DNA of 64,000 bases from assembly GCA_023078555.1 (NCBI GenBank), contig CM041199.1:3530513-3594512 (forward strand). Reading direction: 5' to 3'. Position numbers and translations under genes: made by a program. Below are positions 1 to 64,000 of the stretch, in pieces. Under the pieces are notes generated by a model, which saw only the letters and a program-made list of their open reading frames with translations, searched no databases and was not told the DNA's origin. This DNA is from Ulva prolifera (Eukaryota > Chlorophyta > Ulvophyceae > Ulvales > Ulvaceae). The first letter of the stretch is position 1; the number at the start of each line of letters is the position of its first letter.

Positions 1-224
1 TTTGAGCTCGCCGCTGCATGCATGCGCAGTGTGTTGAGAAGCTCTTGGGGGACATTGGTTTGTGAAGCATGCATGCAGACGTCCAGGGGAGCATATGCCA
101 GGCCGACAAACTGTGCAGCAGCTGTGTGCCAGACCAAACCACAGCAAGTAGTGCCCTTCAGGAGCGCCCTTCACTCCTGAAAAGGGGTGTAACAACAGCA
201 CGGTGGAGGGCACCGCGTATGCCG

Positions 225-288
225 CTGAGGCGGAGTTGTCAATGTCGTTGCCAGGACGCGGCTCGGTAGATTCAGGTTGACTTTGAAA
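225..288 (+). repeat. 3' fragment of tRNA-derived SINE (family 1)
   Basis: The segment reads as the last part of the family-1 SINE in forward orientation: GGAGTTGTCAATGTC, then a diverged form of the GGATACGGCTCAGTA block, then TTCAGGTTGACTTT. It matches the 3' ends of the longer copies at 36453-36738 and 37898-38170, which lie on the minus strand. The tRNA-like head is missing, so this is a 5'-truncated copy. Confidence 0.6.
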
Positions 289-342
289 GCAGGGTCCGCG
301 CAGGATCATGCACACAGACTGCAGAGACCACAGACTGTATAC

Positions 343-374
343 GTGTATACATACACGCGTGTATACATACACGG
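343..374. repeat. tandem 16-bp repeat, two copies
   Basis: GTGTATACATACACGC at 343-358 is followed directly by the same 16-mer with its last base changed to G (359-374). Each unit is largely self-complementary, so the pair could extrude a small cruciform. No function is evident. Confidence 0.8.
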
Positions 375-424
375 ACACCACTGTATAATACACTGGCAGA
401 GGTGGCGGGCGTGCGCACAGCACA

Positions 425-456
425 GATCTAGACAACATTTAAATGTTGTCTAGATC
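425..456. repeat. 32-bp perfect palindrome
   Basis: GATCTAGACAACATTT at 425-440 is followed without spacer by its exact reverse complement at 441-456. The half-site TCTAGACAACATTT occurs again at 470-483, flanked by direct repeats containing GCGGTAT. This suggests a short duplication or insertion next to the palindrome. Confidence 0.85.
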
Positions 457-744
457 AATTGCGGTATAGTCTAGACAACATTTGCGGTATGTACGTTTGT
501 GCATCATGTGTGCAGCGGACCGGCGATAATGCAATCATACTAGAGTGTAGTTCTGAGCGTTGCACAGCTCTAGATCTGCTGCAGAGTACATGCAGCCTTG
601 AAGCTGAGACGGCACATGCCGCTGCAATGACCCGGCAACACATGTGCATGCAACACATGTACATGCAGCCTCGCTCCAGTCAAGTATGCAACGGTGTAGA
701 CGCTCTGGCCATTGGCCGCTCTGGCCAGTGGCCAACGTATTACG

Positions 745-791
745 TGTGTTTGATTCTCCCGTTCACTCTTTTGTAACACTTGTGTGTGATT
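745..791 (+). repeat. family-2 retroposon fragment with imperfect target-site duplication
   Basis: CTCCCGTTCACTCTTTTGTAA, the 3' end of family 2, lies between TGTGTTTGATT (745-755) and TGTGTGTGATT (781-791). These differ at one position and look like an 11-bp target duplication. Only about 25 bp of the element is present, so this is an extreme 5' truncation. Confidence 0.55.
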
Positions 792-1217
792 GCATCCACG
801 GTAACGGCGCACCCGCGGGGGTCCCATGGCCAGCGGCTTGTTGCCTTCACGCTGTCGACCCGAAGGAGCAACCGTCGTGCTTGGTTCGCAATGTACGAGG
901 TATGCGATAGTGATCCAGCTAGCGAGCGATCGACTGATCTCTTTAGGCACGTCGGTAACACAGCCTGAGGCTGCTGCCCGTACGGAGAGCTGGAAGGGTA
1001 CAGAATTCTTCGTTCGAAGGGGTAAAGAGAGGGCGACGTACTTTAAAGTCATTATCAGTGTGTACCTGATTACCAGCTACAGCTTACTATAGTAATCTTG
1101 AATGACTGGACGACCTGACCCCGGAGTTGGGTGCCCGTGTGGCTGTGCTGTGCGTAAGTGGCCACGTGTGGCCAGCACAGCATGCATGCAGCCCCCCTCG
1201 AGCGCTGTGATACATGT

Positions 1218-1296
1218 ACAAATGCGTGCATGAGATTCGGTTTCGGTGTTTGTTTTCTCCCGTTCACTCTTTTGTAATCACAAATGCGTGCATGAG
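1218..1296 (+). repeat. family-2 retroposon fragment with 17-bp target-site duplication
   Basis: ACAAATGCGTGCATGAG at 1218-1234 is repeated exactly at 1280-1296. The 45 bp in between (1235-1279) are the 3' end of family 2, ending in CTCCCGTTCACTCTTTTGTAATC. A perfect long direct repeat around a 5'-truncated fragment is the signature of target-primed reverse transcription. It fixes the 3' terminus of the element near TTTTGTAAT. Confidence 0.8.
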
Positions 1297-1513
1297 CTTG
1301 CATCACACGTGAGAACATGACATGCGCACGTCCGTGCAGCAGTTACCATCAGAGCTCTGCAGAGAAGCATCGCAGACATGGAGAACATGCCGTGCATGTA
1401 TGGTAGATTAGTCTTTGAGTAAATACACACTGCTTCTACTGCTGGGCGCCGTCTCGAGATATCTGGAAAGAGCACAGCAGCTGTGCCGTGCTTTGGAAGA
1501 ACACACGGAAGAA

Positions 1514-1608
1514 CACAAACAAGAGCGAACGGAAGAACACAAACACCAATACCAAATCTCATCCGAATCAACAGCAACACACACACACACACACACACAT
1601 ACACACAC
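1514..1608 (-). repeat. family-2 retroposon copy next to a CA microsatellite
   Basis: On the minus strand the segment reads GTTGCTGTTGATTCGGATGA, a diverged ATTTGGTATTGGTGTTTGTG, then TTCTTCCGTTCGCTC. This matches the copy at 3695-3798. The CA run at 1575-1608 sits directly on its 5' side. The copy at 3695-3798 has a GTGTGTATGTG stretch at the same relative place, so the dinucleotide run may have grown from the element itself. Confidence 0.6.
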
Positions 1609-2934
1609 GAACAAACTACAATCGGAACAAACTACAATCGCGCCCACACCTCAGTCCGGCAGGATGCCTGGGAGGGACGTGTGACGTGGCAGATGTGATG
1701 GTCAGTCAGACCATGCTCTCACTCTGGGCCTGCCTAGGAGCTGGCTATATATCCTCAGGATTAATTATGCCTAAGCAGCTTCAGCTGCAGCAGGTGGCTG
1801 CTGCCTGCTTTGCCAGGGCCCTGGCGACGCACCGGCACTAGATAACTATACACACATGCTGACACACATCACAACTATGCTTACACATACGACGAGTCAC
1901 CACAGCCCGCTACAATCGGGATCTTAAGATCCCTTGCCTAGGAGGACCAGGAATCCTGCAGGAATTCTGGGGCAGTGGACTTGCACTCCTCATCCACTCC
2001 AACATGCACTGCTGATATTAGTATTGCAATTGGTACCGAACAGTGCCCTGGAGCTGTGCAAATCTAGGATACGCACTTCGCACTTCGCACCGCCAAGCAC
2101 ACTTGCAGGCCCCACCCAGACATGACAAGCGAACACAGCCACTGCAACAACAATCTCCAATTGTTAACAAACACTAGGGAGTCTGTTGGAAACGGACGTC
2201 CGCAGGGTTGATCCTGCCTGCCAGTGGAGCCAGGCCATGCATGCAGAGCTATAGAGCTATACACAGGAGTGCTCCATTGAGGCAAGTCCGTAAGGCCAAG
2301 GCTAAGAAGAGTGAAGCGAAGTCAGGGCGGCACCAATTCAGGCACTTCTCGCTCGAAGCAGAGGCAGACCTGGGGGAACTGCTGTGGCCAGTAACAAGCT
2401 CCTGCTGCGCCAAGCTGAAGTTCATGGCATATCAACTTGAGATGGGGGGCTTCAGCTGGTCTGGGTTCTTGACAGACATCATGGCTCACTAGATGTAACG
2501 GAAGCAGCTTGCGCCTGGGGTGCTTCTCAGCCGGCTCGCCACACCAAACTTGATCGCCACTGGTAACCACAATACAGGTGCCGTGTGCAGGGCAAGGGTG
2601 CAGCAGTGCTAGTATATATACTCTACGCTAAGTGCCTGAGCAAGCGCTGGTTTAAATTTATGTGGTGGGCACAGGGATGCACTGGCAGTGCTTCACATCA
2701 TGGTGTACCACATGGACAAAGTCGCAGAGGCAGCTAGACAGCGCTGATACAGGTGTGATACAAGGATAAGTGCTGATCATGATGGCTGATGCAGTCGTGT
2801 GTCAGGCATATATACATGGAAATGCCACCCAGACAAAGCATGAGGGTATGCAGGCTGCCCGTATGTACACGTGTAGCTACAGCCACAGCGGAGGGCGCCT
2901 TGTGGCTGCCTCCTCCCCTGCCATCTCATCGCAT

Positions 2935-3020
2935 TGCGGACTGCATGCTGGCGATGAGCCATGCAGTTGGCGCCGCATGCCGACGTCATTGCATGGCTCA
3001 TCGCCAGCATGCAGTCCGCA
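2935..3020. repeat. inverted repeat, 31-bp arms, 24-bp loop
   Basis: The left arm at 2935-2965 is the exact reverse complement of the right arm at 2990-3020, with 24 bases between them. It would form a very stable hairpin or cruciform. It starts a cluster of four palindromic structures between 2.9 and 3.7 kb. No open frame uses it and no flanking target duplication was seen. Confidence 0.85.
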
Positions 3021-3335
3021 GTGGTGGCGACATGTCTAGATCTGTGCATGCCACGCCATGAACACATGGCCAAGCACTTGTAGCCGCTTCCGACGTCATG
3101 ATTCCACCTTCAGGGGGACGTGCCGGCATAGAGTTCCGGCGGCGGGGGTCGCCGCATGCATTACGCTTGCTACTGACGGCGCGTGGTAAGTACGTAGCAT
3201 TGCTACGGTTACCGTAGTAAGGTAGCAAGCGTTGTGTCCTTCCGTCGCGACAGAATTCCGCGGATGGACACAACGCGACGGCGGGTTCCCCAGCTTTTGC
3301 GAAGGTCCAGTATAAGATCGCGCTAGATCTACCAT

Positions 3336-3369
3336 TGGACCCTTGCACGTCGCGACGTGCAAGGGTCCA
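3336..3369. repeat. 34-bp perfect palindrome inside a longer imperfect inverted repeat
   Basis: TGGACCCTTGCACGTCG is followed directly by its reverse complement. Outside it, AGATCGCGCTAGATCTACC on the left pairs imperfectly with GGTAGAGCGATCTTAT on the right. The whole foldable region therefore runs from about 3310 to 3393. Confidence 0.8.
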
Positions 3370-3581
3370 GAGGTAGAGCGATCTTATCATACGGCGCCCT
3401 GGGCCGTGTCGCTGCCAGTGGGTGCACCCATGGGCGCGAACATGTACCCGTACGATAGCTCGTGCGATGCCATGATCACAGGCCTAGGTGTGCTTAAGCT
3501 TTGTGGGGCAATTGCAGTGGGCTCACTTGAAGCGCTTCCGGCTTGCCAGCCGGGGTCGTCTGCTGAAGGATGCTCCACAAG

Positions 3582-3643
3582 AAACTTGCCGCACAAGAAC
3601 TACAGAAAAGTATACTTTTCTGTAGTTCTTGTGCGGCAAGTTT
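3582..3643. repeat. 62-bp perfect palindrome
   Basis: The left half (3582-3612) begins AAACTTGCCGCACAAGAACT and the right half (3613-3643) is its exact reverse complement, with GTATAC at the centre. Palindromes of this length without spacer are unstable in most cloning hosts and rare by chance. Together with the structures at 2935-3020 and 3336-3369 it marks a local palindrome cluster. Confidence 0.9.
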
Positions 3644-3683
3644 TGCGTCCACGTAGCAGTGGACGGGTTGATTGCAAAGTCAC

Positions 3684-3807
3684 AGACAGCGCACGGTTGT
3701 AGTGTGACCGTGTGTGTATGTGTTGCTGTTGATTCGAACGAGATTCGGTTTTGGTGTTTGTCTTCTCCCGTTCATGAATGCACTCTTTTGTAAACCATAG
3801 ACAGCAC
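3684..3807 (+). repeat. longer family-2 retroposon copy
   Basis: This is one of the longest family-2 copies: GTTGCTGTTGATTCGAACGA, GATTCGGTTTTGGTGTTTGT, then CTCCCGTTC, an 8-9 base insert, and CACTCTTTTGTAA. AGACAGCGCAC at 3684-3694 and AGACAGCAC at 3799-3807 flank it and may be a decayed target duplication. The element has no coding capacity. Confidence 0.6.
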
Positions 3808-4737
3808 AACAACCATATCTCATTGCCAACGAGACAGAGGCTGCCTCAGGCTCATGTGGGGAAGCCGTGAAACCGTGAACTGCACGCGGACTGGCTTTCT
3901 GCTAACATAATGCGATAACATAATGCGATGGAACTCCTTAATGAGCATTGCGCAAGCTGCAGGTGTGTGGCCGGGCCGGGCCGGGCGGCCGGCGCACGAA
4001 TTCGTTAAGCTGTCTCTCTGCCTGGAGATACCTCGCTGTCCGTATCTCGTTGTACCACCTCGGCCGCGGAGCGTTTGCAGTCACGTGCCGTGGACTCGAC
4101 TGTCACGTGCCGCGCGGTGACTGCGCTGCACCGTCACGCACATATCTCGAGATATATGGCGGCGCGGCGCACCCAGGCCTGAGAATCAACGAAACAACAG
4201 AAGAGCTAGCTTACAATCACGGGTTTGTAAAGTACAATTACGGTTTTGCTTCCGAACAGGGGTTGCACGGGTGTATCCGACTACGGAGTTCCGAAAGCTG
4301 CCGCCTGTGCAGTCGACACAAAGAAATGTAGAGGTAGACATGTGCAGCTCTCATACAGCGACCTTCATGAAGTACATGTGCACTGGTAGAATTTAAAGTG
4401 GACGGGGGCCAGTAGCGTGCACATTCCTCTATAGATATGGCTAGGTTCTCTCACGAAGCATGCGCAGGCGACCGCCACGGCGGAGTCGTGGCAATCCAGC
4501 GGCCAAAGCGTCGGTTTGCCCCAGGCACTCCAAAAATACGACGGCAGTTTTGTTATCAATAACAGTGAATCCTTGCACGCACACACATGAGGGTGCACCC
4601 TCATCTGCGTCGCTTGCCACCCACCTCAGGCTCTCTCCACATGTGTGTACATGCGTACTCATTCTGGTTTCGCTGCGGCTGCAGCACGTGCACTGGCACC
4701 GTGTGCATGTACATGCACGAGCTGGTGTTCAATGCGT

Positions 4738-4800
4738 TACAGAAGAGTCAACGGGCATAGGCTAACACAACAAAAGAATCTCTTCCGTGACCGCATCAAC
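4738..4800 (-). repeat. family-2 retroposon fragment
   Basis: Read on the minus strand it runs GTTGATGCGGTCACGGAAGA, GATTCTTTTGTTGTGTTAGC, then CCCGTTGACTCTTCTGTAAC. This is the family-2 3' end with several substitutions. Confidence 0.5.
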
Positions 4801-5104
4801 CCACGGCCCCGCCTCCCCCCGGCTGGCCCGGCCCTCTCAGCGACCGCTCCTCGGACGCGCAGCTGACGCCGCGGCTCACCACCATCACACCGCCCCCGGC
4901 GCCGCCGCCTCTCGCACAGCATGCCGCGGCGCCTCGATCGGTCGGACGTCTGTGGGGCAACCGCCCGCAGCACACACGCACGCTCCCTCGTCGCCGGGCC
5001 ATCTGCCGACTCGGCCTGGCCATGGGCTGACTCGATCGTCATGATCTCAACTTCACTGTTAGATGTGGATTCCCTTCTCAATCAGGGACTATGTACAGAT
5101 TGTC

Positions 5105-5265
5105 TCAGCATCGGCATTGGCGGCCTGAGCAGTCGTCGCCGCCGGCGCCAAAGCCGCTCGCGCGGCCGGCGGCAGCGGCGGGGCCGCAGGCATTGGTTCC
5201 GCGGGCAAGGTCGCCGAGCGCGACGGGCCTGCGACCGCGGAGGCAGCCTGGGGCGGATCGGGGGG

Positions 5266-5307
<42 letters not shown>

Positions 5308-6956
5308 GGCGGGCCAGCTGGCCTGCACCGTGGATCTGCCCCGGAGCGTCCGCGAGCCGTGCGCGGACGAACGGTGCTGTGCGCGGGATGCGCGTGGACG
5401 CCACACATGCGTGGGACCAAATCTTGCACCATTGTTTTTCAGCAATATTGTGGCGCGAAGTCCAGGTCCCCGATTTGTGTGTGCAATTCATCGCGCGGTC
5501 GAGATCATGTGGCTGTATGAACATGCCACATTCGCAGCGCGAGCCGACGGCATCGGGAGGGGCTTGAGACATGCCCAGGAGATACCTGATGCACAACATG
5601 AACTCAACACCGGTCATGCGCAGTGCCTGGGAGAGCAGCAGGGTGCTCAACCACAGGGTGGCCGCACGGCAAGCGCAGCCGTGCCAAGTTGCATTCTCTC
5701 TCGAGCGTGGTGATATCATGGCTGGCAAGCAGAGCCGCCCGGCGGCGCAGGGCAACCACCTCAGTGACACGCTGCTGCATAGCAGGTAACACCTCGGTGA
5801 TGGTGTCGCCGCTCACCGGCGCGGGCAGCCCCGGGCAGAGCTGCTCAGCGAAATTGAGGGCCTGCCAGGTTTCCTGCAACCGTTTCCAATGCGGCCCACA
5901 GAACGGCTGCATGCGCTCAGGGCCGCCTGCGAATGCCATGTGGCTCACCGCAGCTGCAGTGAGGTACTCCGTCCGCGACCTCCCGCGGCGTGGACATGAT
6001 GCCCAGGCCACCGAGGCGCGCCGGGAGGACGGCTTGCGCGAAAAAAAAAAACCCCCACGTGACGCGCATGATTTCATTCACCGCAGCGAGGACAGACGCC
6101 TCCGTCCGGCGCATGTGATCAGGAATGTACGCCCACGGCACCACCCTTGCGTAGTGCAGCATACCGTGTTGGCAGGACATTGTGAGAAGGTCTTGCGCTG
6201 TCAGGGGAAGGCTCATCATGTTCTCGATGGTGGTGCACACCTTGTCCACCGTCGCTTGCGCGTGCGCCGACTCGAACGCCGGGTGCCGATGGGCGTGCCG
6301 ATGGTGGTAATGACGGTGCCCTCCGTGGCATGCGTAATGCCGAGCGCGGCCGCAACGGCTCCCGCATGCTGGGGGTCGCGCGAGTACTACTAGTAGGCCG
6401 TGCACTTGTGCAGCTGGGGCTCCAGCCCGAGGGGCTCTGCCGCCGAGACCAGCGCACGGAATGCGGCGGCGGGGTCCACGTGCTCCCCAGCGATAGTGCA
6501 GTCGTCATGGTACGCCATAAGGGCGGCCGTGACCTCCCTCTCGGGTGGCTGGTGCTGGGCCTGCACGGCCTAGAGGGGGCCCTGGAGGGCCAGGGCGAAG
6601 AGCAGCGGGCTGAGGGGGTCGCCTTTGCGCCCGCCGCCCGGCGACGTGATCGCAGCGGTGCCGGGCGGTGCGCCTTCGATGTAGAGATTTGCGGGGAACC
6701 TGTACAACATGTCGGCGAAGAGCAGCAGCGCAGGTTTGCGAGACACAACGGCCTCAAAGATGGCTGAACGGGACATCATGTTGAATGCATTCTTCCAGTC
6801 CAGCTGCACAAGCACGACATCGTCCCACGCTTGCAGCACGGCGCGCGCAGCATGGCCCAGGTTCTGCGCGGCCCCTATGTATAGGGGTATGTAGTTACAA
6901 AGAAGAGAGGCCGGGTACCGGGCCATTCCTAGGAATCCATCCGCAAATCCTCTCAC
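5105..6956 (-). mobile_element. degenerate non-LTR retrotransposon, reverse transcriptase to zinc-finger region
   Basis: Read on the minus strand, 6956-6570 encodes reverse transcriptase blocks: LVQLDWKNAFNMMSR, then RKGDPLSPLLFALALQ. After an in-frame TAG at 6570 the same frame continues to MAYHDDCTIAGEH near 6510, which is the YxDD catalytic box with His at the variable position. Two further stops, a frameshift near 6280 and an A11 run at 6041-6051 break the frame. The frame then resumes with LPARLGGLGI and later a Cys/His segment (SRCECG...H...C...RHN) near 5560-5450. It ends in a proline/alanine-rich linker split by a 36-bp G run. The order RT, LPARLGGLG block, Cys/His finger, linker resembles LINEs with a restriction-like endonuclease. 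It is a dead copy. Confidence 0.8.
5269..5304 (+). repeat. 36-bp G homopolymer
   Basis: Thirty-six consecutive G follow a shorter interrupted G run (5260-5267). They lie in the linker region of the dead retrotransposon, where the minus strand would encode polyproline. The related linker at 7727-7740 has only 14 G, so the run has expanded or contracted since the two copies separated. Assembly length here should not be trusted. Confidence 0.85.
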
Positions 6957-7816
6957 GCATTCATGGCACTAGGCCGGGCACGAGCACGTACCACAGCCCT
7001 GCCGGTGATGCCAGCCAAAGATTGAAGCCCCGCACGGAGCACAAGAGCATTCGCCTTGCACAACGCCACACTCAACCGGCGCAGAGCATTCGTCACAAAC
7101 AAACCACGATGCACGATGCACAATACCACACCGAGACGCAACCTCCGCCAGCCGATTCAAGTGATCCATATGCATAGCAGGCTGTCCCAAGCGACCATGC
7201 GTCTCATGCGGGAACGGCACAACGCTACATGCATCAGGGTCGTGCAAGCGATACGCATTGCGTTTCTGCACGTCCCGCGTCTCCGCAGCACCCCCGCCCT
7301 CCCGCGCCGCTCGGCCGTTATAGGTATCAGCACAGGGGTTCACAACCAACACATCCCCTAATCAAAGCGTATGTCACCCGGCGGCATAAACATGATGTCC
7401 CCCAGTTTCTCCTGGACCACCGCCCTGAGCATTCGCCCCAGCGCCGCCGCCTGCGTGGCAGCGGCCTGCTCCCCAGGCCCCGCCGTATCCTGGCCACCTG
7501 GCGTCGCTGCCGCTGCCAGCGCCGCAGCCTGCGCTGCGTCTGGCATCGGCGCCCCATCCGGGCGCTGTGTCCAGCATCGGCGTCGGCGGCCGGAGCAGTC
7601 GTAGGTGCCGGCGCCGCAGACGCGAGTGCGGCCGGCGGTGGCGGCGAAGCTGCAGGCATCGGCTCCGCGGGCAAGGTCACCCCGCGCGAAGGGCCCGCGA
7701 CCTGGGAGGCGGGCTAGGGCAGAGCAGGGGGGGGGGGGGGCGGGCCCGGCGGGCCAGCACTGCGGCGTCAGTAGGGGGCCCCGCCCTACTGCCAGTAGGT
7801 GTATGTATGTATACAT
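6953..7816 (-). mobile_element. 3' part of a second, related non-LTR retrotransposon copy
   Basis: Minus-strand 7816-7358 carries the same Ala/Pro-rich linker as 5330-5105 and then reads EKLGDIMFMPPGDIRFD. After one in-frame TAG the same frame goes on with MLVVNPCADTYNGRAAREGG to VVPFPHETHGRLGQPAM (down to about 7150). It then shifts frame to FVTNALRRLSVALCKANAL and stops at 6953. The PGDIRFD...VVNP segment could be a restriction-like endonuclease core, and ETHGRLG begins the usual C-terminus of this ORF type. The copy ends where the next truncated copy begins (6956), so two elements lie head to tail. Confidence 0.65.
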
Positions 7817-8131
7817 ATGATTATGTGTGCTGCGATGAGCCCGACCTCACCACGTTCTATTTCTAGAGCTCGAAGATGTGCTGTGTCTGATGCTTTTGAG
7901 AAAAAGGTCGCATGATGACGGCCCGCCGGGGCCGGCCACACATCGCGAGTCTGTTGAAAATGGCCTAGCTGCCTGCACACACGACGCCAGAAACAGCATG
8001 CAGATGTAGACCATCGCACCTGAAGCCACTCTGCTCCCTGCCTCAGTGTCTCTAGAGCTTGCACGACCACAGCATGCGTGACTCGGAGAGATCCCCCCCA
8101 CCCGTGCCATCCGTGAGGGAGAGGAGCACCT

Positions 8132-8176
8132 CCGTGAGGGAGGTGCACCTTGAGTCGAGGTGCACCTCCCTCACGG
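8132..8176. repeat. inverted repeat, 19-bp arms, 7-bp loop
   Basis: CCGTGAGGGAGGTGCACCT at 8132-8150 is exactly reverse-complementary to 8158-8176, with TTGAGTCGA-like bases between. A partial extra copy of the arm start (CCGTGAGGGAG) sits at 8111-8121. Confidence 0.85.
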
Positions 8177-8977
8177 CTGCCAAGGGCGGATCAACATCCG
8201 CATATACGTGGTATGCGGTAGAGGGATTCACAACCAGGGACATCATCAGTCGTCAGAGTGGCGCACAGTCAGATTCTCTCCGACGCCCATGCATGTGGCA
8301 CGGGGCCGCATTCCGCACCTGGCCCACACTTGCCAACAGCCCCGCATACATGAACGCATGCGGGGTGTGCAACACTGTGCGTGTGCGTGAGGCATCCGAT
8401 ACGCGCACATGCATTTCATGGCCATTGCTATGCTTACCAGCTGCCGCCCTCGACAACCCGGCCGGCGCCCCCCCCCCCCTCGATTCCCGCACATGGCATG
8501 CCACGTGGTCGGTACCGCCATCACAGCCTCAGCGCACTTTCAGCTCTTCTCATGATGCCGCACCGTATCTGGCGCCGGCCGCTCTCTCAGCTCCTCCCGG
8601 CCGCAGTCAGAGGACACTCCTCCCCCAGCTGCACCTGCCAGAGCTTCTACTACTAGTAGCTATAGCTACACTCTCAAGCATGCTGCGCGTGACACGCGCG
8701 CTGTGGCCGCGGAGCGGGCACAGCGCTGGCACCGCAGCACCCATACCTGCGCTGTGTGTGCTGTGGAGTGTCGGCGCCGGCACCGAAGCACCGTGCAGGT
8801 ACCTACCCCGTACGCTGTGTGCGCTGTGCGTGACGTGGTCAGACGACGCTGACAGAGTTTGTGTTACGGCATGTGATGGGCCGTGGGCGCGGCGGCCGCG
8901 GCCCGGGCGCACGCACGGCCTGTGTGGGAGCCCCGTGATGTCGCCGCTGCTAGCGTATACAGCATGCCGTACTAAAT

Positions 8978-9192
8978 TGAGAGGCTTGTCAGATTATCCT
9001 GCTTTACATGGGGTCTAGGTCTAAAACTTCTAATCTTTCTTGGCTCAGGCTCCCCGGAAAACCATGATAAACTATATGTGGCAATCCAGTGGTATAGCGG
9101 CCATATCACTGGATTGCCACACTATACCTAGCTGAGTACCTAGAAAACCCAGCGGTACACGGTACATGTCGATGCATTTAACCTAGTGCGGC
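8978..9192 (+). repeat. dispersed repeat family 4, copy carrying a fold-back insertion
   Basis: The segment shares an ordered series of blocks with 48362-48530: TTACATGGGGTCTAGGTCT, then CATGATAAACTATA, then TATACCTAGCTGAGTACC, TAGAAAACCCAGCG and TACATGTCGA. The main difference is an extra 50 bp here, consisting of a 45-bp hairpin plus a duplicated CTATA. No coding capacity is evident. Confidence 0.75.
9072..9126. mobile_element. 45-bp fold-back insertion with CTATA target duplication
   Basis: The 45-bp unit at 9077-9121 starts TGTGGCAATCCAGTG and ends with its reverse complement CACTGGATTGCCACA. CTATA flanks it on both sides (9072-9076 and 9122-9126). The related repeat at 48362-48530 has one CTATA (48452-48456) and no insertion, which is an empty site. 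This fits a tiny non-autonomous element moved by a transposase that makes 5-bp duplications. No transposase gene was seen. Confidence 0.7.
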
Positions 9193-9465
9193 ATGCACTG
9201 CAGTGTACACCAGTTAACTGCCACATACACAATAGTCGCTCCTGTGCCGCGTGGGCACGCCACAGCACTGCCATGGTGCACGGTAGTGTCCTGCAGCGTG
9301 AATCCGAAAGAGGTGTGGGTGTCTACTAGTAGCCACTTGCACTGCAGATGCTGCGTACACCGGGTGCTCCAGCAAAACAGCAGACGGCTCCCCTAGCTGC
9401 ACCGGTATCGCCATGGCCAGTTCCGTGCAAGCCCACTACGGGCAAGTGCACTGCACATATTTGGC

Positions 9466-9530
9466 CCCGGAGTTGTCAATGTCCAATAGGATACGGCTCA
9501 GTAGATTCAGATTTGCTTTACGTTACCTGA
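9466..9530 (+). repeat. 3' fragment of tRNA-derived SINE (family 1)
   Basis: GGAGTTGTCAATGTCCAATA, GGATACGGCTCAGTAGATTC and AGATTTGCTTTACGTTAC follow the family-1 3' end closely, including a decayed TTTAC tail. The 5' part is missing. Confidence 0.7.
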
Positions 9531-9769
9531 TGCCAATGCATGATGCCAATGCATGTATGTATACATCCACGTATGCATGAGTGCATAGCTATTATTCTCT
9601 GGGCATCACTGGAGCAGGTGTGGTGGCGTTCTATGCCAATCATGCATCTCTGCACAGATCTGTATTCACACATGTGAATGCTGCACACCCATCTCCAGGT
9701 CAATTTGATTAGATTGCAAATGAATTAGATTTGTAATCTGACCAAACTCTTGATTTCCAGGCATTCCCA

Positions 9770-12700
9770 TTGGCAAAGAGCTTGACAGCTTCACAAGGGT
9801 CGCGGACGGAGGGTTATCTCCAAGAGCATCTGTTACAACACCTGCAGTTCAGTGCACTGTGTCATAACACAGTAAATCGCAGTATTGTCGAGTTTGACCA
9901 GTTTTTGAGCCTCGCAGGCAGTCCATTCACCTGCAGCAGGGAAGTGTGGCACCATGCCGCTGGGCACTTGCCACCTCGTCCCGCATCTCTAAAGTCAGAG
10001 TGCTGGACCACAATGTCCATCCCCAGCCTAGAGGAAGGCAGTCTCTGGCAACAGGCTTAGCTGCACCAGCCAATCAGGAATCTGAAGTTGCACAAGTGAG
10101 ACACAGATGAGACACAGCAGTCTGCATGTCTGCATAGAGCTTGCATAATACAGGCCTCAGCATGACCCACTGTCAGCAGATGCTGGTCCTGAAGAGGGGC
10201 AGTGTAGGCCCCCGTGCTGTAGCCGCGTGCTGACGGTAGCTCTGTGCACGGCATACATCCATGATGGCCACTGCCCCGTTGGAATTTCAGTGTTTGGCAG
10301 CCATGTTTGACCGCGCGAAGGTCGCATGTTTGCTGAGCCGTCGCGATCGTGTGGCTGTTGCGATGAGAAAGCATGCACGGCATTGCGCAACGTCCGCGAT
10401 GGATGGCTGTAGATAAAAAAAACATGTACAGACTGGAGTGATCAGATGATCTTCGGTGATCTGACACGCCAGAGCCTCAGATCCTTGCATATAGCCACAG
10501 CGCGCGCGGCTTGGGCTGCCTGCTACCTAGACTGCGGCAACGTCGTCTTACCCACGCGCACCTGAGCTGCGGAACTCGAGAATTTTCTGTCGCCCGAGTG
10601 CGCAATAAGCTGATGGATCCATTTTTATATGCAATGCGAGGTCCAGCCGAGCGGATCCCTGTGCGTGGGGTCAGACGTAGATAGCATACGTATACAGCTG
10701 GGCTTGGACACACGCAAGCAGATTGGACGGAGACAGTAGCACCTGGCTGATCCCGACTTGCCACCCGAGGCATCATGCTGTCGCCTGGTGTGCTTTCATT
10801 GCTACTGTCTCTGTGATGACTCATTTCGGTGCCTAATTGTTAGTTGGCACGCGCTTCCAAATTGGTACATTGCACCCGGAAAGGCTTTAGGGGCCCGTGG
10901 CCTGCATCCCACTCACACGATGCTCGAGCAGCGCTAAATCTCGAGTGCAGAGACTGTTCAGCATCTAGTGTAGGTCCGAGCGCTTGTATGCCCACGATCC
11001 ACCACGCTAGCAAGTGTATTTCCAGCGCTGTCTCTTACCGCAGGGGAAGACACAGCTGCCTGGGGACCCAGCCACAATCTCACATGTTCATATTTATTGA
11101 TCCGTCATCTCCACGGGCACGGCTGATTTAGGCCGGATACAGAAGCAGCACACCTGGGGTCGACATGATTCCGGCATTAGCGAGCAGTACGCCTTCATCC
11201 CACCACTCTCCCCTCTGCAGAGCAATCCGTTGCTGGAGCAATACTGCTGCTCTGAAGTCCCAGTCTGGTGACTAGTCATGATTGAGAACGAGCTGGAGCA
11301 GGCGTGCACGCGCGTAATGGTGCACGCATCGGCGTCTGCCACTGAGCACGGCCAGATGGCATCAGCAGCTGCTGCGGATTGGCGTCATCCACCAGTAAAA
11401 TTCGGCACTTTGCAGATGCAGAAGCCGTGGCCATGCTGTAATCATGCTGTAAACTGAGACTCATGCTCTCGAGGCAAGCCAGCGGCGTTTTCATTCCAAC
11501 GCTGCGTCGACGCTGGCATCTCGGGCAAACAAGGCACAGCTGCACCTGTCTGAAGGCTCTATGCTGACAAGGTGCGGCCAGTCGACGCCTCGAGGGCATG
11601 CGTGGTGCCTAGGGAACTCCTGACGCCAACTCGAACACGAACCTGCCGCGCTGAAACCCCAGTCGTTGAATCATGCATGCCCAGATCTGCAAGTAAGGCG
11701 GTATAGATCCTCGTCAGCCGCTGGAACCGCTCACAGATGCGGTCAACTCTGTCGCCGTTGTCATGCGTTGTTGCGCTGTCAGTGAGGCCTTGTTCAGAGG
11801 CAACCAGCCGTTCCCCATTGCCAGCGGCCAACTGGTATGCTCAAACAAACGCTATTGTGCCGGAATTGCTATGCGCTCGATCGATCGGCCAATGCGCTGA
11901 GCTATAGCTGTACATGTGTCAGTCCTTGTTCGCTCATCAGCCTGGTGGACCGCTAGGTGGCCACCACCGCTCGCAGCTCCCGTCCTTACCCCCAAACGTC
12001 CTGTAGAATTGTCTGTTCTGCCATGTAGTGCGATGCGCACAGCTCTGTGCGAGTGGATCGCGTGCGTGGACGGGTGCCACAAGCTTGCGACCTGAGTAAA
12101 GCCTAGGGCGCAGCTGCGGTCAACGATTGGTGCGAACCACACCGGGGTTGGGCTGGTCACGAGTGAAGGTTGTTCGAACATCCCAGCATGCGCGCCTGCA
12201 AACGCATCTAGGTCATTGCCCTTCCAATCGTTCCGTGCCCCATTCATCTCGTCGTGGATTGCCGCTAGAGGTTCGCACGTGTGAATATCGCTGTGCGGCC
12301 GTGGAGACCAGCTCCCGTGCGCAGCGACAAGCCGTACACCTGTACGACACGACACGCACGGCGAGGAGCCGGATGCCAGGCGCTAGCGCTGTACCACAAT
12401 TGCACGACCAGCGACACATTCATAGACTGATCAGTAGCAAGGAGTTACGTTCATGGCCGAGCATATTTGGTCATGTACAGTCTTGCAGCGGTCGCGTCAC
12501 TGATGAATGATCTGCACGGTCCTTGCATCTGCGTTTTGTTTTCATGTTCGCTCTTAGCCAGGAAGCCTGTCAATTCATAGTCTGGAGCGAGTTGGAGCTT
12601 GCTGCGATTGCATTTGCTACGTCCATGAAGCTCCACCACCAGACCTGAAAGGCCTCAATTGGGGTATGAGACTTCCTGGAAGCAGCAGCAGCCACTCTAG

Positions 12701-12982
12701 CTTGGAGTTCGAACGCAGCCCAGAGATAGTTCACGTTCGCGATCACTGTGTGTAGAGGCTCCCGAAGATTACAACAGAAAGCCTGTATATCACGGGTGAG
12801 AGATCACAACACAGGGCAACCCCTCCAGCAGCTTCAGTGTGTGGCAGTAGCAGCTTCATGAATGCATGAATGCTGCCTGCTATCATCAGGACATCAGCTG
12901 TTGCATACACATGCTGCCCTGTGAAGCCACTGGCTTCCTCCTGTATGTGCATGCAGCAACATGCAGCAACATGCAGCAACGG
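9770..12982. other. no confident gene; weak coding candidates
   Basis: Base composition is balanced. On the plus strand 9761-10060 follows a pyrimidine-rich acceptor (TGATTTCCAG) and stays open for about 100 codons, but I recognise nothing in it. On the minus strand 12355-11852 and 11831-11559 are open over 167 and 90 codons and read more like protein than their surroundings. They could be exons of one unknown minus-strand gene, but I could not join them with consistent phases. ILLVDD at about 11395 recalls a response-regulator start; the rest of that domain is absent. Confidence 0.3.
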
Positions 12983-13096
12983 TTGTGGTGGTGTACTCTG
13001 ACACCTCCAGTGGCATTGATCTGCATTTAAGGGCTGTTCTTGTGGTGGTGTACTCTGACACCTCCAGTGGCATTGATCTGCATTTAAGGGCTGTTC
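12983..13096 (+). repeat. perfect 57-bp tandem duplication
   Basis: The 57 bp at 12983-13039, beginning TTGTGGTGGTGTACTCTGAC, are repeated exactly at 13040-13096. Identity is complete, so the duplication is recent or the copies are kept identical. A short ATGCAGCAAC triplication precedes it at about 12951-12980. There are only two copies, so this is not a CRISPR array. Confidence 0.9.
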
Positions 13097-14073
13097 GGTG
13101 GCTGTGCACATATCGTGAGTGCGCACATTGTGCTTTGCTTTGTGATATGATTCTGTTGCCTGCATCTCTGACCTTGTATCACAGAGGACCTGGTTGCTGC
13201 CACAACATGCATTTCAGCCTCACTAAAGAAAAAATTTCTTGGGGAACCCAGCAAGTGGTCACATCACAAAGCTGCTGTTTTGCAAGACTGTGTTTGTGAG
13301 CTAGCAGTGACACATCCTCCTGCCAGTAGTCATCAAGTGGTCTGGCAGAGGCACAGTCCTGACAGGCCCGCTTGCACCATGCAAAACACATCTCAAAGAC
13401 ACAGTGTCCACAGATCCGGGTTTGATCAGGACACAGGACCAGATCATGCAATGAGTAACAGGCGGCCTGCCATCCTCTGTGCATGCCTCGGGCCCCATTT
13501 CATGCAGGCAGGTCTCACTGCATGCAGACAGGCATAAATGATGATATGCATGCCGCCCATGTGCACGTGCATGCCCCTGTACCATCTGTCCTCCCTCTAC
13601 AAGTATAGCATATGTTCCTGGGGAACGAATGTTGCAAGGACACACAAGATGGGGCAGGTAGCACCCCAAGAACTATCTCAGGACTCGCATGCGGCACAAA
13701 ATCAGGAACACAGCGCACCAAAGCCACAGCAAACCCCGCGCAGAACCACCAGCCCCCCAACAACATGATACACTGTGTTTTCAGAGAGTGTGTCCCTGGG
13801 CGCAAAAACGCAGCACAACCAAAAGCATGACCATGCCACACCCTTGTCACCTGGTCGCGTGTGAAAAGTAAGTCTGCACTTACTAAGCTGTATCCTTGAG
13901 ATGACATTGACAATCATGGACGAACGGGAGGACAGTCCGGAGGACAGTCCGATCACTCTCTTCTCCCCCACCCCATATGTCTTGGTCTGTGTGTGGCTTG
14001 TCCTGTGGATGTGTAGTCAGAACTGTCCAGCTGTCACACACGGCCACATACCTACCTGCTGTAGGGCAGATGC
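13097..14073. other. intergenic or 5' region, nothing recognised
   Basis: Short open frames occur on both strands but none resembles a known protein. The first exons of the gene ending at 18118 may lie here, because its first visible frame has no convincing start codon. Confidence 0.4.
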
Positions 14074-14106
14074 ATGTGGTCGACCACATGCATCTGCCCT
14101 ACAGCA
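14059..14106. repeat. 48-bp perfect palindrome
   Basis: GCTGTAGGGCAGATGCATGT at 14059 begins a 24-bp half, followed without spacer by its exact reverse complement ending at 14106, centred on GTCGAC. It contains the first ATG (14074) of the following open frame. That ATG is therefore unlikely to be the true start. Confidence 0.9.
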
Positions 14107-17100
14107 TCTGTGCTGGAGGTAGGTGGCCTTGCCACTGGCGGTGGTGTACCTTTTTGGTGTGGGTTTAGACGCGCGAGCCCCGCCGGCGCTGCACCTTTGC
14201 TTGCATCGGCACGTCAACTTCCGAGCGAAATGCCGCAGCTGCTCGAAACTGGACCCCTGCGCAAAAGCACCACTCACCCCTGTCCCCGACACAAGCATAT
14301 CACTTTCCTGCGATTGACGGCTACATCAACGGATTGTGGGGCCTGCTTGCAAATAGATGTTCAGCCTCAGCGTGTCAGGGGGGAAGCTGTACATCCGCAG
14401 CGTCATCGACAGCTATCAACAGCTGTCGCGGAATCAAGCACCGATGCCACCGTCGCGCACGCCGCAAGCCAGGCCCTACTCGAGTCCCATCACAGCCACC
14501 CCACCAGCGGTCCGGCCTGGCGTTCAGTTGTGCCACCTGACTCATGCCCTCTGCCGCAGGTGCTCATCTCCGAAGCACCCCTGACTTCCAGCTCCCTTGC
14601 AGCCAGGCCCGCCCGACTTGACACCTCGCCCACACCCCGCACCTCCGCGATGCCGTCATCAGAGCAGCCCACCCTGGCCTCCGCAGCCGCCGCGTCAGGC
14701 AAGCTCGCCTCCCACCCCCCGCCCACAACCTCCCCGACCATCAGCGCTACCACCTTCTCGTCCTCATACTCCCCGGCCTTCTGTGAGGTCGCTGCGCCGC
14801 CGTCGCCGCCCCCGAACGCGTGCACGCCGCCGCCCGACGCGCCGTTCTGGCACCCGCCGAACCCCCTCGCGCCGCCGATCGGCGAAGCCGGGGACGATGA
14901 GCGCTCGAGTGAGGCATCGACGATGAGCGATGCCGTCGGCGACACCCCGGACTTGCGCGGCGCCGGCGGCGCGTGTGCCGTGAGCTCAAGCACGCGCCTG
15001 AAGCTCCTCTCGGCACACGTCGCGCTCATGCATTCGTCGGCGAGCGAGTCATGCGCGAATGACGGCCCGCACGACAGCAGCTTCGAGGTTGCGAGCTACA
15101 GCACGCCGTCAGCTCCGCACACCCCGGCAAACAGCTGCAGCCGCGACTGCGGCGGAGCGCTCGAAGGTGTCTCCACCTCCACCGCATCGGCAGCCACGTC
15201 GGCGGAGGCGGGGCACCTGCGGCACACCTTCATTGCTGCCGCGCGGCCGGCGGCGAGGCCAAGCGGCGGCCGAATGGTGCTGTCCGAGGAGTACGGCGGG
15301 AGGGGGGATGGCGGTGGCGGGCCCCCGGCGTGTTCGCCGAAGCCCCCTGTGAGCCCCCCGTCAGCCCGGCTCCCACGGAATGTGTGGGCTCGCGACCAGG
15401 CTGCTGTCCCGGCTGTCCCTGTGGAAGCCCCGCGCAGTGCGTACCCTGACAGCTGTGCAAGATTCTGCTGCTGGCGCCCCTGATCGTTCCTTCTGCTGTG
15501 ACCCCTCTCTTGTGCATGTGTCTGACGGTCGCGGCTGGCCTGGGTGCCCCGGTGCTTCCTGCGCTAGCCTGGGCTGACAGCTACAGTCCGAGTCTTTGCA
15601 GCTGCATGGTGCACACATCACAACAGCTGTGTCCTGCCGCTGCCCCACCCTATCACCACGGATCGACGCGCTCCTGCTGACGCCCGCTGCCGTTGACGTC
15701 GCCGCGAGCCTGCATCCGCTGTTGGCGGTGGCGTTGGCGCTTCTGACCCTGTGCGTGGTACCGGCGTTGCTACCTCCCCGGCCTTGACAGTGTGACACAC
15801 AACACCCACTGACGCCGCCCCACCCTGGTATGGGTTGCGCCCCGCCTCGCCAATGCCCTTTGCTGTCTGAAACGCCTCACTCGGTTGAGGAACCCCGTCT
15901 TCACACTCGTCAAGCAATGGCATGCGGTGCAGGCACCTGCCCCTTCCCACATCAGCTGCGCACGCCCTTGCAGCAGCAGCTGTACGCCACCTGCTTGCCA
16001 GAGGCTGATGACCCTTCGTCGTCTCCGCAGCAGCCCAGCACGCAGCACGCAGCACGTGCCCCGACCGCACCCACGCGGCCGGTGTCTGTCGCAGCCAGCG
16101 CGGCGTTCCCGCCAGCAGCGCGCCACGAGTTCCGGCCCCCCTCTAGCCACGCCACCGACACGCTGACTCCGCCGGACCTCTCTCCCGAGAGCTCGCAGCT
16201 GTGCTCTGACAGTTCGCAGTCTGTCCCGCTCGCGCCGCGGCACCCCCTGGCCACCCCATCAGCGCAACTCTTCCACCGCGAGTTCTTCCACCCTGAAGAG
16301 TTTGACCGTACCGCCGCCGAAGCCGCGGCCGGTGGAGGGGGCCCGCCCACATCTGCCCCCTGGAACCCTGACCTCCCTCCCTGCATCGAGACTCAGCTGT
16401 CCGCAGCGGCATCCACCGACTTGCCTTGTGTCGACCCTCAGCCACAGCACAACACAGCATGTGCAGCACCAAGCCCCCCCGCCCAACCGCCAGCTGGGGC
16501 AGGCCGCAGCCGCTCTGGCCCTTCATCTCCCGCATCAAAATCATACGCACTCCTCCAGCCCCGGACGTCCTACAAGTTTCCCGTCGCAGATGCGTACCCC
16601 TCGGCCACGGCACTCATGGACTCCCGCGTCGACGCGATCGCAACAGTGGACGTCCTGGAAACCCTATCCTCGAGCCGCTTATCCTCAGAGCATTCCGGAC
16701 CGATGGAGGGGACATTCGATGGCACAAACGGCAGCGGCGAAGGCCATGCCCTGCCGCCGGGAGACCCCTGTGCCAACGGCGTGACCTCGCCGTGCACAGC
16801 CCCGGTCTTTGCCGCGCACAGCAGCGGCCCTTCCTCTCTCGCATCTCAGGGGTCAGCTGAAGAGTCACAGCATGCGCCGCGGCGCCGCCACATCTTCAGC
16901 CGCCGTGCGGCCACAGCCCCCGGCACGCAGGCACAAACCCTGCCTTTTGCAGCCTTCTCTGCGGAGGCTGCTGAGGGTCCTGCAGCTTCTCGGCCGCGCC
17001 AGTCAGTGGACAGTCATGATGCCTCGTCAGATGGCGCCCTGGGGCCGCTGGCGGCGTCTGGTGGTCTGTCCGGATCGACAGGCTCTGTCGGCATGCTTGA

Positions 17101-18118
17101 GGGCGGGTCTGCCCCGGCATGCATGGCGCGACAGCACATGTGTGAGCCAAGGGACGCGTCGGAAATGGTGGTGTCGGCGGTGCTGCTGCTGCCTCCTTGT
17201 GGCCACGGCGAAAACCGACCGCGTCTGAGACAGCACGCGTCCCAGTCCCCGTCTCGGAACCCGCCTCGGCACCGCGATGCCGGGACAGGCCCCCCGGCGT
17301 TCTTGTTGCCGCAGGCGGACAGTGGAGGTGGACGCGATCGGTGGGCCAGAGGAGGGGCCGATTTGACAGAGGCGCCGGTACAGCCAATGCAGCCGCTGCT
17401 GCACTCCCGGCCGGTGCTGGTCGTGCTCCCTGGCGGCACGCTGGCACTGGGGTATAAGGAGCGGTCCAGGAGGCGCCGCGGCCGCAGTGCGGGCCCCCGC
17501 GCCGCGGCGAGCAGCGAATGGGGCATGCTGCCGCAGCGCGCGGCCGCCGCCGCGGTCGCGCGAGCGGCGGTGGAGGTGGCGCGGCGGGCGGCCTCGCCGT
17601 CGGCTGCCGCGGTACTGCAGCCGCGGCCGGCGCCCGCGTCCGCGTCGCCGCGCAGCGGCGAGCGCCGCCGCAGCCGCTCGCTCAGCGCCGCCCGCGGCGG
17701 TGGCGGCGCTGCCGCGGCGGCGCCGCGCCCGCGCGTGCGTGTGTTGAGTGCCTACTGCTCCGCCATCCCGCCCCCGCAGAGCGAGGGCCACCAGCGGTAC
17801 CCCCGCCTGGCGCAACGCGGCGGCAGCGTGCTGCCACAGCGTGAGCTGCACCCCCGCCTCCGCGTGCCTTCCTCCGACTCGGACTCAGGCGGCAGTCCCG
17901 TCTCCGCCCCAAGCCTGCACGCCCCTGGCTGCCAACCCCCCGGTCCGGGGCGGCCGCAGTTCCTGCACCCCGCGCCAACTCAGCAGCAGTACTCCGCCGC
18001 TCGCCGCGCGGAACTGCTCTCCCTGCATGCGCGCGCCGCCGCGCGCTCGGCATCTGAGCAGTCCATCCAGCATGCCCGCGACCGCCGTGCTCGCGCCCGC
18101 GCACGCGATCGCCGGTAG
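14074..18118 (+). CDS. uncharacterised Ser/Pro/Ala-rich protein, at least two exons
   Basis: I do not recognise the product. The visible frame runs to a donor at 15437 (GTGCGTACC) and resumes at 15933 after GCGGTGCAG, both in phase 1, so the joined frame is open to the stop at 18118. The total is up to about 1,180 codons. The protein is low-complexity: Ser, Pro, Ala, Thr and short acidic patches throughout, then a strongly basic Arg/Ala C-terminus (SEWGM to the end, with RRSRS and RARARARDRR). I see no signal peptide, membrane segment or catalytic motif. Most is likely disordered, as in scaffold or nucleic-acid-binding proteins, but that is inference. The true start is unknown: the first ATG sits in a palindrome and upstream exons are likely. 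Coding is supported by the long GC-rich open frame and the matching splice phases. Similar composition is seen in the gene at 58963-64000, without detectable homology. Confidence 0.5.
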
Positions 18119-20143
18119 CCCTCCGGCCCACACCCTCCGACCCTGTGGGGCTGCTCGTGTGTCCGGCGAGGCCCACAGCTGGATCCTCCGAGGCCTTGTG
18201 CCGCCATGCATGTGCGGGCAGGTGTGGTGACTGCCAGGAAACGGCGCCGGCAGCCTTTGAGGCGGACCAGCGCCCTACCAGATCCCCGGGCCTGACGAGG
18301 CAGTCTTGTCAAGGCGGCTGCTTTGCCAGCGGTCGCCGCCTGCATGATGCGCAGGTGCTCCGCGTGAGGGGTGGTCGCATACGAGGACGCACGGGCGCCG
18401 GCGCCAGGGCCTGCACAGGCTGTGGTGTGCCGCACCAATCAAAGTCCATGCAGTCGTGAGGGTATGCATGCATGGGGGCCATGGGCACAGGAACAGGTGC
18501 GGACGGGGGGGTCGTGTACAGCGCGCGGCCCGAAAGCCGCAGCGGCCGTGCTGTGCACGCTCCAGCCGCCGCGAAGCTCACCGCACGTTAGGGGCACTGA
18601 GCCGGGGCGGATGGGCTCAGTGCGAGTTAACACCGTGAGCCTGGGTGGGTGTGGGCGGGATGAGGTGGCTGTGTTGTACACTCCTGGCTTCTCTCGCACG
18701 CTGGGCATGCTGCGTGGGGTCTGCTGCGCGTGCTGTGGGGCACCACGTCGTGCTTCTAGAAGCCACCAGCGCCAGGCAGCGCGTGTGTGTTGTAGTAGAC
18801 AACTAGAAGACGACTCTTTCTTTTGCCAGAGCTGCACCGTCGCAGCAGGCAGTCGATTTGAATTCTCCGCGGCCGCGGATTCCATTAGCTGTTAGGACTT
18901 GTCGTGTGTTTTGTTGCTTCCCCGGGGCCGTTTGTGCGCTGGGCTGCTGGTTGAGGCAGCCGCGCTTTGGGCTCAAGCCACTTCAAGCTCTCGGTTGTTT
19001 GCCTGATCTGTGAGCGTAACATCAACTAGGAATAGGCTTTTAGGCATAGGTCGCTGCTAGTTCGGCCGCGTGTTGCGGTCATTTAATGTGTAGGTGGAGA
19101 TACGATGCTCCTACCACATGGGGTGCTGTCAGAGGTTGCATAGCATGTGTTTGCTCGACGAAGTGACTGCTGATGCAGTCTCTGAACGAGCGTGTAGTAA
19201 GACGGTGCCCATAGTTTTCAATGTCCAAGATATTCCTGAGATTCGCTGGAGTGTGCAAGCGAGGCGTGTAATTGTACCACAGCTGTGTGAAAGTTCTCTC
19301 AACGGTGCTGTGGGCCACCGCAGACCGGCCCAGCCCAGGTGGTGCAGAGCCGGTGTGTCAGTGACTTGTATTTCTGTACGTGTGCTGCAGCAACACTGAC
19401 TTCAGCGCTGTCGCCACTATCCCGGAGCATGCTTGCTATGATTCGGTGTTAAGGCAATCGATGTACTGCCAGATCACTGCTCGTCAAGCAGGGGTCACAA
19501 CGAGAGCACTGGCTACATACATAACTCACAAGTGGTGCTATCTGACATTTACAGGGCTCCATTCCTGGCCAAGGGGCGAAGCAATGCAGCAAAAGCCCAG
19601 GTGGATTATTGAAAATGCTTCATAGTGGTCGGAGACGTCTCTGCTGTGTCAGTATGGCGGCGTATGGCAGAAGCTTGGCCAGAGATGGTGGCATCATGGG
19701 CTCACGCGTAGCCGACATATAGCAGACAGCCCGGCCCCTTTCGGGCACCCAGGGGCGACATGATGCACCACCTGGCGCTTATTAGCAGAATTCCGCTGTA
19801 AGATGCCAATGATCGCAAGTTTTGAGGAAATTGTGGATTTGCTTGAGGTCCATCTCTGCCGTGACCTGGCTACCTTGCTGACGTCGCGCACGTCGCGCCA
19901 TGGATCTGTAGGTAGCGTAAAAGGTTCCCCAGTATCGTGTTGTACTGTCTACGGCACACGTCAATCGCTAACGGTCCTGCTAAGACATCACGCTCCACGC
20001 CAATGGTGCGCACAAAGACAAGGCACGCGTCAACGTTGCGCTGATCACATGGTCTCGCATGCCGTGTTAAGCAGAGCATGTAAAGCCATTATATTACCTC
20101 GGCGTCTACAGCGCTGAGCCTGAGGCGATTCTTCGGCAGGGCT
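18119..20143. other. intergenic stretch, unassigned open frames
   Basis: 18.1-18.9 kb is GC-rich and probably 3' flank of the preceding gene. From about 18.9 kb base composition drops to near balanced. Open frames on both strands at 19079-19399 and 19694-20079 look mildly protein-like. On the minus strand one includes ERTFTQLWYNYTPRLHTPAN and another AEMDLKQIHNFLKTCDHWH. I could not join them into a gene. Confidence 0.35.
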
Positions 20144-20873
20144 ATGCTGCAACATTCGCGAGTTGTGTGCAGGCATGCGGTTGTCAGCATTGATTTCCAA
20201 AATGGCAAGTTTCAAGAGACGCTGAGTGAGTGCTCTTCTGTCTATCTGCAGTGTGTGGACACTTGTCCATGTTCCAGTGGCCCTTGCTTCAGGCCCCGCC
20301 ACAATGCCCTGATGATGTTCTGGCGACCCATTCACCTCAGCAAGAGCTAGTGCATGCAGCTTCAGCGCAACTATTCGCCACTCTCAAGCAGCTGCTTGTA
20401 CGCCTGTACGGTAGCCATGGAGCTGCAATGATCGTCCCATCCCTTTCAGGTGGGACTACCCGCTTCTCTTTCTTCTGACAGTGCACGTGCTGCTCCAGCG
20501 GCTCATATCATCTCCAAGCAGTTGTCGTGCCTGTGCAGTTGTTCACATAAATGCCATCACTCGCCTGGCGCTCTTGCGATATTCTCGTGCCTCTCAGAAG
20601 CAGGTGCACACAGCGCTAATGTCCCTTCGAGCACTCATGCACAGCCCAGCAACGCTACAGCGCCTGAACACCAGTGGCAGAGTCCGAGCTGCTGCAGAGG
20701 CTCTCGCTTCAGAGCACCAGTCTCGAGCCGATGCTCTGCCCGCCTCTGTCACCGCCACCGTGCGTTCCCTCCGTCTCCATGTATCGGCATCCACCACCTC
20801 TAGCAACACATGCCTTGGTTGCCTCGAGTTCGCAGTTGACAATGTCCCAACGATCACGCCCATGCAAAACTAG
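20144..20873 (+). CDS. uncharacterised protein, three exons joined by 26- and 32-bp introns (candidate)
   Basis: Exons 20144-20225, 20252-20449 and 20482-20873 join in frame to 223 codons plus stop. The proposed introns are GTGAGTGCTC...ATCTGCAG (26 bp) and GTGGGACTAC...TTCTGACAG (32 bp). Both have GT-AG ends, a pyrimidine-rich second half and matching phases (phase 1 at both). The product begins MLQHSRVVCRHAVVSID, a basic and hydroxylated start that could be an organelle presequence. Its C-terminal part is helical. ALMSLRALMHSPATLQRLN followed by SGRVRAAAEAL has the spacing of a TFIIS N-terminal (LW) domain (L..L, T..L, G.V), but this is only a suggestion. Unlike its GC-rich neighbours this gene has balanced base use. 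An antisense open frame (20863-20594) is the alternative reading. Confidence is limited. Confidence 0.4.
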
Positions 20874-21848
20874 CCTCGTCTGTGTATGTTCTGGTAGCAG
20901 TTGCTTTGGTTGGGCCATCCTATTGCACGGCTCATCTCGCAACGACAGTAGGTGGAGCTTGACGAGATTGTGTGAATAAAAGATAGTCACTCGGTGTTCA
21001 ATCGACAGCATACACATCGCCTGCTTTGCGCTCTGCCATGCAATGGCCCGAGCTCTTGTATGGTTCTTCCCAAACCCACATCGCCTGTTCCAGTATGTAG
21101 ACTGAGAACAGATGCTGCTGTAGAGGCAAGCTGCCATCAATGTAACCATGGCATTCGCGAAGAACCTGGGAGCAGATGTTATCAAGAAGATTCCCCGACA
21201 TTCCTCAAAGCAGTTCATCAAATAGCTCCATCCCCCCATGTCGCCAGCGTCTAGGCCTCCAGGCCACAAAGTGGCACCGCTGCTCATCAGGCGGGAGACC
21301 GGCTCAGCAGTAGCCTAGCTTACTAGCAATACCAGTGACTCTGTTCCGTCGGTGCTTCGGCTAAGGCCACCCGCTCTTCGCAGCCAGCCGCTACACCGAC
21401 TGATCCATTGTCTTGTAAAGGGCCAGGGATATGCCATGGCCAGCCAGCTGGGCTCAGCCCGGGACGATTCCTAAATAGCGTCGCTCTGGTCGGACCATAC
21501 CAACCCAGGTATGGGCTCTTGCTCTATGCAGGTTGCCTCAAAACTCAGCAGCTGTATACGGTTCCTGTTGCAGTGCTGTGTCGGGTGCCCGTGCACCAAT
21601 CATCGTTCAAGCGCTGCCCCACTACCCCTCTTCAGTTGCAGAGTGCGTGGTGCTATTGTGCTGTTGACTTCACGCCGTGGAGTGAGTGAGTCTCCCATCA
21701 GCTCGTGTTTTGCATTATGCAACTGGTTTTCCAAGGATAGCGGATGCCGCTGGGGTAGCTCGTCGTGTGGGTGCCTTTTTTCCTTTTATTTTGTGTGTAT
21801 CTCTGAAGTGTTCACCGTATGACATTGGCTGCCGGCAGGTGCACCGCA
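20874..21848. other. intergenic stretch with one family-3 repeat
   Basis: No supported gene. 21021-21065 carries a family-3 retroposon fragment. The open frames at 21408-21822 (+) are short and match nothing I know. Confidence 0.45.
21021..21065 (+). repeat. family-3 retroposon fragment
   Basis: GCTCTGCCATGCAATGGCCC followed by GAGCTCTTGTA matches the copy at 33061-33107 and the reversed copies at 62521-62580 and 62697-62752. Like family 2, the element appears to end near TTGTA(A). Confidence 0.55.
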
Positions 21849-22925
21849 TCACCTGGTTTTGATATCCAGGCGGAGCAAGACTTTCATGGACTTCGAGCTT
21901 TGAATCCGGGTTTCAATAGCTGTGCAAGCTAGGACGCCGTCCGATGTGGTGCACCACCGCTCACGAGTGGCATGATTCGCAAGGCCTCGGGAGCAGGTGC
22001 ATGGAGTTGGTGGTGCTGTGAGATGCAGCTTGACGTGGCGATATCTGCTGAGCAGGTACACCGCAGGAATGGTGCACATGAGGGCGTCGTCTTCATGGAG
22101 CGGATGGTTCTCAGGCCAGCCAGCATCCACAGCCGCCTCGCTGAGTGTGTGCCGCGGCATGAGGCGCACATCAGGAGCCTGAGCTGTGTGGGGTCTGGGC
22201 TGAGCTAGGAGGGCGCAGGCGTTTATGAATCTCAGGCTGTGCTGCACCATGTCAAAGGCCTGCCAGTGTGTCGCTTTTGTGTAGCAAGGGTCGTTGTCGT
22301 TAAGCAAATTGAGTAGTTCTTGCCATATCCTATGTAAAAGTTTCTAGGTGCCTTGTGCAGCATGGCATTGCAGGTGTTAGAGGGCCATCCCGTCTGTTGC
22401 CTTATAGAGTGGTTTGATCCATGTATTGACAGCCGTGTCCATGGGGATCTGGTTGGCTCAACGGTGGAGGTGGGCCGACACCAGCCATTGGCGCCAAATC
22501 CACGCTGAATCTACGGCATTGGGATTTGCTCGAGTCGCTGGCAGTACCTGATGGGGTCCCAGTACGTACCGAGGTGGGGCTGGGCATGTCTGCAGCTGAT
22601 TGCGCTGGCATGACACATACACACCTGTTTCCCTTCTAGCCACGCAGTCAACCGGTAATCGGTTGACGTTATGTCGTCTGCGAAGGCAGTCACTGCGCGA
22701 GAGCATGACGGGAAAGCGACGTACACACGACATTAGTCCGCTACGCTCTTCTAGGCCTTCGCTGAGATCATGTTGGCTGGTGTATCCAGCTTGCCGGGGG
22801 TGCACACGATGCTTCTTGCCCGCGGCGAAATCGATCACCTTGAATATGCCGTGCGGGTGGAGTTTCGTCGATGTGGTGCCTTGTGACTGATAGCGACCAT
22901 TGCCTGGAGTTGTGGTGGCGCCTGT
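21849..22925 (-). CDS. uncharacterised candidate gene or gene remnant, three exons
   Basis: Minus-strand segments 22925-22727, 22692-22625 and 22343-21849 join with consistent phases (1, then 0) to a frame of about 254 codons ending in a stop at 21849. The first join is a 34-bp intron (GTGTACGTCG...CTCGCGCAG) and the second a 281-bp intron (GTGTGTATG...CACCTAG). Translated pieces look protein-like: HPHGIFKVIDFAAGKKHRV, TAFADDITSTDYRLTAWLEG and RIWQELLNLLNDNDPCYTK, then WQAFDMVQHSLRFINACALL. I recognise no family. No ATG is visible at the 5' end, where the frame begins only about 60 bp from the start of the divergent LCB1 gene. Either a small first exon was missed or this is a pseudogene. Base use is balanced, as in LCB1 exons 1-2. 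Confidence 0.35.
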
Positions 22926-22983
22926 CTACGGCAAGGCAACGGGACAGCCCGCGTTCAAATTCACGCGGAACACGTAGATCTAC

Positions 22984-24858
22984 ATGGACAGCCTGAAAGT
23001 AGCATTGGACTGGGTGAGTTTGGAAGCTCGACTTCTCATTTCAAACCCATGGGAGGCGTGGTCGGAGTTCTGGGCTACGTTCGGCCCCGGGGGCAAGCTC
23101 CACCCGGGCTATCTGCTGGCGCATCAATATCATGTTGCGGTCGAGCTATGCCTACTTATAGCAATCGTGTATCTCCTCCTACAAAGTCGCGCGCCAGTGA
23201 AGCGATCAGCCGAGGCTCTGACGGAAGCGGTGTGATCACGCTCTCTGTGTTACCTGCCAGCTCTGAAGGTGTGTTGCGTGACCACGCACGTGCACGATCC
23301 TGCTAGACTGATCGCGCATCTGAAGGAAGTTGATGAGCTGGTGAAAGAATGGGAGCCCGAGGCGATGGTGCGCGAGACACCTGGTAAGTCAGTAAAAGTG
23401 AGCACTCCCGTCATCGATCGCGTCGTCGGGGCTCGCTGCACAGCAGATGGCAAGGAGAACGTGATCAACCTAGCATCTTGCAATTTCTGGGGTCTCTCAG
23501 GTGATACGGACATTCTGGTGCGTTCTGTTGTCGCACAGTGTGGACTTGAGCATTGTACATCCCAATGGCATCCTCTGACCGGCGTTTGGTCAGCATGCGC
23601 CAGATTCTGCATGGTCATGACCTCTCTAATATAGAAATATGGCCATAAGTCTCTTGAGGTAGCGGTGCTGCCCACCCGTGCTGCCTACCATCGATTGCGC
23701 TGCCCAACTTCTTGGCCTGAGACAGGTCTGAACACAGCGCCTATACCATTTATGAACGTCATCAGAATGTAGACAGTGCTGCCAAGCACCAGGAGCACGC
23801 GCCGTTTATACACCCGATCGCGTTCCGAGTGGCTGTGTTGCCCATCCCAAGCAGTTGTTCTTGATCCCATGCAGTATCTTCTCCTAGTTGTCTCCTTCAT
23901 CACAGGTTCACGGCAGTGAACATGTCTCTCCGGAAGTGGCATGCGAGAGTGCTTTCGTGCAGCATTCGACACGATGCATTATCAAGGTAAGTCCACACCG
24001 GTTGGCGCATGGAAGGACTGCATTCACAGCTCTCAATGCACATCCAAGTCCATGTTCACATCCCAGGCAACAACACCCTCACACCCCCAGCCACTGTCGG
24101 ACGCATCCATCTGCCATGCACTGTTTTTGCAGTACAGTCTGCCAAAGCCTAGTTTGTGAGAAATCGAAACTATGCTGCTGGTGCTGCAGCGGCCTCCCTC
24201 CCCCCCATCCTCGCCCCTACATCATGCACCATGCACATGCACCCATGTGCGATCGCGGTGAGTCCCACAGACATCCCCTCCCTTCTACCGCGGGTCCACT
24301 GACGCCCTCACGCCAATGCATGCGCATCCTTTCCCAGCCATTGCCACTCACTCGTTTGGCAAACGTGGTCCCAATCATCAGGAGTCGTCAGTGGCCGGTG
24401 ACGATACGGGTAGCCACATCCAGAACGACTACCTACTTTTACTTTGATCCACGCAGCAACACACAGTTATCATGATCCTTACATGCGGGACGTTGATGTG
24501 CAGGCGAAGAACACGGCGGCGCTGGCGCTGTACGGCGTCGGCGCGTGCGGCCCCCGCGGCTTCTACGGCACCATCGACGCGCACCTGGCGCTGGAGGCGC
24601 GGCTCGCCGCCTTCATGGCCACACAGGAGGCGATCGTCTACTCCTTCGACATCGCGACGATGCCCTCCGTGCTGCCGGCGTTTGCGTCGCGCAAGGACGT
24701 CATCGTCCTGGAGGACTCCGCCTCGTGGCCGCTGCGCAACGGCGCCTCCCTCTCCCGCGCCCAAGGTGCTGCCTCCCCCTGCAGCCACTGCCTTCCCCCC
24801 ACCACCGCTCGCCCCCCGCCCCCTGTCCAGCACCCACTGCGCCCCCCTGCCTAACTGC

Positions 24859-24898
<40 letters not shown>

Positions 24899-26497
24899 CC
24901 GCCGCTGCCTCCCGCCACAGCCGCGGCTCCCGCCGCCGCCCACCTCCATGTATTCCATCTGGATGCTGTCTTTGCGGCTTGTCACAGCTGATGGCCCTCG
25001 GGGTGTAGCCTGGGGTGGCCTGCCCTTTGTAGCTGGTGTATGCTGGTTGAGGATATGTTGTCTTGTTGTTTGACACAGTTTCTGTCGTCGCCACCGCAAC
25101 TGTGCACCGTATGTGGCAGGTTGGCACCCCTGCTTTCCTGTGGCGGTGCACCGCCTGGTCCCGGAGCGCTGCAGTGTTTTGGGGGCGGCGTAGCTGCCTG
25201 TCAGCCGTGAGGCCTCTTGCTGGTGCGGAGGCGGTCGCATTGATCCGGGCCCAGGCAGAGGGCTGCCGTGCCGCATGAGCCCGGGACCGCGCTGCTGTGG
25301 TCTGGACTATGATCAGGCGGTTTCCAGCCTGTGCCGAACATTCGCAGGTGCTCAGGCTGCGGGCCCGCGCGCGGCCGCAGTGCAACGACCGAGCGCCGGA
25401 ACTGCCGCCCTCGCCACCGCAAGCCACAGACATCCCTCCAGCACTTGCCTACGACGAGTGCATCTGCCGTTGGGGCACACTGCTGCGTAGCGACCCAAGG
25501 CCACTGCGCAGCTGCCCCTGAGCCACTCCTGCGGGTGTCAGCGTCATTCACACAAGCATCTCTTGCATCACACTGGTAGGCAGAGCATCCGTGCACGGCC
25601 AGAATGTGATGATGCAGACACCTCTGCCAAAACAAATTGAGAATGTGTCCACAGGTGATCACAGTGGCATGCGTGTGTGCAGTGGTCACCTTCCGGCGCA
25701 ACGACATGGCGGACCTGGAGGCCGCGCTGCAGCGGGTCGTCACCGCCGGCCGCAAGAAACCCCTCAACCGCCGCTTCATCGTCGTCGAGGGCGTGTCCGC
25801 GCACCGCGGCGACGTCGCGCCCCTTGCTGAGATTGCGGCGCTCAAGCGCCGGTACAAGTTCCGCCTCGCGGTGGACGAAACGCTGTCGTTCGGCGTGCTC
25901 GGGGCGCACGGCCGCGGCGCCGCGGAGGCGGCGGGGCTCGCTCCTGGCGATGCAGAGATCGTCACCGGCAGCCTCGGGACGGGGGCCGCATCGGCCGGGG
26001 GCTTCTGCGTCGGCTCGCGCGTGATGGTCGACCACCAACGGCTGAGCGGGAGCGGGTACTGCTTCAGCGCGAGCCTGCCGCCGGTGCTCGCGGTCGGCGC
26101 GGCGGCGGCAGTGGAGGCCTTTGAGGCCGGGCGAGAGGGGATCCTCTCGCGGGTGGCTGCGGCGGCGGCCGCCCTACGCTCAGAGGTGCGGCGCGTGCCG
26201 GGGCTGCGGGATCTTGCGGCCGGGGGGGCGGGGGACGGCATGGGGAGCCCTGTGGTGGTTGCGGGGCTGGCGGCACGGCATGAGCACGTGGACGAGGAGG
26301 TGGAGGTGTTGGCGGCGGTGCGAGAGGAGCTGCTGGCGCGGGGGGTGGCGCTGGTGGAGTTGCAGCGGCCGGGGGTGCTCGACACGGCGATGGTGCAGCC
26401 GGCGCTGCGGATGGTGGCGACGGCGGCGCACACGCCGGAGGACATGGCCGAGTTTGGGGGGGTGCTGAGGGAAGTGGTGGCGGAGATGGTGCGGTGA
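22984..26497 (+). CDS. LCB1: serine palmitoyltransferase subunit 1 (LCB1/SPTLC1)
   Basis: LCB1 is the non-catalytic partner of LCB2 in the PLP enzyme that condenses serine with palmitoyl-CoA, the first step of sphingoid-base synthesis at the ER. Exons: 22984-23229, about 23269-23500, 24457-24765 and 25683-26497; about 533 residues. Exon 1 holds one membrane segment (VELCLLIAIVYLLLQ). Exon 2 has EVDELVKEWEPEAM. Exon 3 has YGVGACGPRGFYGTIDAHL, keeping the Cys whose human equivalent is hit in HSAN1. Exon 4 has FIVVEGV, FRLAVDETLSFGVLG and DHQRLSGSGYCFSASLPP. The PLP lysine of LCB2 is absent, as expected. Phases agree at the last two introns. The first intron is 39 bp (or 96 bp if exon 2 starts at 23326). 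Exons 1-2 have balanced composition while exons 3-4 are very GC-rich. The 37-bp C run lies in intron 3. Confidence 0.93.
24860..24896 (+). repeat. 37-bp C homopolymer in LCB1 intron 3
   Basis: Thirty-seven consecutive C lie about 95 bp after the donor at 24766, preceded by other C-rich sequence. It resembles the G/C runs inside introns of the prolyl hydroxylase and MutS2 genes. True length is uncertain, as such runs are error-prone. Confidence 0.85.
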
Positions 26498-27348
26498 GGT
26501 GGCGCCAGACTGGCCTGACGTGGTAGCGCTCGTCTGCTGGTCACGGCACACCACTGCCGCTGCTGCTGTCAATAAGCGATTCGGGTTCCGCACTCGTTCT
26601 CGCTCTCGCCCTCGCACAGGCTGCTCTCATCTGCATGCGTGCTTGGCACGGGGACTGCAAGGGGGTGATGATTGCGGGGCATTCCTCTTGTCACGGTGGC
26701 GATTGATGAAGTGGGTGGACACCGGGGCCGTTGCCCTGAAGGCCGCATTACTGCCGACGGCGTAGCTGCTCGTATGAGGGCCGCGAGGCTGCTGGTAGCT
26801 GTCTGGGTGTAGATGTATGGCGTATCATGCAAAGCATGCGCAGAAGATGTGAGTGCTTGAAAAGCGGTGTTCTTCGGGTGACCACACGGGCGTCAGCACG
26901 CATGCATGGCCCAGAAAATACATGGACGAGGTATAATGTAAATGGACACCTGTTTCTGTGAGGATTGCCGGACTGCAGCACTGCTGCGATATAGGATCGC
27001 AGAGGGAACGAGTCTTCACCAGAATACGCTGCCATGCGGAGACCCATCCGGCAGAAGCCCTTGTGATGGGCATATCTCCCATTCAACGCACCATTCCGCA
27101 GACACTACATCGGCGTAATTACCAGGTGATATTAATGCCTGTTTTCAATCGCGTGGCCGTGAATCACGTTTGTTGTCTCGCCGCATTGGTATTTGCAAGC
27201 TCCCGCTGCAGCAGCGAAAATGAAGCTGGTATCTTGAATCCACAGACACAACGAAACTCAATGCAGGCACCAAATAAAAGCTGAATCCTAGCTTCGGCTT
27301 CGTGTCTCCGTCTCTGCACACGAGACCGCAGCGCTCCGTGGAGGAGCT
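26498..27348. other. intergenic region between LCB1 and the ankyrin gene
   Basis: No supported gene. The first 100 bp are 3' flank of LCB1. The rest has balanced composition and only short frames. The frame at 26958-27284 (+) is open for about 109 codons but resembles nothing I know. Confidence 0.5.
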
Positions 27349-29448
27349 ATGTTTTCATGGCAATCCGCAATAGATAGACATCCAAGAAGTGGAAGGCAAC
27401 GAATCCATGAGTTTGCTCGCAAGGGCAATTGGAAATGGGTGCGCTCACCACGGTGTCCACAGACTGCAGCTGACCATGCAGCGCTGGCCATGCGCTGCCT
27501 GGCCACACAAGTTGCACAGTGCGGGAACTGGTTCTCCAAATTACGATCTGGATTCCGCAATACAATTGCTGTTCCGGATGGCCTGATTTGATGAGGCTTC
27601 ATTGCTTGCTACTCCGCTACTCCATTCGCTGCTGGACTGCGCAGGGCCAGGCATAATCGTACTTAAGCCACAGCCCAGCTGGCGCTTGTAGGTGAGGAAG
27701 CTGATAAATCAAGGTGCTTCTATGAACTCGTTGGATCGCTTTGGCTTTACAGCTCTCCACCATGCGGTGCTTAGCACAGACCTTCAGACGGTACTAATGT
27801 GCCTGCCTCGTGACTCTCCCATTGGTGAAGCAACTGCGATCACCCATGTTGCCCGAGATCGCACAACAGCTCTCCATCTCGCCACTAAGCTGGGTATGGT
27901 TAAGGCTGCCCATGCAATCATCGACTACGCTGACTGGATGGTGTGCCTCTAGTGGACAGGTCTTCTCAGGGCTCGATGCATGCAAGAATGTCAGCAAAAC
28001 CGCTCCTGTAATTTCGATTATCCCAGTGATAGTCTGCTGCACTACCTGATTGTCAGTGCTGCACAGACTCGCTGGGGTCGGCTTGCCCGTCTGCCTGGCC
28101 TGGAGGGCTTGGAATTCCATCATGCTGGACAACGACTAGACGCACTCAGATCAACTCCTGATCAATTATAGATGGGCCACTGGAAGGCACAAGGCAACCT
28201 CGGTATTCTGTGATACAAGGCCGCCAGTCTGCATGATCGTTGCTTAATGAATGCATTACCTCTGTGACCTCGCCCAGACTCTCACATGACACATTTCCTC
28301 TTGCCTGCTTACGTTTGGAGCATCGTCCAGCCTTGAATGCTGCTTCAGGCCGTAGACAGGCGCACATGCACACCGTTGTCTAGCATGGCGTTCTTACGTA
28401 CTCTACTCACAAAGCGTTGCTTGGTAGTATGTTCTGGTGCACTGCCATGCAAAGCCCTGCCCCTTTGCACTTTGTACCGCCCGTGCGGCGGCTGCGGTGG
28501 TGCAGAAAACACCAACCCCACCTCTCGCGTTGCACACAGGTGGAGTGCGGGGTGATGGAGGTGTGGGAGCGGCAGGCGCTGCTGGATGCACGCACCCTCG
28601 ACGGCAAGACCGCGCTCGCGATCGCCACCATCCGCGGCTCGCTGCAGATCGTCAGCCACCTCGGGGCCTGCGGCGCGACCGCCGACACGCCCGACGCCGT
28701 CACCGGCAGCGCCCCCGTGCATTGGGCCGGTGCGCCACCACCGCCCCGCGGACTTGCAAATGCATGCACAGGCCCCCTCCGCCGCGCCCCTTGGCAGGGC
28801 CGCGTCTGCTCGCAAGCGGATGACAGCATGCCTTGCGTTTGCCTTACAGTTGTGGCCCTGCGCTGCATTGGGTACTCAAATGAATGATGTAGTGGCAGGG
28901 TTATGCGCGTGCTGCCTGTGCGCATGTACGCCGGAAACTGCGGGCGGCACAACGCTTCACATAGACGCATGTTTATTCGCATGTCTTTCCTTTGAGATAT
29001 GTTGCAGCATGGCCCTGGCATCACCAGAGATCGTTCAAATGCCAACTTACACATGCATCCAGGCGTTCTTTCACGGCGTAGCCCTGGCTCCAATCCGTCC
29101 AGGGGCGGCACAGCTCCGGGTAGTATGCCCTTGCCGGTGTACTTTGCCGCGGAGGCCTGGTTTTGCCGGCGGAATCAATCGTGTGTGTACCCTGCTTAGC
29201 ACAAGTGCCTGGAACGTGCAGAGCGGATGAACGACAAGTCGTCGATGCGGCTGCTGCTGGCGCACGGCGCGGACGTCGACGCCATCAACGGCGCCGGCCG
29301 CCGGCCGCTACAGGAGCTGGAGGCGCTTAAGGAGTTCCGTGGTGTCGGCCGCCACAACATCCGTGCCGCTAACGTCACCAAGTTTGCGTACGAGCGCAGC
29401 GCCGTCATCGTGGACGCGCGCTACAAGCAGCAGCTCATCATGATCTAG
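27349..29448 (+). CDS. small ankyrin-repeat protein
   Basis: Four exons join with consistent phases: 27349-27438, 27692-27940, 28540-28729 and 29222-29448, giving 251 residues. The join of exon 1 to 2 recreates an ankyrin helix (RIHEFARKGNWKW then VRKLINQGASMNSLD). Repeats follow: FGFTALHHAVLSTDLQTVL, RTTALHLATKLGMVKAAHAI, DGKTALAIATIRGSLQIVSH, then SAPVHWAERMNDKSSMRLLL with AHGADVDAINGAGRRPLQ. The C-terminal 40 residues (VGRHNIRAANVTKFAYERS to QQLIMI) lie outside the repeats and I recognise nothing in them. Ankyrin repeats mediate protein binding, so no specific role can be given. There is no signal peptide or membrane segment. Exons 1-2 have balanced composition and exons 3-4 are strongly GC-rich. 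The start at 27349 is the only in-frame ATG before the first repeat. Confidence 0.82.
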
Positions 29449-31656
29449 CTGTGATCTAGCTGCACTGCGCCCACGCCATCTGCAGCAGCGCCCCTTGTCG
29501 CCTGTGTCGCTGGCCCATGATTTCGCTACCACCGAGACATGGGCGGCAGATCACACGAGGACGGGCCATCTCAGGGCAGGAATCCAAAGCATACTACAGG
29601 GCAAGGCATCCAAAGCATCGAGCTGAGTCGAGGGGGGTCTGGCGCAGCATGGAGCAGGTTGCAATGGCGTGGTTCCGGGGCTCACAACGCGCACAGCTGG
29701 GGAGGCCTTGGATGTGCCGTGCGCCGCAGCATTATGTCTGCTGCTGGAACGACCACGTGTGCAGTCTGCGTATACACAGACTGCACAGCTGCACCAGGAC
29801 CAACAAGGACACTGTGGCATGCTTCGAAGTGACGTGTCCTCGAATCAGCAGGGTTGGGAAGGCCGGCGCTGCTACATGCATCAGGTGGTTTTGGTTGGCG
29901 GGGGCTGCACAGGGACGCATTGGCAAGAGGCTGGATTGGTGATGAGAGCTGCGTTGGTGCTGCCACGTCGAGGGATGCCCATGGCTGCTAGCAGTGTTGC
30001 CGGCTCCGGGTCTGTAGACCATCTGCCGTGGCCTAGGGGTGGTCTCCTCTGTAAGTCGACATGCAGCTTACGGTACACAAGCTTGACTGCCTGGTGCATC
30101 GCGGGGGTACGGTCGAGAGGAGCTTCCACAACCAGGGCAGGAAGCGGTGCATGTTGCTGTTCCACATGGAGCACGGGGACAGTGTCAGCACTGCTGTGCG
30201 AGGTGGCAGTCTCTCTCCTGGACTGCTACACTTCACCCACCAGGAGTATGAGGCTAGTATGCCAGCGCGGGCCTGAACCTTGTGCTATTCCAATACCCTG
30301 GGTTTTGCTGGCTTCAACCGGGCTGACCTTGGGTGTGAAATTTCTCAGACCGCTTGCTGCAGCATGCCACGGACCATACAGATGCAGGAACATGCGTGTG
30401 CCGCCACGCCTGCCTGGACTGCAGCCATAACATCCCTTGCACGGTTTCACGGAGGGCACTTTGGCCTGTATTGTAGTGGCAGTGATGCAGTAACAAGATT
30501 ACAAGCTGTCCTGACCGCATGACCGCTCCTCCACTGTTCAGCGGAGCTGCATGGTGCACAATTCCCATGCGGGCCATGCCATGCCTGCCTTAAATCCCTC
30601 CTATTTCGCAGCGCACCAGCCACCTCGCGTTTTGGCAGTCTTCGCCACGCCACATTGAGACAAGTCATGGGATTGGTGCCAGGTGTAGTCACGCACACTG
30701 ACAATGCCTGACTCATTGGAGGTCAGCATCTGTGCCGACACAGGTGCCGTGCTCTCAGCTGCAACCTGGCCCGCTGTGACTCATCCACAACAACTACAAC
30801 TCCGGACATGACACTTGCGTGTGTAGGCAGACCTGTGGACATGTGTCTCACGCATAGCACACGCACGCGCCAACAATCCAACCTGAACATCTTCTTCTCG
30901 TCTTCCTCTACGCATGGCATGTATGTAAGGCCGGCCTACACATCATGCCAGCGGTGCATATGCCAACAAACCACCTAAAACAAATATACCTATGTTGATG
31001 GTACATCCCTCTACGCCAGATTGCTCGCATGCGCCATGGGCCTGCCGGATGGCTCGTCCTGCGCCAGCCGGACACTGCAGCCCAAAAGCCGCCAATTGAA
31101 AGTAAACCAGACACTCTGCATCTGGATGTAGGTCACTTGAGGCCTCCGTTGCCCTCAGACGGGCCACAGGCCGTCCACCACGGCACCAGAGCATGCTCAC
31201 GCATGCTGTCGGCTACCCTGCAGGAGTAGCCGTGCCCAGGAAATGCAGTGTTCCGCCCATGGCACCCGATCAATCTATTCTTTGGAGCTGTGCCGCGTGT
31301 GCGCTGGCAAGAGAAAGAGCCTGATGTACCCTGTGCGTGGGAGCATCGGTCCCTCTCCCCGCAGGCCGCCGCCGGCTTGGCGCCTTGACGCAAACAACGA
31401 GATGCCGCGCGTGTGGCATGCAGCAACGCCGCAGCAATCGCATGAGACTGGCGCTGACTGCAGTGCACTCGACGATGCATGCTGAACGGGCAATGATATC
31501 GATGCAGCGACTGGCCTCAAGCCCGCCGCCGCAGCAGTTGCACCGCACAGATGCACAATGATACCTCAGCATTGGAGGGCCTGGCCTTCACAACGCATGG
31601 TCGACATGCATCATATGATCATGGTATGATCAAGCACATACTTCATGGTCACGCCC
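29449..31656. other. intergenic stretch without a supported gene
   Basis: Short open frames overlap on both strands (for example 30061-30276 + and 30174-29881 -) and none is convincing. The stretch includes the 3' flanks of two convergent genes, the ankyrin gene (+) and the prolyl hydroxylase (-). I see no long repeat. Confidence 0.5.
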
Positions 31657-32139
31657 CTAGTGCGACGTCAGCGAACGGATCTCATCAAAGAGGTTGAGGA
31701 ACCCTGCACGCTCGCGGTTCACCGCATAGCACGGCAGGTCCTCGCTCTCGCATGGCTCGCATGCATTGCATGCCAGGCGGCATGCGCCGTGTGTGAACTG
31801 GCTGCCGGTCATATAGGTAGGGTTGTTGGAGCACTCCCCGGCGGCCGCCCACGTCGGGCAGCGCTTGTCCAGATCGGCGCAGAAGCCGGGGTCCGGGGGG
31901 GCCTGTGGAGGCTGCTTACCCTTCACTGCTGCCTTCAGGTTGTCCGCTGCATGCCGCGCCTTCACTCAATTATGACAACTATCACAGCATTGGAGTTTGC
32001 ACCTTGAGGGCGCACATGCATGGTCCGCATGCATGTGTCGGTGGTCGAGCGGATCCTGCGGGACGACACCCCTCGCAGAATCTCTAGACATGCAACAGGT
32101 AAAACTGTGTGTGCATGTGAGGTGAACGGAGCGGTAATA

Positions 32140-32170
<31 letters not shown>

Positions 32171-34600
32171 TTACGGCGCCAGGGCTCCGGGTGGATCCAG
32201 ACGGGCGCCGACCACTTGGTGCCGCGGATGACAGGACAGGCCGTGTGCGTTGCGGCGACGTCGGCGGAGCCGTCAGGCAGCTGGTCGAAGAAGAGCAGCG
32301 CGGCGCCGCGCTTCGGCTTCAGGCCGACGTGGCCCTGGGCACACGGCGACGCGTCCGCGAGGCCGGCCGCAAGCGAGGGGTCCAGCCACGTGCCCTATAG
32401 CCACGCTATATTTTTCCAGGTTCCTTCTACTTCGTGAGAGTGCGCTGTGAGGCAGGAGGCACACGCGGGGGGTTGGCTATCTCTCATATGTGAGCGACGC
32501 ACTTCGACGAGTCGATATGTGATTACAGAGGAGCCAACGGGAATAGACTGACACAAGAACGGAATCTCGTCCGAATCAAAAGCGAGTCGGGAAGTGGCCT
32601 GCGGGTGGCGGCCCCATGCCATGTTGCACATGCATCGCGTGGAGCACAGGGCGCATATGCGTGAGCCACCGTGGGCTCAACCGCCCGAGGAGCAGCTGTG
32701 GATAGCACGCGGCAAGCGCGATGCCACGACGAGACACAGCTGTGCCCTGCGCCATTGCAAGCAGTACTACTCGATGGTTTACCTAGCACGCCGCGATTCG
32801 CAAGAAGGACTCCGAGGGGTGGCTATTGGGTAGATCCAGGAGTCCTGAGAGCTTCCGACAAGGGGGGTGTATGTCACATACCGTTAACATGACACTCTGC
32901 CGGTGACATCCATCCATGGCAATTGTAATTAATGATGACAATGCTGTCGACTCAAGAAAAGCAGAGACCTGCCTGGTGCTCGACCTGCTGCGTTCATTGC
33001 GGGAATCACTTTGCCACCCGTGGCCACAGGCTCTGTGGTTGTTTTGTTGCTGTGTGTTGGTTGATTTGTGTATTTGCTCTGCCATACAATGGCCCGAGAT
33101 GTTGTAAGTTGGATACAGTCAATCTATTGTGACTGCAACGAGTGGGTCCACCTTGGCAGGTGGGCAGGAGAGAGGGAGGTACCTGCGGGAAGATGGTTTC
33201 GCCGCCGTACTCGGGCTCGTTGAGGTACATGAGGCACGTCGCGAGCCGCCCGAGGCCGTCCATGTGGGCGCCGTACTTCTGGCCGTCCACGTACCGCAGC
33301 ACCTGCACGCAGCACGCAGCATGGCCCTTCGCCTTCACGGCGGCACCCGCCCCCGGCATGCTGCCGCGCACCGCGAGCTGCTGTGCGGGGGAGGGGCGCT
33401 ACGGAGTGCTGTACGTGGAGCTTCACGAAGAGCAGACAGAAGTACCACAGTGATTATATGCAAGTGGGGCTGAATGAAACAGCCCATTGATGTGACGAGG
33501 GTCCAGAGATCAAGGATCCGGAAATCTATTACAATTGGCGACGAGGCAAGGCGGCGGGGGAGAGGGGGAAGGGGGCGTGAGCTCGTACCTGCATGTCTTC
33601 CTGCTGGACGACGGTCGTGTTGCTCCACGCCGCGATGCGCTGCTCGATGGCTGCAAACGTCTCGTCGCGCATGCGTGGGACAAACATGCCGTAGGAGGTG
33701 CGGATGCTGTCGATCGCGCCGGCGCCGCCCTTGCCGACGACACTGCTGCGCTTCATCTGCGGGGCGGCCGTCTGCACAGCACACAGCGCGGGTTGGACTG
33801 CGGCCAGGGAGTGGACACGTGTGAGCCATGCGCGATGGGTGCGATGAGTTGTGGAATGCCTGGGAAAGAAAGTACACTTCAGCTGGGTTGATTGTGGCCC
33901 TGCAGGAGCCGATAGCTAGCTATCTTTTGGCGACAATGAAGAGAGTGAAGAGACTGGAGCTCTATTGGAGCTGTATTTCCCAATCCTACAGAGCGAATTT
34001 ATATTTACTTTACTTTACAGAGCGAACAGACTGAAGCAAGGTCCATCCACACGAGGTCAAAATTCCCCTTCACTGGCACACGGTGTTCATGTGCTGAAAC
34101 ATCAGCCAGAGCTCTATTTGAGTCCCTAACATCGCTGCGCGGTGCTCTCTGGGCATACACGAGAGCTTCGCTGTAGGGACTGTGACTGACTGACTTTGAC
34201 TATCTCATTGATCGGCGTCATCGAAGCTAGTCAGGGGCAGGAAATGTTCCCAAAAGACACGCAACTCGATGAACAGGGCATGCAAAGACGGAGCAAAGCT
34301 TGCTGTTTCGCTGCGTCGTTCAACAATGTGGATCAGAGTTCACACCTCCAGGATATGGTCAACCTCCGCATCTGAGAGAAAATTATAGTAAACGAAGGCC
34401 TTCGGACTCTCTGAGATTTGCACGACGTATGGCTTTTTCCGGCTCTCGTCAAACTCGCCGAAGACGAGGCCCTGGTCGTAGTTGTCGCCCAGCCAGCCGA
34501 TCAGGCTCTCTTCTTTCTCGGGCGCTGGCCGCATACCGCTCACCGAGACCACGCCATGTAGCAGCGACAGAACAGACAAAAAAGCTGCTGTGCGGACCAT
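31657..34600 (-). CDS. prolyl 4-hydroxylase with C-terminal ShKT domain
   Basis: An Fe(II)/2-oxoglutarate dioxygenase that hydroxylates proline in secreted proteins such as wall hydroxyproline-rich glycoproteins, in ER/Golgi. Exons (minus): 34600-34346, 33771-33589, 33302-33183, 32394-32175 and 31946-31657. All phases agree; 355 residues. Residues 1-21 form a signal peptide or anchor ([20 protein letters not shown]). Exon 2 has [20 protein letters not shown]. Exon 3 holds the iron ligands of the HxD motif ([10 protein letters not shown]) and [20 protein letters not shown]. Exon 4 holds the distal iron His and the 2-oxoglutarate Lys ([19 protein letters not shown]). Exon 5 adds a six-Cys ShKT domain ([20 protein letters not shown] to [11 protein letters not shown]), as in plant and algal enzymes. 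Exon 1 has balanced composition and later exons are GC-rich. Intron 4 begins GTAAG followed at once by a 29-bp C run on the coding strand. Confidence 0.92.
32141..32169 (+). repeat. 29-bp G homopolymer at an intron start
   Basis: Twenty-nine G on the plus strand, so 29 C on the coding strand, begin one base after GTAAG at the 5' splice site of prolyl hydroxylase intron 4 (32174). U1 pairing therefore borders a homopolymer. Length should be confirmed. Confidence 0.85.
32521..32592 (-). repeat. family-2 retroposon copy in an intron
   Basis: On the minus strand it reads TTTTGATTCGGACGAGATTC, CGTTCTTGTGTCAGTCTATT, then CCCGTTGGCTCCTCTGTAATC, the family-2 order with substitutions. It lies in intron 3 of the prolyl hydroxylase gene (33182-32395). 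Confidence 0.55.
33061..33107 (+). repeat. family-3 retroposon fragment in an intron
   Basis: TTTGCTCTGCCATACAATGG followed by CCCGAGATGTTGTAAG matches family 3. It sits in prolyl hydroxylase intron 3. A GTTTTGTTGCTGTGTGTTGG stretch directly upstream is shared in kind with the reversed copy at 62521-62580, so the element extends to about 33037. Confidence 0.55.
33987..34026 (+). mobile_element. extreme 5'-truncated SINE insertion with 11-bp target duplication
   Basis: TACAGAGCGAA at 33987-33997 recurs exactly at 34016-34026. Between them are only 18 bp, TTTATATTTACTTTACTT, which match the 3' tail of the family-1 SINE (AGATTTACTTTACTTTAC). This is an insertion in which reverse transcription stopped almost at once. 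It lies in prolyl hydroxylase intron 1. Confidence 0.7.
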
Positions 34601-36452
34601 GTTTGAGTGTCGACTTTCCGTCGCGTGTACTGATGTTCACAGCTGTTGCGTATCTGCAGCTGCACAAGCGAGGCTTTTTCTGCGGAGAACTTGGATCCAA
34701 TGGTTGGCCAAAGCGCCCTTTCGACTATCACAAACGATATATCGCTCAGAAGATTCAGTGAATGTGTAAATGGATCTGTATTCCATAGCTGTCGAGCTGC
34801 ATTAGGCACACCTGATTCAAGAAGACAGGTCCGACAGCAGGTTCAGAAATGCAAGCAGCTGAGCTGCAGGACTGGCAAAGGTCTACAAAAATCCGTGATC
34901 AGACCGCAACGCTACACAGTATTATGTGTAATCTGTATCAAGGCCTGCTTCGTCGGTGGGAACGACCTGTTCGACGTTTATGTGAAGCATTCAAAAGTCG
35001 CGCAGCTGCAAGTGAAAGCCATCGTCATCGTGGGCACAGTTCTGTACACGCCTGATGTATGAATCGACACAGGAATGTGCTGCATGGGACAGTGCCTGAT
35101 GCGGCCTCGAGGCGTGGCGCATCAATGTTCAATGTTGAAGCAATGCTGCATTTTGAATGAATATGGCATGTCCGGTGCACGTGTCACACGGTTTCGGAAA
35201 CGTCCCGGAATTCATCAATTTATTTGATGTCGGCGCGGCCGGTCACGTGTTGCAATGCCAGAGGCAGGTGCAAGCCTGCAAGCATGCACGGCATGCACTC
35301 GTACACCAGTCGCCCTGTGTGACTGCCAGCCTCGGCACAACTTACAGTCATTTCCCAACCTTACATTCCTGTCAGCTGGCTCGGAAGAAATCATTGCAGT
35401 GATTTTGCTGCTTCTTGCTTCAACCCCAAGCTCTCATGTCGCGTTCCTGCAACGTTCTACGCTGTGAATCACCAATTGTGTTTCATATCCCACTGGGATG
35501 AATTAGGATCATCCCAATCATGACAATTGCAATCATCTGTGCTCCATTGCAGCGAGTGAGACGTCACAAAGCACTACAGGTATTGCACCAAAATACAGCG
35601 CAACAAACCACAGAAACACTGCCCCAGGAACAGAACTCGATACTGGCTCTCTTAAGAATTCAGCCACTCTGGCAGCCTCCAGAGATCTCGGGACCAGCCC
35701 CCAGCGCACCGCCATGCGCTCTTCTCGCACACCACCAATTCAAGCTCCCAACAGCGCCACTCGGACGCACTGAGTCCCCCAGCCGCCACTTACGCGGCAA
35801 AGCGCTTCGCGTCGACGGATCCCGACCTTCATCGGATGTCCACAAGCTTGCACACTGCAGGGGGTTCGAAATTCCGCCGCCTTAACTGACGAATAAGATA
35901 TATATGATGCCCCACTCCCCCCACTTCCCCCCGGCCGGGCACCCGGGGCCGGTGACCTGCGAGCGGAAAGAGACCCTTCAGCAGCAGCGTCAAGATCGCT
36001 TTGTCCGCGCGATGTGCTATCAACAGGGCAGCAGCACACACACCAGGCGGCCGGCCGCGCGGCAGAGAGTGTCATGAATAGTTTGCACATCGCGTGTACA
36101 AGTGACCAGTGTTGCTTCGCCGGGCCCGATGATCACACGGAGTTCTGATTGCTCAGGCCTGCACATGCAGGCAGCTGCTGACCCTAGCTGCTGCCACATC
36201 AGCAAGCCTGTTGAGGGACGAAAGCGCAGCTGCGCCGGCCCGCACACATGTCGCAAATGCATGCCACAGCGAGACAATGTGTGTGGGGATGCGCTGACTC
36301 AAGCCCGGCCGTGTCTCTTGCGCTTGTGCGGCTCAGCAGCCTCCGCAGAGGCGCCATCGCGACGCACTGCGGCGTGGGTGATAGAGCCGGCGGGCGACAA
36401 AGAGATCTGCAGACACCCGCCGGCGGGTGTCGGCCGCATGGCGTGGGTGTAG

Positions 36453-36738
36453 AGTAAAATAATATAAATCTGGATTACTTAGCCGATCCCTTTGAAAGAC
36501 GTTGACAACTCTGAACGGACGGCCCACAGATCGAAGGGGTGAACCACCTGGAAAACCCCTCAGACGACCGTACGCAACTCGCAGGGCCTCCTTCTGTGCT
36601 AGGCGAGGCGGTCACGTACAGCTGTTTCAAATCCCCAGGCCAAGGCCTTGGCGCAAAAGCGCACGTAGACTCGTACCCACGGCCTCCTGAAAAGCAGGTG
36701 GTAGCTTTCATACTGTCCTCAACCCATTGGACCAGATT
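36453..36738 (-). repeat. full-length tRNA-derived SINE (family 1), copy 1
   Basis: On the minus strand the element starts near TGGTCCAATGGG (36736-36725), which fits the pol III A box TRGCNNARYNGG with one mismatch. About 45 bases later GGGTACGAGTCT fits the B box GGTTCRANYCC loosely, and CCTGC...GGAGG lies between like an anticodon stem. The body follows (GTGACCGCCTCGCCTAGCAC, GGTCGTCTGAGGGG, CCAGGTGGTTCACCCCTTCG). It ends GGATCGGCTAAGTAATCCAG and a TTTATATTATTTTAC tail. It aligns along its length with 37898-38170. The element is non-coding and would need a LINE partner for mobility. Confidence 0.75.
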
Positions 36739-37897
36739 GGGCGTATGCTAATATCTTGAGCCTCTGCACCTATCCACTGCAGATGTGTGCGCAGTGGTCC
36801 TGTTGCCAGGACGTCCCATGTGGTCAATTCTTGGCGCTGTGCACATGATGCTGTCATATTCACCTGTCCTGGGAGACGTTCTCAACATAGTTGCGGACGA
36901 GCTCAGAGGCTCTGGTTGCTGAATCCGGGGTCCATAAGACTGGGCAGACTGAAATTCATTGAGTATGCCTCCAGGGTCCTGCAGCAGGTGCCCTGGGACA
37001 TGACGCGGATGATACATTTGAGGCGTCGTTCTTGGGATGTGTGTTGTGTCTTTCTTTGGAGCACTTGTCCTTGTGTATTGCCTACGAAGGTGCCGTGAAT
37101 CTGCAGCTGCATGGAATGCGACCAGCTATCTGAAACTACGACACCAACGGATGCGCGCATGGTCTGGCCCAAACAAGACATTGATTACATAAATGCCAGT
37201 GCGCCACATGTATGCCCGGCGCGTACGACCTCCCTCGAATGCATTCAGCAGCTGGCCACTATCTCAGGCACGCAGGACGACGCTGTGCCGTGAGCAGCAT
37301 GCGCAATACAGCCCTCGCAATTGTTTCATTTGATGCACAGTTAGCAAGTGCCGCTACCTGATAGGCTGTGGCGTGGATGAGACTACAAGCAGAACGGACG
37401 GTCTGAGAGTACCGCCCGATGCAAGCTCGTGTGACATGAGCCCGCCTAAATTCAATCAGCAGTAGCATAAGAGACAGATGTTTTTCCAGTCGCCGTTTGG
37501 TCAACGGGAGGACATGTGCGGCAAGAAGCGCTCTCGAAGCAGCGTACACTCGCACCCGGCAAACGCGGCGATCCTAGTCTCTCCACAGGCAGCACAAATC
37601 CACGATGGGTCAAACCTGACTTCAATCTCGTCATCTGCGGCGCAGAGGAGCCAGGTGCTGACACGGGCTCTGGGAGATGCGACAGGCGCGGGCTGCAGTG
37701 TTCCGACCGGCTTCCCAGCGGAACAGATCGAGCTGTGGGCGAACTACACGCGAATGCCGCGGGTGTTTATGACACGGTCGTGCCTTCTCAGTATCCTCTC
37801 AGTACTCGAGGTGTGTCACCATATGTGGTGTCGCGGCTCACTACTTTCGAGAGCGCTCAGCCCAAAGTGGCCATGGGCACTGCGCCTGCTGGAGTGT

Positions 37898-38170
37898 TGT
37901 AAAGTAAAGTAAAGTAAATCTAAATTTACTGAGCCGTATCCTATTGGACATTGACAACTCCGAGTTAACGGGACCACATATGCCGAAGGGGTAAACCACC
38001 TGGAAACCCCCCTCAGACGACCGTACGCAACTCACAGGGCCTCCTCCTGTGCTAAGCGAGGTGGTCACGTACGGCAAATTCCCCAAAGCACACGCAGAAT
38101 CGAACCCACGACCTCCTGAAACGGAGGGGGTAGCTTGTAATCCGTCCTCAACCCATTGGACCCATTGTTG
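37898..38170 (-). repeat. full-length tRNA-derived SINE (family 1), copy 2
   Basis: On the minus strand: GGTCCAATGGGTTGAGGACG (A-box region), then GGTTCGATTCT at 38106-38096, a near-perfect B box. The conserved body follows, then GTTGTCAATGTCCAATAGGA, TACGGCTCAGTAAATTTAGA and a TTTACTTTACTTTAC tail at 37912-37898. The tail is a pentanucleotide repeat. TGTTG occurs on both flanks and may be the remains of a target duplication. The tRNA-like head does not fold as a complete modern tRNA, so it is annotated as a SINE, not a tRNA gene. Confidence 0.8.
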
Positions 38171-38331
38171 TTGCAAAGCGATGTTGCAACGAATCGGATG
38201 CATCCACATGTCATCACCGCTTGTTTGTCGGACGAGGGACGACTCCATCAACATGCAGGGCATGAGGTCCCTGTCGTGCTGCACTATGGGGTGCATGTAC
38301 ATACGTATGTCATATATATAACATTTACATA

Positions 38332-38412
38332 TGTACAAGTAGATCTGAATGTACTGATCCGTATCCTGAAGAGGACATTGACAACTCCGAATCAACGGGA
38401 CCACACTTGCCG
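38332..38412 (-). repeat. 3' fragment of tRNA-derived SINE (family 1)
   Basis: GTAGATCTGAATGTACTGAT, CCGTATCCTGAAGAGGACAT and TGACAACTCCGAATCAACGG on the plus strand are the reversed family-1 3' end. The copy carries the subfamily variant CTGAAGAGG where copy 2 has CTATTGG. Confidence 0.7.
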
Positions 38413-39018
38413 TATGTGACGCTGCTTCAGTGTGGCTGTGTCTGGATCCACTGAGCCGCATTGTGGGTGTGGGGGCTTGAGAGCGGGTGCTGCCGTCGCG
38501 CGGATTGGTGTGTTCTGCGTGTTGCTGGCTGCGTGTGTGTGCGGTTCCCCTGGTTGTTGCCCGCGGTGCTACCTGCCTTGCTTGCTTTGTCCTTGTAACA
38601 CTGAGCCGCACCTGTGCGGACGCTTGGCTGAGAGGAAGTGGCCTACTGTGTCTGCCTGCGCCCGTTCACTGCCCGTTCCATCTTCTGAGACACTCTCGCC
38701 TCAACAGAGCACCGCCGCATCGCCTGTTGGCGCCATGCTCGCACGTTGTGTCCGGTTTGAGCCAAGACCTTGTCGCTGATGCTGCTAGCACTGCTTGAAT
38801 CACCGAAATGCTGAGTGCTCCGCATTCCCGGTGGACACGTTTCAGGCCTGAGTGCCAGCCCCCCTGTGCGGGGTCCACACGCCTGCCTGCCAGAGCTTGT
38901 TGGATCGGTGCTTGTCCTTGTAAGCTGCCTGATTGATTGATGTGCAGCCTCCGACTCGGAGTCATGCATGCAGGAGCTCGTGTCTGCCCAATAGTGTTGC
39001 CTATATGGTATATTATAT

Positions 39019-39459
39019 ATGCAGGCCTTCGCTGCCTGCGCCTGCGGAGTCCGCAGTGCGGACACAGCCATGACAGTGCGCAGCTACAATTGTTGTCCGA
39101 CATCCGTGCAGGTAGCAGATATGCTGAATGACGCCACATCTGTGACAAGCATGTGCAACGCCCTGGCACTCGAGTACGTGGCTCCGCTAGCACCTGCAAC
39201 CACTCAACAACCACACCCCGATGCTGCCGGCGCGCCCAGGAAAGCGAAGCGGAAGCCGCGAGGCTGCAAGCACCCTCAGCCGTGCCTGGCTGTCCGCCAC
39301 GCGTTCCTCTGGGGAGCAGGGCCGGCCTCGGGGGCCGAGCTGAGGGAGGTCGGCCCTCCGGAGGCACATGTGCGCGGCTGGCGCGCAGCTGCGCGAACCA
39401 AGCACACCTCTGCGGCGCCGCATGTCCGGCCCCAGGACAAGCCAGAGACAGTGCTCAAG
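39019..39459 (+). CDS. possible exon, uncharacterised
   Basis: A frame open from the acceptor-like ATATATGCAG (ends 39022) to AAG|GTGCGCCTG at 39460. That donor has the GTGCGC form used by other GC-rich introns here. The translation (DMLNDATSVTSMCNALALEY, then a Lys/Arg/Pro-rich part) matches nothing I know. It ends in phase 0 and could splice to GAGCCACCG at 40091 of the leucine-rich-repeat gene, but this link is speculative. Confidence 0.25.
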
Positions 39460-39946
39460 GTGCGCCTGCCGCCAGAAACATAGATGATGTTCGACAAGGT
39501 CACAATGGCGAGACAGGACGCACCGCAGTCTTTTTGATGGAGGCATTGCTGTGGTGCTTTATTATACAGGGACAAAGCCCGAGAGGCAGGTAGCACCAGA
39601 GGGCGCAACACCCCCACACAACCACCAATCGCTGTCGTGCGCACCCGTGAGCGGCGGATTCGGCCAAAGCACCGCCGTGGAGACCATAGAGCAGCGTTGT
39701 GTCGCGTGGGGCAGCGTCGCGTGCCGGGCCCGGTCCCAAAGAATGCTCAGGACCACTCTTCGGAGGCCAGCCCCTGACGCGGAGTGCCGCACGGCGCCCC
39801 ACACTGCTATAGAGCTGTGGCCTCCCTGGGATGCCTCCATGTGAAGTTCACAGCGTCGAGGGCAGCCGTACAGATGCCGCAAGGCGACTCAGCACTGCTG
39901 TAGAGTTGTACTCGGAGGCTTCCCGTGAGTACTTCACGCGCACGGC

Positions 39947-42400
39947 ATGGTGGTGTCAGCCTCAGGGACAGAGTGCTCCTGTGGTTGCTTTGCAGGCGGC
40001 TGGAATATGCATGCATGCATGCATGCATGCATGCGCCCCGGCCCCTGTGGTGCAGGCATCAAGGTGGCCCAGGGGCCGCCACTGCCGCAGGAGCCACCGC
40101 CCACTGCTCTAGATCCACATGCAGCATTCGTTCCTTTCAGCGGCGCTCCGGGGCTGAGCACGTCAAGGGCATCATGCATTGCAGGAGTACCTCTGCTCGA
40201 GGATGTGGCAGCTGCGCTGCGGTTGCAACTGACTCTGGAGGGCGTGCCAGTATGGGTATTCGATTCACAAGATCTGGTCACCATTCAACGCTGCTGCCCG
40301 CCCCTGCAGGCACTGGAGGCACTCCCGGAGCACCTCCTGCTGCGCGTGCTGCGCGCCTGGGCCGCCCCTCTCCCCACCCAGCTGGCCACGCTGCCGCGTC
40401 GCATGCATGCGGCCGTCGTCACCGCGGCCAATCCCTCCGTGGACTCGAGCCGCTCCGTCTCGCTTGGCATGCTCGATCCGGTAGCATTCCGCCGCGCGCT
40501 GCGTGCTGTGGCCGCCCTTGCCAGCATGCGGCGCGTGGACAGCGTCACCCTTCCCCCGCCGCTTCGCTCTGCCCGAAACACTCAGGCCTCCAACTGCATG
40601 GAGCCCATGCATCTGGTGCTCCGCCACCTGCGCCCCCTTGCAGCCATCACCGCCCTGCACCTGGCGGAGATGCCTCGGAGCTGGCTGGGGAGCAATGATG
40701 TGCATCAGCTGTCATGCATTGCGTCCATGCGGCAACTCCGCGCCGTCGGCGTCGCCGACTTGAAGCAGACCCTCGTCCCGGCCCTTTTAGCCTCCCTCGC
40801 TCATATGCCACAGCTGCACGAGCTGCACCTTGGCATCTGCATGGTTCCATTTCTGGTGGACGGCGGTTGGGGCGGGGCCGGCCCGGCGCGTGAGCTCACC
40901 GCACTGTCCACCCTCGAAGCTGTGAACCTCAAGCTCCAGTACAAGGTGCTACAGCTCCGACAGCATGCCGGAGCTGCGGACGCCGCCGCGCCGCTGCTGT
41001 GTGCTGTGGAAGAGAAGCGGGTCAGCCTCGAGCAGCAACACTTCTGGTGGGAGGGAAAGAGGCGCCCGGCCGACGTGCTGGGCGCGCTGTGTGCTGCGGC
41101 CCCACGGCTGGACCTCACGCGCTGCGCCGTTGAAGAGCGCGGCCACGGCTGCTACCAGTACCTGGCGCCTCCTGCAGTCGAGGCCCTGTGGGGTGCACTG
41201 ATGACAACGCCCACGGGCGGCGCGCCTGTTGTCATTCAGATGTTGAACGCGGCGATCTCGCGCGCCGGCATGTGTGTGGACCCCACAACAGACACGGTCG
41301 CCGCGCCGCCGGTCATGCTGCGGAATCTGCCGGGTCTGCAGAGGCTCGCCGTGCATGCGTCAGAGGAGCGGCCGCTCGACGGCGGATCTGCCGCGGAGCT
41401 CGCGGGCCAGCTGCATACGCTGTCGCGCCTGACGGCGCTGGACTGCGCTATGGCTCCGCTTGGCCGCGCCGCGGCGGCGCAGCTGCTGCCGCGCCTCGGC
41501 GCGCTCAGCGCGCTGCGGGACCTGCAGCTGGAGTGGTGCTGCATCGGCCCGGACGGAGGGGAGGCGCTCGCGGCCGCACTGCCGCAGCTCACCGCGCTGC
41601 GGTACCTCGACCTCGACCGGAACGACCTAGGTGAGCGGGGGTGCGTGGCGGTGATGGCCGCGTTGGCTCCCGCCGCAGCCGCAGGCATTTCCTCCCTTGT
41701 TCTCGGCTGGAACGCCGTTGGCATCGGCGGCGCAGCGGCGCTGGCAGCGAGGTTGCCCAGCCTGACCTCGTTGCGAGACCTGCGTCTTGCGGCAAACCGG
41801 ATCATGGGGCGTGACGGGGTGGCGGCGCTGATGGGCGGGCTGGCGGCGCATTGTGTTCGACTGACCGCGCTGGGCACGCTGGACCTCCAGCGGAACTTCC
41901 TCGAATGCGACGGTGCTGCCGCGCTCGCAGAGCTGCTGCAGATGCTCCCAAACCTGGCCTTTCTTTACCTGCAGGCGAATGCAATTGGCGCTCGTGGGAT
42001 GCAGACCCTGGCGCAGCGGCTCGTGCACATGCCGCACCTGATGGATCTTCAACTGGCGTACAACTGTGCGGGAGACGCGGGGGCGCGGGCGCTGGCGCGC
42101 ATGCTGAGCAGGCGCACGCCGGTACTGGATGCTCGGAAAGCGCATGTGCAAATCAACCTAGAGCACAATGGGGTGGGGGATGCGGGCGCGATCGTGCTTG
42201 CGGAGGCGTTGCTTGGTGTGGTGCAGTGCAGCACGGCCGTGTTCCATGTGGTGTTGCATGGGAACGAGATCAGCGCCGGCGTGTGGTACGACGTCTCGCG
42301 GAGAACGGCACGTGCCAATCGTCGCCTCGGGCTCTGCGCTGGTGAGTACTGCATGGATTATGTCAGCCGAGAGGAAATGCTTGAACTGATGGCTGGGTGA
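39947..42400 (+). CDS. leucine-rich-repeat protein of the ribonuclease-inhibitor type, possible F-box-like start
   Basis: A single GC-rich open frame of up to 817 codons, stop at 42400. The first ~40 codons cross a TGCA repeat, so the real start is probably an acceptor or ATG further on (for example after CTGCCGCAG at 40091). ALEALPEHLLLRVLRAWAAP near residue 120 is F-box-like. From about residue 220 Leu-rich repeats appear. The second half has regular 28-residue ribonuclease-inhibitor repeats: LTALRYLDLDRNDLGERGC, ISSLVLGWNAVGIGGAAALA, LRDLRLAANRIMGRDGVAAL, LGTLDLQRNFLECDGAAAL and LAFLYLQANAIGARGMQTLA. Such horseshoe domains bind proteins; if the F-box is real, the protein would be a ubiquitin-ligase adaptor. 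There is no signal peptide, NACHT or kinase domain. Confidence 0.8.
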   Translation: MVVSASGTECSCGCFAGGWNMHACMHACMRPGPCGAGIKVAQGPPLPQEPPPTALDPHAAFVPFSGAPGLSTSRASCIAGVPLLEDVAAALRLQLTLEGVPVWVFDSQDLVTIQRCCPPLQALEALPEHLLLRVLRAWAAPLPTQLATLPRRMHAAVVTAANPSVDSSRSVSLGMLDPVAFRRALRAVAALASMRRVDSVTLPPPLRSARNTQASNCMEPMHLVLRHLRPLAAITALHLAEMPRSWLGSNDVHQLSCIASMRQLRAVGVADLKQTLVPALLASLAHMPQLHELHLGICMVPFLVDGGWGGAGPARELTALSTLEAVNLKLQYKVLQLRQHAGAADAAAPLLCAVEEKRVSLEQQHFWWEGKRRPADVLGALCAAAPRLDLTRCAVEERGHGCYQYLAPPAVEALWGALMTTPTGGAPVVIQMLNAAISRAGMCVDPTTDTVAAPPVMLRNLPGLQRLAVHASEERPLDGGSAAELAGQLHTLSRLTALDCAMAPLGRAAAAQLLPRLGALSALRDLQLEWCCIGPDGGEALAAALPQLTALRYLDLDRNDLGERGCVAVMAALAPAAAAGISSLVLGWNAVGIGGAAALAARLPSLTSLRDLRLAANRIMGRDGVAALMGGLAAHCVRLTALGTLDLQRNFLECDGAAALAELLQMLPNLAFLYLQANAIGARGMQTLAQRLVHMPHLMDLQLAYNCAGDAGARALARMLSRRTPVLDARKAHVQINLEHNGVGDAGAIVLAEALLGVVQCSTAVFHVVLHGNEISAGVWYDVSRRTARANRRLGLCAGEYCMDYVSREEMLELMAG
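40007..40034 (+). repeat. TGCA tetranucleotide repeat
   Basis: About seven perfect TGCA units. They sit at the nominal 5' end of the leucine-rich-repeat frame, where they would encode Met-His-Ala-Cys repeats. TGCATG-rich sequence also precedes many 3' splice sites in the window. Confidence 0.9.
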
Positions 42401-43119
42401 CGCTTGTGCCGCTCGTTGATATGGAGGTGCAGAGCTGAAGGTCTGTGCTGCTGCTTTGTAGTCAATGCCAGGTGAAGTAGAGTAAGTCCGGGTTTCCTGA
42501 AGATGCCATTGACAGCTCCGACGAAACTGGACGGGAATGTGCCTTAGCTGAGATGCGCTGCAAAAAGCTTCTTTTCTACAAGCTGCTCGCTGACATATGC
42601 TTTGGTGTGAGGTTGCAAGTGACATCAGAGCCAGCGCAGCAAACAAGCAAACTTGAAAGACACGATAATATGTTGAGCACAGGCCGGTTGCACATGAGAC
42701 CTCATGCACCAGGGGCTGTTTCGCACGGCCCTTGTTCCGCGCCCAAGCTATGAACAACTCAGCCCCCAGTACGTGGCAGACAGCGCCCTGATCGCGATGA
42801 TGCCCGACGTGACCGTCGTGACTATGCCAACACCACTCACCTGCAACCCTGTGGCCACTCTTGGCCAGCGGGCTTGCCTACACTGTTCCACTGAATCTCA
42901 CAAGTAGCCGGTACAGCAGTCGCACTCGAAATAAGATGTTTACCAGCTTGCACGTGCGCGTGCCTAGATTGTATTATGCGTTTGATTGCTGTTTGAGGGA
43001 GCAACAGGCTCGTCAGTGCAAGCTTCGCATGTCCGGTCTTGAACGTGGACGTCCGTACACAAAGCAAGCGCCGGAATATATCACATGGTGATGTGAATGA
43101 GGTGGCAATTCATCTGTAC
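42401..43119. other. intergenic region with a SINE fragment
   Basis: 3' flank of the leucine-rich-repeat gene and 5' flank of MutS2. The SINE fragment at 42473-42540 (minus orientation: CCGGGTTTCCTGAAGATGCC, ATTGACAGCTCCGACG on the plus strand) is diverged. No gene is seen. Confidence 0.55.
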
Positions 43120-46100
43120 ATGGTAGTTCATCGTGTAGATTTCCAGGCCTGCCACTCTGGGCTGCGACACTCGCTCGTGGCTCAGCGATGGCGTTCCCCT
43201 CGGGTCGCAGTGTGTCCTCCCGCGGCAAGGCAAGTCAAAATTCATGCAAGCTCAGCAAAAGCAGTTAACCTTGAGGATGTAGACTGGGACAATGTGGACT
43301 GGGACACCTATGATTGGCGGGACTACGTCGATGATGCCCCCGGGCCAGCCTTCCAACACACGCTAAAAGCCCTCGAGTGGGAAGCTGTGTGCACACAGAT
43401 CTCCTCCTTCGCATCAACGTATGTAGGAAAGAAGCGATGCCAGAGTCTGGAGATCGGAAGAACGCTCGACCGTGCGATGGTGCGCACTTAGTCTCGTCTG
43501 GGAAAGCTTTGGGACAGCGTCGCCGTTGTCGTTGCTTCCAAAAAGCATACAGTGGATTGTGTATTGCTTATACAGCCTACTTGTAAACACTTCATGCGCA
43601 TTCTGCAGACATTACAGCGAGAGACGAAGGCAGTGTCAGTGCTGGAGACGCAGCTGGCTACATCGCTGGACTTTGGAGGCATCAGCACGGACGCAGCAGA
43701 GACAGCACTCCGGCGTGCAAACAAAGGTGGCATACTCACAGGTGAGCTGTGCCAGGGCGTTGCCACGCTGATTCTCGGCGCCCAAGGCATCCAGAGCACC
43801 CTCAGATCAGCCCGCACAACAGCTCAGGGAACAGCCCTTCTGCAACAAATCGAGGTCCTGGTCAACCCGTACGCCCCCGCCTACCACCTTGTGAGCCTTG
43901 CCTTCCTATCTTGACACATGCAGCATCCAGCACGCGGTCGACTCGTCCGCTTCCTCTCGACCTCACATGCTGGTGCAGTTGGTGCCTGTAGCAGTTCCTC
44001 GCCCAACCACCACCGCGCTGATTCCGCTCTCTCGCTCCATATCCTACGCGTCTCTCCCAACAGTGTTCCACTGTCACGTCCTTGGGCCGTGTCCACAGGC
44101 TGTGACTCTGCATGTGCCTGCATGTGCACCCACTCCCCGGGCCCCGATGAGCAGGGGTCAAATGCATGTGCATGTAGCGTCCGTGCCAGCTCTCGGCACA
44201 GCCAGCGGCAAACCTGCTGACCTCGCCACAGATGTGTGCATGCACATGCATTTGACGCACATGTGTGCGTGCGGTTGGCCGGGGGCCTCGACACCACAGG
44301 CAGAAAGCACCGGCTGACCTCACCACAGCGCACACCCGCCACCTGCCACTGCAGGCTGATCGGGCATGACGTGCCGGCGGAAATCGCGCGGGCCGTGGCC
44401 GCCGCGATCACCGAAGCCGGCACCGTGAAAGACTCCGCGAGCGACGCAGTCAAGCGCACCCGCGCCCGCGTCGCCACACTGGAGGGGCGGCTGCGCGCGA
44501 TGCTGAATAAGCGCGAGGGCGGAGAGGTGACGTCGTTTCGGGGGCGCATGTGCGTCGCCGTCGCGCTAGGTGCGTGCCGCGCTGTGTACGCTGCGCTGTG
44601 TGCGGAGGCGCAGCACGGCAGCACCGGCTGCCGCGGATTTCCCCCCTCATAAGGCTGCCAGCGATACCAGGGGGTCAGCGTACCAGCAGAGCACAACCCT
44701 GTGCATCGTATCGTAATGCAGCAGCCCCCCCCACAGTCAGCAGGCGTCGCTGGCTCTGATGCCACGTGTGCATGCATGCCGAGGTTCAGCTGTCCAGTGT
44801 AGCGCGTGCTATGTTCCAGAGTCAGGGAAGCGCGGGCACCGCTCCTCCCCTTGATAAACACATCGGTCAGGGATCCCCCACTGCCCACCGGCCAATCTGG
44901 CTAAGGGGCAGTGTCCATGTATCCCTTCCCGCAGATACCTCGTCTGCGCATGTTATGGCTCCTTGATGCATGCTCACCATGCGTGCGCGATCTTGAGATG
45001 TCGGGGAGTCTTGCAGGGGAGTCCAAGGGCACCGGCGTCGTCCTCGGCAGCGGTGTGGGGGTGCAGTATGTAGAGCCGGGGGCCGCAGTGCCGCTGAACA
45101 ACGACCTCGCGGCGGCGCGCGCCGAGGCGCTGACGGCGGAGGAGGCCGTGCTGTGGCAGCTCACGGGCCTTGTCATCGACCATCACGCTGAGCTGGCGGG
45201 CCTGCTCGCGGCCGTCGTGTGGCTCGACGTCGCCTCCGCCCGCCACCGGTGCGTGCTGCGTGTGATTTGCGTGCTGTGCATGCTGTGGTACAAGGGCAGA
45301 GACGGGGAGGCAGGTAGCAACGCGTGAGCTGTATGTGCTGCGCACGCCGTGCGGAAGGTGTCATCACGCCACCGAGATTGCTGTCAAACTCGGTGTCCGC
45401 CGTGAGAGTCACACGCACGGATTGCCGTGAGTGTGGAGGTGTATGGTACACTCTCAATCAAAGTGTCCTGCGAGTGTGATGCAGCCAGACTGCGAATGTT
45501 GTGCGTATGCATGCAGGTACACGGAGTGGTTAGAGGGGACACACGTCGAGTTCACCGCATTTCCGCGGGACCTGCCGCGCGGCAGCGCGGGCGCACGCGG
45601 TGGCGGTGCCGACGGGGGGGCCGCGAAGCTGCGCGCGGCGGCCATGGCGGAGCCGGGGCAGGGGCTGAGCAGCGACGAGGAGGAGGAGGAGGAGGCCTGG
45701 GTGCTGCTCAAGCGGCTGCGGCACCCGCTGCTGCAGGGCTGGTACCTCGAGCGCATGGCCAAGTGGCGGCGGCAGCAGGTGCGCCCCCAGCAGCCACTCC
45801 ATGCATGCCTCCCGCCCCCGGCATCAGGCTGCATCTGCGCTTGCCTGTGAGGCCGACCTGTCACGACCTTGTGTGACCATAGCGGGACCTCGTATAAATG
45901 CCGACTGTGTGTGGGTGTGCCCTGGTAGCCATGAGAGAGGTGCTCCCAAGCTATTCATCTGCACTATCGACCAGGTGGGTATCTCGACGGCGTTTGTGCG
46001 CCGATCACGCGCCACAAGGGTCGCTCCACACAAGAGTCGAGCTGATGGCATGCTGTGCGTGCTGCGCAGAATCAGAAGGCGCCGAAGGGCGCCGCCGCAA

Positions 46101-49100
46101 AGGCGGCCGCGGCGGCGGCGGCGCTTCCGAAGCCCGAGCCCGTTGTGCCGATCACGTGGAAGGTGGGCCACGGGGTGCGGTCGGTGATCATCACGGGGCC
46201 CAACACCGGCGGCAAGACGGCCGCGCTCAAGTCGCTCGGGCTGAGCGTGCTGCTCGCGATGTGCGGCTGCGGCGTGCCGGCGCGGGCCCCGGCGAGGCTG
46301 CCGCCGTTCTCCGCCGTGCTCGCCGACATCGGCGACTCCCAGGCGCGCCGCCCGCCTCCATACCATTGCTGCTCTGTGTCGCCGAGCTCCATGCCATAGC
46401 TATCGCTTGTGGTTGCAGTGCTGAGTAGCCTGCTGTGGTGCTCCGGTATGCTGTGGTGTGCTGTGGCCCGAGCTTGCGAGGATTGCGAATCAGTCAACGT
46501 GGACATATCAGTTAGACCTTCGGATCGCTAATGATGGTTTCGATGCTGTGTTGTCTGTCCCTGTGTTGAGCTGTCATCTCGTGGAAGGGTGGAGGGGGTG
46601 CCGCCGCCGTCAGGGAGAGGCGGCCCCTGGAGGAGCGCGCTATAGCCGCATCGCCCAGTGCCTTGCCTCGCGATCTTCACGCGATCAGCTCCTCCAAACG
46701 AGCCGTTGACCTCTTCACGGTCCTTTAGACGAGCACGAGCTCATCACATCTGGAAATTCCACAATGATAGTGTCAAGTAGGTGTGCACGGAAGGCTGCTC
46801 AGCGGTCTCAACGTGAACCCCCCCCTTCCCCCCCCCCCCCCCTGGTTCCACCATGTGGTCAACACGCAACCATGCACCTGCTTCCATGTACGCGTCACAA
46901 CCGGCTGATAGCGCTGCATCACTGCGTCAGCCTCACGCATGCATGCCACCACATGTTAACACGCAGCGAGCTCGACCACGGCACTGCGCCTGCCACCCCT
47001 GCACGCCGCACAGCACCGACTCGCACCCCACCACCTGCGACATTCACCACCGGCACGCCTTGCGGGCCTGCAGCCGTGCACGAGCACACACGACGGCATG
47101 TGGTCCCGTTGATTCACAGATGTGTCCAATGTCCTCTTCAGGATACGAGGGTTTTGTGCAGTGTCCTCTTCAGGATACGACGCAGTACATCAAGATTTAC
47201 TTTACCTCACACATGCATGCGCCCCATGCAGGACCTCTCGGCGTCGCTGTCGACGTTCTCCGGCCACCTCCGCCGCATCACGGCCATCCGCGCGGAGGCC
47301 TCCGACGGCCGCGCCCTCGTCCTCCTCGACGAGGTTGGCACCGGCACGGACCCCCAGGAGGGCGCGGCCCTCGGCGCAGCGCTGCTCGAGCGCCTCGCGG
47401 ACGGGGGCCCCGGCGGCGCGGCGCTGACCGCCTCCACGACCCACATGGCCGCGCTCACCGGCCTCAAGTTCGAGGACGCGAGGTTCGAGAACGCGAGCGC
47501 GGAGTTTGACGAGGCGACGCTGTCGCCGACGTACCGCCTGCTGTGGGGCGTGCCGGGGCGCAGCAACGCGATCAACATCGCGGCGCGGCTCGGGCTGCCG
47601 CCGGACATCATCGAGGAGGCGAGGGAGCTCTGGGGGTCCTCGCAGGTGAGCGCCCCTGTGGCCACGCCCTCCCCCTCTGTGCAGGCATTGGGTCTGCCTG
47701 GGTTGACTCGCGGTTTCTTATGCATGGATGGGGCTCTTCCCTGCGATTAGGCGGGGCGGCTTCCGGACCCCTTGATGTGCGGCCCCAGTCTTCCCGGATA
47801 GCTCTGCCATGGCCGTGCCATAGGTGCCATACACATTGGCTTATACACCTCTGAAAACCAGTTGCATCCGTACACCTTTGTGCTCATCGAGGACGCTCGA
47901 TGAGCACTGCAGGCAGCGCCGACATGCATGCAGGCACACATGGACAGCCTCGTGGACGAGCTGGAGGGTGTGCGCGGCGACACCGAGGCCGCGGAGGCCG
48001 CCATCGACGCCGCCGAGGCGCGGCTGCGGCCCCTGGAGGCCGAGGTCGCCGCCGCGGAGGCGGAGGTGGCCGCGCTGCAAGCTGAGATCGAGGTCACGCG
48101 TGCCGCGATCGTCGGCTCCGCCATCGACGCGGCGCAGCGGCGGCTGCGGCGCCTGCTCCGGGCGCAGGTGCGCACGACCTGGCCCCTGGCCGCGCTGCGT
48201 GCTGTGCGTGCTGTGGCGCTTGCTGCGCGGGGGGGGGGGGGGGGGGAGCTCTGCGGAGGCGGGCGTAGCAGCGCCGCTGCCTGCTCGGTGCGAGGGGAGT
48301 CCCTGACACGTGAAGCGTAGAGATGTACATACAGCATTTACCGAGTACCGTTCTCAGTTAACAGGTTAGCCAGATTAGCTTGCGTTACATGGGTCTAGGT
48401 CTGAAAACTTTTATCTTTGTTGGATCAGTCACCCCGAAGAATCATGATATACTATACCTAGCTGGGTACCTAGAAAACGCAGCGTTACACGTTACATGTC
48501 GAACCTTTTAATTTAGTGCGGTAGTACCCAGTCGCACGTGCTGGACGATGAGGCGTTCCACTGGCCGTGGCTCGCGTGCACACCCCTTGTGAGGCTGGCA
48601 GCCACGGTCAGCGATCATCCAGACACATGCGCAATGCATGTGTGTTCCTGCTCACTCCTCATCACGTCTCGAGGCTTGAACCTGCAGACTGTGGCACCCC
48701 ACGTACCAACCCCGTCGCAGCGAGCCTCAAATCCCGAGAGTTCGGGCCCGGCCCTCGGCGCAGCATCACAGCCCGGCATGTGCCCTCACGCTGCCCGTCA
48801 GCGCATGCACGCAGCCCCGCACAGACACACAATTCTCACCATCCGGGCGGCGGTGTCACCCCGGCGGTGTGCGTGCAGGAGCAGGAGGCGAAAGCCGCAG
48901 AGGCGGCGGAGACGCAGCAGCGTGCGGTGACGGGCAAGCGTGCGAAGCGCGCGGCGAGCAACAGCAAGCAGGCACAGCAGCAGGCCGCGGAGCGGTGGAG
49001 GCCGGTGGTGGGGGAGGTGGTGGAGGTGCCGAAGCTGGGCACGAGCGCCCGCGTGGAGAGTGTCAAGGGGAAGAAGGTGACGGTCGGGTTTGGCCAGATG

Positions 49101-49142
49101 TCGATGACTCTGAACATCTCGGAGGTGTTGCGGACGACCTGA
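43120..49142 (+). CDS. MutS2-family ATPase, probably organelle-targeted, without Smr domain
   Basis: MutS2 proteins are ABC-type ATPases acting on branched DNA or collided ribosomes; plant homologues are plastid proteins. Nine exons: 43120-43479, 43609-43890, about 44329-44569, 45017-45248, 45517-45778, 46070-46342, 47232-47645, 47934-48167 and 48879-49142; about 853 residues. The basic, Ser/Ala/Arg-rich first 50 residues suggest a transit peptide. Then [20 protein letters not shown] (N-terminal domain), [20 protein letters not shown], Walker A ([18 protein letters not shown]), [18 protein letters not shown], Walker B ([20 protein letters not shown]), [20 protein letters not shown], a coiled coil (exon 8) and a KOW-like end ([20 protein letters not shown]). 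It stops there: the usual C-terminal Smr nuclease is missing. The exon 6 donor is GC, not GT. The start of exon 3 is uncertain. Exons 1-2 have balanced composition and the rest are GC-rich. Confidence 0.9.
47096..47212 (+). repeat. family-1 SINE fragment with internal duplication, in MutS2 intron 6
   Basis: TGTGGTCCCGTTGATTCACA to GATTTACTTTACCT is the family-1 3' end in forward orientation. TGTCCTCTTCAGGATACGA occurs twice (47130-47148 and 47162-47180), so part of the element was duplicated. The SINE tail ends about 20 bp before the 3' splice site at 47231. Confidence 0.7.
48362..48530 (+). repeat. dispersed repeat family 4, copy with empty site, in MutS2 intron 8
   Basis: The blocks TTACATGGGTCTAGGTCTGA, ATCATGATATACTATACCTA, GCTGGGTACCTAGAAAACGC and GTTACATGTCGA match 8978-9192 in order. 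CTATA at 48452-48456 is single here, but at 9072-9126 it is split by a 45-bp hairpin. A G18 run (48229-48246) lies upstream in the same intron. Confidence 0.75.
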
Positions 49143-49763
49143 GGACGGCGAGAGAGGGGAATGGGCGTTGCAGGCGGCGGTTGTAGCTAGGTGGGGGAGG
49201 CAGTGGCGGATTGGGTGTAGGGGTTAGGGCAGCTAGCTAGGTGGGTGTAGGAGCTTGTGGCTGCCGTGCAGGCAGTGGCGTTATGTAAGCCCCGTTGACA
49301 TGGCCTGACTTTGGACCGCTGGTTTCGTGCTTGCTGTTGTGCTCCGCAGCTCATAAACATGCTCATGGGTGTCGTGTTGAGCCTGTGCACAAGGTGATCT
49401 GCCTCACACAACCACAGAAATGAAACAGACTACACGAGCTCGGAACAGTTTGTGGCAGAGTACACTACCCACCTTCTAGAGGGCATTGGCCACAGGAGTG
49501 CCGGCGACAGCAGGATCAGCCAGGGTTGACTGTGTTGAGCTCGTGCTTGTAGTGTGTGGCTGCATGTGCGATCGGTCTTGTGGCTGCTGCGATTGCAACG
49601 CCATGCAGTCTATGTCGGTGGTGTGCCCCCTTCTACCACGAGCAGCGCTCCTCTGACAGACTTGCAACCCCACCGGAGAATCCGGACTATTATTCAACTA
49701 AATTCAGGCAAAACAAAATATCGGCCGATTACTACTGCTGACTGTTGCTCACGGTCACATGCA
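49143..49763. other. convergent 3' flanks of MutS2 and the SET-domain gene
   Basis: No gene is seen. TGTAA at 49283-49287, about 140 bp after the MutS2 stop, could be a green-algal type polyadenylation signal. This is inference from the known TGTAA signal of chlorophytes. Confidence 0.35.
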
Positions 49764-52700
49764 CTACTGCCGCCGGTGGCGTTTCCTCTCGATGATCACA
49801 TTCCCCCAGTGAATGTCAGATTGCGGCGTGCGCTTCGGGTTAATTTTCGCGTTCACAACCTGTATGTCAGAATCGTCACTGTCGTTCGCGGCAGCGCACT
49901 CCTCTGCAGCCGCCGCAGCAACGCCCGGCGCATGTGGCACACTGCCGGCCTGTTGCGGGAAAGAATCACGCGTGTTTGCGGCACCGACACCCGCGCCCGG
50001 CGCGCGTGGCACACACTGGCGCCCAGCCGATCCGCTCGACGCATTGCCGACAGCAAGGGGCCCCCGGGCCTGCGCGGCTACGGCGGCACGGCCACTGCCG
50101 GCCGCCACATGTGACGGGGCCGCAGGCCCCGCCGACACGCCACCTGTAGACATGGACGCGGCCCGCGAGCAGCCGCCGGAGCCCGATGGCGACGGCTTCG
50201 CGCTGTCCCCCGAGAGCCCACGGCCCACACCTCCCACTTCTGAGCGATGCGCGGGCTCTGCCGGCCCACATCCATCCCCACCGATGCCCATGCCCCCTCC
50301 CTGACGTACCCCGCTAACTTGCTGCTCATTCTTCACTTCGACACGGGGGCCGGCAGACGCAGACGCAGGGGATGTTCCCGCCAGCTCGTCAGCTGGCACT
50401 TCCCCGGCTGCAAGTGTTGCAGCGCCCCTTCCGCTGGAGGCTAGGGCGGGGCGCGTCGGGGGCGGCGGCGATGGCGGCGGCGTGTCCAGGCCGCAGCCGG
50501 AAGCGTCATCGTCCGACGTGATGCCGGCGAGACGCCGCAGCCGGTTGATCATGGCGTAGGGGTGGTCCGTGGCAGCCGCGGTGCCCTCCCCGCCCTCGAG
50601 GCCCCCACGCGGATGCCCCTCGAATGGCCTGCTGTGGCCCCCGGCTGCGAGCGGCGGAGCCGCATCGACGCCGGGGTCGGCGCTCGGCTCCCGCAGCGTC
50701 GACGCGGTCGCACCGCCGTCGCGGGACCCCGACGCCGTCGCCGCCGCGCCATCCTCGAGGACGGTCGGCGTCAGCGACGGACAATCTGCAGCCGGGCTTG
50801 ACCCGCGGCTCCAACCGATGCCTTCGGCCCCACTGGACTGCCCTGCGGCACCCGCAGCAGATGCCTGTCTCGCGCATGCATGATCATCATGCATCATCAT
50901 GACCCCCCCTCCACCGAGGGCAACCCCTGGACTGCCCCGCCGTTCGGCCGACCACCCTTGAGCGGCTGACGGCCCGGCGGCCGGTGAGTCATGTGAGGGC
51001 CCAGGTTCCGGTGACGTGTCTGTATCTTTATCAGTACACGGCACAGTCGCCGCTGGGGCTACAGTCTCAGGATGCCGAAACCCCGCGCTGCCGATGCCGT
51101 CGTCCGCCCATGCCTCGATGAATTGACAGACAGCTTTGCGGTGTCCACTGCTCGACCCCGCCGGTGTTGAGCAGCCCTCTGTCAACCGCTCGGTGTCTCC
51201 GCCGCCGACGGACTCGGTCGCGGCGTGCGCGGAGGCGCATGCAGACTCCGCTGCGGCTGCTTGAGAGGCTGCTGGAGCCGCCACAGCAGCAGCTGCTGAC
51301 TCATTGCAGCGCGCCACCGCCTGTGGCGCGGGAGGGGGGTGGTGTTGTGGCGGTGGCGCGGCAGGGGCGGCACCGCCGCCTCTGAAAGCCGCGAGCGTTC
51401 TGGTGAACGTCTGGATCGTGAGGTCGAGGCGGCCCATGATGGAGTCGTCGTGGATGTGCGAGAGGACGACCACGGCGGCCTCAAGGGCCTTGACCTGCTG
51501 CCGGCTGGCCTGCCCTGCAGCCGGCACCGCGAATTCCTGCACACCGTCTCCATGTAAACTGCAAGTAATCTGGGCCGTTTACTGAGCCGTATCCTGAAGA
51601 GGAGACATCGACAACTCCGAATTAACGGGACGACATGCCGCTTGGGACAAAGCGTGTCCGTGTCATGATCGAGGCGCGTGGGTATTTGCCACACCGAGGG
51701 AGATGATAAAAAAAAAAAAAAACACACAGTGCTGGGTTATCGGGCCTGCTGTAGATACATGCAATGCAATGTTTGCTGCCCATTTCCATCCGAGTTTCTA
51801 CAGGTTACGCATGGCAGCCCCGGCAACGCTTCCAGGCGCCCCACAGCTGCCTACATGATGTGCCCTGTGCTTTTACGTACAGTCAATGTGCTGCATCATG
51901 CTGTGAATCGAGGACTTTCGGATGCAGTACTGCGCGTTGGGTTATTCAAGCGCGTTGGGTTGCTGACATGCACGGGGGCGGCAGAAGTGTATCATGATGT
52001 AGACTGCGGAGATTTGAGAACAGCGGAGGCCTGCGCGTGTATACTCTATACGTGGTTCTGGTGGTGCTAGGTGCTGTGATGGCACGGTAGATCCCCCTTG
52101 TGTGCCGTGGACGATGCACGGTTCCATGGCACCGCGCTCTGACGGCAGACACAGCATCGCGCCTTGTGCGAAGATGACACTTTCGAAGACCAGCTTCAAT
52201 TCCGAGAAATCCGCAATGTCCCACCGAGGAGCTCTGCATCGCCATGTTGAATAGAACAACTCATACACTGCCCAGGTGAATGAGCGCGTGGCTCGTCGAG
52301 GCAGCGCGGCACACGCGACTGCATGAATGGTGACACGATGAAATGGGCATCGGTACGGATCGCAGGAGGGCGGGGCGTACCATCATGAGCTCTTCCAGGA
52401 TCTGCAGCAGCTTCATGCATGTGGTGCTGAACGTGGCGGTGAGGCTCCTGCGCAGCCGACACGCCTTGAGGGAGTCGCGCAGGCAGTGGGCGATCTCGTC
52501 GCGCTGTTTCTCAAAGTACGCTTCGCCGTACTGGATCACCAGCTCCTCGCCCGGCAATGCGTCCTTGATCATCTCACCGGCCTGCACATACAGCTCGTTA
52601 GGCTGGGCACAGATGAGGTGGTTCACCCCTTCGGCATATGTGGTCCCGTTAATTCGGAGATGTCAATGTCCCCTTCAGGATGCGGCACATGCATTTGTGA

Positions 52701-54323
52701 ATCACTATACATACTATACATACATCATGCATTACTATACTATACATCATGACCCATCTGATGCCCATGGAGAAGCTGGGGGGTGGTGGGATATCCACAT
52801 CAATGTGGATATCCCACACGGCAGGTAGACTGCCCCAGTCCATTTAAGTGTACACTTGGCTAGGAATGGGCAGGCTTGGCGGAGTACATATCTGGGCCTA
52901 GCCGCATGGTGAGATCAGTCGACCTGGGATGAGAAAAACAATCCCAGTTGTACTACACATAGTATGTGAGGGGGCTGCCGCGCCAGCGAGCGCACCATGA
53001 AGAACTCAGCGCCTGTGACCTTCCCGTGGGCGTCGACGTCACACCGGACGCACGGCAGCATCCTCAGGTTCGGCTCGCGGCGCACGCTGCATCCGCGGAT
53101 CCAGGCGTCGAGTTGGCGCTCATCCGGGGCCAGCAGCTTTGCGAGCGCGGTGACGTCGCCGGCGAGTTGCGCGCCGAGCGCCTCGTCCAGCGTCGCGCCG
53201 TCGTTGAGGAAGCCGCCCCACGACCTTGGAGCCTCCTGGGCAGGTCTGCACTCGCGCACGTAGCTCACCCACAGATACCCGTGGAACGGTTGGCGGTTTC
53301 AGAGAGGTCGGTACTTTGGTAAGCATCTGCGTCCCACCAGACTGTCTGTCGCGTCAGCAACGTCCTGGCACGATCCTCATGCAAGTGCGGTATGCGGAAA
53401 CAAGTGGCGCAGACAGCGAGCCATCTGTCACCGAGCACACAACAATCCAGGATGTCAACACGGCCTCCCTCAACTAAGACGCATCGCCGGTGGTTGGAAT
53501 TTACGACGCTTGCAGGATTCGAACTCTGCAGGCACTGTCGGGGTTGTGCTGAAACGAGTGGAGCGGGCACCCGGAAACGATGCAGAGACGAGCTATGGCT
53601 AGAGCTATTGCGACAAAGGACACCCGCAGCAGAACGTGGGTCCTGGCCACTGCTGGGCTGTGAAGAGGCGCACGGGCTGCTGAGGAGGATCTCTGCAGTC
53701 CTGTTCTTGCTGAGGGGTATTTTCTCCGAGTACATGTATGCACATTGCCCCTGCAGACACGCTCGAGGTCCCGCCTGGCATGAGAGACGCAGCGTTGCAG
53801 ATGGAGTGCAGCAGACGGCGACAGACTGCATCCCCGCTTATGATTCTGAACATTGGTGCCACCTCAGCGCAAGCAGTCGGAGCAATGCTGATGTGAGGAG
53901 GCGATGCGGCCACTGCTTCCGTGCAGCAGCGGTGCCTGTGATACAGTGTTGGGTCGTCGGGCCCGATCGTATGTGACAATTCCGAATATTCAGGTCTAAT
54001 TTTGGGGTGGCAGCCCTGGAAATGCTGCAAAGCGACCCAACACTGCTGTGATGGCTGTCGAGATGTGCGCACCTCGCTTGGAGGAAACATCTTGTTGAAT
54101 CGTGTCTCCTCGCCGGAGGTCAAGGCATGCCCTTGATAGAGCATGGCAACTTGACCCTTCCTCAGGTGGCGCCTGGCATGCACGCTGTGGGACTTAGGCC
54201 GGCTGTTGTCCAGCTGCCCTAGGACGTAGGCGACCAGTCCCGGTGGCGTGGTGCGTGCGCTCAGCTGGATCTCCACATTTTTACGCACGCTATGTCTCGG
54301 GTCGCTCGACAGCAATCTGTAGA
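49764..54323 (-). CDS. SET-domain protein with long disordered C-terminal tail
   Basis: Likely protein-lysine methyltransferase. Minus exons: about 54323-54073, 53235-52996, 52581-52381 and 51536-49764, all joined in phase 0; at least 820 residues, true 5' end unknown. The SET fold is visible in order: SHSVHARRHLRKGQVAMLYQ (first strands), SWGGFLNDGATLDEALGAQL, EPNLRMLPCVRCDVDAHGKV with GAEFFM, then DALPGEELVIQYGEAYFEKQ, the conserved GEEL...YG end. The NHSC motif is replaced by GCSVRREPN, so activity is uncertain. After SET come two helical stretches (MKLLQILEELMM|EFAVPA, ALEAAVVVLSHIHDDSIMGR), then about 500 low-complexity residues. The tail ends acidic-hydrophobic (NDSDDSDIQVVN, possibly SUMO-interacting) and basic (ERKRHRRQ). 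A small exon may be missing between the first two. A frame at 55063-54800 (minus) could be an upstream exon. Confidence 0.68.
51572..51640 (-). repeat. family-1 SINE fragment in an intron of the SET gene
   Basis: TTACTGAGCCGTATCCTGAA, GAGGAGACATCGACAACTCC and GAATTAACGGGACGACATGC on the plus strand are the reversed family-1 3' end (CTGAAGAGG subfamily). It lies only about 35 bp upstream of the last SET-gene exon on the minus strand. Confidence 0.7.
52630..52690 (+). repeat. family-1 SINE fragment in an intron of the SET gene
   Basis: CCTTCGGCATATGTGGTCCC, GTTAATTCGGAGATGTCAAT and GTCCCCTTCAGGATGCGGCA read as the family-1 body in forward orientation, ending before the tail. Confidence 0.65.
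52786..52816. repeat. inverted repeat, 14-bp arms
   Basis: GTGGGATATCCACAT at 52786-52800 is followed by its near-perfect reverse complement ATGTGGATATCCCAC ending at 52816. It sits next to the SINE fragment, inside the intron between the second and third visible SET-gene exons. Confidence 0.8.
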
Positions 54324-56280
54324 CTGCAAAGTAGAATGTATGTCAGATGTAATGACGGTCGAATGATGCAGATTCCGCATTGGCATGTCGTAGATGAGCA
54401 ATCTCACATGCAAGGATGGCTGAATGCCTCCAGCCTGCATTGTGAAACGAAGATGAGACAGCGTAGACGGTCGAAACACGATACCGGCATCTGCAACAGC
54501 CGGTGAGGATGTGCTATGTGTATTTCAGTGAACGTCTGTCAGCGAAAAAGACAAGGACACCGGCGCTGCATGCAGCTGCTCGCTCTATACGCTCCACGGC
54601 GTGGTCGCCATGCACCCAACGGACGATGACAAAGACAAAGCAGATATATACTGTGCATGCCATCAAACATGCAGGAATGAGAGACAAGCGCCCATGTCTG
54701 TGTGTGTGTGTGTGTGTGTGTATGCTCTGTACACGCGTCGTGGTGCTGCACACCTTCCTGTCGAAATTCAGGGCCCTTTGGCGATCTCCACAGAGGTGGA
54801 GAAGCTGAATTGTTTAGCTGCAGAATGCAATCGTGCTCCGGGAGTTTCCTGTTCTCTTTAATGTGATCCCGGCAGCTCTTCCTGAGTTTACGCTCGGTGG
54901 CATGTGTGGCAGCGGGTGTGTATTCAGGCAGCTGCAGAAACTCAGTACAGAATTGCTGAAAGGACTGGACTTTGCCAATGGCAAACGTGTCCAACGGGCT
55001 GCCCTCCATGAGATCTGCTACCGTAACATGTTGCTGCTCTTTACTCAGTGCGTCGAGTGCCACAGGACTGCCCGATGGCGATGACCATGATCGGCGACTT
55101 CAACATCCAGGTTCAGCCTGGAAGTTGCACCCGTCACTTCTCATCGGGGAGAGCGTTGCGAGGATTTCTTGCATTTCGAAGTGGCGATGGTGCAATGCCA
55201 GCTGTCCGTGTTCGACACGCTTGTGAATGATCGGTGTGCACTAGCATCTCGAGATAAACCACTGTACTTACGTAGCAGCTGATTTCGTTCGAAGTCTGAA
55301 GCGTAATGTGTGTCGTCAAAATGGCCAAGACTTCATACATCTGCACGGCAAGGCTGACATGCCACCGAAGCCACGAAGAATCATCCGAAGGTGAGCCCAG
55401 AACACATGGCATGCGTATTTCCATGTCGCGGCCTCAATTCTGGCCGCGTTGAGCGCAGCCTGCATGCACGTACTGCGCGATCTCATGCGAACGCGTGGGT
55501 AGCCTTCCCAAGCGTACACGGCGTCATGGCTGCAGAAAGCCGAGCCCCGCAAACAGCTACTGAGTCAGGGCAAGGTGCGTCACCATCACGCGAAGTGATG
55601 GTGACAGAAGTCCGGCGCCTTGCGTTTGGCGTTTACGCTACGGAGCTGAGCGGGGCCACAGACGTAGCTGCAGCCAGAACGCCCTGGAGGCTGAGCTTGA
55701 AGGCTTGAAGCTTATAAACCCGACGGTGAGGATGCATGATCCGCATGCGGTGACAGTTCCAACATCTGCAGCAGCTCTTGAGCAGAGACTGACGCTCCGT
55801 ACACGTGCACATCTACGCAAGTATAAGTTTATATATCACAGTTTATACATCACTGATCAATATCGAGCGTATATTTGAAGGGACCGTGGACTTGAAAGCG
55901 AGGAAGGACGCTCAGCAGCAGCTTACTGTACGCTGGCACGAGCTGTTCAATGTGGCCACAATGGCCTGGGCAGCCCCACTGGCCTTGAAGGGCATATATT
56001 ACATTCTGCCGTGGTCAACATGCCCGGCTGTGGACCCAGCGCGAGATCATGTAGGCCGTCCGGCAAAGCTGTGCCAGACCGGTCCATCGCGACAGGATTT
56101 GCGATGCGTCAGACACTTCGGGTTTGATCAACCGCAATAGTGCCAGTTCAGAATATGTGATCGACAACATCGACGGAACACGATACTGACGGTCAAGGGG
56201 CATGGAGGAGGGCATCGCCGCGATGTAGGACCACGATGCGCCAGAGCTCAGCAGCCAGGACCCGCTCAGCGGCAACTACT
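54324..56280. other. unassigned region upstream of the SET gene
   Basis: Minus-strand 55063-54780 is open and protein-like (HVTVADLMEGSPLDTFAIGK, CTEFLQLPEYTPAATHATER, RDHIKENRKLPEHDCILQLN). It reaches a GAAG|GTGTGC donor, so it may be an earlier exon of the SET gene, but the phase to the next visible exon does not fit. On the plus strand 55660-55866 stays open (QNALEAELEGLKLINPTVRM, SAAALEQRLTLRTRAHLRKY), as does 55863-55990 (FEGTVDLKARKDAQQQLTVR). These could be coiled-coil exons of an unknown gene. A TG run lies at 54697-54722 and an 11-bp-arm hairpin at 55579-55605. Confidence 0.3.
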
Positions 56281-56395
56281 GCCCGCTGCTCCTCAAACTA
56301 TGTTTAGCGGTACGTGATCAGCAGCTCCTCCCCAGGCAAGGCTTTCGGGACCATCCCACCAGCCTGCACACACATCTGGCTAGCCTGCACCTCAT
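56281..56395 (-). pseudogene. broken duplicate of the SET-domain C-terminus
   Basis: On the minus strand, after TGTGTGCAG, the sequence reads AGGMVPKALPGEELLITYR, then two stop codons with one codon between, then FEEQRA. This aligns without gaps to exon 3 of the SET gene (AGEMIKDALPGEELVIQYGE, AYFEKQRD at 52581-52500). Similarity continues about 30 bp into the preceding intron (TGTGTGCAG against TATGTGCAG, with further shared blocks). It therefore arose as a DNA-level duplication, not from a spliced RNA. The two stops rule out function. Confidence 0.7.
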
Positions 56396-56797
56396 GAGCG
56401 CATGGGCAGTGAGATCTGTTGCTGATCGCGAAGCTCCGTGGCGGTGGGATGCATGTGTCCCACAGGGCCGGTGGACTGCGGCCGTCCAGCTGATAAAGGA
56501 CTGCGGCAGTCCAGCTACTTCATACTTTCCAAGTGATGCATGGGCAAGGCAGGCCATCAGCCTGGGCCCGTCTAGATTCACGGAACGGTCCCCTGCTGCG
56601 GAAGTGTTTCCAAGGCAACAGTGTGCTAGCTCCAGTGTGGATGTGCAGAACATTCTGGGGGATGCTTAAAACACAGAAGTATTCAACAGCAGTTGGGAGT
56701 GAGGTGGGAGGCATCGGGTGCAGGTGAGTGAGTTGGTCGGTAGTTTAAGGCGGTGTCTGAAGAAACGCAGGCCGCCAGCCTGTGTCAAACTTCATGT

Positions 56798-56915
56798 GAA
56801 GTAGAGTAAACGAAGTAAATCTGAATTTACCGAGCCGTATCCTATTGGACATTGACAACTCCGGGTTAACGAGACCACGTATGCCGAAGGGGTAAACCAC
56901 CTGGACACCAAATCA
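56798..56915 (-). repeat. 5'-truncated tRNA-derived SINE (family 1)
   Basis: GTAAATCTGAATTTACCGAG, CCGTATCCTATTGGACATTG, ACAACTCCGGGTTAACGAGA and CGAAGGGGTAAACCACCTGG on the plus strand match copy 2 reversed. TCATGT lies on both sides (near 56791 and 56914) and may be the target duplication. Confidence 0.75.
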
Positions 56916-56950
56916 TGTACGTGCACATGCATGGGTGCATCACTCGCATG

Positions 56951-57919
56951 TCAACAACTTGAACTATTACAATCTAGCAGCGTGCGCGTAAAACACGGCA
57001 CAGGTGCACCGCCCTGGGCAAGCCACCGGCGCTCCAGCAACAGCCAGCATACATAAACCAAAAAAAAACCTATCATAATCTGACGCACGCGGCCACGTGA
57101 CACAGGCAAACCGACAGTGGCGCAAAGCAAAGACCCCCTCAAAGAGACCCCCTTCAGCCGGAGAGCCTGCCTGTGAGCCTCCACAGTAAGGCTGCGCCGG
57201 GTGCCTGAATGTCAACACTGGCCTGACGCGGCGGCGTGCCGCAGCAGGCACAGCCCGCGTGCGTATAAAATTTGAGCATGTCTGTTCACACTGGGTGTGC
57301 AACGCTGACTCGGCAAGGTGCGAGGTCACACACGCATGCAGCCGGAGTGAGCACCGCGCCCAGCCACACAAGCAGTCATGCATGGTCCCATGCGTCCAAC
57401 ACCGTTGCCGCCCGACACCCCGTCGCGCCATGCATGCAGCAGAGGCTGGCGCCCGCCTACTCACTGCGCCACCCTCTCACCCAAACAGCTGCCGCTCCAC
57501 ATACATTTCTTCGCCAACATGGCCCTAAGATCTTACTCGTCAAACCACAGCACATGTGCTGTGGACACGCGCTCACCACTGAGGCTGTGGGAGCTACCAC
57601 CAGCGCACATGCATGTGCAACCCGTGGCTACAGGAGACACAAACCGCCCCTCACCAACACACTGCCATGCAGCCACGGGTACGAACCCGGAGGTCAGTCC
57701 TGACTCGCCGACCTGGGCACCGCAGCCCTCTCTCTCGCAAACTGAAGATCGCAGGCCTTCTGGCAGGCCATACTGATGATTATCAGCGGCCTCGACCAGC
57801 CAGGCATTGTCCGCATGCACAGCAAACAGGCCTCCGAGGCATACTACTAGAACTTGTACAATACACAGCACACAGGCCCCCAAGAACCCACGACGTGCGA
57901 GGTCTATATTGAAGTCCAT
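56951..57919 (-). CDS. candidate small membrane protein, two exons
   Basis: Minus exons 57919-57655 and 57204-56951 join in phase 1 (donor GTGAGGGG, acceptor ACATTCAG) to 172 residues. I do not recognise the family. The N-terminus MDFNIDLARRGFLGACVLC continues into a hydrophobic stretch to VHADN, a signal peptide or anchor. The second exon has another hydrophobic segment (QIMIGFFLVYVCWLLL) followed by ERRW. A soluble loop of about 90 residues with paired cysteines lies between (CEREGCGAQ). The C-terminus is short (LLDCNSSSC). The fit of start, phases and two membrane segments supports a gene, but there is no homology evidence. Confidence 0.4.
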
Positions 57920-58962
57920 CTCCTATGCACAAGGACAGCACAACAACAACAGGCAATCGTCACCCAGGCCCAGTGCAATGGGGGCCCATGGCAACACATG
58001 TACCCATACGCAACTGCAGCTTGCGCCGCGAGCCCACGGCTCGCGGTCAGGAACCGCATCTTCGCACCACTGCAGTCATGCCTTCGCACCCCCTTGCCAC
58101 CTGCAGGGGCCCCCGGCTCCCACAAACAAGTGAAACACGCATATGCATGCATGTAACCTGCCTGTGCCGTGCGCACTCGCCAGTGCGTAAGGTGTGGTGC
58201 AGCATGCATGAGGCGGCAGCAAGCAGCCGCGCTGCAAGCCCTCGCTGTCAGGCGAGGGTGGCCATCACGCATGGACGCGGAGCATGTCAGGCCGCAGCCG
58301 CGTATGAATGCTGCACGCTGCGGCTCCCCCTGTGGACGCTAGCCATGCCGCTGGCGGCATAAGCATGCAGGGCAGGGGGGGCCATGCAGCCGCAGCGTCT
58401 CTCAGTGCGCCCGACGCAGCAGCTCCTGAGCATGGCGCGCTGGGGGGGGGATAGACACAAGCACCACTGCGGCAGGTCAGACTTCCTGCACAATTCATGA
58501 CGACCTCAGCAAGCGCTACACTAGGCATGAGGACACGCACGATGTTGACGGACTTGCTCGTTGGAGGGGACAAGCTCTGTTGATGCTGGGCGAGTAGGAC
58601 ACATGCTCAGAGGCGGACGCCTATAGGCCACGTGCAAGCGGGTGGGGCGGAGCAGGCACGGGCCGCTGCTGCTGTTCATGCACGGTGCGTATGCATGGAC
58701 GCAGTGCTGGGGGCGGAGACTAAGGAGGCATGTCAGAGGTATACAACGCCTGCGGATGGATTCAAGCATCTGCTGGCGCACCAGAACGCCCCACGGCAGG
58801 CATGAAAACACCTTCAAGCGGGTCAAGGCTACACCATCCAGCCTGAAGCAGGGCCAGTGGATCGTACACCATGTAGGCACCTCTGCAACACTTGCTAACA
58901 GAACAGAGTACATGCATGCGTACGGCCGCCGCACCTTGAGACAGGTCGGGAGTTGCACCCCC
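57920..58962. other. intergenic region between two minus-strand genes
   Basis: GC-rich, with many overlapping frames and no recognisable product. The minus-strand frame 59096-58521 overlaps the end of the downstream exon of the large gene in another frame and is probably chance. Confidence 0.45.
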
Positions 58963-61900
58963 TCAGGCACGCGTGGCTTGAGGGGCCATGCAGCAGACGG
59001 CAAGGAGGCCCCGCGGCTTACGCGCGCCCCTTGGCTGCGGCGCTCCCTTGGATTCCGCTCTGGAGCTCCCGCGGCCCGGCCGCAGCAGGACATCAATCGC
59101 TTCGGTCGTCTCCAGATCGTCGAGGTCCGCCGTGAACACCTGGACGTGCCGTGTCTGCCCGTCTTTCAACGCGACCTTCCCGCTGCTGCTGCGCAAGTCC
59201 CAGCGCCGCTGCTCCGCGCGATCTCCCGCCGCCTCTGCGTCTCCCACAGCATGAGGCGTGTGGGTGGGGGCGCTCCCGCGCGCTCCAGGATCTGCGCCCG
59301 CATCCGTGGACCCCGGCGCCGCTTGTTTCAGCCGGGATGTCGCGCCGGCAGGCGGCCGGCGCTGCGTGAGGTCAATCGCATCTGTGGCATGAGGCAAGGA
59401 CAAGATGGCGGTTTGGTCCCCCGAGGCCGTGCCCGCGAGTCCAGGCGGGCAGAGATCCGGGGCGTTGGCCGGTGTCTGGGAGCCCGGAGTGGTGTCACCG
59501 GACGCCGGCGCGCCGCCTCCCGAGACGCCGCCACTGCCTCCCATCGCTGCAAACGTCACCGTCGCGAGTGTGCCGACTGACGGCTGGCCATCGGCGCTCA
59601 GGCTGTGCAGCTGCACCTGCCGGTGTGCCGGTAGCAGCTGCTCGAGCGGCGTCGGGCTTCCGAGGGAGGAAGACGGGGGGCCGGAAGACGGAGGGGTGGA
59701 GTGCGACTGCGCATCCGGCGCACCCTCGAGCAGCAGCTTTGGGGTGGACGCAGACAGCCGCTGCAGGGCGGGCGGGGCAGCGCCGTACGGAGGCATGGGC
59801 GACCCGGCGTCGGCGGTCGGCCGGGCAGGGTGTGCTGTGCCTGCTGTGCTGCCCGGGGAGCTCTGCAGGCCCAGCGTGCGCGCGGAAGCTGCTGCTGCGC
59901 GTGGGTGGTCATGCTCCCTGCTGTACATGCGGCTCCCGTCCGTCGCGGTGCCGGAGTCGCTGTGAATTGCTGCGCTGGCGCCGATGGCGCTGCTCTGCAC
60001 CAGGCCGGCCGGCAGGCCACCGTCGCCGCGGTGAGGGTGCGAAAGCTGCGGCGGGGGGGCCGTGAGCCTCTCAGGCTCTGTCAGGTCCCCAGCCGGTGCC
60101 GGGGGCCTGCTGATGGCTGCCCCGAATGGGGCGTCCTCCGGTGCACGGTTCAAAGACGCGCCCACCGTCGCGCCGATGACCAGCATTTCGGGGGCACTGG
60201 CGGGGGGCCCGTCAAATGCGGCACCTGCCTCCGACAGCTCCATCGAACTGTTGAACTGCCCGTCCAGGCCCCCGTCCCCAAGCCTCACATCAACCGCCTG
60301 ACCCGGCCTCGCCGCCGCTGACGCTCCGCCACCGTGCGGCTGCTCATGCATGGCGACATGCTTCGTCCGGTCGGCCGCCGCCGCAGACTCCAGCGGCGGG
60401 GGGATAACCGCAGGCGTCCCCCGCATTGCGGCGATCAGGGTTACGTGTTCCCGCGCGCCCGGGTACAACGGAAGGTATGGGTTGACCGTTGTGGCGGAGC
60501 TCGGCTGGTAGTCATCGTCGCGGGACGCATCTGTGGGTGTGCTCAGAGCATGCTCTGGGGGCCGGCACATCCCCCTTGCGCTCAGCTGCGACCGGTGCGT
60601 TTGCGCAGCCCTGGTAGACACGCTGTCCATCGAATTCGGCACGAGCGCTCGGCCCCCGCGGAACAGATCGTCATCATTCACGGCGCCGTTGTTTGAACTG
60701 AAAGATGTCATGGGATCGCGCGGCAGAGGCGGCTCTGGCTCATCAGGGGTGCTCCTCATCGCCACGTGCTGCGGCCGTGCGGCGTTCAGGGTTTCGAGCG
60801 AGTTGGGCGGGGCGATGGCCGCGTGTTTTGTGTGGGGGTGCTGCGGCTGGTGTGAGGGGGGGACGTTGCGCGAAAGGAAGAGCCGTGGCACTTCATCCGT
60901 GCGCGGCCACGCGTGCATGCTCTGCGGGGGCACCAGCGCGAACGGCGAGCAGGCAAACGCGGAGGCGGCGCCCGCCTGCGCGAGCAGCGGCGCGCCGCCG
61001 TGGCGCTGCGCGCCATGGCTCACCGGCGCCCCTCTGCCGCGGCTGGGGTGCGGGGGCGTGTTGGAGAGCGCACGCGGCAGCGGGGCGGTGTGGAGGGGGG
61101 GCGGCGTCCGCGCGCCGCTGCGCGGAGGGGGCGGGGAATGCCGCGTCGAGTGCGCCGGCGCTCTCGGGTTGTTCCACGGCGGCAGCGGCCGCGGCCCGGT
61201 GATGAGATCTGACTCTGTGACGGTTGCACGTCTGGGCGCGGGAGATCGGGAGCCGCCCGCTGTGGCTGGGCGGGTGGGAGGACCTCCATGGCTGTAGCGT
61301 ACCGGTGAACCGGCGTACGGGTACCGGCGTGCATACGACCCTGGGGGGGGAGAGTGCGGAGACTGCGCTGTTTCGCGGCGCGCCTTCCGGAACCTTCCGG
61401 GCAGCCGAGCAGATGCGCTGTTAGGTGTCGGCTGCGTCGGCGCAGAGGCCGGCGCCGACGGCTGGGGGCGGGCGCGTGCGCCCGGGCTGCGCGCTGGGGG
61501 GCTGCGCGCGTGGGGGCTACGTGCATGGGGGCTGCGTGAGTGTGGGCTGCGCACGTGTGGGCTGCGCGCGGGGGGGCTGCGCGCGGGGGCTGCGGTTGAC
61601 GCGCGCCGCGTCCGAGCCGGCAGGGACTTGTGGCCCGGCAGGGCGCCGGAGAGGAAGCTAAAAGAGCTGCTGGCGGAGAGGGCCGCGGAGGCGTTGCGGT
61701 GGGGGGATGTGGCCGGGGAGACGCCGTGGAGGGAGCGGCGGGGGATGCGCGAATGCGTGGACTCCGGGGCGAGGGTGGTGCTGGCTGCTCCTGCATGCAC
61801 CCATCAGTCACCAGAATCCTCTTGACAGGCACAGGACAGTGGATGATTCAGATCCTCACATGGAGACAGTCGCGGAAGTCCGGGGCAGCAGTCTGGGGCA

Positions 61901-64000
61901 CAGCGTGCTTGGAACAGAATGCATGTGTTCCCGGCTGGCGGCGGTGTCGCGTGATCGCGGCGGTGCGATGAAGTTGCATGCTTTGGCAGAGCGACGGTGG
62001 CACGTGTTGTGGACGCGGAAATCGTGGTGCATGAAGACCGATCGCTGTTGGCTGTTGAACTGAGGGCTGCCGAGCCCTGGGCTTCACCTGCTCTGTGTGG
62101 GTATGCTTGTGGCGGTGAATGCTGCTTGGCATGGCCGCCGCGTGAGCCTGCAATAGGCACGACAGTGGATGCATCGAATGCGTCGCCGGTTTGCCATCGT
62201 TCCGAAGTGTGATGGGAGGTTGCGCTAGTGGCCACGATCACATGGGATTGTTCTGCGTTTGGGGGGCTGATGGGTTGCGTGAGCATGCGACGCCTGCAGT
62301 GCCGTCAGGTCTCCGATTTGTCCTGGGGACACGCAGGCTAGGCCCGGCAGTGTGGAAATCCAGAACACTACTAACTCGAATCGATCGTGTTGGCGCAACT
62401 TACACAGACGTCTGATGAGGCCCTCTGGCAAGGCTGAAACATGTCGTGTCTGTGATTGCCATGTAACCATGGTGCAGCACCAAACTGTATCCTTCTGATT
62501 TACTTTGCACCTCAGGTGATCAGTTTTCACATATCGGGACATTGTATGGCAGAGCAACTAAACAAACAAACACACAGCAATGAACGGAACCAACACGAGT
62601 ATTTTACCTCAGGGGGTACACTGCCTGACACCATGTGATCATCCAGTCCTGCCATGCATGCCAGGGCTAGATGCTGTCACAGAGCACTGGTGGGTACTGT
62701 CATGGACACACATTACAAGAGCCCAAGCCATTGCATGGCAGAGGACCACAAATCCATGCAGTCATACTGCAAGGCACTGCAGCCTCAGGCCATGGGTGTG
62801 CTGTCATGGAGACACACCAGCATATGCTCTGCGACTGTGGATGTACACTGAGGATGTCAGCATGCATAGGTCAGTGCTGACTGGTAGTTGCGAATGCATA
62901 CAGGCTGTGCTGATTCGATTGAGAGTCATTCAGTGTATATGCATGCCCAGCATGAGGTATGAGCACAAGCTGTGAACAGCCAGGCTGACAGGTGGGTGGG
63001 AGTGTGTGGGCAGGTGTGACAATAGCAGTTCCTCACTGCTGATAGAGGGGAGGCGCACCTGACATGGAGGACTGGAGCGCTGAGTGGGGCTCATGCTTTG
63101 CCCAGCTGGATGCAGGGAGCTCGTAGCTATGAGAGCTGCCGGCGGTGTGCTGGGCGCCTGCAGGCCTCTGCTTGCTGCCATTTTTGGCTGCAAGCTGGAA
63201 GTGCGAAGATGCTGAGGCAAGCGAGGCGCTGGAGGAGCTCTTGCCGTCAGCTGTGGGCACGTGTGGCTGGGGAACAGAGTGAGCGGGCTGGTTTGGGTGC
63301 CCTGGATCGCGAGCAACTGGCGTAGTTGAGGGCCTCATGTAGGAGACCGAGGGGCGAGGCGCTGCATCTGGAATCTGTGCTGCTCTGCTGAGGCCGTGGT
63401 GCGGTGCGGCCGTAGGCAGCTTGTCAGATGCTTGGCTCGATGGGGCGTTGGTCTGGTTTGAAGCGGGCTCAGGCCTACGCGAGCGAGCAGTGTCCTGCTG
63501 ACTGCCAGGAGCCCAGGTCGAGATGGTGTCGTCTCCCATCAGGGCGTGTGAGTAAACACTCTCGACGTGGAAGGACGATGGGAGCGTGTCTTCGCCTGTC
63601 AAGGGTTCAAGCACTGGCTCAGCCAGCTGCTCAGGCCCGGCTGGATGGTCGCCAGACCCACGCTGGCCGTGGGATGGTTGACAACGAAAGTGATGTGAGG
63701 ATCTGTGGTCATCAGGACCACGGAGGCTTGGGCTGAGATGTTGCATGGCGTGCCTTGGCAATGTTGTCATGTTTTCGCGGGTTTGAAGGGCACGCTCAGG
63801 TTCGTGAACGCGCTGCCCACGGAGATGGAGGTCGCCTACGAAGGAAACACCCTTGCAGTCTCGTACTGGAGAGATCAGCTGATCTAAGTCTGCTGATAGA
63901 TGGACTGCGGGCGGGCCTTGGGCTGTAACACCTTGTCGCACTGGGCTACTGCGTCCCCGAGGGCTCAGAAGTTCCCCATGCGCGTTTGACCAGAATGAAG
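58963..64000 (-). CDS. uncharacterised Ser/Pro/Ala-rich protein, partial (runs off the right edge)
   Basis: Minus exons: beyond 64000 to 63059, then 61790-58963. The donor GTGCGCCTC and acceptor GGTGCATGCAG agree in phase 1, giving a frame of over 1,250 codons that ends at 58963. I do not recognise it. It is low-complexity. Near the start of the second exon is a block of RSPxx pentapeptides (RSPPA, RSPHV, RSPHS, RSPHA, RSPHA, RSPPA, RSPGA), resembling SR-type or phosphorylation-rich linkers. The last 90 residues look more ordered (RWDLRSSSGKVALKDGQTRH then VQVFTADLDDLETTEAIDVL). Its first visible exon has balanced composition and the second is strongly GC-rich, as in other genes here. The 1,268-bp intron holds two family-3 repeats. 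Possible late donors (GGCGCGC|GTAAGC near 59014) mean the real C-terminus could differ. Confidence 0.55.
61480..61595 (-). repeat. 15-bp coding minisatellite (RSPxx repeats)
   Basis: About seven tandem 15-bp units, on the plus strand of the form GGGGGCTGCGCGCGT or GGGGGCTACGTGCAT. They encode the RSPxx pentapeptides of the large minus-strand gene. The period is a multiple of three, so copy-number change would keep the frame. Confidence 0.75.
62521..62580 (-). repeat. family-3 retroposon fragment
   Basis: On the minus strand: TTGCTGTGTGTTTGTTTGTT, TAGTTGCTCTGCCATACAAT, GTCCCGATATGTGAAAAC. It matches 33037-33107 in order. It lies in the intron of the large minus-strand gene. Confidence 0.55.
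62697..62752 (-). repeat. family-3 retroposon fragment
   Basis: On the minus strand: TTTGTGGTCCTCTGCCATGC, AATGGCTTGGGCTCTTGTAA. This is a second family-3 copy within the same intron, in the same orientation as 62521-62580. Confidence 0.55.

What the first reader, a model, noticed from the sequence alone, without database searches (positions are those of the whole stretch)
22984..54323. Genes switch from balanced-composition 5' exons to GC-rich 3' exons
LCB1, the ankyrin gene, the prolyl hydroxylase, MutS2 and, less clearly, the SET gene all begin with one or two exons of near-balanced composition and finish with exons that are visibly 65-75% G+C. The step falls inside single genes on both strands, so it is not a regional isochore. 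It is the reverse of the grass pattern, where 5' ends are GC-rich. Possible causes are GC-biased conversion limited to transcript 3' ends, retrohoming of processed 3' segments, or intron insertion tied to the GC-rich part.
Basis: partly seen in the sequence, partly recalled or inferred. Interest (0 to 1): 0.72.

Follow-up and report, generated by a model that had tools for sequence, protein, structure and literature searches.

The report
GC-poor gene starts, GC-rich gene bodies
In this green seaweed genome (probably an Ulva) many genes begin with compositionally balanced exons and turn strongly GC-rich about 1 kb in, the reverse of the grass pattern, which suggests that the process enriching DNA in G and C is kept away from gene starts here.

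Summary
LCB1, P4H, MutS2 and ankyrin step from GC3 0.53-0.69 to 0.86-0.98 (P4H's last exon 0.79). LCB1 aligns through all four exons to SPTLC1. The gene called SET steps too, but its identity was not confirmed. In Pfam-anchored genes elsewhere in this genome GC3 is bimodal: of 32 testable genes 23 rise and 9 fall from first to last exon, 8 rise and 0 fall by 0.2 or more, and no within-gene shuffle of 20,000 matched the trend. An ab initio sample of contig C1 alone is weaker: 9 up, 1 down at 0.2, slope permutation 981 of 10,000. In genes that switch, the change comes about 1 kb after the modelled start; inner and terminal exons are equally high, so it is no 3'-end effect.
The shift is 1.9-2.7 log-odds in all seven codon contexts tested: not methylation decay, not codon-specific selection. 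Introns shift only 0.33. Best explanation: a GC-biased-gene-conversion-like process, regionally variable, kept out of gene starts, weak in introns. Against it: introns barely respond, some genes stay low, and POLD1 has an internal low patch. A new polarity of a known phenomenon.

The parts
22984..23517 (+). LCB1 (serine palmitoyltransferase subunit 1) low-GC 5' exons 22984-23229 and 23326-23517, GC3 0.61 and 0.59
24504..26497 (+). LCB1 GC-rich exons 24504-24765 and 25683-26497, GC3 0.97 and 0.90
27720..27940 (+). Ankyrin gene, low-GC first modelled exon, GC3 0.53 (true 5' end not known)
28540..29448 (+). Ankyrin gene GC-rich exons 28540-28729 and 29222-29448, GC3 0.95 and 0.91
34346..34600 (-). 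Prolyl 4-hydroxylase first exon, GC3 0.69
31657..33771 (-). P4H GC-rich exons 33589-33771, 33183-33302, 32175-32394, 31657-31946, GC3 0.90 0.97 0.92 0.79
43258..43868 (+). MutS2 low-GC exons 43258-43479 and 43609-43868, GC3 0.62 both (N-terminus before 43258 not resolved)
44355..49142 (+). MutS2 GC-rich exons 44355-44569, 45017-45248, 45517-45778, 46070-46342, 47232-47645, 47934-48167, 48879-49142, GC3 0.86-0.98; the intron 46343-47231 was modelled as GC-AG
53674..54144 (-).
   Evidence: no Pfam support
49764..53245 (-). Same gene, exons 52996-53245 and 52381-52581 (GC3 0.87, 0.88) and long last exon 49764-51536 (0.70)

Best explanation
In this genome a context-independent bias toward G and C, of the kind GC-biased gene conversion gives, has acted on gene bodies but hardly on the first ~0.7-1.3 kb after the modelled start of the genes that switch. 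Shown: bimodal GC3; the low-to-high change inside single conserved domains; a similar odds shift in CpG and non-CpG contexts and at C- and G-ending codons; parallel shifts at codon positions 1 and 2; weak co-variation of introns and 3' flanks; some clustering among neighbouring genes. Inferred: that the bias comes from recombination repair, that repair tracts are kept out of promoter-proximal chromatin, and that introns respond little because they turn over (insertions, indels) or act as barriers, as proposed for rice. CpG decay is superimposed on both parts to a similar degree and is not the cause of the step.
For: Log-odds shift from low to high exons 1.86-2.69 in 7 of 7 contexts; most bootstrap intervals overlap, but the lowest (C/T-ending codons before G, 1.43-2.23) does not overlap that of A/G-ending codons (2.29-3.13). 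The classes are defined by GC3, so only the evenness of the shift is informative. 4-fold sites in high exons: C .48, G .43, A .05, T .04, nearly strand-symmetric; GC1 .58 to .66, GC2 .40 to .47; K/(K+R) lower in high exons in the five families with data in both classes. Intron GC correlates with flanking GC3 (rho .74, 81 introns; LL .50, LH .56, HH .60). HH introns are .67 just after the donor.54 some 80-105 nt in, then .57-.61; 3' flanks of high terminal exons .62 (4 anchored genes) and .68 (14 ab initio), of low ones .51 in both. The intron between POLD1's two internal low exons is .46; the gene's other ten are .52-.64. Genes in the same stretch agree. Four of the genes that were high throughout the fetched part had lower-GC3 predicted exons in the next 1 kb upstream; ACAS_N confirms them for one. 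In Chlamydomonas recombination is higher in coding exons than introns and lowest in UTRs, 5' UTR lowest (PMC7186780, passages).
Against: Introns in the high zone shift only 0.33 log-odds against about 2.3 in exons; a purely positional conversion process should move both alike. Several genes stay low through their matched 1.7-2.4 kb (L021, L024, L026, L038, L044). POLD1 goes high-low-high inside one domain. The slope over exon rank in the C1 sample alone is not significant (981 of 10,000). GC bias of conversion in Chlamydomonas is reported as weak (Liu 2018, as cited in PMC7186780). Between genes GC3 tracks intron length in the anchored set (rho .72, 38 genes), which the model does not predict, though not significantly in the window/C1 set (rho .24, p .11). 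A tenfold change of mutation bias would give the same evenness. No recombination map, polymorphism data or second genome was available.
Confidence: 0.4

Rival explanations
1. Selection on exon GC for splicing: exons between long introns must stand out in GC to be recognised (exon definition), and 5' introns here are short.
For: HH introns median 306 nt against LL 108; within genes GC3 depends on flanking intron length (t 3.0) as well as rank (t 3.4), n 138; 10 of 21 HH introns use GTGCGC donors (the gene finder's donor model itself favours this motif); the exon-intron GC contrast is large only in the high zone.
Against: GC3 in high exons of 240 nt or more is nearly flat.88-.94 from the splice site to beyond 480 nt (exons were classed by mean GC3), whereas splicing selection should fade with distance. 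Intron GC co-varies with exon GC. Low exons can have long introns (426 nt in POLD1).
Confidence: 0.25
2. Reduced linkage interference: long introns let weak selection for GC-ending codons work better in the 3' part.
For: Correlation of GC3 with intron length.
Against: The shift is not codon-specific and extends to positions 1 and 2 and to K/R usage. Plastocyanin, expected from general knowledge to be highly expressed, has GC3 of about .70 and .68 (the second stretch includes a few intron codons).
Confidence: 0.1
3. CpG methylation and deamination at 5' ends lowered an originally GC-rich sequence.
For: CpG over the codon 3|1 junction is depleted in low exons (o/e .60) and not in high ones (1.06); methylation of about 72% in CpG context is reported for U. 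prolifera (PMC12249963, passages).
Against: The shift is as large in non-CpG contexts (2.49, 2.29) as in CpG ones (2.46, 2.07, 2.60, 1.86), so CpG decay is shared by both classes.
Confidence: 0.06
4. 3' segments derive from reverse-transcribed RNA (retrohoming), or long introns are recent insertions tied to GC-rich exons.
For: Longer introns in the high part; 9 of 47 HH, 1 of 14 LH and 0 of 49 LL introns contain sequence repeated in the sample, although HH introns also offer 2.5 times as much sequence.
Against: High parts keep their introns; repeats cover 5% of HH intron length; composition is nearly strand-symmetric, with no A-to-G-only asymmetry.
Confidence: 0.04
5. Gene-model artefact: low exons belong to other genes.
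For: No RNA support was available; the C1 models are ab initio and some may be fused or split.
Against: LCB1, and single Pfam domains of chaperonins, aldehyde dehydrogenases, a tRNA synthetase and kinesins that run across the step.
Confidence: 0.02

Closest known systems
Step GC gradients delineated by introns in rice and Arabidopsis (Ressayre et al. 2015, PMC4684703; abstract and sections 16 and 21 read)
   Same: Change tied to introns, all codon positions and amino acids moved, introns GC-poorer than exons with a sharp contrast, bimodal GC among genes as in GC-rich species.
   Different: There gradients are U-shaped with steep 5'-3' decrease, inner exons low, and CDS GC falls with intron number (rho -0.62 in rice). 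Here the first exons are lowest, inner and terminal exons high, and no correlation with intron number was seen (rho -0.04, 48 genes).
Decreasing 5'-3' GC gradient at translation starts of eukaryotes (PMC9403032; abstract opening and passages read)
   Same: A position effect counted from the start codon.
   Different: That paper calls the decrease universal, mainly at nonsynonymous sites over about 100 codons, and lets synonymous sites go either way. Here GC rises, at all codon positions, after about 500 nt of CDS. Whether green algae were among its 259 genomes I did not see ('alga' and 'Chlamydomonas' have 0 hits in its main text).
Fine-scale recombination in Chlamydomonas (PMC7186780; passages read)
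   Same: Coding exons recombine more than introns; 5' UTRs least.
   Different: Differences are about 10-40%, hotspots are enriched upstream of genes, and GC-biased conversion there is reported weak.

Membership tests
Intron-delimited step GC gradient | Discrete GC3 change between exons, larger than change within exons | tested here: inconclusive
   15 rising pairs of 103.235 across introns against .035 within exons, but intron length adds genomic distance and several exons rise internally (L025, L039, L054)
Intron-delimited step GC gradient | All codon positions and amino acids change | tested here: met
Angiosperm-type 5'-high gradient | First exon richest in GC | tested here: not met
   mean of inner exons above first modelled exon in 12 of 14 anchored and 13 of 14 C1 genes, among genes that reach GC3 0.8
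Angiosperm-type 5'-high gradient | CDS GC3 falls with intron number | tested here: not met
   rho -0.04, p 0.81, 48 ab initio genes
GC-biased gene conversion | Context-independent, strand-symmetric AT-to-GC bias at all site classes | tested here: met
   in exons; shifts similar though not identical among contexts
GC-biased gene conversion | Adjacent introns affected to a like degree | tested here: not met
   0.33 against about 2.3 log-odds
GC-biased gene conversion | Correlation with recombination; polymorphism skew | not testable with these tools
   one genome, no population data
Isochore / regional composition | Neighbouring genes share GC3 | tested here: met
   136 of 5,000 permutations as tight, 33 genes in 13 stretches; a second layer that does not explain within-gene steps
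Introner-type intron gain | Introns share sequence genome-wide | tested here: inconclusive
   HH introns 5.3% repeat-covered, but searched only within a ~0.36-Mb sample

The most novel reading that the evidence does not exclude
In Ulva, recombination or repair-linked GC bias is directed to gene bodies and excluded from promoter-proximal DNA, a polarity opposite to yeast, birds and grasses. It starts near a chromatin boundary about 1 kb into the gene (perhaps an H3K4me3/H3K36me3-like switch) and acts on exons far more than on introns.
Probability: 0.3. Interest if true: 0.78.

Novelty: new variant of a known kind. Interest (0 to 1): 0.6.

Why it matters
Within-gene GC gradients are often read as footprints of recombination starting at promoters. 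A genome with large steps of the opposite sign makes that reading testable, because the same model predicts promoter-protected recombination here. The polarity would also affect gene prediction (low exons at gene starts are easily missed), codon optimisation for Ulva, and phylogenies that assume uniform composition along a gene.

Tried and rejected
3'-end-only effect: rejected, inner and terminal exons equal. Terminal-exon dip, suspected from single genes (L025, L028): not general. Methylation decay: rejected as the cause of the step. Codon-specific or translational selection: unlikely. RNA-editing or reverse-transcription asymmetry: none seen. Mass introner insertion: little support, weak test. 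Splice-enhancer selection confined to exon ends: GC3 nearly flat along long exons. Genomic versus coding distance as the determinant: undecided, coefficients of variation 0.50 and 0.56. SET identity: no Pfam match in the first 352 residues. My first window models of P4H, MutS2 and ankyrin had frame errors; they were corrected, and one search's numbers are not used.

Papers: the held library was searched, of which I saw titles and the start of abstracts. No hit listed there presents itself as describing a rising 5'-3' GC3 step in Ulva or another green alga; most subscription papers are not held, so this is not proof of absence.

Rows left out: of 131 matches fetched, 20 had stops inside and were set aside; 32 of 38 genes then had at least 2 clean exons. 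Not fetched: 2 of 41 TCP1 matches, 5 of 28 tRNA-synt_1, 1 of 12 Aldedh, 1 of 22 AMP-binding, 7 of 9 Aminotran_1_2, 86 of 121 kinesin and all 45 P450 matches. The ten kinesin genes were chosen before their GC was seen; three of the ten switch, the rest stay low. Upstream kilobases were fetched for four genes that looked all-high (L030, L032, L034, L041), not for others such as L042 or L046; in two of the four (L032, L041) the finder put the upstream exons into a separate predicted gene, and in L030 they are under 60 nt. One search's classes are from a subset filtered by hand in the script (29 genes: 19 switch, 6 high from the first exon, 4 all low; 13 of the 19 are ab initio).
Full report
What was checked. 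The window is part of an 88.9-Mb genome in 44 contigs. A plastocyanin gene in it encodes a mature protein identical over 98 of 98 residues to PDB 7pcy. That 7pcy comes from Enteromorpha (Ulva) prolifera is recalled, as the tool names only the molecule, and the splice junction used was chosen knowing the published protein, so this is a species clue, not proof. With a sampled GC of 57.9% on contig C1 against 57.2-57.3% for two published Ulva genomes (PMC9266709, passages), I take the organism to be an Ulva.

The window genes. I built spliced models by hand from conserved sequence and splice sites. LCB1, P4H, MutS2 and ankyrin read open through every junction; GC3 per exon is in the observation check. 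LCB1 aligns from its first, low-GC exon to its end with human SPTLC1 (6m4n), and the Arabidopsis LCB1 match (7yjk) covers residues 53-502, so its low exons are not another gene's. The SET gene shows the same step, but its first exons are only predicted and a SET domain was not confirmed.

Is it general? Pfam searches of the whole genome give exon-by-exon matches ordered along each domain, independent of gene prediction. I fetched 131 matches in 38 genes of six families on nine contigs. GC3 of clean exons is bimodal, with a trough at 0.70-0.75. Of 32 genes with two or more clean exons, 23 rise and 9 fall from first to last. Large changes are one-sided, 8 up and 0 down at 0.2, and none of 20,000 permutations of exon order reached the observed trend. 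Examples: an aldehyde dehydrogenase .59/.94/.92/.91/.98 (L037), kinesins .67/.59/.97/.98 (L054) and .53/.62/.91/.89 (L058). Many genes do not switch inside the matched part: some are low throughout (seven of the ten kinesins), some high throughout. For four of the high ones I added 1 kb upstream, and in each the predicted upstream exons have lower GC3. For one, an acetyl-CoA synthetase, they match ACAS_N; for another (L032) the upstream piece had no Pfam match; the rest were not tested.

Second sample. A self-trained gene finder on the window and 20 scattered stretches of contig C1 gave 43 multi-exon genes: 28 up, 15 down, at least 0.2 in 9 up and 1 down, slope permutation 269 of 10,000. C1 alone (35 genes) gives 22 up and 13 down, 9 up and 1 down at 0.2, but a slope permutation of only 981 of 10,000; later exons exceed the first at Wilcoxon p 0.013. 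So the large changes remain one-sided, while a steady trend over rank is not established there. Pfam supports two switching models: a Pyr_redox_2 oxidoreductase stepping .59 to .96 inside that domain, and eIF3g stepping .60 to .93 between its eIF3g and RRM parts. A clear exception is DNA polymerase delta (L009).68, then .93-.98, then two exons at .61 and .69 inside the same DNA_pol_B domain, then .87-.96; the intron between the two low exons is also low.46. So low patches can lie inside genes; the gene start is their commonest place in these samples, not their only one.

Where and how sharp. In 19 genes with a modelled start that switch (13 of them ab initio), the last low exon ends at a median of 568 bp and the first high one starts at 1,316 bp (midpoint 967 bp, interquartile range 709-1,308), after a median of 512 coding nt; 6 further genes were high from the first exon and 4 low throughout. 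Of 103 adjacent exon pairs 15 rise and 5 fall by 0.15 or more; in the rising ones the change across the intron (.235) exceeds that within exons (.035). Introns also add distance, though, and some exons rise internally, so a steep continuous transition remains possible. In genes that reach GC3 0.8, inner and terminal exons are equally high.

What kind of force. At third positions the odds of G or C rise by 1.86-2.69 log units from low to high exons in all seven contexts, CpG and non-CpG, C- and G-ending; the smallest and largest differ beyond their bootstrap intervals. The classes are defined by GC3, so it is the evenness that counts. CpG depletion is therefore superimposed on both classes, as expected if CG methylation is widespread (about 72% in CpG context reported for U. 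prolifera, PMC12249963, passages). Codon positions 1 and 2 and amino acid usage move in the same direction, and 4-fold composition is nearly strand-symmetric. This is what a uniform fixation bias looks like. A uniform change of mutation bias would look the same, but would have to be about tenfold and nearly confined to exons.

The difficulty. Introns between high exons differ from those between low exons by only 0.33 log units in non-CpG contexts. They are longer (median 306 against 108 nt), more often contain sequence repeated in the sample (9 of 47 against 0 of 49, but they also offer 2.5 times as much sequence), and their GC is slightly raised near the exons. Turnover of intron sequence or an intron barrier could explain this; neither is shown. 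Exon-definition selection is the main rival, weakened by nearly flat GC3 along long exons.

Relation to known work. Ressayre et al. (PMC4684703, abstract and sections 16 and 21) described step changes at introns in rice and Arabidopsis, with U-shaped gradients. The present pattern shares the anatomy and reverses the polarity, and lacks the correlation with intron number. In Chlamydomonas recombination is higher in coding exons than in introns and lowest in UTRs (PMC7186780, passages), which fits the direction but not the size of the effect.

Verdict. I favour a gene-conversion-like bias excluded from gene starts (0.40).

Noticed in passing
window 37918-38165; related pieces at 36556-36733, 37946-37985 and 38373-38412; by eye also near 42480, 47110, 51570 and 52640: A 250-bp interspersed repeat that looks tRNA-derived (SINE-like, by eye) with 1,732 first-look candidates in the genome, of which 40 were scored: the window copy and 39 others at 95-96% identity. 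One copy (C8:1828912-1829164) lies in an intron of a GC-rich AMP-binding gene (L042). ARAGORN and Rfam gathering thresholds found nothing in the window.
   Followed up: partly
window 46343-47231: MutS2 intron with a GC-AG boundary (donor GCGCGC), chosen to keep MutS domain V continuous.
   Followed up: partly
window 24860-24896, 32141-32169, 46828-46842, 48229-48246: C or G homopolymer runs of 37, 29, 15 and 18 nt inside introns of LCB1, P4H and MutS2; the one in P4H directly follows the donor GTAAG on the sense strand. Others lie at 5269-5304, 7727-7740 and 8468-8479.
   Followed up: no
L009 5794-6651: Internal low-GC3 patch (exons .61 and .69, intron .46) inside an otherwise GC-rich DNA polymerase delta gene.
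   Followed up: partly
38 anchored genes, L021-L058: Introns between high-GC3 exons are longer (median 306 against 108 nt) and often have GTGCGC donors, as if two gene architectures coexisted.
   Followed up: partly
L063 (C6:3831400-3832480): Plastocyanin, expected to be highly expressed, has GC3 of about .68-.70, unlike the strong GC-ending bias of highly expressed genes in Chlamydomonas (recalled).
   Followed up: no
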